This document shows, in pieces, positions 1-64,000 of a stretch of 64,000 nucleotides of DNA. The notes under the pieces were generated by a model. The model worked only from the letters and a program-made list of their open reading frames with translations, was not told the DNA's origin and ran no database searches. Origin of the DNA: Tribonema minus (taxonomy: Eukaryota; Sar; Xanthophyceae; Tribonematales; Tribonemataceae). The position numbers were made by a program, and so were the translations under genes. Position 1 is the stretch's first letter. Each line of letters starts with the position of its first letter. The stretch spans positions 496,001 to 560,000 of the forward strand of contig JAFCMP010000541.1 in the NCBI GenBank assembly GCA_017506865.1, written 5' to 3'.

Positions 1-307
1 TAATACTTCTCGCTTGGTGTCATGCTGGCCAAAATCAAAGCCCATGCATGCATAGTCACTGTCGCATTTTTCACAATCATTAATGGAAACGAATCAAAAG
101 ATCGTAGAGCTCTAGGTGACAAAGGATGGTTAGCCGCAATTAATAATACACATACCTATAGGCAGTCTTTACACAAGACACTGTCAGCACGGTGATACGT
201 GCTGTCATTACATGTGCATTGCAAGATAAATAATACTTCTCACTTGGTGTCATGCTGGCCAAAATCAACGCCCATGCATGCATAGTCACTGCCGCATTTT
301 TCACAAT
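1..307. repeat. Direct repeat upstream of an ankyrin exon
   Basis: A block at 1-83 is repeated with few changes at 231-307. Both begin TAATACTTCTC and share the stretch around GCCCATGCATGCATAGTCACT. The period is 230 bp. The second copy ends about 30 bp before the splice acceptor at 338, so the repeat lies in intron sequence of the left ankyrin gene. It fits the local pattern of tandem duplication close to splice junctions, although no exon part of the unit is visible here because the window starts inside it. Confidence 0.8.
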
Positions 308-3300
308 TCTGCTGCATGTCTCCCTCTATACCTCATAGGTTTTGCAGTGGATCCATGCAAGGCGACCATATCCGCGGAAAAGCTACGTGCCCGTTGCTGC
401 CGCTGAGCATGGGCATTTGGACATATTAGAGGTGAGAAACGGCGGGTAAAGTACATGGAAGTGCTCCTCCCATATGCTCCAGCCTTGCTAGCTCACTGGC
501 AGGCCTGCAATATGTTGACTTGTACTAAGCAGTGCAGTTGACTAATTTGAGCGATTTGCGCCTCTGGAGTAAGGTGGTCTTTTATCGCATTTTTCCAAGC
601 CCATGAGGGAACTCTAGCTCTGTGAATCTCCTGGTCTTTGGTTTTCATGATGAGATGCTGCTCCATCGGCATGTTGCAACATTTGACCATAGCTGCAGCA
701 TGTGCCCCCGCCCCCCCGTCCCCCCCCCCCATGGATAGCAAATGCTGGGTCAAAGTGGCGGTTGCTTTCGTTGACCTCGATGAGCTGGCAGGCTGACCTG
801 CCAGTGGGCGGACTTTGTTCTGTGGGAGTTCTTCATGAAGTGAAACGTCAATGCACAGACACCCTTTGCAGCCATACACACATAGTTTGCCGTGTTGCAG
901 ACATGCTTTGCAGCTATGCCACTTACACACTTGGCACCATTATGAGATGAGGTATTTCGAATGCCGCGGCGACACAAACGCTTAACCCGCAATTGTTGGC
1001 TCACTGGTTGAGCTCGTGACGTATTGTGCACGAAATGACAAGGTCGCTTGAAAGTTGTGATTTTTTTGATGTTATCAGATGCTATTTGCGGCAACGCTCA
1101 AGGTGGTCACCATTCACATATTGTCACAAGTACTGCACACAGATACTTTCTGTGAAACTCTTATGGCAGAAATTGTGGATGCATGCGCTCCAGCGCGCCA
1201 GTGCTTGAAGTGTAAGCCGAAACATATCTGTCCATCTGAGCCTGTGTGTGAGCGCGCGACTGATGCGGGGCCCCGAAGTTTGTCAAAAGCGGCTGAAGCC
1301 ACGCTTGCCCAATGCTGCTTGCGACTGCTGTCCTTGCCATGCCAGCCAACACGCCCTCGCACACATGTCACCTTCTGCAGTGGTTCGTCCTGGAAGAACC
1401 CATCTATCAACGCGAGGTCGGCGCGGGCATGGTGCCGTCTGAGTGCATGGTGGGCGCAGCCGGCGGCGGCCACATTCACGTAATGCAGTGGATACACAGT
1501 AAGTACACCCGGAACGGGACCCGCATGCTAGAGGCGGAGTCGTACAGGGTGTGCGAGAAGGCGGCGCAGTGCGGCCAGTTGAAGGTGGGGCCGCGCGCCG
1601 CATGCCGCAAGCGCTGTGTATATGGCTCTGTTTGATTTCACATGGTATTACTTGAAGTACCACATGCCATTGATGTGACTGCATGCATCTTGGTATAGTG
1701 CAAGTGCGCGCATGTTTGCTCTTCATATCATTCATGCAGGTGCATTCATCATGGTACAAGCTGCATGCAATCGTGGTGCAAGCCGCATGCAAGGGCATTG
1801 ATGACACCTGGGCGCTTATACACAGCATGTGTACACCAAAAACCTTCTCAGTACGCAGTGCATGCATGCCAGCCGGAGCCATGGTCTTTCCTCGAGACCC
1901 TGTGCGACTTCATCCATCTGCTATCCCCATTAATCTTCTGCGTATGTGTGTGTATGTACTGAGAAAGTTCTTGGTGTACATGTGCTATGTTGCTTCCGAA
2001 GCATGTTTTCAGTACGGAAGCATGTTGTGACATATGGCTTTCTTTTAGAGTTTCTATGGGATGCGATGGAAATAGGACTGGCACGGCAACTCTGACCTGT
2101 AGAGCTCGATGACGACCAGCGTCAGACAATGCGGCCGCAAGGGCTGTGCCATCAACAGTACGTCTGTTGTTCACGCTTGCAGAGCTCATCCATATCACCT
2201 GTTTTATGTTAGCAAAGTGCTGCGGCAATTGGCCAGGAGTCAAACAGTGCACCATATTTAATTATTTTCTTAGGGTTTGGGTTAGGGTTAGGTTCCTGTG
2301 CTTAACTTTACTAAGTATTGGCAACGGCATTAGTCCCAGTACTGGCAGCACCGCAACTATACTCCAGAGTTGCCACGTGATGGCAAAAGCCATCGCGCAA
2401 GAATAACTTGAATACTTCTTGATTGTCCCCCACTGCAGAACAAGTGACTAAACCTCGACCGCATACGCGTTTTCTATTGGCCAAGTGTGCCTGCTAGACA
2501 GCGTCTACATTGCATACCATAAAACCGGGTGAGGGTCTGTGTCGAACTGCCAGCTGTACGTGTTGTTACACCACCACCACTTAGGTGTTGCATGACGACG
2601 AACGCGGTCACCGTGACTGGTGCTGTGTTGCAGGCTCTCGTGTGGCTGAGGACTCAGCGCATTGGCGATACTCCGAGGTATTCATGGGACGAGTCCGTCG
2701 TCACGGCTGCCGCGCGTTTCGGACGGTGCGTGGTTTTCAGCAATACATTTGACGTGCAGGCACGCATCACACTGGCCCTGGGGGTTGCCAGTACTACAAA
2801 GAGTTGCTCTTTTTCAGCACAATGGTGTTCCTACCGTGTTGCCATTCTTGTGGACCATTGCTGTCCATGATGCTTCAGCACTGTACACCTGACAAAGCGC
2901 AGTGCATCATGATGCGGGGGTGTGAATTGTTCAGGTCACTTTCTGACAGATGACAGGTCGTGACCATTATGTTGCGCTCAGCAAAAGTTGTGTGGCTGAG
3001 ATTTGACGCTGGTGCAATTCAACGTCTGCGGCAAGTTTCATGGAGCAGGCAGGGCAGAACGCATGCGTGCCCTTCACATTTGTTTTTGCCCCGCAGCTTG
3101 CCACAATTACAAACCATAAAGTCGCGGGTAGACTATAGTTGAAGGATTGTTGTAATGCTGCAAGTATTACAATCCAACTTGGCAGTTGCAGTAGTTGGAG
3201 TGATGCATGACACAAACAGAAGTAAGCACGTCCATTCCGTACTGTGCCAAAATATGGCTATGAACCACCAGCAGTCAATCCAATACTAATGTCAATTGAC

Positions 3301-3860
3301 TTAAGTAGCAGCTCCTGAAATGAACACAAACCAGCACAGGCCCTCAAGCAATCCTGCACTGTGGTACACATGGTATAGAAGCGATGACGTGCGCGTATAC
3401 CTATATATTCAAGCCTTGCATCTCCTAACAACTCTTTTGCTACACCTTGCTTCGGTGATCAGAAAACAATCGTCATCGCTCATGCTGTAGGACACGTCAT
3501 GCTGCTCCCAAGGCGCTATTTTTAGTCGTGCGCTCGATGCCTCATGAGCAACATTCATCCCCTTCTACGCATGTACAACGTCTGCTGACTGTCGCGCAGT
3601 TTGGAGGTGCTGCAGTGGGCATTCCAGCATGGAGCACCTGTATCCATGGTCAACGCGTGCTACGCTGCCGCGCAGCGCGGCGAGCTGGCCGCGTTGAAGG
3701 TCAGCGCGCAACAAGTGCCTCAAACATATGTGCATATATGCTGCTCGCTTCCATGCCTGACACAACGCGGGAGAACTGTGTGACTATTTATGCCATTGAG
3801 AGTCCAGATAGCATATAGTCCCTTGTCACCTAGACCTCTACGATCTTTTGATTCGTTTTC
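86..3860. repeat. Inverted 40-bp repeat pair (86-128 and 3820-3860)
   Basis: The sequence around 86-128 (core CGAATCAAAAGATCGTAGAG) recurs in inverted orientation at 3820-3860, with one or two mismatches over roughly 40 bp. The arms are 3.7 kb apart and enclose four inferred exons, so they are unlikely to be the two ends of a single mobile element. Two solo termini of one MITE family in opposite orientation is the simpler reading. No target-site duplication was found. Confidence 0.6.
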
Positions 3861-6800
3861 ATATAGTATACTGTATTAGTGTCACTTCTCAGACCGGGCA
3901 TGAAGACGGGTAGGGACTCGTACTACTGTAGGCGTTGCTCTGACACATTCAGCGGCTACAGGCTCCTGAAACACCTAAGGTACAAGAAGTCATCGTATTC
4001 TGCTTCACACTAGAATGCATCGTATTTTGCCCTGTAGCCAGTGCTGATTGCCGTGCAATTTTGCACCAGCCGCAGACGTGTTGACCGTGCAGTACAGCAT
4101 ACAACATCCCCTCTTTGTCAGTGTACATTAATTACCTCCGCTTGAGCGGCGGAAACCCTATGAATGAGGGGCGGAAACCCTATGAAAAACTCAGTGTACC
4201 AGACCACTACCTCAACGAACAAGTTCCCATGTGTTGAATGTGCTTGTTTTAGCAGCTGCTGCAACACTGCTGATATGAACACACATCTTTCGTACGAGCC
4301 GCTTGCATACCCCAGCATGGCATGCATGCCCATGTACTTCAACGCAGTATGGTTTTGAGAAGTTAGGTGCAACTTTTCCTGGCTGTTCCCTCAAGGCTTC
4401 AATGCTTGCAGTATGGCCTTGGACTGATGGTCTACGAGTCAGCATGTGGCGTGTATGCACGTATGGGGCCTTAATCAGCGCAAGTAACACACGCATGTTG
4501 AGCACCGTATCCTTGTTGACGTGAAGGGGCATGCTGAGCACCGTGTCCTCTTGACGCGGGGGAATCTTGTCCCATGTGCCTCGCCCGTGTGTTTGCGGGT
4601 CTTATGTGCTCCATGCCGGTATGGCCTTTCACCCCCCCTCTCAATCACTTTGCCTTCTTCTAATCTATGCGGGGATCCTAATCGCCATTGCCTGCGCTTA
4701 GATACAAAAGACGCTACTGCATGACCCGCCCCTCAGCACATTGCAATCTTCACATATGTAGCACCTGGCAGGAGTTTACAACGGGCCACTGACAGCCTGT
4801 GTCAAGCTGCTCTGAGCTCACCATCATGCCCAACAGCAACTTCCAGGGCGCCGCCGTCAACTGATTGTCATACCCCAGCCATCCTGAAAATGCAGCTGCT
4901 GCATGCTCACAAAGAAGGCACACGTGCTTGCGCCAGCAGCACCTGCCAAGCCGCCGTCATGCCTGACAGCAACTGCCAACCTAAGCTGCCATCGTAAGCT
5001 GTGCGCCCAGGTGTTGTCGATACAACGCATCTCCGAGTCGGTAGTGTTGTGCAGCTCGGCAGTAATGTACAGATGCGTTGTATCGGCAATACCTGGGCGC
5101 ACAGAGCTAACTGCCGCACCTCTGCGGCCGTCCACCCCACAAACGCAGCTGCTCCACGCTCACGACAAAGATGAATTTCCATGGCATCCGGATCTCGCCG
5201 AAGATGACGCAGAGAGCGGTTGCCCTCAGACCGTGCAGTGGCTGCTGGACAGCGGGTGCCCGTGGGACGTTGACGCCTGCTGCAGGGTGGCCACCGAGCA
5301 CAGCAGCTGCGGGGTGCTGATGCTGCTGCAGGAGCGGGAAGTGACGCTCCCTCGGGACCTCTGCGACGTGGCGTGGGAGCGCGACCTTATGGGATATTCA
5401 CGTGAGCCTATAGATCGGGCGCCACAGTGCACTGTTTCTGCCACCGCTGCGGATGCCACAGTGTGTGAAATAGTTGTAGTAATAGATGAAGAGTGAGGTG
5501 TGCTAGCTCTGTGCGGGGAGTGGTGACGCGCACATTCCCTGATTTAACCGAAGGATATTCAAAACTTTGCGGCAATGTGGTCACCCAACGCACTACGCAT
5601 TCTTCAGTTTGTTGCAGCCAACACCGCCGGACAGCGTAGAATTTCATCAGCCAGGCGGATTTTATGATCATTGTTATACACATAGCAGTGATGAGCCAGA
5701 AGCGTGAAGCGTATGATGAGCTGTGCAGGTGTTTTGCTGTGCGCGTGCACCTAAAAAAAGCAACTATGAAGTGTCATGGTTGCGAGCATCCTTTGGACAA
5801 GTGTCAAGTCATCAAGTCACGTGCAGGTATGGTCGTGGCTATGATTGCGTCTATGTTGTCATCACGCTCTGTGTCCTACACTGAGGCATAGCATCCATGC
5901 TGAGCTTTGCCGCCGGCGCTGCGCAACATGCCTGCAGGTGGCTCTACCAGCAGGGATGTCCTGTGAGCAAGCAGCTGGAGCATGACATCGTGCGCTCTGG
6001 CGACCAAGACATTCTTGCACGCTTGCTCGAGAGAGGCCACAAATTCCACGACGGCGGACGGCACGCTTGCGACGTGGCCGTTGCATATGATCAGGTGAGC
6101 ACTGCTGCGGCAGATACCGAAGTTCGCCGGACTGTGCTTTGCATGCATCTTGCTGCTGCCATTGCTGATTAATCTGAGCCGTGCTGCAAGCGATGCAGAG
6201 ACAAGTCTGCGCTACGTGGCACGAGAAGTGGATGATGAAAATATGGTTCACAAAGAGCGAAGCGTGGCTGGGTGTTGAAGGGCACAAGGCCGCCGTGCTC
6301 ATGCACTCAATTCACGGGCACGAGCACCAGATGTTGTCCAGGTCAGATGCCTGGTGCACAAATGTGGTTAAGGGCTGACTGTTGCAGGCGCATCGCCACT
6401 GTGCTTATGCACTGAACTTGAAGTCAGGCGCATTTCACAGGCTCGGTCATTGAATCTGATGTTTCAGACATTGGCTGCAGGCTAACACAATGTATGCATG
6501 CATGTCGCGATGGCGCTTCTGGCTGATCTGATGTAGTTCTTTTGTAAAGTAGCTTTCTAGCAACCTGCATGAAGCGAAGTGATGAGAGACCCTCAGGGAC
6601 TGTGAGACCTCTAGGCCTCCCCTGATGCTGTCCATGGGCGCGTCATATTGATGACCACAACTAAACTGTATGGCTTCTACTTTCAAGTACATATGTCTTC
6701 ACAGATACCATCATAAATCACCCTCATCTGAGTGTACACTTCGTGGCACTGTGGCAAGAGATCTGTGGCTTGGAATTTCAAAGTAAGAGCCACACCTGAT

Positions 6801-9227
6801 TGGGGCATCAGGAGTATCATTTCCATCCACCCTGGCCAAGTTGTCAACTGCACCCCTCATTGGCTGCCACCATACTTGTACTTCATTACATGTGTCCAAC
6901 GACATCGTACATCTGGCCATGTAGCACACATGTCTGCGCTCTGATGGCGCACCTGCTGCCTTGTTTAGCATGAAAGAGGACCGGGAGTGTCGAGTTGAGT
7001 GTTGAACAAGGCTATTGCCATTCATTGGAGCCCCTTTGCCACGAGCTGCATTGGCGAACTTGCTGCCGCAATAGCTCTACAAGCTTTTGTTTCGTTATCA
7101 TATATATATACAAAATAGTGCATGAGCCGATCTACGTGTGTGCGCGTCAAGAGGCACGGTGACATAACGTGACGTGTTGCATGATGTCTGTACTCCATTA
7201 ACGGCGCAGGCACACATCATCGACTGGCTCAAAGACGCACGCATATACCGCCCCAACAAGAAGACTATGGCGGCAGCGGTCGCGGTGGGGGCCGTGCAGG
7301 CCGTGCAGTCCCTGGTGTACAAGGGCTGCCCGTGGGACAATCCTGTGATTTTAACAGCAGCTTTTGAGGGGCATCTGGACATCCTCCAGTTCCTGTACTC
7401 ATGCCTGCCGCATGGGTGAGTGCGTGCGGCAAGTTGGACAGAAGTTGTCAGGGCTCCCTCACGCTTGCTTTCATGTCCGGCAATCAATTTGGTCTCCGCA
7501 GCAGCAGCAGCTGCTTGCACGAAAGTTTACCTAAGAAAATCACGTACCTCCAAGTACAGTACTGCAGACCGCAGCTGGAGTGTCCGCTGGAATGCATGCG
7601 CACACCAGTGACATCCGAGTGGCGTAAGACCATTGAAGGTTATCTCTTTCACGACTGATCTCATGCATATACGTGTGGCTGCGAGCGCACACATACTCCA
7701 AACCAATGAAATACTCGACCAGCCTTCAAAACTGTGCTCAAGGCCTGTGTTGTGTGTCTCAGCGCAGCATGAATGCCAGGTCAAGACATTTGTTGCCGCA
7801 CAAAATTATGATGCCTTTAGATCCCTAGCATCATTAGCGCAGTTGCAGAGGTCAAATCACCACTGGATCACGAAGGTGCAGCTCATTGCTCAGCACGTTG
7901 GGATGGCGGTGCTGGGAATACTGCAACCGCTCTTGACACACTACATGTGGAGATTTTGGAAGCATATCGGCCAAGTGCCCTATTCGGCAGCGTGTCTGCG
8001 CATATGGTGTTGTAGAGCCAGCCTCTCTTGGAGCCTTGGTTGGTTGCCGGTACAAGTGTTTGAGTACTTGTTTGTTCAACTTGCCACAGCAGACGACAAG
8101 CCACCAGACAGTGTCCGGTTCATGACTCTTTTTGCCTCGGCGCTTCTGGCTGTCGGTTGTGCGACGGGACGTGCAGGGAACACGACGCTGACATACGCGC
8201 GCAAGCAGCCGCAGCTGGCAGGCTCGCAGTGCTGCAGTGGGCGCGGCGAGAGGGCCTCGCGTGGGACGAGCGTGTATGCCGCGAGGCGCACAGCAACGGC
8301 CACATGGACGTGCTGCAGTACGCACTGGGCGAGGGCTGCGCCTGCAACGACTCTGCCATGCGCGTCTTAGAGCGGCATGAGGATGTGGGTGCGGTGCCTT
8401 GGTGCCACAACGTGCTTGCTGCACCAAGTTTTCTGCCGGCGTCATGACGAAGCAGCACCTGTGCGATCTTGTTTGGCAAATGAATGCTCATGAAGAAACA
8501 TAGGGTGTGTGCTCATTGTGTGCTGATGAATGTAGGTCGTGTACTTTTAGCACAATAGGGTCGGCGATATCATAGACGCATGTCCTAGCACAAAGTAAGC
8601 ACACGCGCAGCAACGATTTGTATGTCTGCGTCAGGGTTACCTCAGGACCACCTATGTTCTGATGCAACCACCGCGTCACCATGAACCAGCTTCGATTCTC
8701 TGCGGGCCAAAAATGATTCTTTCCCCACCCTTTCTTTCTGTACCTGCATGACCTCATGTTGACTTATATCATTGCAGGTGATGGAGTGGCGTCAACAGGA
8801 ACTGCAGCGCGCCCGCGAAGAGGCAGAGCGGCGTGAGGAAGAGGCCCATCAGAAGGAGCTTGCGCAGCTGCGCGCCAGCTGCTCCTGCGAAACCTATTTC
8901 TGCTATGTACGCTACCTGCCAGTACAGCCTGTGACGGCTGCGCTTCCTGGCGTCGCTGCGCGCGCACGTGCAGCGCTACGACGGAGCGAACGCACAGTTC
9001 CCTCCACTGTTCGCCAGATGCAGGTGCTCAATCTGGAACTGATACAGGGCGGCATAACTGCACTGGGCGCAGAGGAAATTGCGGGCACCGGACACCGCAT
9101 GCGAAAATGGGTGCAACCAGGGCTTCTCCCCAAGCGCTGTGCGTCGCTTGCAATAGTAACATGTCTGCCCTCTGCTAAAAGGGCGTTGGCGAATTGCGCA
9201 AGCATGATTTTTTTAAGTTCCGCATAG
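339..9227 (+). CDS. Ankyrin-repeat protein, left tandem copy (5' end outside the window)
   Basis: Inferred exons are 339-431, 1381-1584, 2634-2725, 3600-3699, 5149-5401, 5938-6094, 7210-7415, 8177-8381 and 8778-9227. Each encodes divergent ankyrin units of the kind common in algae and oomycetes, for example AAAEHGHLDILE, LEVLQWAFQHGAP, TVQWLLDSGCPWDVDACC and AVLQWARREGLAWDE. The last exon is a charged coiled coil followed by a Cys-rich SCSCETYFCYV stretch. Exon order, phases and most lengths match the right copy at 9893-19929. Phases agree at every junction except one: exon 5149-5401 is one base short of the length needed before its only plausible donor. Exon 8177-8381 is followed by GATGTG where the paralogue has a GTGCGC donor. 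The gene may therefore be damaged or use unusual splicing. Ankyrin arrays bind protein partners; no specific partner can be inferred. The F-box-like first exons expected from the paralogue would lie to the left. Confidence 0.72.
3900..4013 (+). other. Small ORF with a half C2H2 zinc-finger motif
   Basis: An ATG-started frame of 37 codons contains YYCRRCSDTFSGYRLLKHLR, which is C-x2-C-x11-H with the usual aromatic and leucine positions of a C2H2 finger. The second histidine is missing. It lies in an intron of the left ankyrin gene. It could be a decayed fragment of a zinc-finger gene or a chance match. No splice context supports it as an exon. Confidence 0.2.
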
Positions 9228-9892
9228 GTCATCAAGTGCGTTGCAACTGCTGTTGCAATTGGTGGCAGCTGTGCACTGTTGCTCGGGCAGCGTGATTATG
9301 CGCGTGCTGTGTCCTCAGCGGCGGAGGTTCTTACACGCGGGGTTGCGGATCAGATGTGCTGGACTTGCAATCGAGCACATGCGCTTCTCTAGGCCCTGCT
9401 TGAAGAGGCTTAACATTTTGGAAAACCTGTGGTAATATCCATTGCATAAGGAAATGATGTCACTTACTAAAAGTATTCTTGAGGGCTGACTGCGTGTGTC
9501 CAGCTCTTGTGCTCTTGTCTGGTGGCTTGTCGTTCGTTCTTTTAGCGGCGAAGGCTTGCGGTGTGCATGGGTGCTTGAGGGCCGCCTCCTCTTGACCTGC
9601 AGGCCGATTAAGCAAAACAATGTGAACAGCCTGTCGTCCGGCCCTGAGATCCTGATTAGAGTCAGCGGACTTTGCACAGACGATTCCAGAAGGTGATGTT
9701 GAGGCTCGAAGGCTCGATCGAGAAGACGCCGAGTCAAAGCTTGGACACCATCACGCGCAGATCCAATCCGATGTTCGCGTGAGCTGGATGATGTTCAGCT
9801 ACGATCTTCAACTCGTTTGAAATTGGCGCCTTGAAGTTGTGGCCTCGTTGGTGAGAGAGCAAAGACGCAGCGACACACAGGCAGATTGCGCG
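9228..9892. other. Intergenic spacer between the tandem ankyrin genes
   Basis: I see no convincing coding sequence, RNA gene or mobile element in this 0.66-kb spacer. It should contain the promoter of the right-hand ankyrin gene, but no TATA-like or other core element stands out. A 9839 ATG in frame with the 9893 start would extend the right-hand protein by 18 residues. Confidence 0.4.
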
Positions 9893-11272
9893 ATGAAGAC
9901 CTTGGAAACCTACTTTGAGAAAGTTGAGCCTGCTGCAAAGCCCAAACGACGACGGAAGAAGACTGCGAAGCGAGCGACCGGGGTAAGCAACAGCAGAGCT
10001 CTGATTGCCTCTGAGCATGATCATGGGTTTATCGTGCTACTGGACAGGTGAAAGCAGTCCTTGCCGGGTGTCTTTTGGCGGCAGGACCTGTCAATTGTAC
10101 AAAAGCGTGTTTTTGGCAGACATGATTGGTGGGCAACAGAACAGGACCCGACTCAGGCAGCGACGGACCCAATGCTGCGTTTTCCATTCTTGCTTAAAAA
10201 AAACAACCAGCGATTGATTCTTGCACTGTCTGACTTCTGGCAGACCGGCACCTCATGCACACCATGCTGCGCACTGCTAGCCTAAGAACTTGAGGTTTGA
10301 CCACCTGCGCTGAGTGCTGCGCCGCTCCCGCTTACCTCTCATGCCAGCCCCTCCAACTGGAGCCCGCCACATGGGAGCACTGCGTCAGCTTCCTCGAGGG
10401 GCACTACCTGCACTGCGGCCTCATCAACACGGAGCTCCGCAGCATCTACCTCGACCTGTTCTCGTGGGACACCTACACGTTCACCGAGAACGCGTGCGCG
10501 ACCGTGGCGTTCGCCGCGCACGCCTGCAACTTTGGCCTGCTCAAGCGCAAGGCGCTGATGCACGCGGCGGCTGCGGTCGCGCCGGTGGAGGTGCTGGACT
10601 ATCTGGAGAAGCGTCTCAATGATGAGGCGTACATCAGCTGGATCAGCTCCAAAATGGCGGCGGCAGCGGCTGCTTGCGGCAGAGTTGATGTGAGTGCAGT
10701 CGATGATGCTCAACCTTGGCTTTATCAAGGCCTGCTTGTCCATGAAACCATGTCGTCAGTTTTACAATGTCAAAGCAGAGTCGAAGTTGACTATGGTGTC
10801 TGGCGCAGCAGGCCACAAGAAACCTGCGCACAGCAGGCCACTCACGAGTTCAATGTTCAGATTGACCCAGTAGGGCCCAGAGCTCAGAGACCATGGTGTG
10901 CCAGTGATCTGCTTGCTGTGCAATTGCTGTGCTAGCCCGGCCTTGCTGGTGATTCCCACTTTGGTGCCTGCTGCTGTGCCAACTTGCGCCTAGTCACCCA
11001 CATCAATTCAATCAGGCGTTGGCCGCAGCAACACGAGAATGGCCATGCAGACAAGCAGCAAAACGGCAATGCTTAGCGACGGCAAATGCTACCTTCAACA
11101 TACCTATGCTCATGTGTGCTTTATTGCAATGTACACGTACGTACGTTTCATTGCTCATTTCGCTCTGCCCCCCACCCCGCGGCGGAGCAGGTACTGGCCT
11201 GGATTCACAAGAGGGAGGGGTCCTTGTGGAGCACTAAGGCCCCCGTCGCCGCTGCTGAGAATGGCCACTTGG

Positions 11273-11660
11273 GCGCTCTCAAGGTTGGTGCTTCAGATAC
11301 CTGTGCTAGGGACGTTGTGTGACGGGTTAGGTCAGGGTGACGGTTAGGGTTACCGTTCAAGTTCGAGGAAGTTGCTTCAAATTCTTGAGAGTTGACGTAC
11401 CTGATGTACATGAGGGACATGCCACGCTTGAGGTACTTCAACAAACTTGCTTCAGATACCTGAGCTAGGGACGTTGTGCGAAGGGTTAGGCTAGGATCAG
11501 GTTCAGTTTAGGTTAGGTTTAGGCTAGGCTAGGGTTAGGTTAGGATTAGGGTGAGGGTGGAGGTTACGCTCTCAAGGTCGGTACTTCACATAGTTGAGAG
11601 TTGAGGTACCTGATGTACACGAGGGACATGCCACGCTTGAGGTACGTCAATGAACTTGAG
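11273..11660 (+). repeat. Duplicated exon-3 donor region and flanking intron, ~200-bp unit
   Basis: The end of exon 3 (GCTCTCAAG followed by GTTGGTGCTTCAGATACC) is echoed at about 11569-11577 as GCTCTCAAG plus GTCGG. The sequence TTGAGAGTTGA...GGGACATGCCACGCTTGAGG occurs at about 11394 and again at 11594. CTTCAGATACCTG.GCTAGGGACG occurs near 11292 and 11450. TTAGGG-like strings lie between the copies. This is a tandem duplication running across the 3' end of exon 3 into its intron. Confidence 0.7.
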
Positions 11661-12278
11661 CCGGCAGTGCTCAGCATGGCACAGGAGCATGCGACGCGCA
11701 TGACGTCTGCGTACTCAGAGTGCAGCAGGCGTTGGTCCAAACCCACTTTTGTGAGCGAGCAGCGCTGGCAAACTCAGAAGAAGCATGACATTTTGAGGGC
11801 GAGGGAGAAGACGTTTTTGTGTACTTTTGAGATCTGATCTGGGTCTCTTGGCGTGTACAATACCCCTATGAGATGTACAGTATTTACAAGTATCCATTCC
11901 GTGGGAAGTCAGATGTGTATCTAGCCTTGTAGTTGAGATACGATACGTATTTGCGATATGTTGAGTGCAATGGCAGGGGGGTCAGCAGAGCATGTTACTG
12001 TTTTTGGTGCCGCCAATCAACAACCAACGCGTCTTGAAGTGCCAGATGGCTGCACGAGTTGCCCCAGCCCCCCCTCTCCCCCCTGCGTGCTCGCACACAA
12101 CCTCCGTTGATGGCACTCACAGTGGCGCACAACGCACAGCACGCACGAGCGCGCCCCCGGCGCCTCAACTTCAAGTCTTCGCTGCGCGTGCCGCACCTTT
12201 GAAGTTGACCCCCCCTCCCCCCCACGCTGCGAACGCGGCAACGGTCCTCATCGCCGCTGCCTCACGCTCCCGCCTGAT

Positions 12279-12322
12279 TGATTCATTGATTCAATCAATC
12301 AATGAGTCGATCAATCAATGAT
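12279..12322. repeat. TGATT/AATCA simple-sequence tract
   Basis: About 44 bases consist almost entirely of TGATT and its complement AATCA, in both orientations, so the strand can fold on itself. It lies in the intron before ankyrin exon 4, just upstream of the partial exon copy at 12366. Confidence 0.75.
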
Positions 12323-12348
12323 TGATGGACAGATTCGCGCGGCCACTG

Positions 12349-13323
12349 CCGCCGCCGCTGCGCAGTGGCTGTACGCCCAAGCCGACCTGCTCTACAGCAT
12401 AATTGACTGATTTGCCGCCGGTGCTGCCACCGCTACCGCCGCTGCCGCTGCCGCCGCTGCGCAGTGGCTGTACGCCAAGGCCGACCTGCTCTACAGCAGC
12501 TCCGCGCGCAAGGGCCTGGGCGAGTGCCTGGCGGCGGCGGCCGGCGGCCCGTCACGTGCGCGTGATGGAGTGGGTGCACGATGACGCGCTGCCGGAGGCG
12601 CGCGTGAAGCTGGAGCGGGGGGAAGAGCACGCGGCGTGCGCGTGAACGCGGCGGCGTTCAACCAGCTTGAGGTACCCTTTTTATCAATAAAAGCTTCTAT
12701 ACCATGTACATGTAGATGCTGTACTGCTTTATACTAATTTAAAAAGTGATGGAGTGGGTGCGCGACGACGCGCTGCGGGAGGCGTGCGTAAAGCTGGAGC
12801 GGGGGGAGGAGCACGCGGCGTGCGCGCTTGCGGCGGCGTTCAACCAGCTTGAGGTACCCTTTTTTTTTATAAAGAAGCTTCTGTATAAAGAAGTTTTCAT
12901 TAGTTGAACTTATCACTAAAAAAGCAACACGTTTGTGAACAAATGGAATTGTAGTGGGTGCGCGACGACGCGCTGCGGGAGGCACGACTGGAGCTCGAGC
13001 GGGGGGAGGAGCACGCGGCGTGTGCGCGCGTGGCGGCGTCCGTGGCGGCGTCCAACCAGCTTGAGGCACTCTTTTTGTCATAGAAGTAGTACAAGTTTCT
13101 ATACATGAAAAATTCAAATATATACTGCGAAGTATATTTTTTTGTTGCTAAGCTGATAGTCTAGATTTGTTTCCTAGAGTAGTAATATGTAAATGTAGAC
13201 TGGGTGTTTCTCAATACAGATTGAAACTGAAATTAATACCAAAGTTTGGTTGCGGACCGCACACGCCTACTCGAGTTCTGTGCACTCCTCATCAAGACGG
13301 GGTTGTTGTCAGGGCTTGCTGGT

Positions 13324-13354
<31 letters not shown>

Positions 13355-13399
13355 GGGCACGCGCCGCGCGCAAAGTCGGCGGCGTTTGACCAGCTGAAG
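12349..13399 (+). repeat. Tandem partial copies of ankyrin exon 4
   Basis: The 5' part of exon 4 (acceptor CGCAG then TGGCTGTACGCC) occurs at 12366 and again at 12465. The 3' part, encoding VMEWV.DDAL.EA...LERGEEHAAC...FNQLE, occurs four times. Donor-equivalent positions follow 12671 (GTACCC), 12853 (GTACCC), 13065 (GCACTC, GT lost) and 13399 (GTACCA, the most eroded copy). AT-rich spacers separate the copies. The second copy of the 3' part (12746-12853) is open throughout, whereas the copy contiguous with the 5' part carries two frameshifts. Alternative use of the intact copy is conceivable but not shown. Confidence 0.85.
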
Positions 13400-15284
13400 G
13401 TACCAGTTACAAAGCGCATGACTTTTGAGGTCGTACCAGTTTGCGTTCAATGTATTCACATCAAGACATGATTGCGCATACAAGGATTTTATTTTCAGAG
13501 CTGTCTGGCACTGACGCGCTCTCGCCAGGTTTCGCATCTTTAGCGCATTTTCCCTGAATTCATGAATTTACCGAGCGTTGAACTCATGCATGAATGGCGA
13601 CCGCGTTGCGCTGCTTTTCATGCAGGCCCTCCAATGGTTGCGCAAGGTGGATTTGTTCGTCCCCAGGTACCAGTGGAATTCCGACACCGTCACAGCGGCG
13701 GCGCGGACGGGAAGGTTCGTATTTCAAAGTTGAAGTTACATTTGGCTTACGCTGAGGGTTAGGGCGTGTCACAATAACAAATCTGGCGCGTGCACATTGA
13801 TGACCTTGTGTACGTTTTTCACATTAGGGCTTTTGTGATCATACGTCACAGCCGCGGCGCGGACTGGCAAGGTTTGTGATTTTGGTTAGGGTTACGTTCG
13901 GCTTACGCTTAGGGTCAGGGCATGTAACTGTAACAGTTACAGTTTTGGCGCGTGCACGTCGCCAAATCCCTGACCTTGTGCGTTTTTCACATTGGGGCTT
14001 TCATGATCATACGTTGCTGCCTACAGGGCGTGCGAGGCAAGAAGTCGTGTTCATGCCATCAGTTCATCTGGAAGTCAAGTGTAGCTTAATAGCGGCCTTG
14101 TCCATGCCATCAATTCATCTGGAAGACAAGCTTTTTGCGCTCCACGGTTGCCCACATTGGGCGCAGGTTCACAGGGATGCAGTGCATTTTGACATGCACC
14201 CTTAACGAACGCAGATACGATTTTACAATGCTTGCATATTTGTAACTGTACTCCTATCATTCATTAATATAAGTCCACAGCTCACAATTTCAAACACGAA
14301 GAGCACTTCGACGTTGCAGTTGCACCCTTGCGCTTCATGCTGTTCCTGTCTTGCCAAATTTGTTGTACACAAGTGTTGAACCTGAATTGTCGGCTCTGAG
14401 ATACCACAATTACTAGTACAATGTGATTGGCGAATGTTTGTTCTTCAGGCACTACAAAAATGTCGACTAATTGTATTCTGTGGGACTGCAACTGTGACCA
14501 AGTGCATGCACCGCGCTAGCTGGCAACACTGCTCAAATTCTGTACCTTTGACTGCGTCGCTGTCAAGCATTGACACTCACTTTCCCTAGCACTGTATTCT
14601 GGGCAAGGCATGGTCAAGATGCACCGGAAGAAAATGTTGACATTGTATATATATATGTTGAAGCCCCGGCAGAGCTTTTACAGCGAGGTCAAGATGTGCA
14701 AAAAAAATGTTGAGAAACAAACACATATACATCGAAGTATACTTCTATTTCTATATATTGAAGCCTCAGCAGAGCAGCCCACAGCAACGCCGCCGACCCC
14801 CCCGCGTGCCTCGTACCCACCGCACCGTGCACGCTCAGCACCGCAGCGCTGAAGTGGGCACTCGAAAATGACGCGCCCGTGAACATGGCTGCTGCCAGCT
14901 ATGGCGCCGCCGAGTACGGCCAAGTGGAGGCGCTAAAGGTGAGCACACAACTCAATATAGAAGTAGAAGTATGAGTTCTCGGCCCCGTTACAGGGTGGCT
15001 GAAACGGCGAGCTGACGCGCTCTGTGCATTGTTGCTGCCACAACGACCTTATTAGGGATCCGTTCGCCGCCCCCTGTGTCTGTTTTTCTGTCAAAGTGGT
15101 CACTGGACTTGTGTGTCGATCGCGATCGATCCTGATCGCCGACACGAGCGGTGATACTTTGAAGTCCTTGTTCACAGCGAGAGTATTGTCACACGATGCC
15201 AATCATAGTCAAAGAAGCCGCAGCGCAGTCACGATGCACAATGATAGTCAAAGAAGATGCGACCGCAGTCACGCCTCATCCCCC

Positions 15285-15366
15285 CCCCCCCCCCCCCAAA
15301 TTGCCCTCCCCCACCCCCAAATTCCCCCCCAAAATTCCTCCCCCCCCCCCCAAACTCTCGCCGCAG
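15285..15366 (+). promoter_or_regulatory. Long C-rich tract before an acceptor
   Basis: A run of 17 C is followed by further C-runs separated by AAATT/AAACT, ending CCGCAG at the acceptor of exon 15367. This is best read as an extreme polypyrimidine tract. The same arrangement recurs in the head-to-head pair, for example before 31077 and 36260 on plus, and before 27838 and 21825 on minus. Confidence 0.6.
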
Positions 15367-15539
15367 CTGCTCCGCACCCACGATGCGGACAAGTTCCCGA
15401 AGGACAAACGCCTCGCGACGCTGGCCTCGAAGTGCGGCTGCGTCGAGACGCTGCAGTGGCTGCTAGACACCGCGCGCTGCGCCTGGGACGCGGACGCCTG
15501 CTGCAGGGCCGCCGCCGCGAATTGGAACACCGGCTTGCT

Positions 15540-16090
15540 GCAGTGGCTCAAGGCGCGGGGGGTGACGTTCCCCGCCGACATGTGCGAGGTGGCGTGGACG
15601 AACGGGAGAAACTGGCTCTTCTGGTGAGAAGTTGTCGTTTTCGGGGAGCTGCGTGTCGATCATGCAGACTCTGACCCTCATTCTGGCTCCGAACGCGTGC
15701 AGGGCGGCTTGGAAGAAGCAGGTCCTGACCAATAGAATCTATCAATTACTTCAACTCTAAAGTGCCTCAAGGGGCGGGGGGTGACGTTCCCCGCCGACAT
15801 GTGCGAGGTGGCATGGACGAACGGGAGAAACTGGCTCTTCTGGTGAGAACTTGTCTTTTCGGAAAGCTGCGCGTCGCTCACGCAGACTCTGACCCTTGTT
15901 CTGGCTCCGAACGCGTGCAGGGCGCCTTGGCAGAAGCAGGCGGTACTGATGTTATGACGGAATAGAATTTATCAGTCGCTTCAACTTTGAAGTGGGCTCA
16001 AGGGGCGGGAGGTGACGTTCCGCGGGAGGTGACGTTCCCCGCCGATGTGTGCGAGGCGGCGTGGACAAACGAGAGAAACTGGCTGTTTTG
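15540..16090 (+). repeat. Three tandem copies of the 3' part of ankyrin exon 7
   Basis: The exon end encoding GVTFPADMCEVAWTNGRNWLF, with its TTCTG/GTGAGA donor, is present at the true exon end (15623). It recurs ending at 15842 (GTGAGA) and at 16090 (GTGAAA), with periods of about 219 and 248 bp. The copies begin with the same CTCAAGGGGCGGG stretch and are preceded by TTCAACT-type intron sequence. The third copy contains an extra internal duplication of GGAGGTGACGTTC. Confidence 0.88.
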
Positions 16091-18275
16091 GTGAAAAGCT
16101 GAAGCGTCTCCGGAAGGAAAGCTGCGTGTTGATTCATGCAGACCCTAACCTCTGAGCGCTGCTCTCAAACCTCAACTGTGCTCCTAGGAGCATGCGGGAA
16201 TGGAGCGCCGTCGCCGCTGTCATCCCAGAACCCGTCCTTGCGACGTTCTCTGAGACATGCCTGCAGACCCTCACCCTGAGCACTGCTGCACATGCTTTTC
16301 TGCGGTGCCTCTACTCCTCGGCCATCCTAGGAGGTCACACAAACGGAGCGCCGTCGTCTACGCGTCCGCGGGACCCGCCTGCGCGTCCTCCCCTGATACA
16401 TTTTTTTGCATACCCTCACCCTGAGCGCTGTTGCACACAGGGTGTAACTCTAGCCTGAGATCAGCTGCTCTCAGGCATCCCTACGTACCTGCCCCCACCC
16501 TGAGCGCTGCCTCACGCGCCTCTTCCAGGTGTGCCTGTAGCCTGAAACCTCAACTTGAAGTACTATTCGTACCCCCTGACTCTGAGCACTGATGTGCACG
16601 CGCGTGCTCTCGCAGGTGGCTCTACGATGAGGGCTGCCCCGTGAGCAGATGGCTGGAACTGCGCATGGTGCGCGACGGTGCTGTGGGCACGATCCAAACC
16701 CTCAATGAGAAGGGGCACGCATTCCACGACGGCGGCGACACGTTCTGCGAGGTGGCTGCGGCAAACAACCAGGTGGGAGCTCGCTGTTGCAGTCCAGTTG
16801 AAGTTCAGAACTTGAAGTGTGCGCGGCGGCGACGGCGACGCCATCCAGGCCCTCAATAGTGCTTTCTAGTCAGAGAGAAGCCAAAATTTGAGCACTTGCA
16901 AGGGCATGGGCAAATCGCCCCCCAGCACAGTTATGATGACGCAGGCACTACCTGCTTCAGGGCTTTGAAGTTCGCCAGATGTGACGCATGCGGTCACTAT
17001 TTCCGGGAAAAAGCGTTCCCTTGCCTTTGTTGCATGGCAGGTTTTACAATGCTGCACCCGCTGGGCACCAGTAGGTACTGGCGCGTAAGAGACATCACAA
17101 GGGCATCGCGACCCCCCTTGCGGCACCACCAAATTTTACCGCGCAAAGTACAACTCAACTACGAGTCGGGGGGGTCTGAGCAATGCCACCGCACGCTGAG
17201 CGCTGCGCTCTCCCCGCTGCCGCACAGGCACATATGATCAACTACCTCGTGAAGGCCCAGAACTTCAAGTTGGACGGCAGGGCCATGAGCGCCGCTGCAC
17301 AGGGGGGGCACGCGGCCGCGGCGCGCGCCCTGGTCTATAACAGCTGCCCGTGGGACGCGCGCGACGCGCTGACGGCATCTCGATGTGCTGGCGCTGCTGC
17401 ACTCATGCCTGCCGACGGGGTGAGTACAACATTGATCATCCACAACCATGAATGGTCGTGAAGTCAGTTTACTCAACATAACCAATACATAAATCATCCT
17501 GGGTAGCATAATGAGGGGTGCCTAGAAGTGCTTCCGCTCTTGTACTCAAGCCTGCAGCCGGGGTGAGTTCACTAGTGAATGCAAACAACGATAAATCGGT
17601 GTGAATGGTGAGTCGCTGAGATGGGACGAGGGACATCTGCATGCACCCGTATGCTTTTACTCGTGCTTGGCGTCGAGGTGATGATTAACATGAGCAATGA
17701 TGAACTGTCATGAATGTGAAGTGCTCGTGACTGAGTGAAGTGTTTGAGGATAACAAGGTGCACCTTGATGTGCTTCCTGGGTGATGCATGATTATTGTTC
17801 ATGATCTGTCATGAATGATGAAGTATTTTCAATAATACATGATCAACGCTGAATTATAATCAAAGAGGAACAATAAATCATATCCAACGATCATCTTTGC
17901 TGAAGCAACAAGGTTCAAGTTGAGTTTTGCAGGTCACTTATTGGCAGGGTACGAGGGCTAAAGGTAATGGGCATGAGACAGCTGCTCTGCTTTTGGCTCT
18001 TGTGGCTGCTGCTTAACTTTACAGCGAAACCCAACCCTGATCGGACAGCTGGTGGTTTCAGGGCGAGCGTTGCAGTGGGTGTGCAGTCATGTGCCTGTTG
18101 TACGCCCAGGCGTCGTCAATGCATGTACGCCACTAGCGCACCTCTCAGTACCTGTGCGACTCACGAGTGTCACACTAACCCTAACTGAACTTCGCCGAGA
18201 TGCGCGCTGTATCGACGCGTTCCTCACCGTATCCGCTCACACTATCCTCGACTGTGGTGATGCGCGCAACCGCAG

Positions 18276-18820
18276 CGAGCACGCGCGACCATATGCGCGC
18301 AGGCGGCGGCAGCCGGCAGGCTCGACGTCCTGCAGTGGCCGCGGCTGTTGACAGGCGCGATGACAATGTTTTTTTTTTGTCTTCATTCTTAAAGCTGTTG
18401 ACAGGTGTGATGACAATGTTTTATTTAATTAAAATCTCCATGCGATCCGCGTCCTCGTCGACCGTTGCTCACAGGGAGCACGACGCGGCCATATGCGCGC
18501 AGGTGGCAGGCTTGACATTCTACGCTGGGCGAAGCTGCTGACAGGCGCGATGACTATGTTTCTTTGTTCTTCATTCTCAAAGCGGTTGACAGGCGTACTG
18601 ACAATATTTTCTATTCTTCCGCGTCCTCGTTGACCATTGCTCGCAGAGAGCACGACGCGGCCATATGCGCGCAGGCGGCAGGCTCGACGTCCTGCAGTGG
18701 GCGCAGCTGTTGACAGGCGAGATTACAATGTGTGTTTTGTTCTTCATTCTCAAACCTGTTGACAGGCACGATGACAATGTTTTGTATTCTTCCGCGTCCT
18801 CACTGACCGCCGCTCACAGG
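18276..18820 (+). repeat. Three tandem partial copies of the 5' part of ankyrin exon 10
   Basis: Acceptor plus exon start (GCAG then GAGCACGAC.C.GCCATATGCGCGC) occurs at 18276, 18475 and 18647, before the full exon at 18820. Spacings are 199, 172 and 173 bp. Each partial copy continues for about 70-80 bases of exon and then breaks off at CTGTTGACAGGCG or similar into intron sequence containing GATGACAATGTTTT. Only the fourth copy continues into the complete exon. Confidence 0.88.
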
Positions 18821-19929
18821 GAGCACGACGCAGCCATATGCGCGCACGCGGCGGCGGCGGGCAGGCTCGATGTTCTGCAGTGGGCGCGGCGCGAGGGCCT
18901 CGCATGGGACGAACGCACCTGCCGCGAGGCGCTCGTGAATGGCCACATGGACGTGCTGCAGTACGCGCTGGATGAGGGTGGCGCCTGCAGCGACTCCGTG
19001 CAGCGCGGCTTAGAGCTGCACCACGAGGTGCGCTGCTGCTTAGGGTTGGGGTTAGGGTTAGTGTTTGAGGGTGATGTGCCCCCCTCGTAAAAGCGGTACA
19101 TGCCATGGCGCAAACCGTGAGTCCGCACGGTGCGGCCTGCGGCAGCATCACGAGGCGCGCTGCTGTGTTGTATTAGGGTTAGGGTTGCGGTCCCTCCTGG
19201 TGACAGCAGTGCCTGCAACGTTTTGCAGACGAAGGCAGCACTGCGAGATGAGCTTTTTGGGAGGTGGCGCCGGTGCGCGCTTCACTCAGCTTACGACAAC
19301 GAAGATGAGAAGCACAATGTTGATACGTCTGGTTTAATACTTGACCACTAACTGAGTGCGGCGAGTCGGTACCTCGCGCCCTGGAGCAGCACTGCGAGGT
19401 GCGCTGCTGCTTAGGTCTAGGTTTAGGGTTGGGGTTCCCCCTGATGAAAGCAGTGCCTGCCGCCTTTTTGCACATGAAAACCGCGACAGTCGTCGGCATA
19501 GACAAATGCGCACAAATGAAATGCTGGCAACGTACCGAGTTCACCGCACCAAACACTGACTCAGAAATGCACTTGGGCGCGCCTCTTTGAGTTTGCTGAC
19601 CCCTTTCTAGGCATAGCGTCAGGGTACACGCGTGAACTGCCCCTGACGCATCGTCCGCTGCGCCCTGGAAGCCCTTGCGCAGCAGACGCGGATTGGCACT
19701 GATTCTTGCGCATGGAACAACCCTGGCGCACACCATCATTGAATGTTTCTTGCGCAACGCACGGTGCCTGCAGGCCGCCGCGCGGCAGAAAGAGGAGCTG
19801 ACAAAACTGGCGGAGCAGGAGAGGCAGCGCAAGGAGGCGGCGCGGCGGGAGCGCATCGCCGAGAAGCGCGCCGCGTGCGCGTGCTCTGACTACAGCTGCC
19901 GCTGGCGGTGCCAGTGGGACCGCGCGTGA

Positions 19930-21606
19930 TCTGCCGCAGCAAAGTGCGACACCGCGCAGCCTGCCGGTGCAGGCGGCGCTGGCCCATGCATTAGAGTCAG
20001 GATCAGCATTGGAGGTATTGGCCGCGTGCACAAGCCACCGCTGCCACATGCGGTACCGGAGGGAGCGTACGTGGTGTGGCAATCGAAGAACGCCCGGCAG
20101 ACCTACCATTCATCCACGCGGCATGGCGCTCTGGCTGCCAACGCCAGCTTGGGTAGGGCTATGAGTAGGGTTGCGGTTGGAGTAAGGGCTACTTAGGTTT
20201 AGAATCAGTGGCTGCTAGTGGCACCAGTCCACCCGCGGGCCCGGTGACCTTAGGGTTGGGGTTAGGGTCAGGTACTGCCGCGCACCCGGTGCTGTCGTGC
20301 GATGCGCTGGCCGTGCTGCCGCGGTCCAACAGCGGCAGATGCGGCGGCAGCGGAAAGTGGCAATGGCGGCGCAGGCAGGTAGCATCACAACGTGTCTGCG
20401 CATACAGACGCTGAGCTGAGAGTGGGCTCAGGCGCTGCCATTGACCAATGCGGTGGGTGTGGCTTGATGCTCAGCAGACTGATAAATCTCAAACGCAGCA
20501 AGTGACGCAGGTGTTGGGCTGGACGTTTTTGACGGGTGTGCACCAGCCCCCAACGTCCACATGCGTGTCGTCGCGAGTCATGCAGGGTGGCGTCGTGACG
20601 AGGCGTGATCACGCCTTTTAAAACTGACCATCCCTACTTTCTTGGGGGGGGGGGGGGGGGGCAAGTGTTGCCTGATGCATGCACCTACAGACAAGACAGC
20701 GACGGTTGCTTACTGTTGCCAAATGGGCTGGCACCCTCACATTATAAATATTATTGGTTGGCCGTTGTTGCCATGTACCTCCACATTTGCCCCACTGCTG
20801 CTGCTCCTCTAGGTTGTTGCTGCGTGCTGCTGGTCGTGCTCGTGCCCAAGCTGCTATATCACTGCGCATTGACTGGTAGAGAGTGTGGTGTGACTAGGGG
20901 AGCCCCCATGCCATCAATGGTGAAGTTGAACTTCATTGCAGTAGCCTCAGAGTGATTACCACCTAGCAATGCGGGCGAACAGGAGGCAGCACGGACCAGC
21001 ACACCCATGCTTCAAATGACCAAAGCATTTATTTATCGTTATGCGCGCGGTTCTGCAACTTGTAACCGCCAAATTTTAACTTCAGCAGTGCGACGTCGTC
21101 AGCACGGTGCATGCGCGCCTCGCCGCAATGTGTTGTGTTATCGCCGCTCTGCACTGCCGTTGAGGTACTGTACCCCACGCTGTAGAAACCGAATTGCATC
21201 CTTTGAGGAGGAACAATTTACCGCAGGGGACGACTTGCGCTGTGCGCATGCCATTGGGCTCTTGAAAATCAGCTCGCGCACACGGCGGCACCAACCCCCC
21301 CAGAGACGGCGGCACCAACCCCCCCAGAGACAGGTGCCCCTTCCCCCCGCTTTTGAAAAAACTTCGAATCTAAACGAACGTCCATCTAAACGCCTTCGCG
21401 CATCGCGGCGAAGCGGAATGCCATGCCAGAGGCGCGCATAAACTGGAGAGAAACCAAACCGAAGCACGGTGGCAGCGCTCAGCAGCTGCGCGCACCTTGT
21501 TTGCGCAACGCGCGCCACTCTACTTCAACAGACGGCCCCGAGCCCTCTACTTCAACAGTCTGAGATGGGCGCAGCAGCAGCAGCAGCGCTCAACGCAAGG
21601 CAGCGC
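19930..21606. other. Intergenic region between convergent genes
   Basis: This 1.7-kb region separates the 3' ends of the right ankyrin gene and the minus-strand TTHB210-like gene. It contains TTAGGG-like strings near 20250, a run of about 18 G at 20645-20662, and a 22-bp unit (GGCGGCACCAACCCCCCCAGAGAC) present twice at about 21292-21335. Open frames here show no recognisable domain and no splice-phase support. Confidence 0.4.
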
Positions 21607-24600
21607 TCAGGCGGCGGGCGGCGCCGGGCACTCCGTCGCGTAGTCGTGGTATGTGAAGTCGGTGACGGAGATTTCGTACACATTCTCTGCGGGGTGCGCC
21701 CAGCAGTAGTTGGCGGGGTACCAGCCGGCGCGCGTGTACACGGCGTCGTCCGGCACGCCGAACGTCTCGCACTGCTTGTCGCCGCCGACGGGGACCGCGC
21801 CCAGCGCCTCGAGGGTGATCATGGGCTGCGGAAGGAAGGGAAGGGGGGGGGGGGTGGGAACGGCGGATGGGGTGAGTTGCGGCTTGGGCTTGAAGTTTGC
21901 TGTGAGGGCACATGTAGCCTGGGCACCTGTGCGACTCGGCCCACGACATGCGGGCAGAAACGGCGCGACGTCAGCATCTTGAGCATGCAGTTGGCACCGT
22001 CGGGATGGAGAGCGATCCTGGGCTACGGCATTGAGGGTGAGAGGGAATGGGCCAGCTCTAACGCTAACCCTATCCCCAGCTACTTCATGGAATCGGGTGA
22101 CAGGGAATGGGCAGTTTGGTCACGTGTCGCCCACGGTAAGGGGAGGTATACTTGCTCCCTGCGCTTGGCCACGCACGGTACAATGCCGGCATATCAGGCT
22201 AGCAGGAGCGGTCCAAGATCTCTATTTCAAAGAAGTAGTAGCAGATTGCGTCATCCCACTGCATGCCACTCGCTGCCATTGCCAGCAGTGAGGGCACCAG
22301 ACGAGGTGAGAGTGCGCAAAGGGCGTGCAGGCAGGGCACGAGCGGCAGGGACGGGGGTCTGCGGTGCTGGCTACAGCCATCGCAATGCAGGCTGAGTGCT
22401 TCACAGTGTATACATCATACTTCTACTTCGAAGTATAAGAGTAGGTACAACAGAGCAAGCGCAATGGTCAACCATTTGTGCATCATCGCCTTGACATGCA
22501 TGACAGACGCCGACGTGCTGCATTTCATCTCCTACGTCGACGCACCAGCACCTGAGTCATCATATCGAAGCACGCAGCTCAGGCAGAAGTCTAGAGTTCA
22601 CCATGTGGGGGGTGCTTGAGAATATCCTTGCAATCAGCTCTTGATGCATTCAGGGGGTGCTTCGAAAGCACAAGCAGCACCTCCTGGTGAACTACACGAG
22701 ATTATCGTCCTAGCAAATGCCGGGTCTTCTGATCTGCAGTTGCTTCAATATTTCAAATAGTACTTTTCCATAAAATCCTCCCTCAAGGCGCGAAAAAAGC
22801 CCCAAAAAGTACGATTGAAGTGGTGTGTACCTCATAAAAGACGAGCTCGCCATTGTAGGACCCCAGCAGGGGCATGTGCTTGAAGCTGACGGCACACAGA
22901 CACACAATTAGGGCGAGAGGAGCCAGGAGGGGTGGGGGGGGGGGGGGGGGGGGGGGGATCAGTGTCCCACAGCACACACTGCCTACATGCATTTAAATGT
23001 GCAAAGAAGTTAATGAGCTGCAAGGTGTCAGCTCACTCGCGCCGCTGGTCCATCAAGCTGGCAGCACCGCTGCAGCGCACAGCGCATGGCGCAAATGCAA
23101 GCTGCATCTGCCATGCACGGCCTGCGCACAGTAGCACTCTTAGAGCGCAAGTGGACGGGCATTGCAAAAGCATGACAAGCAAGTTCACTCTGCTGATCGC
23201 AGACCACTTATGCAACAGCAACTCAACGTGAACCGCAGCGTCGAAGAGCATTGACAGGTCCTGCGGTCTGTAGCGCAGCATGCGTGCCGGAGGGGCGTCT
23301 GCGCCCTAAGTTCAAGTTTACATGTTCAAGTGACGAAAGTCACCAAGCTGGCCTGCTGCCTGCACGGCACGGCAGCACTGCGCGCCATGCAATTTAGGCA
23401 ACGCACTGCGGGCCGCAGCTGCGACAGGAGCCATGCGCGTGACGCTGACTCCAGATACTGGATGAAGTCACACACAGGGCGCACTTCAACAACACGCAGC
23501 TAGTCAAGCGGCGAGTGATCCAGCAGCCTGCATGCGCACACATGCCTGCCCCAGCGCTTAGGGTTAGGGTCAGGGTTAGGGTTAGGGTTAGGGTTACATC
23601 GCGGTGCCGCATGCGGCACCGCGATGTTTGACTCAAACCCTGAGGCTGGCTGCCGCGTGTGCAACATGCACAGCCCTTTGAACCACTGAGTCAACCATCC
23701 TCAACAGTTTGTAAAAGCGGTTTGGAGAAACGTGGATGGCCTTTTTCAACTTCATAATATTACAATCGACCTCACAATATCGCAGCCAATGCCGGCGTGG
23801 CTCACCAGGCATCTTTCCTGGACCAGCCGTTGACGCCGTCAGCGTCGTCCTCACAGCCAGGCGCGCCATCGGGGAACGCTGCGCAGGAGACGATGGCATA
23901 AATAGCGCGGCAGTGTCAGCAACGGTTACTGAGCGTTGATGTGCGGTACTCCTTGTAGTTGGAGTTCAGTGCGATTGCAGGGTTCAAAGAAATCATACTG
24001 AAGGCCCTTCAGGACAGCCGTGAAATGTTGCAGGGGCGATGGCCTGTGTGACAGCACACGCAGTTTCAATGTACTCGCAGCCAGGCGCGCCATCGGGGAA
24101 CGCTGCGCAGTCGAGGAACCGTGTGCGCAGCGCAGCAGCAGTTGTCAGCAGCTCAGTAGGTGCATACATGTTGCATACGATGTTGTGGTCCAGAATAGGG
24201 GTTACGCCCCTCGAGCAGAACTAAGTGAAGTACCAGCTGCACGCACTGAGCAATGATGCGTGATCTTCGTCGCAGTCGCGCTTCGACGCGAATCGCAGCA
24301 CAAAGAGCTGCAAGTCTCATGCCGAACAGAGTTGCGCGAACGGCGAATTACGACGCAGAGTCAAGAGTCATGAGTTGCCATTGTCAGCGCAGCCGGGTGC
24401 GCCACCGGGAAAATGCTGTGGGGGACGGTGGCATAAAGGGCGCGCAATGTCAGCGACGTTTACTGACTTTGATGTGCGGTATCCCTTGCAGTTGAGGTTC
24501 AGCGCGAGTGCAGTTCCAAAGAAGTGGTACTGGAGGCCCTTCAGAACACGTGATGAACGTTGCAGGGGCGTTGGCCAGCGTGCAACGCTGAGCACTGGGG

Positions 24601-27600
24601 ACAGCATGCACATCTTCAAGAGAGCATTGAAGAGACGCCCCACATGTGCTGCTGCTCGCCAGCAATCTTGGTGAGTGCGTCCCCAGTGACGTCACTTCGT
24701 GCGGGCACGCTTTACAACGCAATGTCACCATCAGCGTTCTCTGTACACCCCGCAACATACTGTAACTGAGGAAATTTGATTGGTGGGTGCCACCAGCAGA
24801 TGCAATCACCGGGGGGACCGCTGATCAGCCCCGAGCGCGCTGCATCGGGCGCGCAACGCGCCGCGCCCTCTGCTGCTCACCGCGGGGGCTGCCAAATATT
24901 TGCGTACTATGTACATGTCAGTCACCAGCAGACCTGGTCACATCGGCGCGGCGGCGCGCATTCCACAGACACCGGCAATACACACTTTTGAAGCATAAAG
25001 GGGGTGGCAGGGGGGTTGCGGGGCGCATGCCTCGTCCCTGGGCGGAAATGAATAGGCTATGCGAGATGCATTGTGCGCGCTGCCGCAACACCCTGGAGAG
25101 CAACACCCGTCACGACCGCCGCAACTCACCCTCAAAGTTGACAACCATGATGCGGTGAATATACTTTCGAGTATCAGTTACCAGCAGGATCAGTCGGCAC
25201 GTAACCATCGCATGACGGCACGCATCAACGCAAGACGACGCAGCGTGCGCGCTGCTGCTCATCACCTGGGGAGTTGGCGGGCACGAGGTGCATGCCGTTC
25301 GCAGGGACGGCGACCCACGGCACGTAGCCCGCGGGCAGCGTGCACGGGAGCGCCTTGTACTGCTTCTCGTACGCGCAGTCGAGGCACTCCACACCCTGCA
25401 AATACGGCAGGGATGGAGGAGAGCTCAGCGCTGCGCTGCTGTCGACCGCGGTGTTCACAATCGGATAATGCCTGGGGTGCCGACGCGCAGTGTGCACGGA
25501 AGCGCCTTGTACTGCTCATTGTACGCGCGGCGCAGGCGCTCCACGCCCTGGCGCACGAAGGCGCGTCAGCGTTGCTGCGCTGAGCGCTGGCGTTCACAGT
25601 GCGTTGTTGATTATCATGGCTCAGCGGTGCTGCTGGCGCCTCGCACCGCATATGGAACCGCAGTGGACGCACTGCCCGCCAGCCCTAACCCTAAGTATCA
25701 CTCCACCCGGAACGACAGGAGCAACCAAACTGCGCTACGCATGCAGAATCGGTGCGGGGGGCTAGGCCTGAGATGGTAGTTGGGTACCGGAGCATCAGGC
25801 TTGCGCAATCATTCATTATTTGTGATGACGTGTTGTGCTTCAGAATATAGTTTTGCAGAGTCAGCATAGCAATGTGTGCCCCATCTTGTGCGCGCGCCAC
25901 CGATGGTTATCGTTACTTCAAAATTGAACACATAGTGAGGCGCTGGGGCAGGTGCATGCGGCTGGGTTGGGGGTCAGACACGCGGTACATCATGAGGCTG
26001 CCTGCACTGTAGAATGTCAGGTGTGCCTTTCAGCCAACACAGTGCCACTACCTGCTGTACTGTTCAGATGGCAACGAGTGTGCTGCGCTAACAGCACATC
26101 TGTACGCTCGGCTGAAAGCAAGCTCTGTACCTTGCTTATTTCCCGCTTTCAGAGCGAGAACCCCATGAAAAATGCAAGATATGCAGCTCTTGTGCTCGTG
26201 TCAGGCGTGCGCTCACATGCATCTGTGCACGCAGCTGAACGCAGGCGCTACCTACACTATTCCAAAAACACTGGCTGACTGCCAGGCCAACTACACATTA
26301 CCTGTCAGGAGGACATAATTCAACATTACAAATGGACTGTACTCCAACAGTACACGTGGAGTGCTCACCCATGGGCCGGGGCGGGGGAAGCCTGTCACCG
26401 GGTCCGGCGCGGGCGCCGTGGCAGGGTCTGCGGAGTAGGGTTAGGATTAGCTTTAGAACTAGAGTTTGGTCCGCATCCTGGCAGAGAACAAGCATATGAG
26501 GTGAGAGGGGTAACGTGAGAATGCTAGCGAAAATCAATTCTTCAAAGTACAAATTTGTTGGGCGGAGTGTGTGGGAGCGAAGGTCACAGAGGTGCCGACA
26601 CAAAGTGATGGCGCTCACAACCTACCAATATGGCTTGCATGCATGCGCACGCGTCAGTTTCCCCCATATGCCATCGTGCATAGCCATGGTGTTTACAGCC
26701 AGTGGTGCTAAGGCTTCATGGCCTGATCTTTGCGGTTTCACATGCGCGGGTGTGGCTGCTGTTTATAGGCGCTGGTCCGTGAGCCCGTTGGCAGTGCCGA
26801 TAGAAGTCATGGGGCTGCTGCTGCTGCTGGCATCAGAATGAGCTAAGTGGAGCGACCTAACATGACGAATCAAAGAGGGATGCCCAGCCCCCCGTCCGCA
26901 CCTCAAGCAGAACAAGTTCTTTGGGGTACTGCCTGGATTAACACGCGCAATGTGCTGCTTGCACCTCCGCTTATAGGGCACCTCTAGAATAGACGGTGCG
27001 GGACGGGGTCTAGAAGAGGTAGGCACGTACCATTGGGACATTGAGTTCAGGCCTTGCTGGTTTTCAAAATTCATCTTCTGCTCACCCAAAATCATATATC
27101 GAAGTTGTGAGCCGCGTGGATTGTGAGCATGGCGGTCTCTGCCGCGCGGAGACGAGCACTGCGCGAAGGATAGCGCACATCAGTGTCTGCGCAATGGGTA
27201 GTGCTCACCCCGCCACTTCCTACAGCAGCAGCAGGAGACTTCTGGTGCCTCACCGACCTGCCCCCCTTGCTCGCAACCGCTTTGTTGTGCGTGCAACTCC
27301 AGTTCAAACTCGTGATCAAATTTGAAGTTACATACCTGACGTGGAACAGGAAGTTGGTGCCCACCCTTGACAACGCTGAAGTTGCATACCTACCTGACGT
27401 GCACAGGAAGCTGGTGCCCACCCTCATAAAGTTGAAGTTACATACCCGACAGGCACAGGAGTTGGTGCCCGCCCCTGACAAAGCTGAAGTTACGTACCTG
27501 ACATGCACAGGAAGTTTGTGCCCACCCCTGTCGAGCTGAAGTTGCGTAGGTACCTGACTTGCACATGAAGATGCTGCCGACCGACCCCTGTTTCAAGTTG

Positions 27601-29457
27601 AAGTTACATACGCACCTGACATGCACAGGAAGTTGGTGCCCAGGTCCTGGGGCCCCGCGGGCGGCACGCACGCGAGCTTCGCGCTGGGTATGTTGTTAAC
27701 GTCGAGCGGCGGTATCATGAAGAAGTGGACGTCGTAGTGAGGGACGGCGGCAAAGTCGCCAGGGTGCCCGACGCGCGCGGCGCTGATGGTGATAGTCTGA
27801 AACGGAACTTTGGCTTCCTTGGGGACCGGCGCATAGTGCTGCGTAGCGCCGTACGGCGGCGGGGGGGGGGGGGGGGGGTGGCGTACGACGCAGGGGGGGG
27901 GGTTCAGGTGCGAAGGCATGGCTGGAAAAAAACCTTACAGAGAGTGCCAGTGGGCAATGGCCAGTCTGAGATTGCTGAACCGCATATGATAATGATGGCT
28001 GTCTGAGGGGGGAGCTTCGTGGTGGCGTCCTTGGTGACCAGTGCAAAGTGCAACGTGTTGTATACTACAGTAGGCAGGTCGAAGTGACGAAATTGCCACA
28101 CCGCACTTGTCAAGTTCAGCTACGGCTCCTGGTTTTCTGGCACGGTGACCCCAGAAGGGCGAGGCTACCCAGCCAAGTGTACACAAGCTTTTCAAAACTT
28201 TGAAATGCAACGTTGAGGCCAGGATGTCCACAGACTTGCCAGCGCACCACCGGCTCACTGACATGTCATGACAGAATGTGACTGCAACTTGAGGTTGGAT
28301 GCACCGCGGCGCGTCACCGACTGAAATTAAACTCACCAGCGACTCGGCCACCGTGGGCGCCATCTGCATCTTGTCCGCGTTCAGCACGTCCACGCCGCCG
28401 AACTGCAGGCCCACCGCCATCGGCACACCATCCGCCTCTTCATAGAACGAGCGGTACAGCCCAACGCTCGGGATGGGGGGAAAACCGGGGACGCCATTGG
28501 CATCCATGACCATCGCCGAGCCGGGCAGGGTGTACATGTCGGAGTACGCCCTGGGTGGCGCGGCGCCCGCTGGAGTTGAAGTTTGAAGTTGAAGTTCAGG
28601 GGTGAGCACGGGGGCGATGGCAGTGGGTGGTGGCGGGACTCAAGTCCGAGCAGGTCAAAGGTGATGACCTGCTGAGACAATCGAACTTCCAACACAGGAT
28701 TGTGGTGTATGCTGACATGTGACATGTGCTGACCATTCCATGAAAACTTGCAGCAACAAGTTTCTTTTTTCAAAGTTGACCAATAACGCATGTGTGGCGG
28801 TCCAAGAGTCAGACTCTGCCTCATGTGACGGCAGCACCAACAATAAGGTGCTCTGGCGTGGTCTTCCTTTGCAAGAGCTTTTAAATTATCGGGCGGGGAG
28901 GTCACTGAATGCTGTTCATTGCATGAAAGCGCACATCTTTTGTCATGACTCTCGAGCCGCAGAAGTGTAAGTTCTAGATGCTTCATAATGGCCTCTAAGC
29001 GGGGGGGCGAGAGGTAGCAGCGCTGAAGCCTTTGAAAGCTTTCATGCAACTGCACTGCCTCACATATCCTCGATTTGAGCAGCAGAAGCCGATCGCTGTC
29101 AGCAACAAACTGGCAGCATCTGCATATTATGAGAAGCACCAGGGTCGGGCACTTGCATGCTACAGTAGTATGAGATGCAGGGTGGACACGGTCAATGCTA
29201 ACCCTCATGTTGAACCGAACACTCCAAGGTGCCAGTCAGTGAAAGCTTCAAGCTCTGCAAGCCAAGGCTGACGGTGTGAGTCTAGGTTATTCAGGCCCAT
29301 CGGCTCAGGCTCCTTGCTGTCGCTGTCACAGCGCACCTTCATCGAGGATCCTCTCCGGCTCCGCAGCCCTGAAAAGCTCGGCGAGACGGGGGCTTACATC
29401 AGGGGAAGGAGTCGCCGCGCACAAAGCTAACACGCTCGCGCCTGTCAGGAGCTGCAT
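21607..29457 (-). CDS. Secreted TTHB210/DUF5602-like protein, minus-strand paralogue
   Basis: Eight exons read on the minus strand: 29457-29337, 28569-28337, 27838-27616, 26427-26369, 25395-25266, 23878-23806, 22885-22831, 21825-21607. Together they give 1113 bases, 370 codons plus stop. Every junction is GT-AG and phase-consistent. The N-terminus (MQLLTGASVLALCAATPS) is a probable signal peptide. Exon 3 carries PHYDVHFFMIPP, exon 5 two Cys and VPANGMHLVPANS, exon 6 the acidic FPDGAPGCEDDADG, and exons 7-8 join as LVFYEPMITLEAL. From memory, the HFDxHFY, xGMHW and EPMIT motifs are hallmarks of the TTHB210-like/DUF5602 family of extracellular proteins of unknown biochemical role; no enzyme activity can be assigned. 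The start at 29457 is chosen because exon-1 phase and sequence match the divergent paralogue. Several introns contain decayed copies of neighbouring exon ends. Confidence in the exon structure is higher than in the family name. Confidence 0.82.
23560..23626. repeat. Interstitial TTAGGG array abutting a perfect 30-bp palindrome
   Basis: At about 23560-23596 five or six TTAGGG-type units (one TCAGGG) run in the plus orientation. They are immediately followed at 23597-23626 by a perfect 30-bp palindrome with half-site CATCGCGGTGCCGCA. It lies in intron 6 of the minus-strand TTHB210-like gene. The palindrome could fold as a strong hairpin. Function is unknown. Confidence 0.85.
23806..24415 (-). 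repeat. Decayed tandem copies of exon 6 (minus-strand gene)
   Basis: Acceptor plus FPGGAPGC at 24415 and acceptor plus FPDGAPGCE at 24102 precede the full exon 6 at 23878 (minus-strand reading). Spacings are 313 and 224 bp. The two upstream copies keep CAG and the first 30-40 exon bases, then diverge; the first runs into a stop after ADNGNS. The plus-strand paralogue has an equivalent set (about 34490 and 34693, real exon 34897). Confidence 0.82.
25395..25547 (-). repeat. Partial copy of exon 5 upstream of the real exon (minus-strand gene)
   Basis: A degenerate exon-5 start (CAG then GVERLRRAYNEQYKALPCTL) begins at 25547, 152 bp upstream of the true exon at 25395. It breaks off into intron sequence that ends with the second acceptor. 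The plus-strand paralogue has the same arrangement at 33481 and 33631, so this duplication predates the gene pair. Confidence 0.8.
26850..26930 (-). other. C2H2 zinc-finger-like segment inside an intron
   Basis: On the minus strand this stretch reads NLFCLRCGRGAGHPSLIRH followed by VRSLH, that is C-x2-C-x11-H-x4-H. The central spacing is one residue shorter than the classic finger. It sits in intron 3 of the minus-strand gene in the same orientation. No matching sequence is evident in the paralogue. It may be a relic or a chance motif. Confidence 0.25.
27330..27660 (-). repeat. Six tandem copies of the exon-3 donor junction (~55-bp unit)
   Basis: The 3' end of exon 3 and the first intron bases (minus-strand reading GGCACCAACTTCCTGTGC...CAG then GTRCGTA.CTTCA) are present about six times. 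In plus coordinates the copies are near 27338, 27395, 27449, 27498, 27556 and the functional 27615. Spacing is 49-59 bp. Each copy retains a recognisable donor-like AG/GT and the AACTTCAA intron motif. The plus-strand paralogue lacks this array, so it arose after the genes separated. Confidence 0.9.
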
Positions 29458-29795
29458 GCTATCGTCTGCTGCTCTCAAAAAGAGGAGCTTTCGCGTCGAC
29501 GCCGACCGGTAAGGTCTCTCACGCTTTTTCCCGCGATTTCACGGCCCGGCGAGTCCCTCCTCTTCAAGTTCGCCGGCGGCCTCTACTTCACGCGGCCTTG
29601 ATGGGCCGATAATGGGTCGGCCTCTACTGCGTGCGGCACCCACACTGCCAGTTCATGAATTTTCCGACGGCCTGACGGCGCTCACGGGGCCTGACTGATG
29701 CATCGGCAGGAACCTGGAACCAGCTGCAACCATGTCAGCCATTACTCAGGAGCACTCGCAACGCAACGCCATCAGCGCGATAAGCTATGTCTACC
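29458..29795. promoter_or_regulatory. Shared bidirectional promoter interval
   Basis: These 338 bp separate the start codons of the two divergent TTHB210-like paralogues (minus start 29457, plus start 29796), so both promoters and 5' leaders must fit here or overlap the genes. GGCCTCTACTTC/GCGT-type strings and GGCCGATAATGGGTCGGCC occur, but no clear TATA box. A single divergent promoter region is the simplest interpretation. Confidence 0.6.
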
Positions 29796-32700
29796 ATGCG
29801 GCACATCCTGACTGGCGCAAGTCTGTCGTTCCTGTGCACGGCGGCGGTACCAGTTGCATCTGCTCACGGGGCAAAATCTCGGCTGACAGAGCTGTTCAAG
29901 GTCGCGGCACCAGACAGGATCTTGGACGACGTAGGTGAGCAAGGGCGCCGCAAAGCGATGCAGCCTGCTTGATCAGCTTGTCATGGCCGATGAAATCGAC
30001 ATGCTACTTTATACACAAGCACTTCCAGCAAAAGCCACAGCAGCACAACTGCAGTGCTGACATGACAAGGGCAAACTTGTATCGGGTGTTACAGCTCAGA
30101 AGCAGTACTCCACTGCAATGACAGGTAGTCATACAGATGTCTGCTGATCAGACTGCATTATGCATTTTCCCTCCCCTGTATTCAGCGTTCTGACTGCAGC
30201 CAGTCCAACGCGCCGCTCAGGCCGTATACTGCGCAACTTGAACTTGAAGGCCGCAGCAGCACAGTTTAAACTTGAATGCGCTGATGATCATGCACGATGA
30301 ACCGCCGCTGACTTGCCCTCCTCTGAACTTCAACCTGGCAGGTGACATGCCAGCCAGGGTCTACTCCGACAAGTTCAATCTGCCGGGCTCGGCGATGGTG
30401 GTGGGTGCCGATGGCGTCCCCGGCTTCCCCCCCATCCCGAGCGTTGGGCTGTACCGCTCGTTCTATGAGGAGGCGGGTGGTGTGCCCATGGCGGTGGGCC
30501 TGCAGTTCGGCGGCGTGGACGTGCTGAACCCTGACACGATGCAGCTCTCGCCTGTCGTGACTGACATGCTGGTGAGTCCGACTTCAGCAGGTGACGCGCT
30601 GCGGTGCGTGCAGTCACTGACAGGCGCATGCAGTCAGAGAGCATGCAGTCAGAGAGCTAGCGCTCCTAGAGCGCGAGGCGGCATGCGCTCAAAGCAGCGG
30701 CATGCCTGGCGAGTCATATTTCCAATTAGAACAATGAGGTAAATTCATGTGGTGACGGGCATGGTCAGAAGAGACCCGCTGCATGCGTGTTTTGAACGCT
30801 TACCTGGTCCTCTCACCATTGACTGTATCGTAGTACCGGTGACCCCTCCATGACACTCAATACGCACAAAGCAGCGAGCCGCGCAAGTCACCAACAAAGA
30901 CGCCAAGTTGAACGAAACCTCTTGGGCAGCATGATCATATGCCGTCTAGCAAGCTCAGACTGGCCATCGCCCACTCATTCTGAGGTTACTTTCCAGCCAT
31001 CCTTCACACCTGACGTGCCCCCCCCCCCCCCTCCCGCGCCGTCCGCACCCCCTGCCACCCGCACCGCCAACCGCAGCACTACGCGCCCGTCCCCGAGGAA
31101 GCCAAGGTCCCGTTCCAGACCATCACCATCAGCGCAGCGCGCTTCGGGCACCCCGGCGACTTTGCCGCCGTCCCTCACTACGACATCCACTTCTTCATGA
31201 TCCCGCCGCTCGACGTGGTCGACATCCCCAGCACGAAGCTCGCGTGCGTGCCGCCCGCGGGCCCGGCGGACATGGGCACCAACTTTCTGTGCTTGCCAGG
31301 TATGGAGCGTCAACTTCTAAAGGTAGTGTTGGATTGAATGTCAGGGTTAGGTTTACGATTAGGGTTAGGGTTCCGTATCACGCACTGTCCCCATTTGCTG
31401 CACGCCGTGTATCGTGGTAGGCCGAGGGACTGCGTGAGGGGGCAGGATCCCCAGTGTTGCTGCGGGGCGTGGCAGAGTGAGCACTGCTGCTGCCCTTTGT
31501 TGTGCGGCGCAGAGATCGGCACGCTCATGATTTGTGCAGCTTGGGCTTTGATTTGAAAAGCTTGAGGCTTGAGTTTAAAAAAAGGAAATTGCTCGTGTGA
31601 GCTAGCGCAGCAAGGCCTCCTGGGGCGCACCTGCACATCATGTCAGTGCTGATCAAATCCAACCCATCAATCCCTAGAGGTGCACTACGCAGTGCAGAAG
31701 TTCGGGGCGGCGTGTACCCACACGCAGCTCACTGCACGTCTTGACCCAAGTAGTACTCGAGAAGCCCCGCTGTTTCCTGGATTGCAAAGCCGCCTGGGTT
31801 CCCTTTCAAACTGCCGCACCATGTACACTCGCTGTTCCAGTAGCACACTTTGAGGCCCGGAGGCAGCACCCCCCCACAACCCCTGGCACAGATAACCAGC
31901 ACAGAAGGATACATACGGTATGAGAGGGTACGCGCGTCACTGCAGTGCCGCATCACGCATGCGCAACCGCACAGGTGAGACCCGTAGGCGCAGCGCTGCG
32001 TGCGCTGAGAGTGCGGGAGACGAGCGACGTTGCGCACGCTCCTCACCACGGTGCTGCGCTTTCGGTGTTGTTACGTTGACATGCACTCTGCTGCGCTCGC
32101 AGTTGCAACTGTCGACTCAGCAGAAGCCTAGTGCACGGTCAGGGTCAGCATCCCTGATCCTAACCATATCCCTAACCCTGTAGTATACCGCTGCACCAGC
32201 CAAGAAGGGCATACATTATTATTCGCGCATTGCCTTCTGGCATGATCCCTCTCATCCTGTGCCCCCTACGCTCTGCTATCTTGATGCACCATCTCGCAGA
32301 CCCTGCCACCATCACCGCGCCGGACCCGGTGACAGGCTTCCCCCGCCCGGGCCCGTGGGTAAGTATTGCATTGTACTCGTAAGTATAAATCCTGATTGTT
32401 TTCTGATGCTGCGGGCTGAATTAGCCTTGCAGCGCAGACTACATGCTACGCTGGCACAAGAAAAACTGATGAAGCGGGCCATCCGTTGCGTGCCTCTGCG
32501 GAGGTGGTGAACGTACCTGTCCTCTTCTTTAATAAGCATGTCAGCGGTGATAAGGTGAAAGTGAAACCTCCGATGTCAATGCTGGGGCGCTCAAAGGTCA
32601 GGACGCTCTCCTGATGCAGACGCTGCCCTAAAATTTTGTGCGCGTCAAGACACCTGAACGGCTCTCAATGTAATCCATTGAATCGACTTTGTGGCACTGT

Positions 32701-35700
32701 TGGATTTCTGCCATGATGTAATTCACAGTGATATCTCACCTATTGCTTGACACCCGAACAGCTCTCGATTAGATCAATTGAATAAATAGAATGACTTGCG
32801 ACACAGCTGAAATGTTACCATTCAATTCAAAGTACCATTCAATCAATGCTTGTAGCTATCTGCATTGATTTGCCATTCTTGCATCCGGACTCGGCACTAC
32901 TTACTAGTACTTCAAACAAACACAAAGAGAGCGCCAACCATTCACACAGCAGGGCGAGCAGCCAGCACAGCGCGCATCAGCACTGTGCCAGCTGAAGTGC
33001 GCACCTGGCACGCTACCAGCCGAACTGAGCAGCCTCACTGATGTGTTTGTACCGTCAGCAACCCCGATGCTGCTGCGCTGTCGGTCCCGTGTCTGAACCC
33101 AAACGATGCCGCCTGTCCCAGCGCCACGCGCCTGACAAGTGCTAAGCACCACCGCGCGCTGGATTCGATATTCAAGCTGCAAAGCAGGCAGTTGCGCATG
33201 CAAGAGGCACTTCCACAGTGCTCAGCGCAGCGTCCCTGCGTGACGTCATGGCGCTGACTTTCCCTCCGCCCCTGCCCTATTTCAGCGCGTGTTTGGTGCG
33301 ATTCCTTCATGTCCACTGTCTGAAGAACAACCGTCGCGCTGTCCCAGCCTAATTACGCACCCTATATTCTACAGTACAGCAACCTCATGAGGTGCCATTG
33401 GTCCGACCCTTGACCCAGCCGCATGCATCTGTTCGGCGCCATAGTGATGATCTTTTCTCCGCCCCTGCCCTACTTGCAGGCATGGAGTGCACCGACTGCG
33501 CGCACGAGAAGCAGTACAAGGCGCTGCCGTGCACGCCGCGTGTCTGCACCCCGTGCATTATCAGATCATGAACACCACGGTCAACAGCAGCGCAGCGCTT
33601 ACCCTTCCTCCATCCCTGCCCTATTTGCAGGGCGTGGAGTGCGCCGACTGCGCGTACGAGAAGCAGTACAGGGCGCTGCCGTGCACGCTGCCCGCGAGCC
33701 ACGTGCCGTGGATGGCCGTGCCTGCGAACGGCATGCACCTCGCGCCCGCCAACTCTGCAGGTGAGCGGCAGCGCACGCACGCTGTGTCTCGCGTTGAGAT
33801 GCGTGCCGCCGTGCCGATGGCCACATGGTGACTGATACTGCTAGTGACTGATACTTCAACGTGTATATGTCACGTCATGCTTGTCAACTTCAAGGGTGAG
33901 TGGCGGCGGGGCGACGCGTCTCGCGCCGACGCAGCGCGCTCTGAGCTGATCAGTGATGACATTATTACTTTACGCGCTGGTGGCGTGACACCAGCATTGA
34001 GTTTTGAGGTGTATGCTGCGGGTGTACAGGGACATTTGACGGTGACGTCACAATGTGAAGGGTGTGCATCGTAACGGCATCATTCGACGAGCAGTCGGCT
34101 GGAGGGTAGGGTGTGCTCCGCATAGTCTGCAGTTTGCCCATCCTAGTAGCATCCACTGAGGCGCGCTGACTGGGTTGCTGTGTCCGTGAACCTACTCCGG
34201 CCACTTCTAGTGGTGATCGCCTGATTGAATGCAAGACTGTGCATTTACACACGTCATCCTGTACATCATCTTGCCTACAAAGTGAGTGTGCTACAGCTGT
34301 TCTGTTCAGGTCGTCATGCGTGGCTTGCTGCAAGCGTCTCTGCATGCGCTGCTTCTCTGCTTGTGCCTAGTGCTGAGTCCGGCTGCAAGTTCAACTGCAA
34401 CCGCAACCTCCACCGGGAGCCGACTGTACATCAGTGCTCAAGGTGTAAGCGCATGTGTTGCCGCACTGCACGCGCCGCCGCCCCTGCACCGTCCCGCAAT
34501 GGCCCGCCCGGCTGCGCAGACGATGGCGACTCTCATGGCTCTGAGTCATACTTCGCCGCGCGCGCAGCAACTCTGTTCTGCATAGGCCTTCCTGCTTTCT
34601 GTTTTGCAGTTCCCGCAGAAGTATGGTGACCACACACAGGACTCAGCGCGTGCTGCTTGTGCCATGCGATGCGCGTGGCGCCGCCTCCGCAGCATTCCAC
34701 GATGGCGCGCCGGCTGTGAGAACGACCTAAGACGCAAGCCATCGCCCGTGCAACGTTCAGCACCTGTTCTGAAGAGCCTACAGTATGATTTCTCCAAACC
34801 CTGCAATTTCACTGAACTCCAACTACAAGGAGTACCGCACATCAACGCTCAGTAACCGTTGCTGACATTGCCGCGCTATTTACGCCACCGTCTCAGCGTT
34901 CCCCGATGGCGCGCCTGGCTGTGAGAACGACGCTGACGGCATCAATGGCTGGTCCAGGACTGATCCCTGGTGAGCCATGCAGGCATTGCGCATGTTGCCC
35001 GATACCAACATTCAGCGCAAGGGATGATAATGCGCCGCTGCTTACGTGAGCGTGACGCAGACATTCAAGCTGCATGTTCCTCGACACCAGCAGTCAGCGA
35101 AAGGGATGATAACGCACTGCTCCTTATGTGAGCTTGATGTTCAAAGTTTCAAGACCTGCACGATGCATATAGCGTGGAGCACTGTGATGCTGCGCCAGTC
35201 GGGCAGAAAGCCGGCTGTCACGTCCCCCAACTCCGCCTGACGTTACTCAGAGGCCCCTTTTGGCAGAGCTGCCGCTTTTGGCGTGGGGCGAGCGATGCAG
35301 GCATCAAACGCGACCCACCAGTGCACAGCAGCACTGTAGCTCATCATCCATATTCTGTTGACGTTGCCATTTTTCTGCGATCTGCGGCAGGCCATTCTGT
35401 GAGTTTGCGTGCCGTGCTACCTCTGACTTTGAGTTTCCTGTAGGGTTAAGCATGTTTGGAATGTGACCGTGTACCAATGACCTGCTCCATGCGCAACACT
35501 AGTGTGTGCTCTGCCTACTGACAACAGGATCAACATGCTCGTTCTCACAAATGTTCACAGGTAGTGCACCGCAACTGATGCACGCCCTGTGGTATCTACC
35601 CCCCCGTCCGCGCTCCCGCCGCTGATTCGCGTTTTGTGTGCGCTGCCAGCTTCGAGCACGTGCCTTTGCTTGGATCCTACAACGGCGAGCTGGTCTTCTT

Positions 35701-36478
35701 TGAGGTGAGACATGTGACACTTCAACATTGCCCTAGCCCTGACCCTAGCCCTAGAAATGAGAGTCTTGTGTGCATGGGCGTAGCACATATGCTGCTGCAA
35801 CATACATTATGATATGCCCTGGGTATGGTATCATGTGGTGTGCACGCGACTGATTGGAGACTGACTGCAGCATGTGGGTGTCAGCGCGCTCTGGCATGTG
35901 AGGTCAATGCGCGCTGCTTGCGTCGTTTGGCCTTGAAGCTTTCAGCCTGCCCCAAAACCTGATAATGCGGTAGGTGTATTTCTTTGCCACCGTGACGTCT
36001 CCGCCGCCTCAATGACTACGACGCACTTCGAACTTGCTCTTGGTGCCCTCGCCATTGGCGATGAACAGCACGCAACGTGCGGCTTGCCAAACAATACAAG
36101 CCGCTACCTCAAGACGATGGCCCTGAATCACCCCTCGACAGCATGGCGCTGCTGAATCACACAGGCGCCGAGGCCGTGGAGCCCTCAGCGAATTTCAACT
36201 CCAGGCCGCGACTCACCCCTCAGCCGCTCCCCCCCCCCCGCTCCCCCCTCCTTCCACAGCCCATGATCACCCTCAAGGCGCTGGCCGCAGTCCCCGTCGG
36301 CGGCGACAAGCAGTGCGAGACGTTCGGCTTGCCCGACGACGCCGTGTACACGCGTGCCGGCTGGTATCCCGCCACCTACTGCTGGGCGCACCCCGCGGAG
36401 AACGTGTACGAGATCTCCGTCACGGATTTCACGTACCACGACTATGCGACGGAGTGCCCGGCGCCGCCCGCTGCGTGA
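29796..36478 (+). CDS. Secreted TTHB210/DUF5602-like protein, plus-strand paralogue
   Basis: Eight exons: 29796-29934, 30342-30571, 31077-31299, 32300-32358, 33631-33760, 34897-34969, 35650-35704, 36260-36478; total 1128 bases, 375 residues plus stop. Exons 3-8 have exactly the lengths of the minus-strand paralogue (223, 59, 130, 73, 55, 219), and exons 1-2 differ by multiples of three. An ATG at 29787 would add three residues. The N-terminus (MRHILTGASLSFLCTAAVPV) followed by ASA/HG is a good signal peptide. Conserved blocks are PHYDIHFFMIPP (about residues 156-167), DPVTGFPRPGPW, the exon-5 motif ECADC, PANGMHLAPANS, FPDGAPGCENDADG and FFEPMITLKAL (junction of exons 7 and 8). The last joins precisely to a TTHB210-like signature, which supports both the splicing and the family call. 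It is probably extracellular or in the secretory route. Function is unknown; the conserved His/Asp cluster could bind a metal (inference). Confidence 0.83.
33481..33631 (+). repeat. Partial copy of exon 5 upstream of the real exon (plus-strand gene)
   Basis: TTGCAG followed by GCATGGAGTGCACCGACTGC at 33481 mirrors the true exon 5 start at 33631. It lacks one G after the acceptor, so splicing there would break the frame, and it diverges after about 60 bases. The segment from GTGCATTATCAGATC to the true acceptor is also shared with the minus-strand paralogue. Confidence 0.82.
34485..34969 (+). repeat. Decayed tandem copies of exon 6 (plus-strand gene)
   Basis: NGPPGCADDGD at about 34490 and acceptor plus FHDGAPA at 34693 precede the true exon 6 (34897-34969). 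Spacing is about 204 bp each. The 34693 copy has lost one base relative to the real exon and runs into a stop. The flanking intron segment 34750-34890 also matches the minus-strand gene in inverted orientation. Confidence 0.8.
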
Positions 36479-38055
36479 GCGCGCTGCCGTACGATGAGCG
36501 CTGCTGCTGCTGCGCGAGGCCATCTCAGACTGTTAAAGTAGAGCGGTGCGCGCGTTGCGCAACAGTGAAGTGCGCATAGCGGCGAGGCGCTGCCACCGGC
36601 AGCTCCGGTTTCTCTGGTTTGAACTCTTGGCGGGCGCATCTCTGCCAGTGGAGTACCGCTCGGGGGGAGTTTGCGACGGCGATCAGCACAAGGGTGGCTC
36701 TGGTTTCTTCTCTAAGTTGATTCAGTTTGGAGGGGTTCCTTGCCGGTGTGCACCAGGCGGACGAGGCAGTGCAACCTGTAAATGAAACAAATGTGGGTTT
36801 GCATCCAGACAGCGCGTAGGGGCGAGGCGTGCACATTTTGCTCACGCATGCTCTTCAAGTTGAAGTTGAAATGTGTGTGCTGCTCCAACGCATGATGAAC
36901 GCTGGAGTTCAACACCACGGATGTGTTGGTCTAGACGGCCGTGCAGTGTGATCAGTGCTGAATGCAGTCAATGTGCTCTGTCCTTGCGGCCTTCTTGCCA
37001 TAGGGTGCATAGGTTGCTGATGGGGGCAGACACGCCCACTAGCAGACCCAGTGTGCAGGTGTGGTATGCAAGGCTGGCGACCGCCAGAACTGCAGCTGAC
37101 TTCATCACAACTGCTTGAGTCTGCATGTGGAGCAAAATAATACTTGGAACTTCAAGTAAACCGTAGTAGCCTCTGAGACTCGGAGTAAAGTCACTCACTG
37201 GTGTATCACATGGCGTACACCTGGAGGGTGGCAAGGCTGCCATGGGAAGTTTAGCGCAGCAATTACATGCCTGAGCTGGTGAAGTGGCTGAATGTATTGC
37301 TGCGTTCGCGCTTCACAGCCGGCTTCCGTTCTTGCTGATACAGTCCATCTGCCATGCTTTCACATGGTTCGCAGCAGCAGCCTGAGGCTCAGCACGTTGT
37401 AACATGCATCACAATCAGCTGCTGCAAGAGCTGTAATTTATAGGGCCCTAGGGCATCGAAAGATGGCTGTAAAACCTCGTCTCTCAGTGGCTACCATCAG
37501 CTTGCAATGTTCTACTTGAAGCGTATCTGTGTGTGATAGCTTGAAGTTCAAGGGTGAGCTGTCTCTTGGTTGATTCATCCATATATCAAGTTTCGCTACA
37601 GATATTCACAACGGTACAGCTCAGGTGACCATGAGGCAAAGCAGCATACTCGTCGCATATCGCAGTCATCTCGCCAGCACAAAAACTACAGTCTCGCCGA
37701 CCGTTGTGGCGGTTAATTTCGCGGATTGTTTCCCGGCATAATTAACCTGCGACTGAACTAGAGGCACTCACTGAGGGGGCCAACCACCACAAAGGGGCTG
37801 CCGACATAGTGTCCCTGGCGAGGGGTACGCGTTGTAGCCTGCCTCGGCTCGAGCGGGTGGGGGCAAGAGCACGCACCAGACCAACCCCGCAAAAACAGCC
37901 GAGGGTGGGAAGCTGAGGCTCTGCAGTGGAGCTTGCGCGTCCCTGCAAAGCCATGCGACCAGTACTGCAGCAGCAGCTTCATTAGAACGCACACGTCGAT
38001 ATTGATTTTGGGCGGCGAGCAGCAGCCCTCTGTAACGTGCAGCGCGTGTGTGCCC
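36479..38055. other. Intergenic region without a recognised gene
   Basis: Open frames in this 1.6-kb stretch show no domain, splice-phase pattern or paralogue support. It contains AACTTCAAG/CTTGAAG motifs near 36848, 37148 and 37540, as elsewhere in non-coding DNA. The promoter of the next plus-strand gene is presumably at its right end, but no core element is obvious. Confidence 0.4.
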
Positions 38056-41000
38056 ATGCGTCGGTCAATCCGTGCTGCTGTCGGAGGTGCATGGCTGCTG
38101 CTCTCGTTGCTAACGATAGGCCTGACCGCCAGCGGCGACGCTGCGGCGCTGCCGCCACTGGCGCGGCACACAGAAGCGCACCAACAACGCGTACTGCAAT
38201 CAGACGCCAGGCTGCCTCCGCTGCGGCTATCACAGCGCGATGAGCGAGAAGCTGATAGTGACGAGCGCAAGGACGAGCACCAACAACGCGTACTGCAATC
38301 AGACGCCAGGCTGCCTCCGCTGCGGCTATCACAGCGCGATGAGCGAGAAGCTGATAGTGACGAGCGCAAGGACGACGAAGACGCTCAGCAGAAGCTGAAG
38401 CAGCTGCTGCAAATTACGCTACCTCATGAAGGCACCATATGGAACGTGGACGACCAGCAGGAGGTGTCTTGGGTGAAGCCCACGTGGGTTAAGCACGTGG
38501 ATGTGGTTTTGGTCGCCCTCAAGCTCGGCTTCACCCCCAGGCGGTCCCTAATTGCGTCCAAGACCCCTCTGTCCAGCATGTCCCTCTTCCCCCTTCCGTA
38601 CGTGCGGCCAGACCTTGTGTCCGACAACGAGAGTGTGGACGACTTCATGTGGTACATTGCGGTGGAGGCGGTTCCATCGGGACCCAGTGCGCAGGCAAGT
38701 TCAAACTTGAGTAGTTTGAGTGCGCATCAGCTGCATGTGAGGTGCTGCCGATGTGTGCGCAACTGGTATCTTATGCTCTGACTTGCGCTAGAAAAAGAAG
38801 TTGACAGTAGCAGCGCAGTGTTCGCTTCAAAAAGGTGTCAGTAGCTGACGCTGAGCAGCGCTTTCAACAACTGCAAATTGTAGACGAGACTGTATGTAGT
38901 GGCAATGATTATGCTCATTCATTGCCCCCCGCTGTACTCCCCGATAGGGTTGCCCTATTTTGATGCAGCAGTGTTTGTCACTGACATCAAGTAACCTACT
39001 CCCGTGATGGATGGCAGCACTGGCGGCAATCAATGTGGTGTCGTGTCAGAGTCCTTGGATCATACATGGAGACTTGACATCGTGTGGGCCGAAATCACCA
39101 GAGAAGGAGAACGTGCCTTCCGAGCCTCATCATCACAGCATTGCGGCATATGGTGGCGACTTGTGTGCCCGCTGGCGGCGTGATGTGCCTGTGTCTCACG
39201 CGAATGAGAAGTACTTCATCGCCACGTAGCGATATCACAAGTAGCATGTTTTTGAGCATTTTCCTGCAACAAGTCTCATCGCAGCAAGTGGCAAGCTGGC
39301 CATGTGGGCGTTTCTGCGCCCTAAACGATATGCATCACTATTGACAGCACGGTAGCTCCGGCCCCTCAACTAGAAGGCAGGCTGCAGCGTGGCAGCCACT
39401 GTGGGTTGCCTCTCATGATGCAACAGCAACGCCAAACGGCTTGCTGACTGCGCGCGCCCTAGGTAGCGCTGTTGCGGCCTGCTGCGGACCACGCTGTTGA
39501 GGTGCTAGAAAGCCAGCAGCGCGGTGCCAGACTTGATACGTATTGAGCATCAACCAATGTTACTATCAGCGGTGCTGATCCAGAACAGTCCGCTTCTCAC
39601 CGGTGACCCGATGCGAGCGCTCGTGCTGTCAATTTTGAACTATGACAGGATATGCACACACGCTGTGACGGTAGATGGCGCTGTTGTTGCCTGCCGTGCC
39701 CACACCGCTGGGATGGTAGAAAGTCGACGCAGGACAGGCTGGCAAAGAGGTCCAACGGTCAGCGAAACTGCTCCAAATTTGCACTGCACACTCCGCTCCT
39801 GACGAATAATCTGATGTAAGCGCCCGAGCTATTGATTGTGACAGCCATATGCACACATTTTCATGACGGCTGAATTTCATACGGCGACTCTCCTTTGCGC
39901 AGAGCGAATCCTTCACCATGCACGCGGGGCGCCCGCCGCAGCAGGCAAACGGTGACAGACATTTGCATGCATTGTATTGACTACCGAACTTCGTGCCGTG
40001 ACTCTCCTTTCTGCAGAGCGAGCCCTTCACCATGCGCGCGGGGCAGCCGCCGCAGCAGGCGAACGCAGCAAGCATGGGGTTCAGCCTCAAGGCAGGGGGG
40101 CTCGGGGGGGTGGTCTTTGTGGGCGTGGTGGTGACGGTGCTGCTGAGCATGTGCTGCTGGCGGCAATACCGCAGGTATGCCTCGTGTAGAATCATGAAAA
40201 AATTGGCGGAAGTGGTCATTACTTCAACTTGTGGCACAAAACACTGGAAGTCTGCTGGCCATGTGCTGCTGGCGGCAATACCGCAGGTATGCTGTTGTGG
40301 AATGAAAAACTGGAAGTAGTTGTGACTTCAAGATTATGGGCGGGGGTGGTGTTGGCGCTGCCGGCTGTGTGTTGAGCGCTGGCAACGCTGCACACATGTT
40401 CAGAACTATATATATTAGCGGTTGGAGTAAGTCACCGGCAGCAACTGTCAAAGTGTGTGCATGTTGGCTACTTCAAGTATGATTGATGTAGGCACTGCTG
40501 CAGTTGTTGTAAAGGGTGCCAAACGGTGAGCCGAGTGGCGACAGTGCTGCTGGCCTTGTGATGCTGCTGACGGCAGTGTTGTGCGCACACCACTGCGTCA
40601 CTACCTGAAGTCACTCCTTGAAGTTAACGCTTGAAGCAGTGCTTTAAACGACCTCACAGCAGTTCCAGCCAGCACGAATAGTGCATTTTGTGACAGAGGG
40701 GGCAGTGTTGATGCATGAAGTGACCATGGCAGTGCTGCATTGATCGTGTGCTGTCGCCGCATTCATTCAGAAGTGCCATTGGCGGCACAACTTGCCGACC
40801 GTTGCTGCTGTGAGAAGGGCAGTCACATTATCCCGGGATGTGGCTGGCAGTAAGGGTCGTGCTGACGCGTAGAGAGCCGGCAGGCTCTCCGCAGGCATAG
40901 CGCGCGTACTCTCAAACATCGACGCCGCACGTAGTCTGTTGGTTGATGTTGTAGAAGTACTTGAAGCTGCGGCCTGACCAGGAAGGGTGTTGTCGGCTGC

Positions 41001-43591
41001 ATGATGACTGCGCTGCTGGCCATGTGCTGCAGAGCGGTTGTACTGCAGGCGCGCCCAGCACGCAAAAAAACTGTCCCTTCACGAAGCACTTTTATCGCAA
41101 TGCGTGCGCGTGAACAGAATTCAAAGTTAGCAAATCCAGACATCGGCAGCAGGTGATATATTGGTTGAAGTTGAAACAATGCTTGAAGCTGCAACCTGAC
41201 AAGGAAGAATGTTCTAGGGGCTGTATGATGATGCTCCGGGCCATGCGCTGCAGAGCGACTATGTTGCAGGCGCGCCCAGCACGCAAAACAAGTCACTCAC
41301 GAAGTTGTACAGCAGTGCATGCGCGCGAACAGAATGAAGTCGGCAGCTTTTGGTGCTCGCGCAGCGCTCAAAGCCCGACTGTAGGCCATCACCATGCGTG
41401 CACTGTGCCTTGATGATGACTTGTTTACCCTGTGGCTGTGCAAGCTTGCAGCCGCTTTCAAGCGTTGACTGCACAGTATCGTAGCAGCAGCATCAGCGGC
41501 CGCAGCGCTAGCACTTCAGCATGGATACTTGTACGAGTCTGAGAGGCGAAATGTGGAAGCCTAGGTCCACACCATTTATTGGGGTGCTATCGCTCAGCTC
41601 AACCCTGAGACCATTTACCGCAACATGAAAAACCAGTTTCCCGATCATGATGTACATCCATCATTTTACGGCCTCAGTTACTGCAGACCTTTACGAATGG
41701 CCACGGCCGCCACGTCGCGTTCACAGTCAGTGCCGCGCCAGGTGCCGTACTCCAGAGCATCGGACAGACTGCATATGTATGTGTAGAGCACGTCTCGCAG
41801 TCATGATAGTTTCTCATTTTCACAAACCACAGATAGGTACTTGTAGTCGACTGTGCTCAAAACTGCACGCTGCAGCACAAGTTCTTGTAAACACAGGTCC
41901 AGGTGTCCATGTGTCTGCACATCTATCAACACACTTCAACTCCATTCACGCCCCCCCATCTCCCCCATCACCTCCTCCATTCGCGGTCCACACCTCCCCC
42001 ACCAAACCCTGGGCATACATCAACACTGTACTTGAACTTCAACCCCTGCTCCAGCTCGTCGCCGTGCTGCGCGCGCGGAGCAGACGCGCCTCAGAACTGC
42101 GCGCCGCGCTGCAGCGCAGCGTAGATGCGTCACTCACGCATCACCACCCAACTTCAACTTTACCCCCTCTCCCCCCCCACCCTGCTCCCCCCTCAGGCGG
42201 CCTCACGCAGGCGTCGCGACCAAGCCACGCCTCGCCGCTGCCTACCCCATTCACGAGGCGGCTGCGGCGGTGCACCTTACGACGCCCAAGGGGCCCTTCC
42301 CCAGCCCCCGTGCGGCATCGCGCACGCGGTCGGGTCGCGGCCACGCCACCGCTGCGGCGACGCCCGCCGCCGCCGCGGCGCCGATGTGAGCTGCTTGAAC
42401 TTGCAGGGTTTGGGGTAGGTTTTGGGGTAGCGTTAGAGGACGTCGCATCGTCGTGCTGACGTGAGCTCGATGGAGTTGTGGGGTTTGGGTCAGGATTGGG
42501 GTAAGGGCTGGAGAGCGTCGCACCGTGGCACCTAGGGTTAGGGCTGGAGAGCGCCGCACGGTGGCGCCGATTGTGAGCTCGACAAGTTGCAGGGTTGGGT
42601 TCAGGTAGGGTTGGAGCGTCTCATGAACGCTCAGCGGCGCGCTCAGACCGTGCAGTTGTCGTCATGACTGCATTGAAGTAGCGCCGGCGGCGTCCCAGCG
42701 GTCGCATGGCGGCGGCGGCAGCTGTCTCGCAGCCGAACAGCGCGGGGCGCCGTCGCCGCGCGCCGATCAGCCGATGTGCATCCCAGCAGCACCAAATCAT
42801 TTCAGTCTCCGTCGTGGCCATCCACAGTGCGCCTCACTTTCAACACCGGCTCGTCCTGCAAGCACTCCCAAGCGCCAACAGCAATGTGTCATGTGCGCTG
42901 CGCCGTCTGCGTGCGCGCCGCCGGGGGCTGCTGCGCGCAGCCTCACCCCCTCTAATGACATTCCCGTGGCAGGACGTCACGCACTGCGGGGCCTGTCGCG
43001 CGTGCCCAGACTGCCTGCATGCCGAGAGCAGGCGCACAGCAAGCGCGCACTTTCCCCACGCCGCACTGCTCACCGCAGCCGCCTCCTCCATCCCAAACAC
43101 CTCTCAACCCCACCCTGCTCAACCCCCCGCGCGCCGCCAGCAGCGCGCACGCCTCACTCACGCCGTCCCTCCCATCCGTTCGCGCCTGCCGCCGCCGCCG
43201 CCGCCACTGCTGCCGCCGCTGCCGCAGGAGCTCGCCGGTCGAGGCCATCGTGTGCGGCCCCGACGGCGGCGGCGGCCGCCGCGCCAAGAGCGCCGGCGCC
43301 GCTGCCGTCGCGCCGCCCAGCCGCAGCAGCAGCTTTGGCGGCAGCTTCAAGTGGCCGTTCGCGTGGCCCAAGTGGCGCGGCGAGCTCGTAACCGCCGCCG
43401 CCGTCGCGTCGCCGGGGTCGTACGCCGCCGCCGCCACGGTCGCGCAGCCGCTGGCGGAGCTGCCGCCGGCCGCCGCCGCCGTCGCCGCAGCGGCAGCTCA
43501 GCGGCACCGCCGCACGCGCACGTTCGCCGCCACGCCGCCGCGCGCGCACGCTGCAACGCGCGCGCATTGCGACGCGGAGCTCGGCCTCTGA
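38056..43591 (+). CDS. Kre9/Knh1-like single-pass membrane protein
   Basis: Inferred exons 38056-38694, 40017-40174, 42197-42385, 43228-43591 sum to 1350 bases (449 residues plus stop) with consistent phases. The start follows the ATG that opens a signal peptide (MRRSIRAAVGGAWLLLSLL). Residues about 40-105 are a charged 33-residue unit present twice. Residues about 120-219 resemble the Kre9/Knh1 N-terminal Ig-like domain: LPHEGTIWNVDDQQEVSWV, then a strand-rich stretch, YIAVEAV and a closing SEPFTM. A hydrophobic helix at about 241-260 (GGVVFVGVVVTVLLSMCCW) is followed by a basic, Ala/Pro-rich tail. The tail exons 3 and 4 are compositionally biased and less certain than exons 1 and 2. Intron 1 has a GC donor (CAG/GCAAGT). 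Kre9-like domains occur in cell-wall or surface proteins of fungi and other protists, so a cell-surface role is likely but unproven. Confidence 0.68.
38179..38376 (+). repeat. Near-identical 99-bp coding tandem duplication
   Basis: A 99-bp unit (38179-38277) is followed directly by a copy at 38278-38376 that differs at about one position. It encodes 33 residues (HQQRVLQSDARLPPLRLSQR and a Glu/Asp/Arg-rich end) just after the signal peptide of the Kre9-like gene. The frame is kept. The near identity implies a recent duplication. Confidence 0.92.
39903..40286 (+). repeat. Duplicated acceptor and donor ends of Kre9-like exon 2
   Basis: The exon-2 start (CAG then AGCGA.CC.TTCACCATG) occurs at 39903 and, as the true exon, at 40017, 114 bp apart. 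The exon-2 end (ATGTGCTGCTGGCGGCAATA, CCGCAG, GTATGC) occurs at the true donor 40174 and again at 40286, 112 bp away. Both boundaries of the same exon have thus been duplicated outwards into the flanking introns. Confidence 0.9.
42340..42605 (+). repeat. Repeated donor region of Kre9-like exon 3
   Basis: The exon end plus GTGAGCT... intron start recurs three times, with donor-equivalent positions after 42385, 42461 and 42572. Each is followed by a G-rich stretch (GGGTTTGGGGT or GGGTTGGGTT), and the later copies are preceded by GAG(A)GCGYCGCA.GGTGGC-type exon-like bases. Copies two and three are diverged. Confidence 0.6.
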
Positions 43592-45506
43592 GCGCTGCTG
43601 TGCAGCGCCTTGGGCTGCGTGAGGCGATGCAGCGGAGGGTTCTCCCCCGCGCGCGGCATGGCCACAGGGCGGGGAGGGGGATGGTAGGGGGGGGGTGAGC
43701 GCTGCTGCCAGCTTCGGATCGTGGCTTCTGGATGATGCCCTAGCTGATGTCGCCTGCGGGGCTGCGGCGGCAGCGACGTTGTTGTCTCGTGCAGCCCTGC
43801 ATCGCTGGCAGGTACTGGGCATCAGCGTGGGGGCACGAGCACGCAGCTGTTTCGCTCACCGCTCTCGGCTGGTCGCGCAACGCAGTTGCGGTTTTGCACA
43901 CTGCTGCGGCGTCTGCGCGCAACGGCAAAAATGGGGGCGCGACTGGCACAGGCTAGCTACGTTGTCGCACAATGCGGTCAGGCGAGCACTGATGCGTGTT
44001 GTTGCCGGCGCGAGAGCAGGCAGAAGCTTTACTGCGGCGCACATGCCATGCGTGGCTGAAGCGCGTGCCGTTGCGTACGAGCGCTGCATCGCTCGGCGCC
44101 TGGCTTTTGCCGCTAGCAGGGCAGTTGAAGTTTAGCACAGGAAGTTAGTGCTAGCGGGCGGTGCCGTGGCACCCGCCGCTGCCGCTTTGATTTTCGACCA
44201 CCACTAATTGAAGTTATCCGGGGGGTATGTATACATATGGGGGGTGGGGGAGGGGGGGGCATGTGCACAGGCGCTGCGCTGCCGCGGCCCTTTTGTTTTG
44301 AATATTTGCATAGTTTGTCTTATGGTGGTGGTTTGCCGTTTCGTAGCACGTTTCACGAGCTGACCACTGCGATGCGCCGCGCTGTACGCGAGCGCAGACG
44401 AGAGATTCTGAACCTTTGGGGGCTGGCTCCCGCTTGTACCCCGCCGAGTGGTGCGCCTGCGAAATCAAAGCAAAGTAATCACAACAATGCCGTTTCTGGT
44501 GACCCCCTCGCTGCCCTTTGGCATGTCTGTTGCGCTATGCTGTGCTGCCAAGAGATCAATGTGCCAGCGGCTGGCCGGTCAACATGCACGCTTCTGAGTG
44601 GAAAAGCCGGGCCCTGTTTGAGTTTGCCTTGAAAACACGCTCAAATTCTGCTGACTTCTGTCGGGACGTGGCCGCAATGGCGCGGTGCATATACGCGGCG
44701 GAATCTGCAACACAATTTGTTGCTATTTGTGAGGCACTGAACATAGTGGTAATGTAATGTCCTGCTGCAGGCCCTTGCAAGCGGCACACGCGCAAACCAT
44801 TTCCACCTCTGGTGCCCACAGCGTTTCCACATTGGAAGCCTGCAGATTCACTCTTGACTCTTGACTGGCAATTGCGGCTGTCCTGCATGCACATCTCAAA
44901 TTTGTGTGCCATTTCTCATCTGGGTCAGCCAGACCTCCGACTTCAAGTGGCAAGCTGCAATTAGCTTGCATATGCTCCGCTCCCTCTGCAGCACTCGACA
45001 TGGTCTTCGCTGCAAGAGTGAGTCGCCAATGGGGATGATATAGTCTTTGTTTCTGCATGCATGTAGGAATGTGCTTGTCTGCGGCAGGTATTTCAAAAGG
45101 ACTGCATACTGCATCATGACAAGACGACATCCTCTGCAGTAGTACGTTTTCAAAATTTTATGGGATCAAATGAAGTATGAACTCCAACGCTGCGCGTCCT
45201 GGCATATTTGTCACGATGAAATGCCCAGGCAGTCATGTCCACACACCGAACACGCCACAACACTTAACGAAGCATCACGCAAGAGCATACCGGGGAAAAA
45301 GGCTGCAAGGTCTGTGATAAAGCAGCGCAGGTAGTCGTCTACGTAAATGCTGAAAGCTTGTGAAAGGTACACACACGGCATCACAACTCTCACGCACTGC
45401 CGCGGCAGACAACATCACTCGCAACTTTTCGGGCTTCACCGCGTACACACCATCGACCACCATCACCGACCATTCATTTACAGCAAGTGCCTACAGCACG
45501 ACAACA
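43592..45506. other. Intergenic region between convergent genes; one unassigned open frame
   Basis: This 1.9-kb stretch separates the Kre9-like gene from the convergent coiled-coil gene. An open plus frame ends at 44757 and includes WKSRALFEFALKTRSNSADF and ARCIYAAESATQFVAICEAL. That composition is protein-like and vaguely reminiscent of transposase relics, but I cannot assign it. A G-rich/ATA-rich tract lies at 44220-44262. Nothing else is recognised. Confidence 0.3.
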
Positions 45507-48500
45507 TCACTCGCTGCCGCTGCGCAGCCGCGGCGGCGGCGGCAGCGGCGGCGGCGCGGGCGGCGGCGCGTCGCACGCCGCAGCGCACAGCGCCGCCAGC
45601 GGCAGCCCCGCTGCCAGCAGCACCCAAGAGCCCGCCGCAGCTGCCGCCGCCGCAGCGCCTGCCGCCACCATCGCCGGCACCAAACTCTGCAGCCGTCTTC
45701 TGTCCGCGTGTGCTGCTGGCAGCCTCCAGGCGAGAACGGTGGCGGCGGCGACGGCGGCGGTGGCGGCGGCGGCCCAGCGTGGCGGCAGCGCGGCGGCGCC
45801 GGCGGCGGCGCACGCGAGGCACGCCAGCAGCGCGGCGTCGCGCGTCACGGCGGTGGTGGGCGTGGTCGCCGCCGCGTGCGCCGCCGCGGCTGCGAGCTGC
45901 GCGCGCGGGGAGATTGATCGGGTGTTGTGTGCATCAGTGCTTGCTGGCGACATGTGTACAGTAGCTTGTCACTTCATGTCAGGCTCGCAGTTGAAGTGTA
46001 CGCCAGGCGGCGTTAAGCGTTGCCGCCGCTGCGCACGCTGCTGCCAGCTGCGCGCATGGAACCGCGCCAATGCGGCGCATCAGTCAGCGCATCCTGCGGT
46101 CATTGCTCCACGTTTCCCTGCCGCAGGTATCGCTGCACTCCCAGACTACCTAACGGCGGGTCTAATTTGCGGCTTTCTGGGTCAGCCGTCTGAAGTGCTA
46201 GAGCGTGCAGTAGGTGTGCATATCCCTAATTGTGGCAGTGTCCCGGTGAACTTGAGGTTGGGCACTTCACACTTGCAGTTGATGTGTAGTTTTGTGAAGA
46301 GAGATTTTCATGTCAGGTCACTGGCTTGAGCGAACTCGGCTGGCATGCCCACGTTTGCTGTGGACAGTTCATATCACTCCCTGCCCGTCCCAAAGCACAC
46401 GGGTTGCATTGCCTCGGTCTGCCTCTGTCCACTTTGCACAACGCACTGTCGAGGTATCATGCATGAGACAGCCTTTGTGTTCTTCCAACAAACCGTTCCC
46501 TGTCAGCCCATAGTTCCAAGAGTTCAAAAGAGTGCCTGAACTCATAACGTTCTCGCCGCTACAGCAGATGCACTGCTGTAGCAGATGCCGCCGCCGCCGC
46601 TGCTCCCGGCACGCACTCCAAACCAGGTGACACAATTCACTGTTCACTACATCGCAGCCTCGCCAGCTCCAGCTCCAGGCGCACGCCTCTACTCAGAGCT
46701 TGACGCCGACATCACTACCAGCGCCACCACCCTCCTACATACTCACCCGTCTCTCGCGCCGCTCGAGCTGCCGCAGCCGCCGCTGCAGCGCCGCGCCCTC
46801 CGCCGCCGCCGCCGCCTCCGCGCCCCGCACGGCGCCCTCCCGCTCGTCCAGTGCCGCGTGCGCAACGCTCAGCGCCTGCGCGTCCTGCAGCGCGCGCTCC
46901 TCGCGCGCCGCTGCCGCCGCCGCGCGCCGCCGCAGCTCCTCCTGCGCCGCCGCGGCTGCGGCAGTGACAAGGGGCGGGCCGGTGCGTGAGGTGAGACCGA
47001 TGGCGCTGTCGCGTGGCGGATGACTAACAAGTGTGAGTGCACGCATCGCTCAGCGCCTGCGCGTCCTGCAGCGCGCGCTCCTCGCGCGCCGCCGCCGCCG
47101 CCGTGCGCCGCCGCAGCTCCTCCTGCGCCGCCGCGGCTGCGGCAGCGACAATGGGCGGGCCGGTGCGTGAGGTGAGACCGATGGCGCTGTCGCGCGGCGG
47201 CGGATGACTGACACACGTGAGTGCATGCAAGCTACGGCGCCTGCGCGTCCTGCAGTGCGCGCTCCTCGCGTGCCTTTGCCGCCGCCGCGGGTTGCCGCAG
47301 CTCCTCCTGCGCTGCCGCGGCTGCGGCGGCAGCGTGCGCGGCGGATGCGCGATCTTAGACTGATGGCGCTTCCGCGCGGTGGCAATAGGCTGCTGATGTG
47401 AGTGCGCGCAAGCAGCCGAGCGCCGAGACAGCGTGGTGGTGAAACGGACTGCAGGGGGCTGCATTTTGCAGCGCATGTGCATCCTGTTAGGGTCAGGATC
47501 GTGGCAGGAGCAGCTGCTCCTGCGCCGCCCCAGCTGCAGCGGCAGCAGCAGCGGCGGCACCGGCACGGCGCGCGGTGAGGGTGCGAGGTGCCGACGATGA
47601 TGACGTCGCGCAACGACAGCCGAGCGCGAGTGGAGTGCGTACGTGCGCACCGGCTTAGTAGTGGTGATCCGAATGCAGAGGTTGCAGTGCTTGCCTCTGT
47701 GCGCTCTGCAGCACGTGTCCCGCTTGCACCACTGCCTCCGCCGCGCGCTGTTAAAGCGCTTTGCGTGCCACTGCGGCTTCGGCAGCAGTCCGGCATGCCC
47801 CTCCTCACAATTACGATGCCTTGCAGCAGGTGCTGCTGTGATTGAGATGTGTTGTCGCAGCGGCTGCCGCCGTCGCAGCTTGACGTCGCAGCGAACACAG
47901 TCCCGCTGAACGTCTTTCCCAGCTTCCCCCCCCCCCCCCCCCTCTCCCGTCCATCTCAACATGCGACGCTCCTCCGCCGCACGCTGATAGCAGCGCTCAG
48001 CGCACAGGCGCGCACCTGCCGCGTCGCCGCGCTGCATGTGTGCCGCCGCGTGTGCACGCGCGCGCTCCGCCGCCGCCTCCGCCACCGCCGCGCGCCGCTC
48101 CGCGCGTTCCGCGGCCTGTTCCGCGGCGGCGGCACGCTCCTCGGCGCGCTCCGCGGCGAGTTCCGCGGCGACGACGCGGTCCTCCGCGCGTTCCACGGAC
48201 TGCTCCGCGGCGTCGGCGCGGTCGTCGGCGGCGCCGATCGCCGCCTCGAGCTCCGCGTTCCGCGTCTCGACCAGCCGCAGCAGCTCCAGAACCTGCGCGC
48301 GGACGGCAGTGGGTGTTGGGTGGCGTGTCGTTGAGCCATGTGCATTGTACCTCACGGAAGGAGTGCGCGCGCACCCTGCATCGCTCGGCGGCCAGCGGAA
48401 GCGCGCAGTGGCTCACGGGCCGCGAACGCGCGCCCCGCCCTCTGTGACAGTTGCGGTCCGTGAGCGAGAGACTACTGCGCTCAGCACCGCCTCACCATCC

Positions 48501-48803
48501 CCCCTCCCTCAGCGTCCACCGCAAACTTCAGGAACCCTTCTTGCTAAACCGGGGCTGCGGACCGTTGCCGCAGCAGCTGCCCTACATACATACCTTTGTG
48601 CGCGGCCTCGAGCCGGCGCGGTGCGAGTGCCGGTGGTACCGGCCCGGCGACTGTGCGCCGCCGCTGCCGCCGCCGCCGCCGCCAATGGAGTCAGATGCAG
48701 TGCCGGCAGGGCTGTAGGAGCGCGCGTGGTACGCCGTGGAGCGCTGAGGCGTAGCGCGGCGCGGCATTGAGTGCTGCTGCTGTTGCTGCGGCGGCGGCAA
48801 CTG
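45507..48803 (-). CDS. Ala-rich coiled-coil protein with hydrophobic C-terminus (5' end unresolved)
   Basis: Minus-strand exons 48803-48594, 48292-47983, 46955-46747 and 45896-45507 join in frame (1119 bases, 372 codons plus stop). The first recognised exon is Gln/Ser/Gly-rich (QLPPPQQQQQHS, SIGGGGGGSGG). The second and third are Ala/Glu/Arg heptad-like coiled coil, for example ELLRLVETRNAELEAAIGAA and QEELRRRAAAAAAREERALQ. The last is very Ala-rich with several hydrophobic stretches (LLACLACAAAGAAAL, WVLLAAGLPLAALCAAA) that could be membrane helices. The donor after 47983 (GTGCGG) is chosen by phase and is the weakest point. The true start and any earlier exons were not found. No family is recognised. 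A membrane-attached coiled-coil scaffold is only an inference. The convergent neighbour ends at 43591. Confidence 0.5.
46747..47560 (-). repeat. Tandem partial copies of the coiled-coil exon 3 start
   Basis: Minus-strand acceptor plus exon start (GCAG then CCGCGGCGGCGCAGGAGGAG) occurs at the full exon (46955) and at 47136, 47320 and 47533, spacings 181, 184 and 213 bp. The 47136 copy keeps about 110 bases of exon almost unchanged up to CAGGCGCTGAGCG, then breaks into intron. The most distant copy is the most diverged. Confidence 0.85.
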
Positions 48804-49822
48804 CTGCGGCGAGTCGTGGTACGGGTGCTCGCTCCAGTCGCGTCGCCGGCCGCGCGGCGGCGGCGGCGAGGGCTGCGCGCGAGCGCGACGCGCGTGCAGC
48901 GGTGGCAGCGCTCAGGCATTGGTGTGTACGGCGTGTGTGTGTGTGTGTGTCGTGTTGAAGAAGGCATGGCACGGGCTCGCATTGAACGCTACTGCATTGT
49001 GACGCCTGTGCAGGAGCTGCCGCAGCGAGTCGTGGTGCGGGTGCGTGCTTCAATCTTGTGCCCTGCCGCACGGCAGTGGTGGCAAGTGATCGGCGGCGGC
49101 AGCCCATTGTCCAAAGCTTCCTGCTGCAAGAGGACGCAGGGGAAGCCTTGCCTATATTCTTCAACGACTGGGTGCAAGTGCATGCAATTGTGTACCACAC
49201 GCCTGAATGCGTACATCTGAACTTACTGCTAGTTGAATGAAGCCAATGTCCTTGCCGGCAGTGGCACATGTCTTAGGGTAGCTCATCTAGGTACTGGTGA
49301 AAGCCGTTGTTCTCTGGTGTACCGACTGATGTGACAGGGAACTTGCCTAACCCTGCTGAGTACATTACGCAGTCTCACGAGTGTACATAGTTGCGAATTA
49401 CTGCCTCACCGGTGTGGTGCCATGCTGTCGCCGTCTCTTCCTTGCACTAGCCAGCAGCTTTTCCAGCTCGTCCAGCGGCGCACTAGCCATGCTTCTTGCG
49501 CCACTCTCCGCCAGCCTAGTGCATTCCACTCTCCCACCAAAGGCTTATGCCTCTATTTTCAGTTGCAGACCGTATCTACAGCTGATGGCTCCATGAACAA
49601 ACAGTGAGTAGCCATTTGCAGCTTCGTCAGTGCGAACTGTGCGCTCTGGCCTTACGCCAGTGTCTGGTTCGCTGCTTGCCTTGCCTCCTTCTGAACAATG
49701 CAACTGCCACTTTCCTCGAGGAAGTTTGGCGTGTCACCATTTCAGGTTGGAGAAACAAGCGCGCAGGGAGGCAAAGCGTGCCACAGCAGTTGCCGCACCT
49801 GTTGCGCAGCGACAGCAGTAAT
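48804..49822. other. Region between divergent genes, with a duplicated acceptor block
   Basis: This 1-kb region lies upstream of both the minus-strand coiled-coil gene and the plus-strand ATPase gene. Around 49015-49060 it carries a diverged copy of the block before the 48803 acceptor (minus-strand CCGYACCACGACTCGC.GC then GCAG), about 216 bp away. It also holds a short TG run near 48932. The missing first exon of the coiled-coil gene may be here, but I could not fix it. Confidence 0.45.
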
Positions 49823-52800
49823 ATGCGGGCGCTAGCAGCTGGAGCGCTGATTTTTATGTCCATCGGCGTCGCTAGCGCCTTCATTTGCGGCTCGCGCACC
49901 GCCGCTGTCGCAGCCGTGTCCAAGTCGTGCAGTCGTCGTGTCCCTCCCCATTCTGCTGCAAGCACAAGAAGGTGAGCGTGGATGTACCCCCGGGCGCCTG
50001 CCTGACACCGACAGTGTACTATGTGTCAGGTCGCTGGCGATCACAAAAGCAGGTCGTGTCAACTTCTTCAGATGTGTTGACATGATGACACGCTGTACAT
50101 CAAAGCTGCTGCCAAACTGCGACAGCAGTGCTTGCAGTGCAAGTCTGTTGGTGTCGACTGCGCGGCCAGCATTTTTTCGATCTAATACCTCGCCACTGTG
50201 CCTCGCACTGCTGCACGCTATCCCAGCAGCCTCAGCTAGACTACATTTCAGTTACTGCGTGATCATGAGTTGTGAGCAAGCGATCAGGAGCCGTTCCAAT
50301 GAGCATTGCCGTATTGTTCCCGCTGTGCTTCCCCTCTGCCATGTACAACTGTTTCGCTTTGTGCTGCATCACCATATGCTAACTGTGTGGCAAAATGCAA
50401 TGTGCACATCACGATGCCTCAGACTCCTTGTTTGATTCGCAAATCTGCATGTCGGTCGACCCTGTACTCAACATCATGATTACATCCTGCATTGATGGTC
50501 TTGTTGCAGCCTGCAGGGATTGGTGAACGTGGTACTCAGGGCATCCGACAGTTCAATGGACAATGATGCCAATTCGCCAGCCATCGCACCCAATACTCCG
50601 TTCAACTACTCATTTTTTGGCCGAACAGAAGAGCTTGATAGGCTGACCAAGTGCTTTGAGTTGCGCCCATGCTCCGTCAAGGTGCTGCTGGGGCCGCCGC
50701 ACACTGGCAAATCCACACTGGTGCAGCACTTCTTGCAGCAGTGGCAGGCAGCTGGCAGCAACGTTAAGTATGTCGACTGCCACCTTACAGATGTTGGCTC
50801 TCCAAAATGGTTTGCCAATTTAACATCCTCAGGCCTTGAATACCTTTGGCGCCCACACCACATGAAAGCACCGGTCATGTTCGAACGGCTTCGGAAAGCA
50901 TGGCATGTCAAATCCGAGCGGCCACGTCTCAAACGCATGTGGCGGGCAGCACTCAATGCGGGTAACTTATACACAAGCGGACTAACGCTGGAAGTTGATA
51001 CTAGTAGCAGTGATGGCAGTGAGTGGCACCATATCGTGCTGGTCTTCGACAGAACTGATGAGCTCATGCAGTTGTCTGGCACGCACGAGGACGAGCTTCG
51101 ACTTCGACACCTAGTGAACTATGTCACGGCCATCTGGCAGCAATATGGCCGCTGCCACGTCCTCATCATCTCCTCCAATGCCAATTTCCTGGAGTGGCTG
51201 GAAACCAGTAAGTACATGCAAATGCGGCACGTTCACACTGCCAGGCTATGGTGTTGCTTAGTACGCGCATGTTGAAAAGTACACGTGCTCGCTGTATTTG
51301 CACATTCGCTCATCACACACTCACATATGCTCTGTGGTCGTGGCTGGCCAACAGATGGTAGCAGCTGTCCGGTGGTCCTGCTGCAGCTGTGCATCCGCTG
51401 CAGCCTGTGCTTATACAATTGGCAGCCGACATCGCTCCTGTACTACCGTGACAATGTTGCCACACCAATGCATATGGCTGCTGCAGCATATGGATGGTTG
51501 ATGAGTGGGCCTACACCAGCACTGATAGTGCTCAACCAGGTGCCAACTCTCCCGACATTACAGGAAAGCCATCACAGATCCTGGACACTTGGATTGTGGG
51601 CGATTTTCCAGAGTCAGAGGCGAGGAGCTTCCTGGCACATCTGCAAGGCATGGCTGTTGCTGATGATGTTTGGGAACAGATCTACAAGGCACAAGTCAGC
51701 AATTGTACTTCTATACATGTACATGTAGCATCGCTCCAAGGCAGTGGGATCCTTACGGCACGAGCGTAGGTGTCACGCCCGGTGCTGTGACACTCCTGTA
51801 TGTGACGTTGCATCAGACATTCCCTGCAGGTGACGTTGCATCCATCAGACATTCCTTGCAGGTGCTCCCGATGTCAAGTCTTGTGCTCACAGGAAAACAG
51901 GCATCACCGTCACGATCTGCAGGTACACAAGCCCAATGCTACCTGCACTGAGGCTACGCTAATTTACACGCACAACATCCACATGTGATCCACCCAACGC
52001 CTCTTATGCTGCGATGAACTGTTTTGGCTGCAGGTGTGTGGAGGCAATCCAGGGACACTGCGTAATCGCGCAGAGAAGTACCACACTGCAGAAAACTCAA
52101 GCTGGACATCAGGTGAGATCTTCACTTGAGTTATGCTACCCTCTGTATGGGCTGGCATTTGCTGTGTGACAGGGGTTTAGGATTGCAACCTTGTCAGCAT
52201 CAGTGCTGTTATGTGCAGTTCAGATGCACTGGAGAGAGCTGCGTGACATGTGCAGCTTTCTTGAAATGATCGTGTCTGCATTGCCTCAATGACATGTTGT
52301 CAGGTCATTTCAATGTCTACTGAAGAGTGCACCATGGCACCATCGCTGTGCTTACTCAGTGGCACCTCTGCTGCACGTGTGTTGCACTTAGACAAAACTC
52401 ACCAAATGCACACTCTTACTCATGGCAGGAGTCGCTGCTCATTCATCATTCTGTATTGTGTGTCCACAGCCCTGAAGGCTGTGAGGCGTGACGCACTGCG
52501 CAAGGTCCAACGCGCTGCTGACGGCAGCGCCGGCTGGACAGCACGCCAATTCGCAGACGCAGCGCTGGCTCTGCTTGACAGCGAACATCATACCGTGACG
52601 ATGGAGTACATGAGAGACCTCATTGGCCGCACAACACTGCGCGCACTCATTGAGGCGCAGTTGCTCAATGTACGCCCCTACAGCAAGTGGACGTTCGACA
52701 TTCCTGCTGAGGCCTTCAGCCATGATGCCACACACTTTGCGGGTGTCGATGCTGAGGAGGACGAGGCCACCGTTGTCACAGCATCGTTGCCGGTCACGTT

Positions 52801-53826
52801 GTACTGCATGGGCATCATTCGTGCACGCTTGGAGGCCGAGCAGGTGAGCAGGCATCGCGGGGGGTCCAACTTGAACCCCCTGACTCGCCAAGGCAGACTG
52901 CGGACTGCTGCAGTCTAGCTGCAAAGAAACACTATGCTGAGGTCACCAGTGAGGTGGATGTGAATGCTTCATTCTACATACCATAAAAGGCTATTTATTT
53001 ATAAGCATGCAATCCATATGAGTACCCCATTCTATGTGCCACGTGCATCATACAGACTGAGTGCAGAAGCCTCCTACTTAAGTCATGACATGAGCCAATA
53101 CGTGTACTGTACATAGGGTTGCCAAAACCGTACCTTTTTTACAAATATACTCCGTAAATCGTACCGTAATTTGACCGTAAACTCCTGCCTATTGAGGTTT
53201 TGGAGAACTTCGATACCATTTTTGCGTCTGGCACAGTAAGCCCGAAGATAAACCTCAGGGCACCCAAAGCTGTGGTCAAGATCAGCATGGTTTACGCTAC
53301 AAATGTCGTTGACCGTATTTTTTCAATAATACCGTTTTGGCAACCCCACGGTGTACAGCATCAGTGAATGAAGCAAGGACTCTGCATACAAACATAATGC
53401 CATGGCATCTGGAGCGATGCAGGGGCGATTGCTACTTTCGGCCTGCAGCTCTGGCGATGCCACTACCAATTATCACTCCAGCTCTTCTGTGTCTCTGCAT
53501 CTTGCCTTGCCTGCTGTAGTATTCTATCTTGTCTATGGCAACCGCGTGTGTTATATCCTGACCCTGATGGCACGTCTACCCTTACGCTGGACTCACGCTC
53601 ATGCCAGTTGGCCGCTGCCTTGACGACATGGCTGCCTCTGCAGGTGCAAACCGCTGACGCTATTGAGGGCACCGACAGGAACAATGAAAACTTCAAGGCC
53701 AAAACGGGTGTATGCCAAGCAGGGGGGGCAACATTGAGCCAGTCAACTGGATCCGAGGGGCACCTGCAGAAAGAGAACAAGCCGTCCGCACACTCGCTGC
53801 ACCTCAAGCTGGAGCGCAAGCTGTGA
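49823..53826 (+). CDS. Probable plastid-targeted P-loop ATPase (STAND/archaeal ATPase-like)
   Basis: Exons 49823-49971, 50510-51207, 51564-51694, 52034-52112, 52470-52843 and 53644-53826 give 537 residues with all phases consistent. The N-terminus (MRALAAGALIFMSIGVASAF) is a signal peptide ending ASA/F, followed by a Ser/Arg/Ala-rich stretch; this is the bipartite plastid presequence of algae with secondary red plastids. The mature part has FFGRTEELDRL, Walker A GPPHTGKST (residues about 111-119), a Walker B-like IVLVFDRTDE (Asp near 230), a sensor-1-like strand HVLIISSN, and later the GGNPGTLR motif typical of the archaeal-type ATPase (ATPase_2) group of STAND/AAA-like NTPases. The C-terminal 170 residues are helical and then Ser/Lys-rich. 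It probably couples ATP binding to a regulatory or assembly function in the plastid. The substrate is unknown. Confidence 0.8.
53114..53349. mobile_element. hAT-type MITE (about 236 bp) in the last intron of the ATPase gene
   Basis: The ends are inverted: left TAGGGTTGCCAAAACCGTA, right (reverse complement) TGGGGTTGCCAAAACGGTA. They resemble the termini of the complete hAT element at 56321, which start TAGGGTTGGCAA followed by CCGTA motifs. The interior is non-coding and contains further CCGTAAA/CCGTA strings. Flanks ACTGTACA and GGTGTACA look like a slightly degraded 8-bp target duplication. It is a non-autonomous relative, too short to encode a transposase. Confidence 0.78.
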
Positions 53827-56312
53827 TGCTTTTTCGCTTTCTGTGTACTTTCACTACAACCCACCATCAGCTGCACTGGCTTTGGAGGTCATGGGGTTTG
53901 CACACCAACCACAACGTCGGCTCACGCGGGGTCAAGCACAGCTAATTTGTGCATGCACAAATGGCAGCAGGAGGAGGATCTGGACAAATTGATGGTGACC
54001 TGCTGCTTCAATGGTGCTCGCTCAGAAATGTCAGGATCGGTTCATGCACGAGCTGCGGCAGCTGTGGTGATACGCGTACACAGGGCTGGTTCAGCTTTAG
54101 GGGCTTTCTGTCATGTCCTAGGTCACTCTCAGTGATGGCATGCGCCACAGCTCGACTCATGCGTCTGCTACTGCTGACGCAATTATGCAATTGCAATGAC
54201 TGGAGATGCCAAGCTGACCACCAAAATATGCGCTGCGCATGACATTCCTGCTGCCAGCAAACATAGTGGTAATCGCACCCAATGCACGTTGTTCAACCTC
54301 ATTGTGCTGCTGTGCTTCCATGCTTTACGGTTGTGGCGCCCCTTCATTGATTGTACTGTTGTGTCTGGATAGTTTAGTGTTTGCAATACATCAAAACGAC
54401 ACTTTGTAGCAGGGCATGCCAGTGGGCCTTTCCGCAGTCAAAAACCATTCAATTTATGTGGACAACGCAAGCCAGAGCAACTTTTGCAAGGCATACAGGC
54501 TTGCATCTGTTGCCTTGGCTTGTACCAAACAGTTCGGACCTCGTGAAAGGAGCCATACAGCTAGTAGTGCGCGCCCTGAAGCTCTCAAGGGCATCGCCCT
54601 GGCGCGCTTACGCTCGGCACTGTCGGCAGCGCTCCACATGGCGTACTCTGGCCGTGTCATGACACACATGGCAGAATCCAGGGGGGGGGGCACATGGAGG
54701 AGGACGTAGGGGAGGACCCCGAGATGCCATTTGGCGGCGGCGGCGTTTGAGTGGTTGTCGTTGCGACACTTTCAGACTGTCATACGACATGTAGATTCCT
54801 TACAGCTAGATGCCAATCATCTGGGCTTTTTCGCGCCCTGAGCGAGAATTTAATAAAAAGTACGTGTATGAAATTTGCCCCCCCCGGCCAGCTCGCCAAC
54901 ATCGAAAGGTGTGGCAGCGCCATGAAGTGGAGGGTGGGGGCTGCTTGTCTGGCGCGCCTAGCATGTTTCACCAGCCATGGTGCATCTGGCGCGCCGCAGC
55001 AGCACCTGCCACATTTCAGCCGCACATTTGGAGCCCCTTATCACACAGCACCAGCAGGCAGAGGAGCATTACGTTCGAGCTCGCGGCATCGGCAAGGACA
55101 TGGAAAGCTTTGCAGTTCGCCTCTCAAGCAGCACGAGCAGCTACTTCCCTCCCCTCACGCCACCCAAGGATACTATCTCCGGGCCTTTTGGCACCGTTGA
55201 TTGTCATACCAGTTGCTCTTCGAGCTGATCCGTGGCTGAAGCAGAAGGAGTGGGGCTCATGCAGCTGTGCGCAGCTGCTGCAGACTACGCCTGCTCGGCC
55301 GTCGCCAGAGCTCGTGCCTTCTCCGCCATGTGCCGACCAACCTGCGCTTGAAGTTCGCCACCAAGGACACTATCCCGGGGCTTCACGGCACCCTGGATTG
55401 TTGACCCGACTCCTATGGAGTGTTGTTCGTGTGGCGGCAAACCGCAGCTTCTGCTGGCACCTCTGGCCCCGACTGCTGCATCGGCGACTGTGGACATCGG
55501 ACCTGCGCTGCCTCCACCAGCACTTGCCGCCGTACACCGCATTTGCCCCAGCAACTCACATCTGGACACTATCTTGGGACCTAGCGGTACCCTTGCTTGT
55601 TGTTTACACACACTCTTTCAGAGTCTTGTCCGTGGGGAGGGTCACGATGCGGCGACGGCGCAGGCAGGTGGCGGCTTCGCCTGCTTGGTGCCCTACGCCG
55701 ACGCAGCGACCGAGTGTCAAGCCTGCTGCCTGCTGCGCCAAGATCATCAACGCGAACACCAACACCTGCAACCACACCGTCGAAGACTGGAGCCTATCCG
55801 CCGCCGTCCCTGCCGCCGGCGATGGCGCACGCCTTCAACCCACAACCGACACAAGGACACTATCTTGGGGCCTCGCGGCACCCTTGATTGTTAGTCATAC
55901 AACTCTGCGGAGTGTTGTCCAAGGCATGTGGTTAGAGAGCGGCGCCTGTGCGCGGCGACGGGGCAGGCGGCGGCAGCTGCTTGGCGGGAGCGGCGCGGAG
56001 GAGCAGGAGCAGGAGCAGCAGGAGGAAGGAGTTCGCAGCAGGGGTTTCAGTGTGCGGCCGGGGACTCCGGGGGGGGTAACACTAGCAAATAGAAGGGCGG
56101 GTTTTAGTAGATATGCTTGCTTGAGTGACAGCATCAGCCTTTGCAGCACCAGTGCCTGGCACTTAGTGATCCATGACCATTGTCCTCAGTTCTGGGCGCT
56201 GCTACCAGTAGCCCAGGCCTGCACAAAGCTGTTCACGGTTAGGACCATTTTGGCAGAGACACCGTGACGGGAGGCCTCAAAGTGGGTCTGGTCGTGTAGA
56301 GGCAGTAGCTTA
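53827..56312 (+). other. Repeat-rich region with open frames of unknown status
   Basis: Long plus-strand frames exist (for example 54810-56267) but their composition is not protein-like and several frames stay open together. A stretch encoding KDTI.GP.GTLDC-like peptides (AAGGACACTATC then GGGGC.T.GCGGCACCCTTGATTGT) occurs four times, at about 55166, 55373, 55563 and 55853. This suggests tandem copies of an exon end (each peptide is soon followed by a stop or GTT). The frame 54416-54709 after a TAGCAG acceptor (CKAYRLASVALACTKQFG) could be a genuine exon. I do not recognise any family. Confidence 0.35.
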
Positions 56313-59126
56313 GGCACTTCTAGGGTTGGCAACACCGTATTCCGTAGATACACCGTATATCCGTATATACGCCGTATCTACGCCGTATGTCAATTTCTGG
56401 CGCGCCAAAATTCGTATTTTGCCGTATTTCCTTCTTTCAAGTCACACAGAGCAGTGCAGCATGGCGGATGCCGCCGATCCTGGCCCCGACCTGGCCAAGC
56501 AGGCCAGAGCATTGTATCAAAAGCGTTTTGATCAAAAGCGCCAAGGTCAGGCGGGCTGGTGGGGGTCATTCAGTGTCGAGCTGGACTCAGTGAAGCACGA
56601 GGTGCGGCTTGTTTGCCTTCGTTGTTCAGCCAAGCTAGGTGCCAGCAACCCTTCGCGCGCAGCAAACGACCATCTTAAGAGCAAGGCATGCCTCAGAGCG
56701 ACTGCTGCCAGTGCAGCAGCTGTTGCTGCTGCCGAAGCAGCAGCCGCTGCTGCTGCTGCTGCTGGCGATGGCGAGGAGGAAGTAGAGGTGACTGGCACTA
56801 AACGCCACCGCGGTGCTGCTGGCATCACACCTTACATGGCTACATCAGGCCAGATAACTCAAGCACGGAACAGCCTTGCCCGCTTCTTCTACAAGTCCGG
56901 GGTGGCGTTCCACCTGATTGAGCAGGAGGACTTGGTTGCAGCATTCGCTGCCCTTGGCGCCGACCTGCCTAACCGCAAAGCCTTGGCCGGGACAATGCTG
57001 AACAAGGAGCACGACCGCGTCAGCCGCGACGTCTGGGAAGCGATCGATGCCTTGCACCTCGTCCAGCTTGCCAGCGATGGGTGGAGGCGCAAGCATTGCG
57101 GAGACAGCACTCCGCTGGTTAACCTTTGCGCACTGTTGCCAAAGGGCGGTTCCTACTTCGTGACAACGGAGCCAGCGCGAGGCGTTTGCAAGAATGCGGA
57201 GTGGATCGAGGAGCTGCACATGCGGTGGGCGAAGAAGGTCACCAGGGGGAACCTGGACAGGCTGCTGGGAATGGTCATGGACAATACCAAGGTACGTGCT
57301 GCTGTAGAAGCTGCTACGGTGTGTGAAAGTTTTTTGCCAGTGCGTCATTTGCATGCAATGACAGCAATATATGCTACAATAAGTCCAGCAGTGCATGCAA
57401 TGCAGCATATCATTGTAATAAATCGAATGGAAGCAAGTCAACCAGCTCCCCACGCTTGCGCGCTTATCCAGATGCTCCCTTTCTTCGCTTGACACGTGGT
57501 TAGTAGCACAGCTCACACAGGAATTGATAGTATGCTGGCAAATGCACATGTTGTGGCCATAAAAACTGGAGCAAATCTTGGTACATGCCTGCAGTGCCTC
57601 ATGATGTTTTCCATCACCTGCAATAACTTTGCAGGCAAATCGTAAGGCGCTGGACCTGATGAAGCAGAAGCACCCGACTTGGCTGCTTCTGGGGTGCCAG
57701 GCTCACGCACTGGCCCTTCTCATCAAGGATCTACACGGCGAGAAGAATGCGCGATGCGACTGGTCCAAGAAAGCGTACGGCAAAGCGCTGATGATGTCCA
57801 ACACCATCAACGGCTCAGAGACCATACACAGCGCCCTGCGTGAGCAGCAGAAGTTCAAGTACGGCAAAGTCAAGGCCGTCCGCTCTCACTGCCCCACGCG
57901 CTTCGCCATCCTGCACTTCATCTGCTCCGACTTGCTCGACTCCGAGGAGGCCATCAAGCTGATGGTTGGCGACCGCAGCTGGGGTAAAGTGTCTGAGGGC
58001 ACCACACATGCGGCAGCGTTTACGACTGCAGCCACAGTAGAGCCAGCACGGGGGCGGGCGGCAGCATACTACTTTTTCGATGAGGCAGCAGCGCTGAAGA
58101 AGCTAGTGCAGCCTGTGTCTGATGCCATTCACCAGGTTGAGAGCGACAAGCCGCTGTTGAGTCAGATGCTGCCGATCTGGAAGCAGCTGTTGCAGCATGC
58201 GGCAGACTTCGATGACCACATTGACAATGTCGAGCGCTCCCCTGTGCTGCCACTATTTGAGCGGCGCTACAACACTCACTTCGACAAGTCGTGGCCTGCA
58301 GCATATGTGCTTGACCCTGTCTACGCCTATAAGGTTGATGGGGAGTGGTTTCTGCCTTTCAGTAAACTCAGCAGGCTAGAGAGCAAGGGTGCGCAAGAGT
58401 GCTTTCTGGAGCTGGGGGGAGGGGAGCATGCAGAGGCTGTTGAGGCTGAGCTTGTCAAGTTGCAGCTTGCACCCCTTCCCGAGCCCATGTGGGCTGCGTT
58501 GCCTACGTTGACCAAGCGTACATCGCTGCCTAAGGGCAAGGTTGAGCTCGCTGACAGCAGCATGCGCCGCGGCTGGTGGCAGACCTATGGTCGCGAGCAT
58601 TTTCCTCATTTGTCGCGGGTGGCAGTGCGCCTGCTGTCGTTCCACGTGACTGCATGTGCAACCGAGCGCAACTGGTCCCTGTGGGGCAATGTGTACCCTA
58701 AGTGCCGCAGCAGGCTTGCACTTGAGCGTGGTGAGAAGCTAGTGTTCATTAAAGGCAATGATAAGGCTGCTGAGCGCAAGACAGATGAGGAAGTCATGCT
58801 TACAGTGATGGAGGCGGCGGAGGAAGAGGTTGTCAACATGTAACATGCAGATGGGGGGATGAAGGAGTAGGGCAATATCTACACTAGGCTAATTACGCAC
58901 ATACATGATGTTATTTTCAAGTGTGTTTGCTTGTATTTATGTTTTATAAGTGTCTGGTTTAGCTGCTTCACTTTTGAAGTTGAAGTTGAAGTTTAAACGC
59001 CTGTACTGGTGATATGCGTTTGTCAGATACGGTTTAGAAATACGTATATACGGAAAATACGGCAAAATACGGTATTTTATCAGTATATGGTTTTCAGATA
59101 CGGATTTTGCCAACCCTAGGCACTTC
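56313..59126 (+). mobile_element. Complete hAT transposon with perfect 8-bp target-site duplication
   Basis: The element spans 56321-59118 (2798 bp). It has 12-bp terminal inverted repeats TAGGGTTGGCAA (56321-56332) and TTGCCAACCCTA (59107-59118), flanked by the identical octamer GGCACTTC at 56313-56320 and 59119-59126. Eight-base duplications are the hAT signature, and the perfect match indicates a recent insertion. Both subterminal regions are rich in CCGTAT/ATACGG and CCGTATATAC motifs, which are likely transposase-binding sites. It encodes one intact two-exon transposase (next entry) and interrupts a pair of tandem repeats in the host DNA. Confidence 0.96.
56461..58843 (+). CDS. hAT-family transposase
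   Basis: Two exons, 56461-57291 and 57635-58843, give 679 residues. The intron is GTACGT...TTTGCAG and joins in phase 0. The N-terminus has a BED-like Cys/His segment (RLVCLRCSAKLGASNPSRAA with NDHLKSKACL), then an Ala run and an acidic/basic linker. The middle part matches the DUF659/hAT catalytic region: ASDGWRRKHCGDSTPLVNLC, MVMDNTK (exon-1 end) and WLLLGCQAHALALLIKDL. The C-terminus carries the hAT dimerisation motif (LLSFHVTACATERNWSLWG with RSRLALERGEKLVFIKGN). The ATG at 56461 is preceded in frame by non-protein-like codons. With intact termini and target duplication, the element looks potentially active; it catalyses cut-and-paste transposition. Confidence 0.94.
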
Positions 59127-59387
59127 GGTGCAGCATGATAGTGGGGATTGATCGGGGTTTGGGTGGGGTTTGTTGGGGTTGGGTCGGACTCTTCGTAGCA
59201 ACAGCATTGATACCCTTAGCACCAGTGCCTGTCGCCCAGTGATCGTCCAACTAAAGGGAGATCATAGACTAAAGAAGGGTTTCGATGACGGACACGCCTT
59301 CGTCACCCCTCGTATTTCAAACGATAGAAAATCGTCATCGGTAGGGTTGGCAAAATCCGTATTTCTAACAACAAGACTTGGATATTT
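59127..59387. other. Spacer with a tandem-repeat copy and a solo hAT terminus
   Basis: AGCAACAGCATTG...AGCACCAGTGCCTG.CGCCCAGTGATC near 59197 is a diverged copy of the stretch near 56138, before the hAT insertion. Without the transposon the two copies would lie about 265 bp apart. At 59342 a second hAT-type terminus (TAGGGTTGGCAAAATCCGTA) begins, oriented rightwards. It is cut off within about 30-45 bp by the gypsy element sequence. Confidence 0.6.
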
Positions 59388-62300
59388 CTAATTGACATAT
59401 ACTATGGTATTGCAGAACCGAACCGCTGGTGCTGTTGCAAGGGGCTGCCAGAAACTGCCAGTGCGCTCGCCAAGGAACGGTGACGAATGATGCAGTGTAT
59501 AGATGAGACGTGCCAGATGCTTGTCGCCTTTAGTCGCATGACCTTTATAGCGGTTTGCAAATGAGGGCAGCTGAGCCGTCAACTCATCCGGCTCTGCTGC
59601 ATCAATCGGGCATATGAATTCCACCGTGCCATTGGAAGCAATGTGTACCACATAGCCATCACAACTATCATCAGAGCCATCTACCCATGCAGCCAATGAA
59701 ACTCTTATGATGTCACCTTTAGCATATGGGCATTTTTCACGTGGTGCTGGTGCTGCAGCCGCTGATGGCCTGTCAGCCGGGTCACGGGGCACATGCTGTT
59801 GATCACGCGTAGGCAAGTGTACATCTGGTGGAGGCGGCACCGCTACTTCAAGTTGTCGCTCAGTAGCCAGCTTCAGCCTACTACAGTGGATGTACTTCAA
59901 CATGACTTGCCCTGCATGCGTCGCCCGCAAAACATATGTGTCTAGCCCAGGTATTCGCCTTTCTACTACAAATGGACCCAACCAGCGTTCTGCTTTCAAT
60001 TTCTTACTCAGCCCCTTACGAACGGGCGGATAGTGTACAAGAACATGATCTTCAGGTTCAAAGCGACGAGCAAACCCTTTCTCCTGCGCTGCCGCCGCCC
60101 GTAGCCTCTCCTCCTGCTCTTGTAGTGACACCTGTACCAGCCTGTGTCCTTCCTTGATGAGCTCATGAATTACGTGCAGGTGCTCAGCTGCTGACTTCCA
60201 CCTGCGCGACAGCTCAGGTGCACGAAGATCTCCCAACATTGCCTCGAACGGCAGCAGGGGCTCACGCCCATATAACATGCGAAACGGTGACATGCCATAC
60301 GTCGTGTTTGTGCAAGCTCTGTGGTTGAAAAGAGCCATGGGTAAGACTGAGTCCCAATTCTTCTGATTGTCTTCTACCATCATTGCCAGAAGGTTGACAA
60401 GCGTGCCGTTGGTGCGCTCAGTGAGACCATTGCATGCAGGGTGGTAAGGGGATGTGAAGCGCTGCTCAATGCCCACTAACCTAGTTAGCTCTTTCATCAG
60501 CAACCCCCTGAACTCCTTAGCATTGTCACAGAGGAACATTTGAGGGCACCCGTGCCTTGGTATGATCTCACTGACTATGACACGCGCAACAGTGACTGCT
60601 GATTTGTCAGGTATCGCAAAGGCCTCCGGCCACCTAGTCAGGTAATCCGTGAAGACCAAAATGAAAGTGTTGCCCCTGGCAGTCTTGGGCAGCGGTCCCA
60701 CAATATCGAAGCCTACCAATTGAAACGCATGCTGTAGATCTACATCTCCAAATCCATGCACACGCACACGCATATCGCGCTTGGACTTGCGCTTTTGGCA
60801 TGCCAGGCAAGTCAGCACCCACTTGAAAACATCAGAATACATGCCAGGCCAGAAGTACCTGCGCCTCACTTTGTCATATGTGCGAGCAAAGCCACTGTGA
60901 CCTCCACCAATCGCACCATCATGACATTCCTCAAACACGCGCTCTCTTAGTGACTTCGGTACCACTAGCAAGTCTGTGCCTGTCTTGTGGGACCTGCCAC
61001 CAGCAGCAAAATGCATTCTCCCATTGCGCATGTAGTAGCCAGCGCGCTCAAATGCGCGAGCATCCTCAACTTCTCTAGGTGAGAGGCCATGTGGGGGACC
61101 ACCTGCTCTTAGACTAGTAGTCAAGTACTTCGCTACTTTCCCCAATACCGCATCCTTGCTCAGCGAAGATACCAAGTCGCCCGCTTCAAACACGGCGCGA
61201 TGTCGTTGCCTATTACCATCTACTTTGCCACCTGTATCCTTGTTGTTGATGTCTTCATGGCCATCCTCCAATTCAGCCTCAAGGTCCATGTTCTCGTCGC
61301 CATCTTCTGGGAACAGCTGAGCCACCCTGCTTGCTGTGATGTTGATTGACACTATCTTCACTCCAGCTGCATCGTCACATTCACAAGCGGCAGGCAAAAC
61401 AACAGACGAAAAATTTCCCGGAACAGGTGCTGGCCGCTGTATCCCCCCATGCTGCGAGGTCGTCGCTGCATCATTAGAAAAGGCCACACCTGCAGACACT
61501 GTGACGAAAGTGCCATCCCTGATACGCGAGAGGGCGTCAGCATTACCATTCTCTCTACCAGGCCTGTGCACAATGTCCATGTTGTATTCTTGCAGTTCTG
61601 ATATGTAACGTTCCTGCCGCTTGGTGCGCGGTTCTGAGCCACCCATCAAGTGCGCTAATGCAGAGTGGTCAGTTTGTAGGATGAACGTGTTACCATTGTG
61701 CAAAAACTGTCTGAAGTAGTGAACTCCTTCCATTGCTGCTAGCGCTTCCCTATCATAAGTACCATAATTGCGTTCAGCACTTTTCAAAGTACGACTATAG
61801 TATCCTATCGGGTGCTCTCCGTTGGTGGGGCATATCTGCGTTAACACCGCTCCCAGTCCATAGTCAGAAGCATCAGTCTGCAAAACCAACTTGACTGAGC
61901 CATTGAGGATGCCTTTCAAATCGGGATGTGCTAAAACAGGGGATGTCTTCAAGGCCTCCTTGAGCACCTGCCACGCAGCAATGCAATCATCCGAGAGCTC
62001 AAACGGTACACCTTTGCGAGTAAGGTTGACCAGGGGCTCCGTGATTGTTGAAAAATGGGAGATATACTGCCTGTAGTACGCTGCCATACACAAAAAGGAA
62101 CGCACATCATGAAGGTCAGAGGGCAAAGGTATCTTCTCAATTGCCTCTACTTTTGATGGATCAACGCGCTTGCCCTGGGCATCTACGACATGACCCAGAA
62201 ATTTGACCTCCCGCATGGCGAAGTGACACTTGGACGGCTTCAGCTTTATGCCTACTGAGAGCAGTCGGCTCAACACTATCTCCAAGTGCTTCATGTGCTC

Positions 62301-64000
62301 TTTGAAGGTTTTGCTAAAAACCAGAATATCGTCAATGTACACCAGGGCGTACACCCACAGCGCATCATGCCCCATAGCAAGCTGCATTAGACGCTGAAAA
62401 GTAGATGGCATGTTCATAAGCCCCATAGGTCCCACCTTCCATTGATAGCACCCCCATTTGGTTTGAAAAGCCGTTATTGGTCTGGATTCTCTGTCCAATT
62501 CAACATGCCAAAATCCAGCAACCGCGTCCATAGAGCTAAACCACTCAGAGCCATTCAACACTGAGTGCACCTCATCTATGCGCGGCAGCGGAAACCCATC
62601 CTGACCGCCACCACGCTCTTTCACTGCTTGATTAACCGCCCTCAAATCCTGCACAACTCTCATACCACCGTCTGGCTTTGGTATTATCATGAGAGGAGAG
62701 TTCCAGGGTGAATTTGACGGCTCAATCACGCCCTTCTTCAACAAGAAGTCAATTTCCTTCCATAAAACTTCAAGTTCTTTCAGACTATACTTTCGCAATC
62801 TGGAACGCACAGGCCTAGCATCTCCAACATCAATATGGTGGCGGACCAACGACACTTTTCCTGGCCTACCATCATGTGAGAAGATCCCCTTACGTGCCAT
62901 TTTGCGAAGCAAATCTGTCAACTGCATTCGTTGAACTTCCGTCAAGTGTTCCAATTCCCCAACACGGAACGCGGCAAGCCATTCCAGCTCCCGTGCCCGT
63001 TGCACTGCTTCATCGTCCGTACACTCTTGAGCTGCAGATGAGTCAGCACCAACACCAGGTTGCGATTCTACATCAACCTTCGCTTCCTTTTTTGGTTTAT
63101 TGTGAGTTTCAGGGACGGCAGTGCAAGGAGCATTTGGCGGCGGCGGTTCTGCGGGGGGCCGCGCCTTGTGCACTATCTTGTCTGCGTGGGGCTCCTCTAC
63201 ACTCAATGTTTGCACTCGTGAATCAGAGACTGGGTTTAACTTAGCCGAATTGACTTTGTCTGCCATGCTGCTAGTTGAAGTAGTTGACGTTGAAGAAGGG
63301 TTCACCTGTGCTCCACACCCCCAACCTACGTCGCAGCTCTCAGCAAACAGAGCCTCCGCTGCCGTTCCCGAAATGACATTTGGCGCCTCCGCTTGCGCCT
63401 CAGCTGGTGTCACATAACCAGCAGCAACCATGAAGCAAACCGTGGCTAGACGATCATTGCGCTCTATCTGTGCTATCCTCGCTTTGATCGCCGTCAAGCG
63501 CTTTTCTAGCAACTGCTGTTTCTCGTCTTTCTCCTGTACTGAAGTCAGTGCTATTAAGCTCCGTGTGGTTTCCACTTCACATCTGTGTGATTGTCGCTTC
63601 CACAAATCCTCATCTAGCAAGTGCAAGTGCCCAAGCTTGACGCCCGGTTTCAGCTTACCGGTACGCTTGACAATAGTGAGATTTATAGTGCTGGTGTGCA
63701 TACCCTCCTCTACCAACACTCGCTGCCGCCGCACAGCCCAATGCCCCCGTGGGTCAATTGCCCCTTCGAGCACATAGTTCCCCGGTGGTGCGTCACCGGT
63801 CCAAGTCACCACAACTGCAATTCCATCCGCTGTAGCTTCTGTGACGGGGTACTTCTTGGCTATATAGACAGTAGCTTGTTTTTGCAAAGCAGCCCCTTGC
63901 TCTGCAACCAACACAATGTTGTCCCATCCTGGTAGTTCTGTTTCGGCGGCAGCGGCCAACTCAGGGTTGTCTGACACTTGATTCTTGCCAAAGCGCTCAT
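59388..64000 (-). mobile_element. pol: Ty3/gypsy retrotransposon pol polyprotein (5' end beyond the window)
   Basis: One uninterrupted minus-strand frame of at least 1530 codons stays open to the right edge. In order it contains: a beta-rich segment like the one between protease and RT in gypsy pol; a variable linker; reverse transcriptase with YIDD near residue 547 (counting from 63977) and GLMNMPSTFQRLM; RNase H (LQTDASDYGLGAVL, YDREALAAM, LQTDHSALAHL, NADALSR); the integrase HHCC zinc region (HDGAIGGGHSGF with CLACQKRKSK); the DDE core (FDIVGPLP near 1091, FLCDNAKEF, LTERTNG near 1187); and a GPF/Y-like WLGPFVVERR module. No aspartic protease or gag is in view; they probably lie to the right. 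No LTR could be recognised between the stop at 59388 and the hAT terminus at 59342. The intact ORF suggests a young copy. Confidence 0.95.

What the first reader, a model, noticed from the sequence alone, without database searches (positions are those of the whole stretch)
9893..49060. Genome-wide habit of tandemly duplicating exon-intron junctions
At about a dozen junctions across five genes, a block spanning one splice site plus 30-110 exon bases is repeated 2-6 times inside the adjoining intron. Spacings are 50-330 bp and divergence increases with distance. Donor-side examples: 11283/11577; 12671/12853/13065/13399; 15623/15842/16090; 27616 array; 40174/40286; 42385/42461/42572. Acceptor-side examples: 18276/18475/18647/18820; 25547/25395; 24415/24102/23878; 34490/34693/34897; 33481/33631; 39903/40017; 47533/47320/47136/46955. 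Tandem duplication across an AG/GT-type site is a proposed route of intron gain and extension. Here it appears to be pervasive and repeated, which would be an unusual mutational regime.
Basis: partly seen in the sequence, partly recalled or inferred. Interest (0 to 1): 0.9.

Follow-up and report, generated by a model that had tools for sequence, protein, structure and literature searches.

The report
Exon edges repeatedly copied into introns
In this alga-like genome, short stretches straddling the border between an exon and an intron have been duplicated head-to-tail many times, leaving decaying copies of exon edges inside introns and making those introns longer.

Summary
Of 13 listed sites, 9 hold up well, 2 (12671, 47 kb) are real arrays whose copies may still be coding, and 2 (11283, 42385) are weak. 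In two kinesin genes on other contigs, 6 of 10 and 7 of 8 internal junctions carry a direct repeat spanning the splice site; a D-glutamate cyclase gene from a random 8-kb sample has 3 of 8. Over five genes with supported exons, 20 of 24 local repeat clusters span a junction (7.1 expected); 12 of 15 at ≥85% identity (2.5 expected). All 60 local clusters counted in 16 sequences are direct. Copies look non-coding: 18 of 19 exon-part indels break frame. Paralogous exons lack some arrays. Against: the effect is patchy (0 of 46 and 0 of 30 predicted junctions in two sets), ten random regions show no cluster enrichment, and the decline towards intron interiors is clear only in the kinesins. Best reading: small tandem duplications concentrated at exon edges, tolerated because the outer splice site still works, lengthening introns. 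Single such events are published; ten searches found no genome where they are common. No RNA evidence was available.

The parts
12562..13404 (+). donor-side array: copies of an exon end plus GT and intron start; which copy is the real exon is unclear and copies 2 and 3 keep open frames
15542..16150 (+). donor-side array; real donor after 15623, copies at about 15842 and 16090; exon edge 96% and 88% identical in the two main copies
18271..18890 (+). acceptor-side array; real acceptor before 18820, three frame-broken copies upstream (the gene finder calls parts of two of them exons)
23847..24582 (-). gene A exon 6 acceptor (exon 23806-23878) with two upstream copies
25332..25550 (-). gene A exon 5 acceptor (exon 25266-25395) with one upstream copy, offset 152; the BLAST match passes the junction by only 3 bp, so it is not counted as spanning
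27317..27642 (-). gene A exon 3 donor (exon 27616-27838) with an array of about 52-bp units; not found in gene B
33454..33691 (+). gene B exon 5 acceptor (exon 33631-33760) with an upstream copy, offset 151
34679..34931 (+). gene B exon 6 acceptor (exon 34897-34969) with an upstream copy at about 34693
39838..40065 (+). acceptor-side 114-bp tandem pair, adjacent copies; real acceptor before 40017
40140..40331 (+). donor-side pair; donor after 40150 by the gene finder
46861..47557 (-). 181-bp array in a coiled-coil gene; copies may be genuine coding repeats, so ambiguous
11274..11592 (+). weak donor-side pair, about 10 exon bases
42377..42596 (+). weak donor-side pair, 34 bases
21607..29457 (-). 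gene A: exons 29337-29457 (uncertain), 28337-28569, 27616-27838, 26369-26427, 25266-25395, 23806-23878, 22831-22885, 21607-21825
   Evidence: exons 3-7 have the same lengths as in gene B
29802..36474 (+). gene B, inverted paralogue of gene A: exons 29802-29930 (uncertain), 30347-30571, 31077-31299, 32300-32358, 33631-33760, 34897-34969, 35650-35704, 36260-36474

Best explanation
Small head-to-tail DNA duplications (offset mostly 80-280 bp) arise preferentially at exon edges. Each duplicates roughly 20-95 bp of exon end, the splice site and some adjoining intron. The duplicate is tolerated because the outermost, original splice site still defines the exon, so the copy lies inside the intron and decays. 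Repeated rounds build arrays of 2-6 copies that lengthen introns from their ends inward. Shown: direct-repeat geometry, junction position in the genes tested, frame-broken copies, arrays absent from paralogues. Inferred: that the excess is mutational, and that staggered breaks or nicks near exon edges, filled in and end-joined, are the molecular route. Assumed from general splicing knowledge: that the outer site is the one used.
For: 20 of 24 local repeat clusters in five supported genes span a junction (7.1 expected, maximum 14 of 5000 shifts); at 85% identity or more, 12 of 15 against 2.5, maximum 9. The terminal 45 bp of exons match the adjoining intron at 18 of 46 junctions, against 0 of 46 on the reverse strand, 0 of 46 against one randomly drawn intron of another gene each, 0 of 26 scored against the exon's other intron, and 1 of 9 for mid-exon. 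In kinesin introns 48 of 164 tiles starting within 405 bp of a junction are locally duplicated against 4 of 66 further in. 60 direct and 0 inverted clusters in 16 sequences (its filter leaves out perfect palindromes, of which one search showed one at 4999-5104). Exon reach 21-95 bp, median 42; offset median 148 bp, one of 20 as large as 533. Exon-part indels in copies: 18 not multiples of 3, 1 multiple. A young 81-bp tandem across a donor, 97.6% identical, in a Pfam-verified gene from a random sample. A paralogous exon 89% identical to 18820-19027 over 179 bp lacks copies and has a 378-bp upstream intron.
Against: Cluster-shift test on ten random regions: 10 of 23 against 9.5 expected, no enrichment. 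Patchy: 0 of 46 predicted junctions in C538 flanks, 0 of 30 at kinase loci; 4 of 28 junctions in genes A and B by the strict test. The decline of intron tiles away from junctions is absent in genes A and B (12 of 230 near, 3 of 32 far) and weak in random regions (39 of 666 near, 5 of 136 far, with 6 and 2 on the reverse-strand control). Some near-identical blocks end abruptly, such as 69 bp at 97% in L059 with 164 bp between the copies, which one tandem event does not explain; gene conversion may contribute. The kinesins were chosen for long introns. No transcript data.
Confidence: 0.58

Rival explanations
1. Small tandem duplications fall evenly over genes. Those inside exons are purged, and those touching an exon stay visible longer because one copy is the slowly evolving exon, so junctions only look preferred.
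For: Local duplication is common in random DNA: 9 of 10 random 8-kb regions have some, and there the cluster-shift test finds no junction excess. In the kinesins exon tiles are detected more often than the first intron tile (12 of 18 against 4 of 18), as this bias predicts, and in genes A and B intron tiles show no decline away from junctions.
Against: Pairs at 85% identity or more, where the bias is small, show the excess more strongly (12 of 15 against 2.5). Kinesin intron tiles, compared only with intron, are enriched near junctions (48 of 164 against 4 of 66).
Confidence: 0.26
2. The copies are useful: spare or decoy splice sites, poison exons, or stepwise splicing in which each donor-side unit, beginning with GT and ending in AG, is itself removable as an intron.
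For: Decoy dinucleotides are mostly intact: AG 23 of 26, GT 16 of 21 plus 4 GC. Arrays of AGGT dual-specific sites occur in polyubiquitin (PMC10809524, abstract).
Against: Retention is close to what decay of the copy alone would give at 12% divergence, about 77% (my estimate). Copy-to-copy identity is only a little higher on the exon side (0.83-0.85) than on the intron side (0.77-0.82), in a loose alignment whose random null is about 0.75. Frame is broken. Acceptor-side copies (12 of 27 junctions, against 8 of 27 donor-side) would not be removable in this stepwise way unless the exon began with a donor.
Confidence: 0.09
3. A mobile element, introner or repeated gene conversion copies exon edges.
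For: A few high-identity patches end abruptly.
Against: Each array is made of its own exon's sequence; exon ends matched 0 of 46 introns drawn from other genes. A genome search with 9800-19500 found only neighbouring paralogues, telomere-like repeats and simple-looking stretches, though that search skips common words. No inverted local clusters.
Confidence: 0.05
4. Assembly artefact.
For: Little: one exact 99-bp pair (38178-38375) could be one.
Against: Most copies differ by 3-28%, with indels, and arrays differ between paralogues.
Confidence: 0.02

Closest known systems
Junction-crossing tandem duplication in the potato RdRp gene (PMC4974935; abstract and Results and Discussion read)
   Same: A DNA tandem duplication across an intron-exon boundary that carries the splice site along.
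   Different: A single event that produced a new intron, with RNA evidence; here many events at many junctions, lengthening existing introns, without RNA evidence.
Rogers-type intron gain by tandem duplication of an AGGT-containing exon segment (as described in PMC4974935, and in passages seen of PMC2891723)
   Same: Small tandem duplication plus pre-existing splice motifs.
   Different: That model duplicates exon only and makes a new intron; here the block contains an existing junction.
Introner elements (Amoebophrya, PMC7789003, passages seen)
   Same: Introns changing in bulk in a protist genome.
   Different: Those are families repeated across the genome, with direct repeats of 3-5 nt over the borders and inverted repeats of 8-20 nt at the intron ends; here each array is made of its own exon edge.
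Small tandem duplications from breaks with complementary 3' overhangs, filled in by CST and Pol alpha-primase (PMC8355091, abstract)
   Same: Produces the class of lesion seen.
   Different: The abstract reports CRISPR/Cas9-induced breaks and mentions no junction preference.

Membership tests
junction-crossing tandem duplication | direct repeat with one copy spanning a splice site | tested here: met
   20 of 54 junctions in five supported genes
junction-crossing tandem duplication | copies head-to-tail on the same strand | tested here: met
   60 direct, 0 inverted clusters in 16 sequences
junction-crossing tandem duplication | unduplicated state in relatives | tested here: met
   for three arrays, paralogous exons of the same genome lack them; no other species available; two other arrays unresolved
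intron gain by tandem duplication | new intron bounded by the duplicated motif | tested here: inconclusive
   no gained intron was identified and there is no RNA
introner elements | same sequence in introns of many genes | tested here: not met
   exon-edge copies only: 0 of 46 matched a randomly drawn intron of another gene; whole introns were not compared across genes
dual-specific splice-site arrays | same AGGT used as donor and as acceptor | not testable with these tools
   no transcript data

The most novel reading that the evidence does not exclude
In this lineage a duplication process is physically aimed at exon-intron junctions (for example staggered nicks at co-transcriptional structures), and it is the main engine by which introns grow, from both ends inward.
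Probability: 0.38. Interest if true: 0.9.

Novelty: new variant of a known kind. Interest (0 to 1): 0.72.

Why it matters
How introns change length and how new ones arise is argued mostly from isolated cases. A genome where junction duplications of many ages sit in one intron after another (21% of intron bases of the five genes tested lie in local repeats) would let birth rate, tolerance and splicing consequences be measured directly, and would test whether splice junctions are break hotspots.

Tried and rejected
Comparison of contigs C90 and C179 as possible haplotypes: 93% alike over 21 kb, but mostly long frames without introns, so uninformative about junctions. Protein search to name the gene family or organism: 78 candidates, none significant. 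Selection on decoy splice sites: the first count looked like retention (54 of 57 aligned sites intact as GT/GC or AG, 9 more of 66 copies not aligned there), but with exon-only seeding it is near what decay of the copy alone would give. Dating the exon 5 and 6 arrays of genes A and B by copy similarity: ambiguous. Random-region cluster test: no enrichment; the finer exon-edge test on the same regions did show a signal, 15 of 107, in the printed hits from 3 of the 10 regions. Organism not identified; many matches to the chlorophyll a/b-binding family suggest a photosynthetic protist.

Full report
Setting. The window is 496001-560000 of contig C538 in a genome of 158,181,000 bases in 554 contigs. 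Telomere-like repeats of the window match the ends of many contigs. Ninety-two matches to the chlorophyll a/b-binding family suggest a photosynthetic protist. The genome has no relatives in the held set; no annotation or RNA data were available.

Checking the finding. Self-BLAST found about 40 local direct repeats in the window, most between 11 and 49 kb. Reading the sequence at 15.6 and 18.8 kb shows the described anatomy: an intact exon edge with its splice site, and copies of the same edge, in places frame-broken, in the adjoining intron. Nine of the 13 listed sites hold up well; two (12671, 47 kb) are real arrays whose copies may still be coding; two (11283, 42385) are weak.

Testing it outside the window. 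This choice favours long introns. In L058, 6 of 10 internal junctions, and in L059, 7 of 8, have a local direct repeat with one copy across the junction (splice sites refined by hand and). Ten random 8-kb stretches were also fetched: the first eleven of a seeded list of 40, less one on the window's own contig. Nine of the ten contain local direct repeats, covering up to 42% of bases. One stretch (L050) holds a D-glutamate cyclase gene (PF14336, E 3e-76, residues 12-322 of the predicted protein) with an 81-bp tandem across a donor, 97.6% identical, and spanning repeats at two further junctions. Two very short predicted exons of that gene (33 and 19 bp) were left out of its exon list.

Statistics. 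A small gene finder was trained on these sequences. It recovers the kinesin exons but also calls some copies exons. On five genes with homology- or paralogue-supported exons, 20 of 24 clusters span a junction by at least 6 bp each side; 7.1 are expected by sliding clusters within the gene and the maximum in 5000 trials was 14. At 85% identity or more it is 12 of 15 against 2.5 (maximum 9). Spanning repeats occur at 8 of 27 donors and 12 of 27 acceptors, and 5,864 of 27,541 intron bases lie in local repeats. By gene: kinesins 13 of 18 junctions, cyclase 3 of 8, genes A and B 4 of 28. The first exons of genes A and B are uncertain and are included.

An exon-edge test aligned the terminal 45 bp of each exon to introns: 18 of 46 junctions match the adjoining intron at score 30 or more (17 at 36). 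Controls: 0 of 46 reverse strand, 0 of 46 one random intron of another gene, 0 of 26 scored against the exon's opposite intron (the printed 38 includes 12 rows of short exons set to zero unscored), 1 of 9 mid-exon. Kinesin C141 coordinates were up to 3 bp off there and were corrected. On predicted exons: 15 of 107 in random regions (10 of 107 at the higher score, all from L045, L046 and L050) with all four controls at zero; 17 of 91 in the window, with 1 of 58 opposite-side controls positive and no other-gene control; 0 of 46 in the C538 flanks; 0 of 30 at kinase loci. Against the finding, the cluster-shift test on the ten random regions gave 10 of 23 against 9.5, and 5 of 12 against 3.1 at 85% identity or more; long coding-repeat arrays and unverified exons are included there.

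Position profile. In the kinesins the exon-terminal tile matches at 12 of 18 junctions and the next exon tile at 2 of 18; intron tiles starting within 405 bp of a junction match at 48 of 164 and further in at 4 of 66. Genes A and B: exon-terminal tile 5 of 28, next exon tile 0 of 16, intron near 12 of 230, far 3 of 32, so no decline. Random regions: exon-terminal 10 of 106, next 0 of 79, intron near 39 of 666, far 5 of 136, with 6 and 2 on the reverse-strand control. The peak at the exon edge is thus seen in all three sets, the intron decline firmly only in the kinesins.

What the copies are. Exon-part mismatches are spread over codon positions (10.3, 9.1 and 14.4%), and 18 of 19 indels break frame (66 copies, some from predicted junctions). 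Decoy AG is intact in 23 of 26 and GT in 16 of 21, plus 4 GC. Real splice sites are constrained, so only the copy decays; at about 12% divergence some 77% should survive (my estimate), so this is near neutral. Copy-to-copy identity is only slightly higher on the exon side (loose alignments, random null about 0.75, so a weak test). I read the copies as relics rather than exons.

History. The donor array of gene A exon 3 is not found in gene B (score 49 against 15). The exon at 18820-19027 has copies upstream when 17420-18819 is taken as one intron (in one search the gene finder had called copies exons and the row shows none). A paralogous exon 89% identical at C538:491274 has none and a 378-bp upstream intron; another paralogue (8238-8384, 82-84%) has none either. 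The donor array at 15623 (score 85) is likewise missing at two paralogous exons of 74-75% identity (scores 14 and 22). Such arrays thus differ between members of a gene family. Whether the exon 5 and 6 copies of A and B are shared is unresolved.

Mechanism. The geometry says DNA tandem duplication; the copies include intron, so mature mRNA is not the source. The youngest example has about 4 bp of overlap at its breakpoint, and the exact 99-bp pair at 38178 is exactly adjacent. Fill-in of breaks with 3' overhangs followed by end joining is a known route for such lesions (PMC8355091, abstract). Why exon edges are favoured is unknown; break-prone co-transcriptional structures are my speculation. 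A few abrupt high-identity patches hint that gene conversion also acts.

Print. Ten searches of an open-licence library brought up single or few cases (potato, PMC4974935; Drosophila, PMC2891723) but no genome where this is common; I saw listings of the rest. Most subscription papers and bioRxiv are not covered.

Noticed in passing
56314-58843 (+) and L057: hAT transposase frames (Dimer_Tnp_hAT in the second frame); what looks like a second copy lies on the other strand in C538:560001-570000.
   Followed up: no
59391-63998 (-): 1536-aa open frame with reverse transcriptase, RNase H and integrase domains: a retrotransposon pol near the window end.
   Followed up: partly
11482-11550 and 23558-23596: Telomere-like repeats inside predicted introns; the first matches repeats at many contig ends.
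   Followed up: partly
38178-38375: Exact in-frame 99-bp tandem duplication in an open frame.
   Followed up: no
21607-36474: Two divergent copies of a gene form an inverted pair with equal lengths for exons 3-7; one exon frame found no relative in the protein search.
   Followed up: partly
L039-L044: Contigs C90 and C179 run collinear at about 93% identity over 21 kb, mostly long frames with few indels, followed by a roughly 360-bp satellite.
   Followed up: partly
50496-51275 (+): ATPase_2 frame, with weaker nSTAND1 and AAA matches.
   Followed up: no
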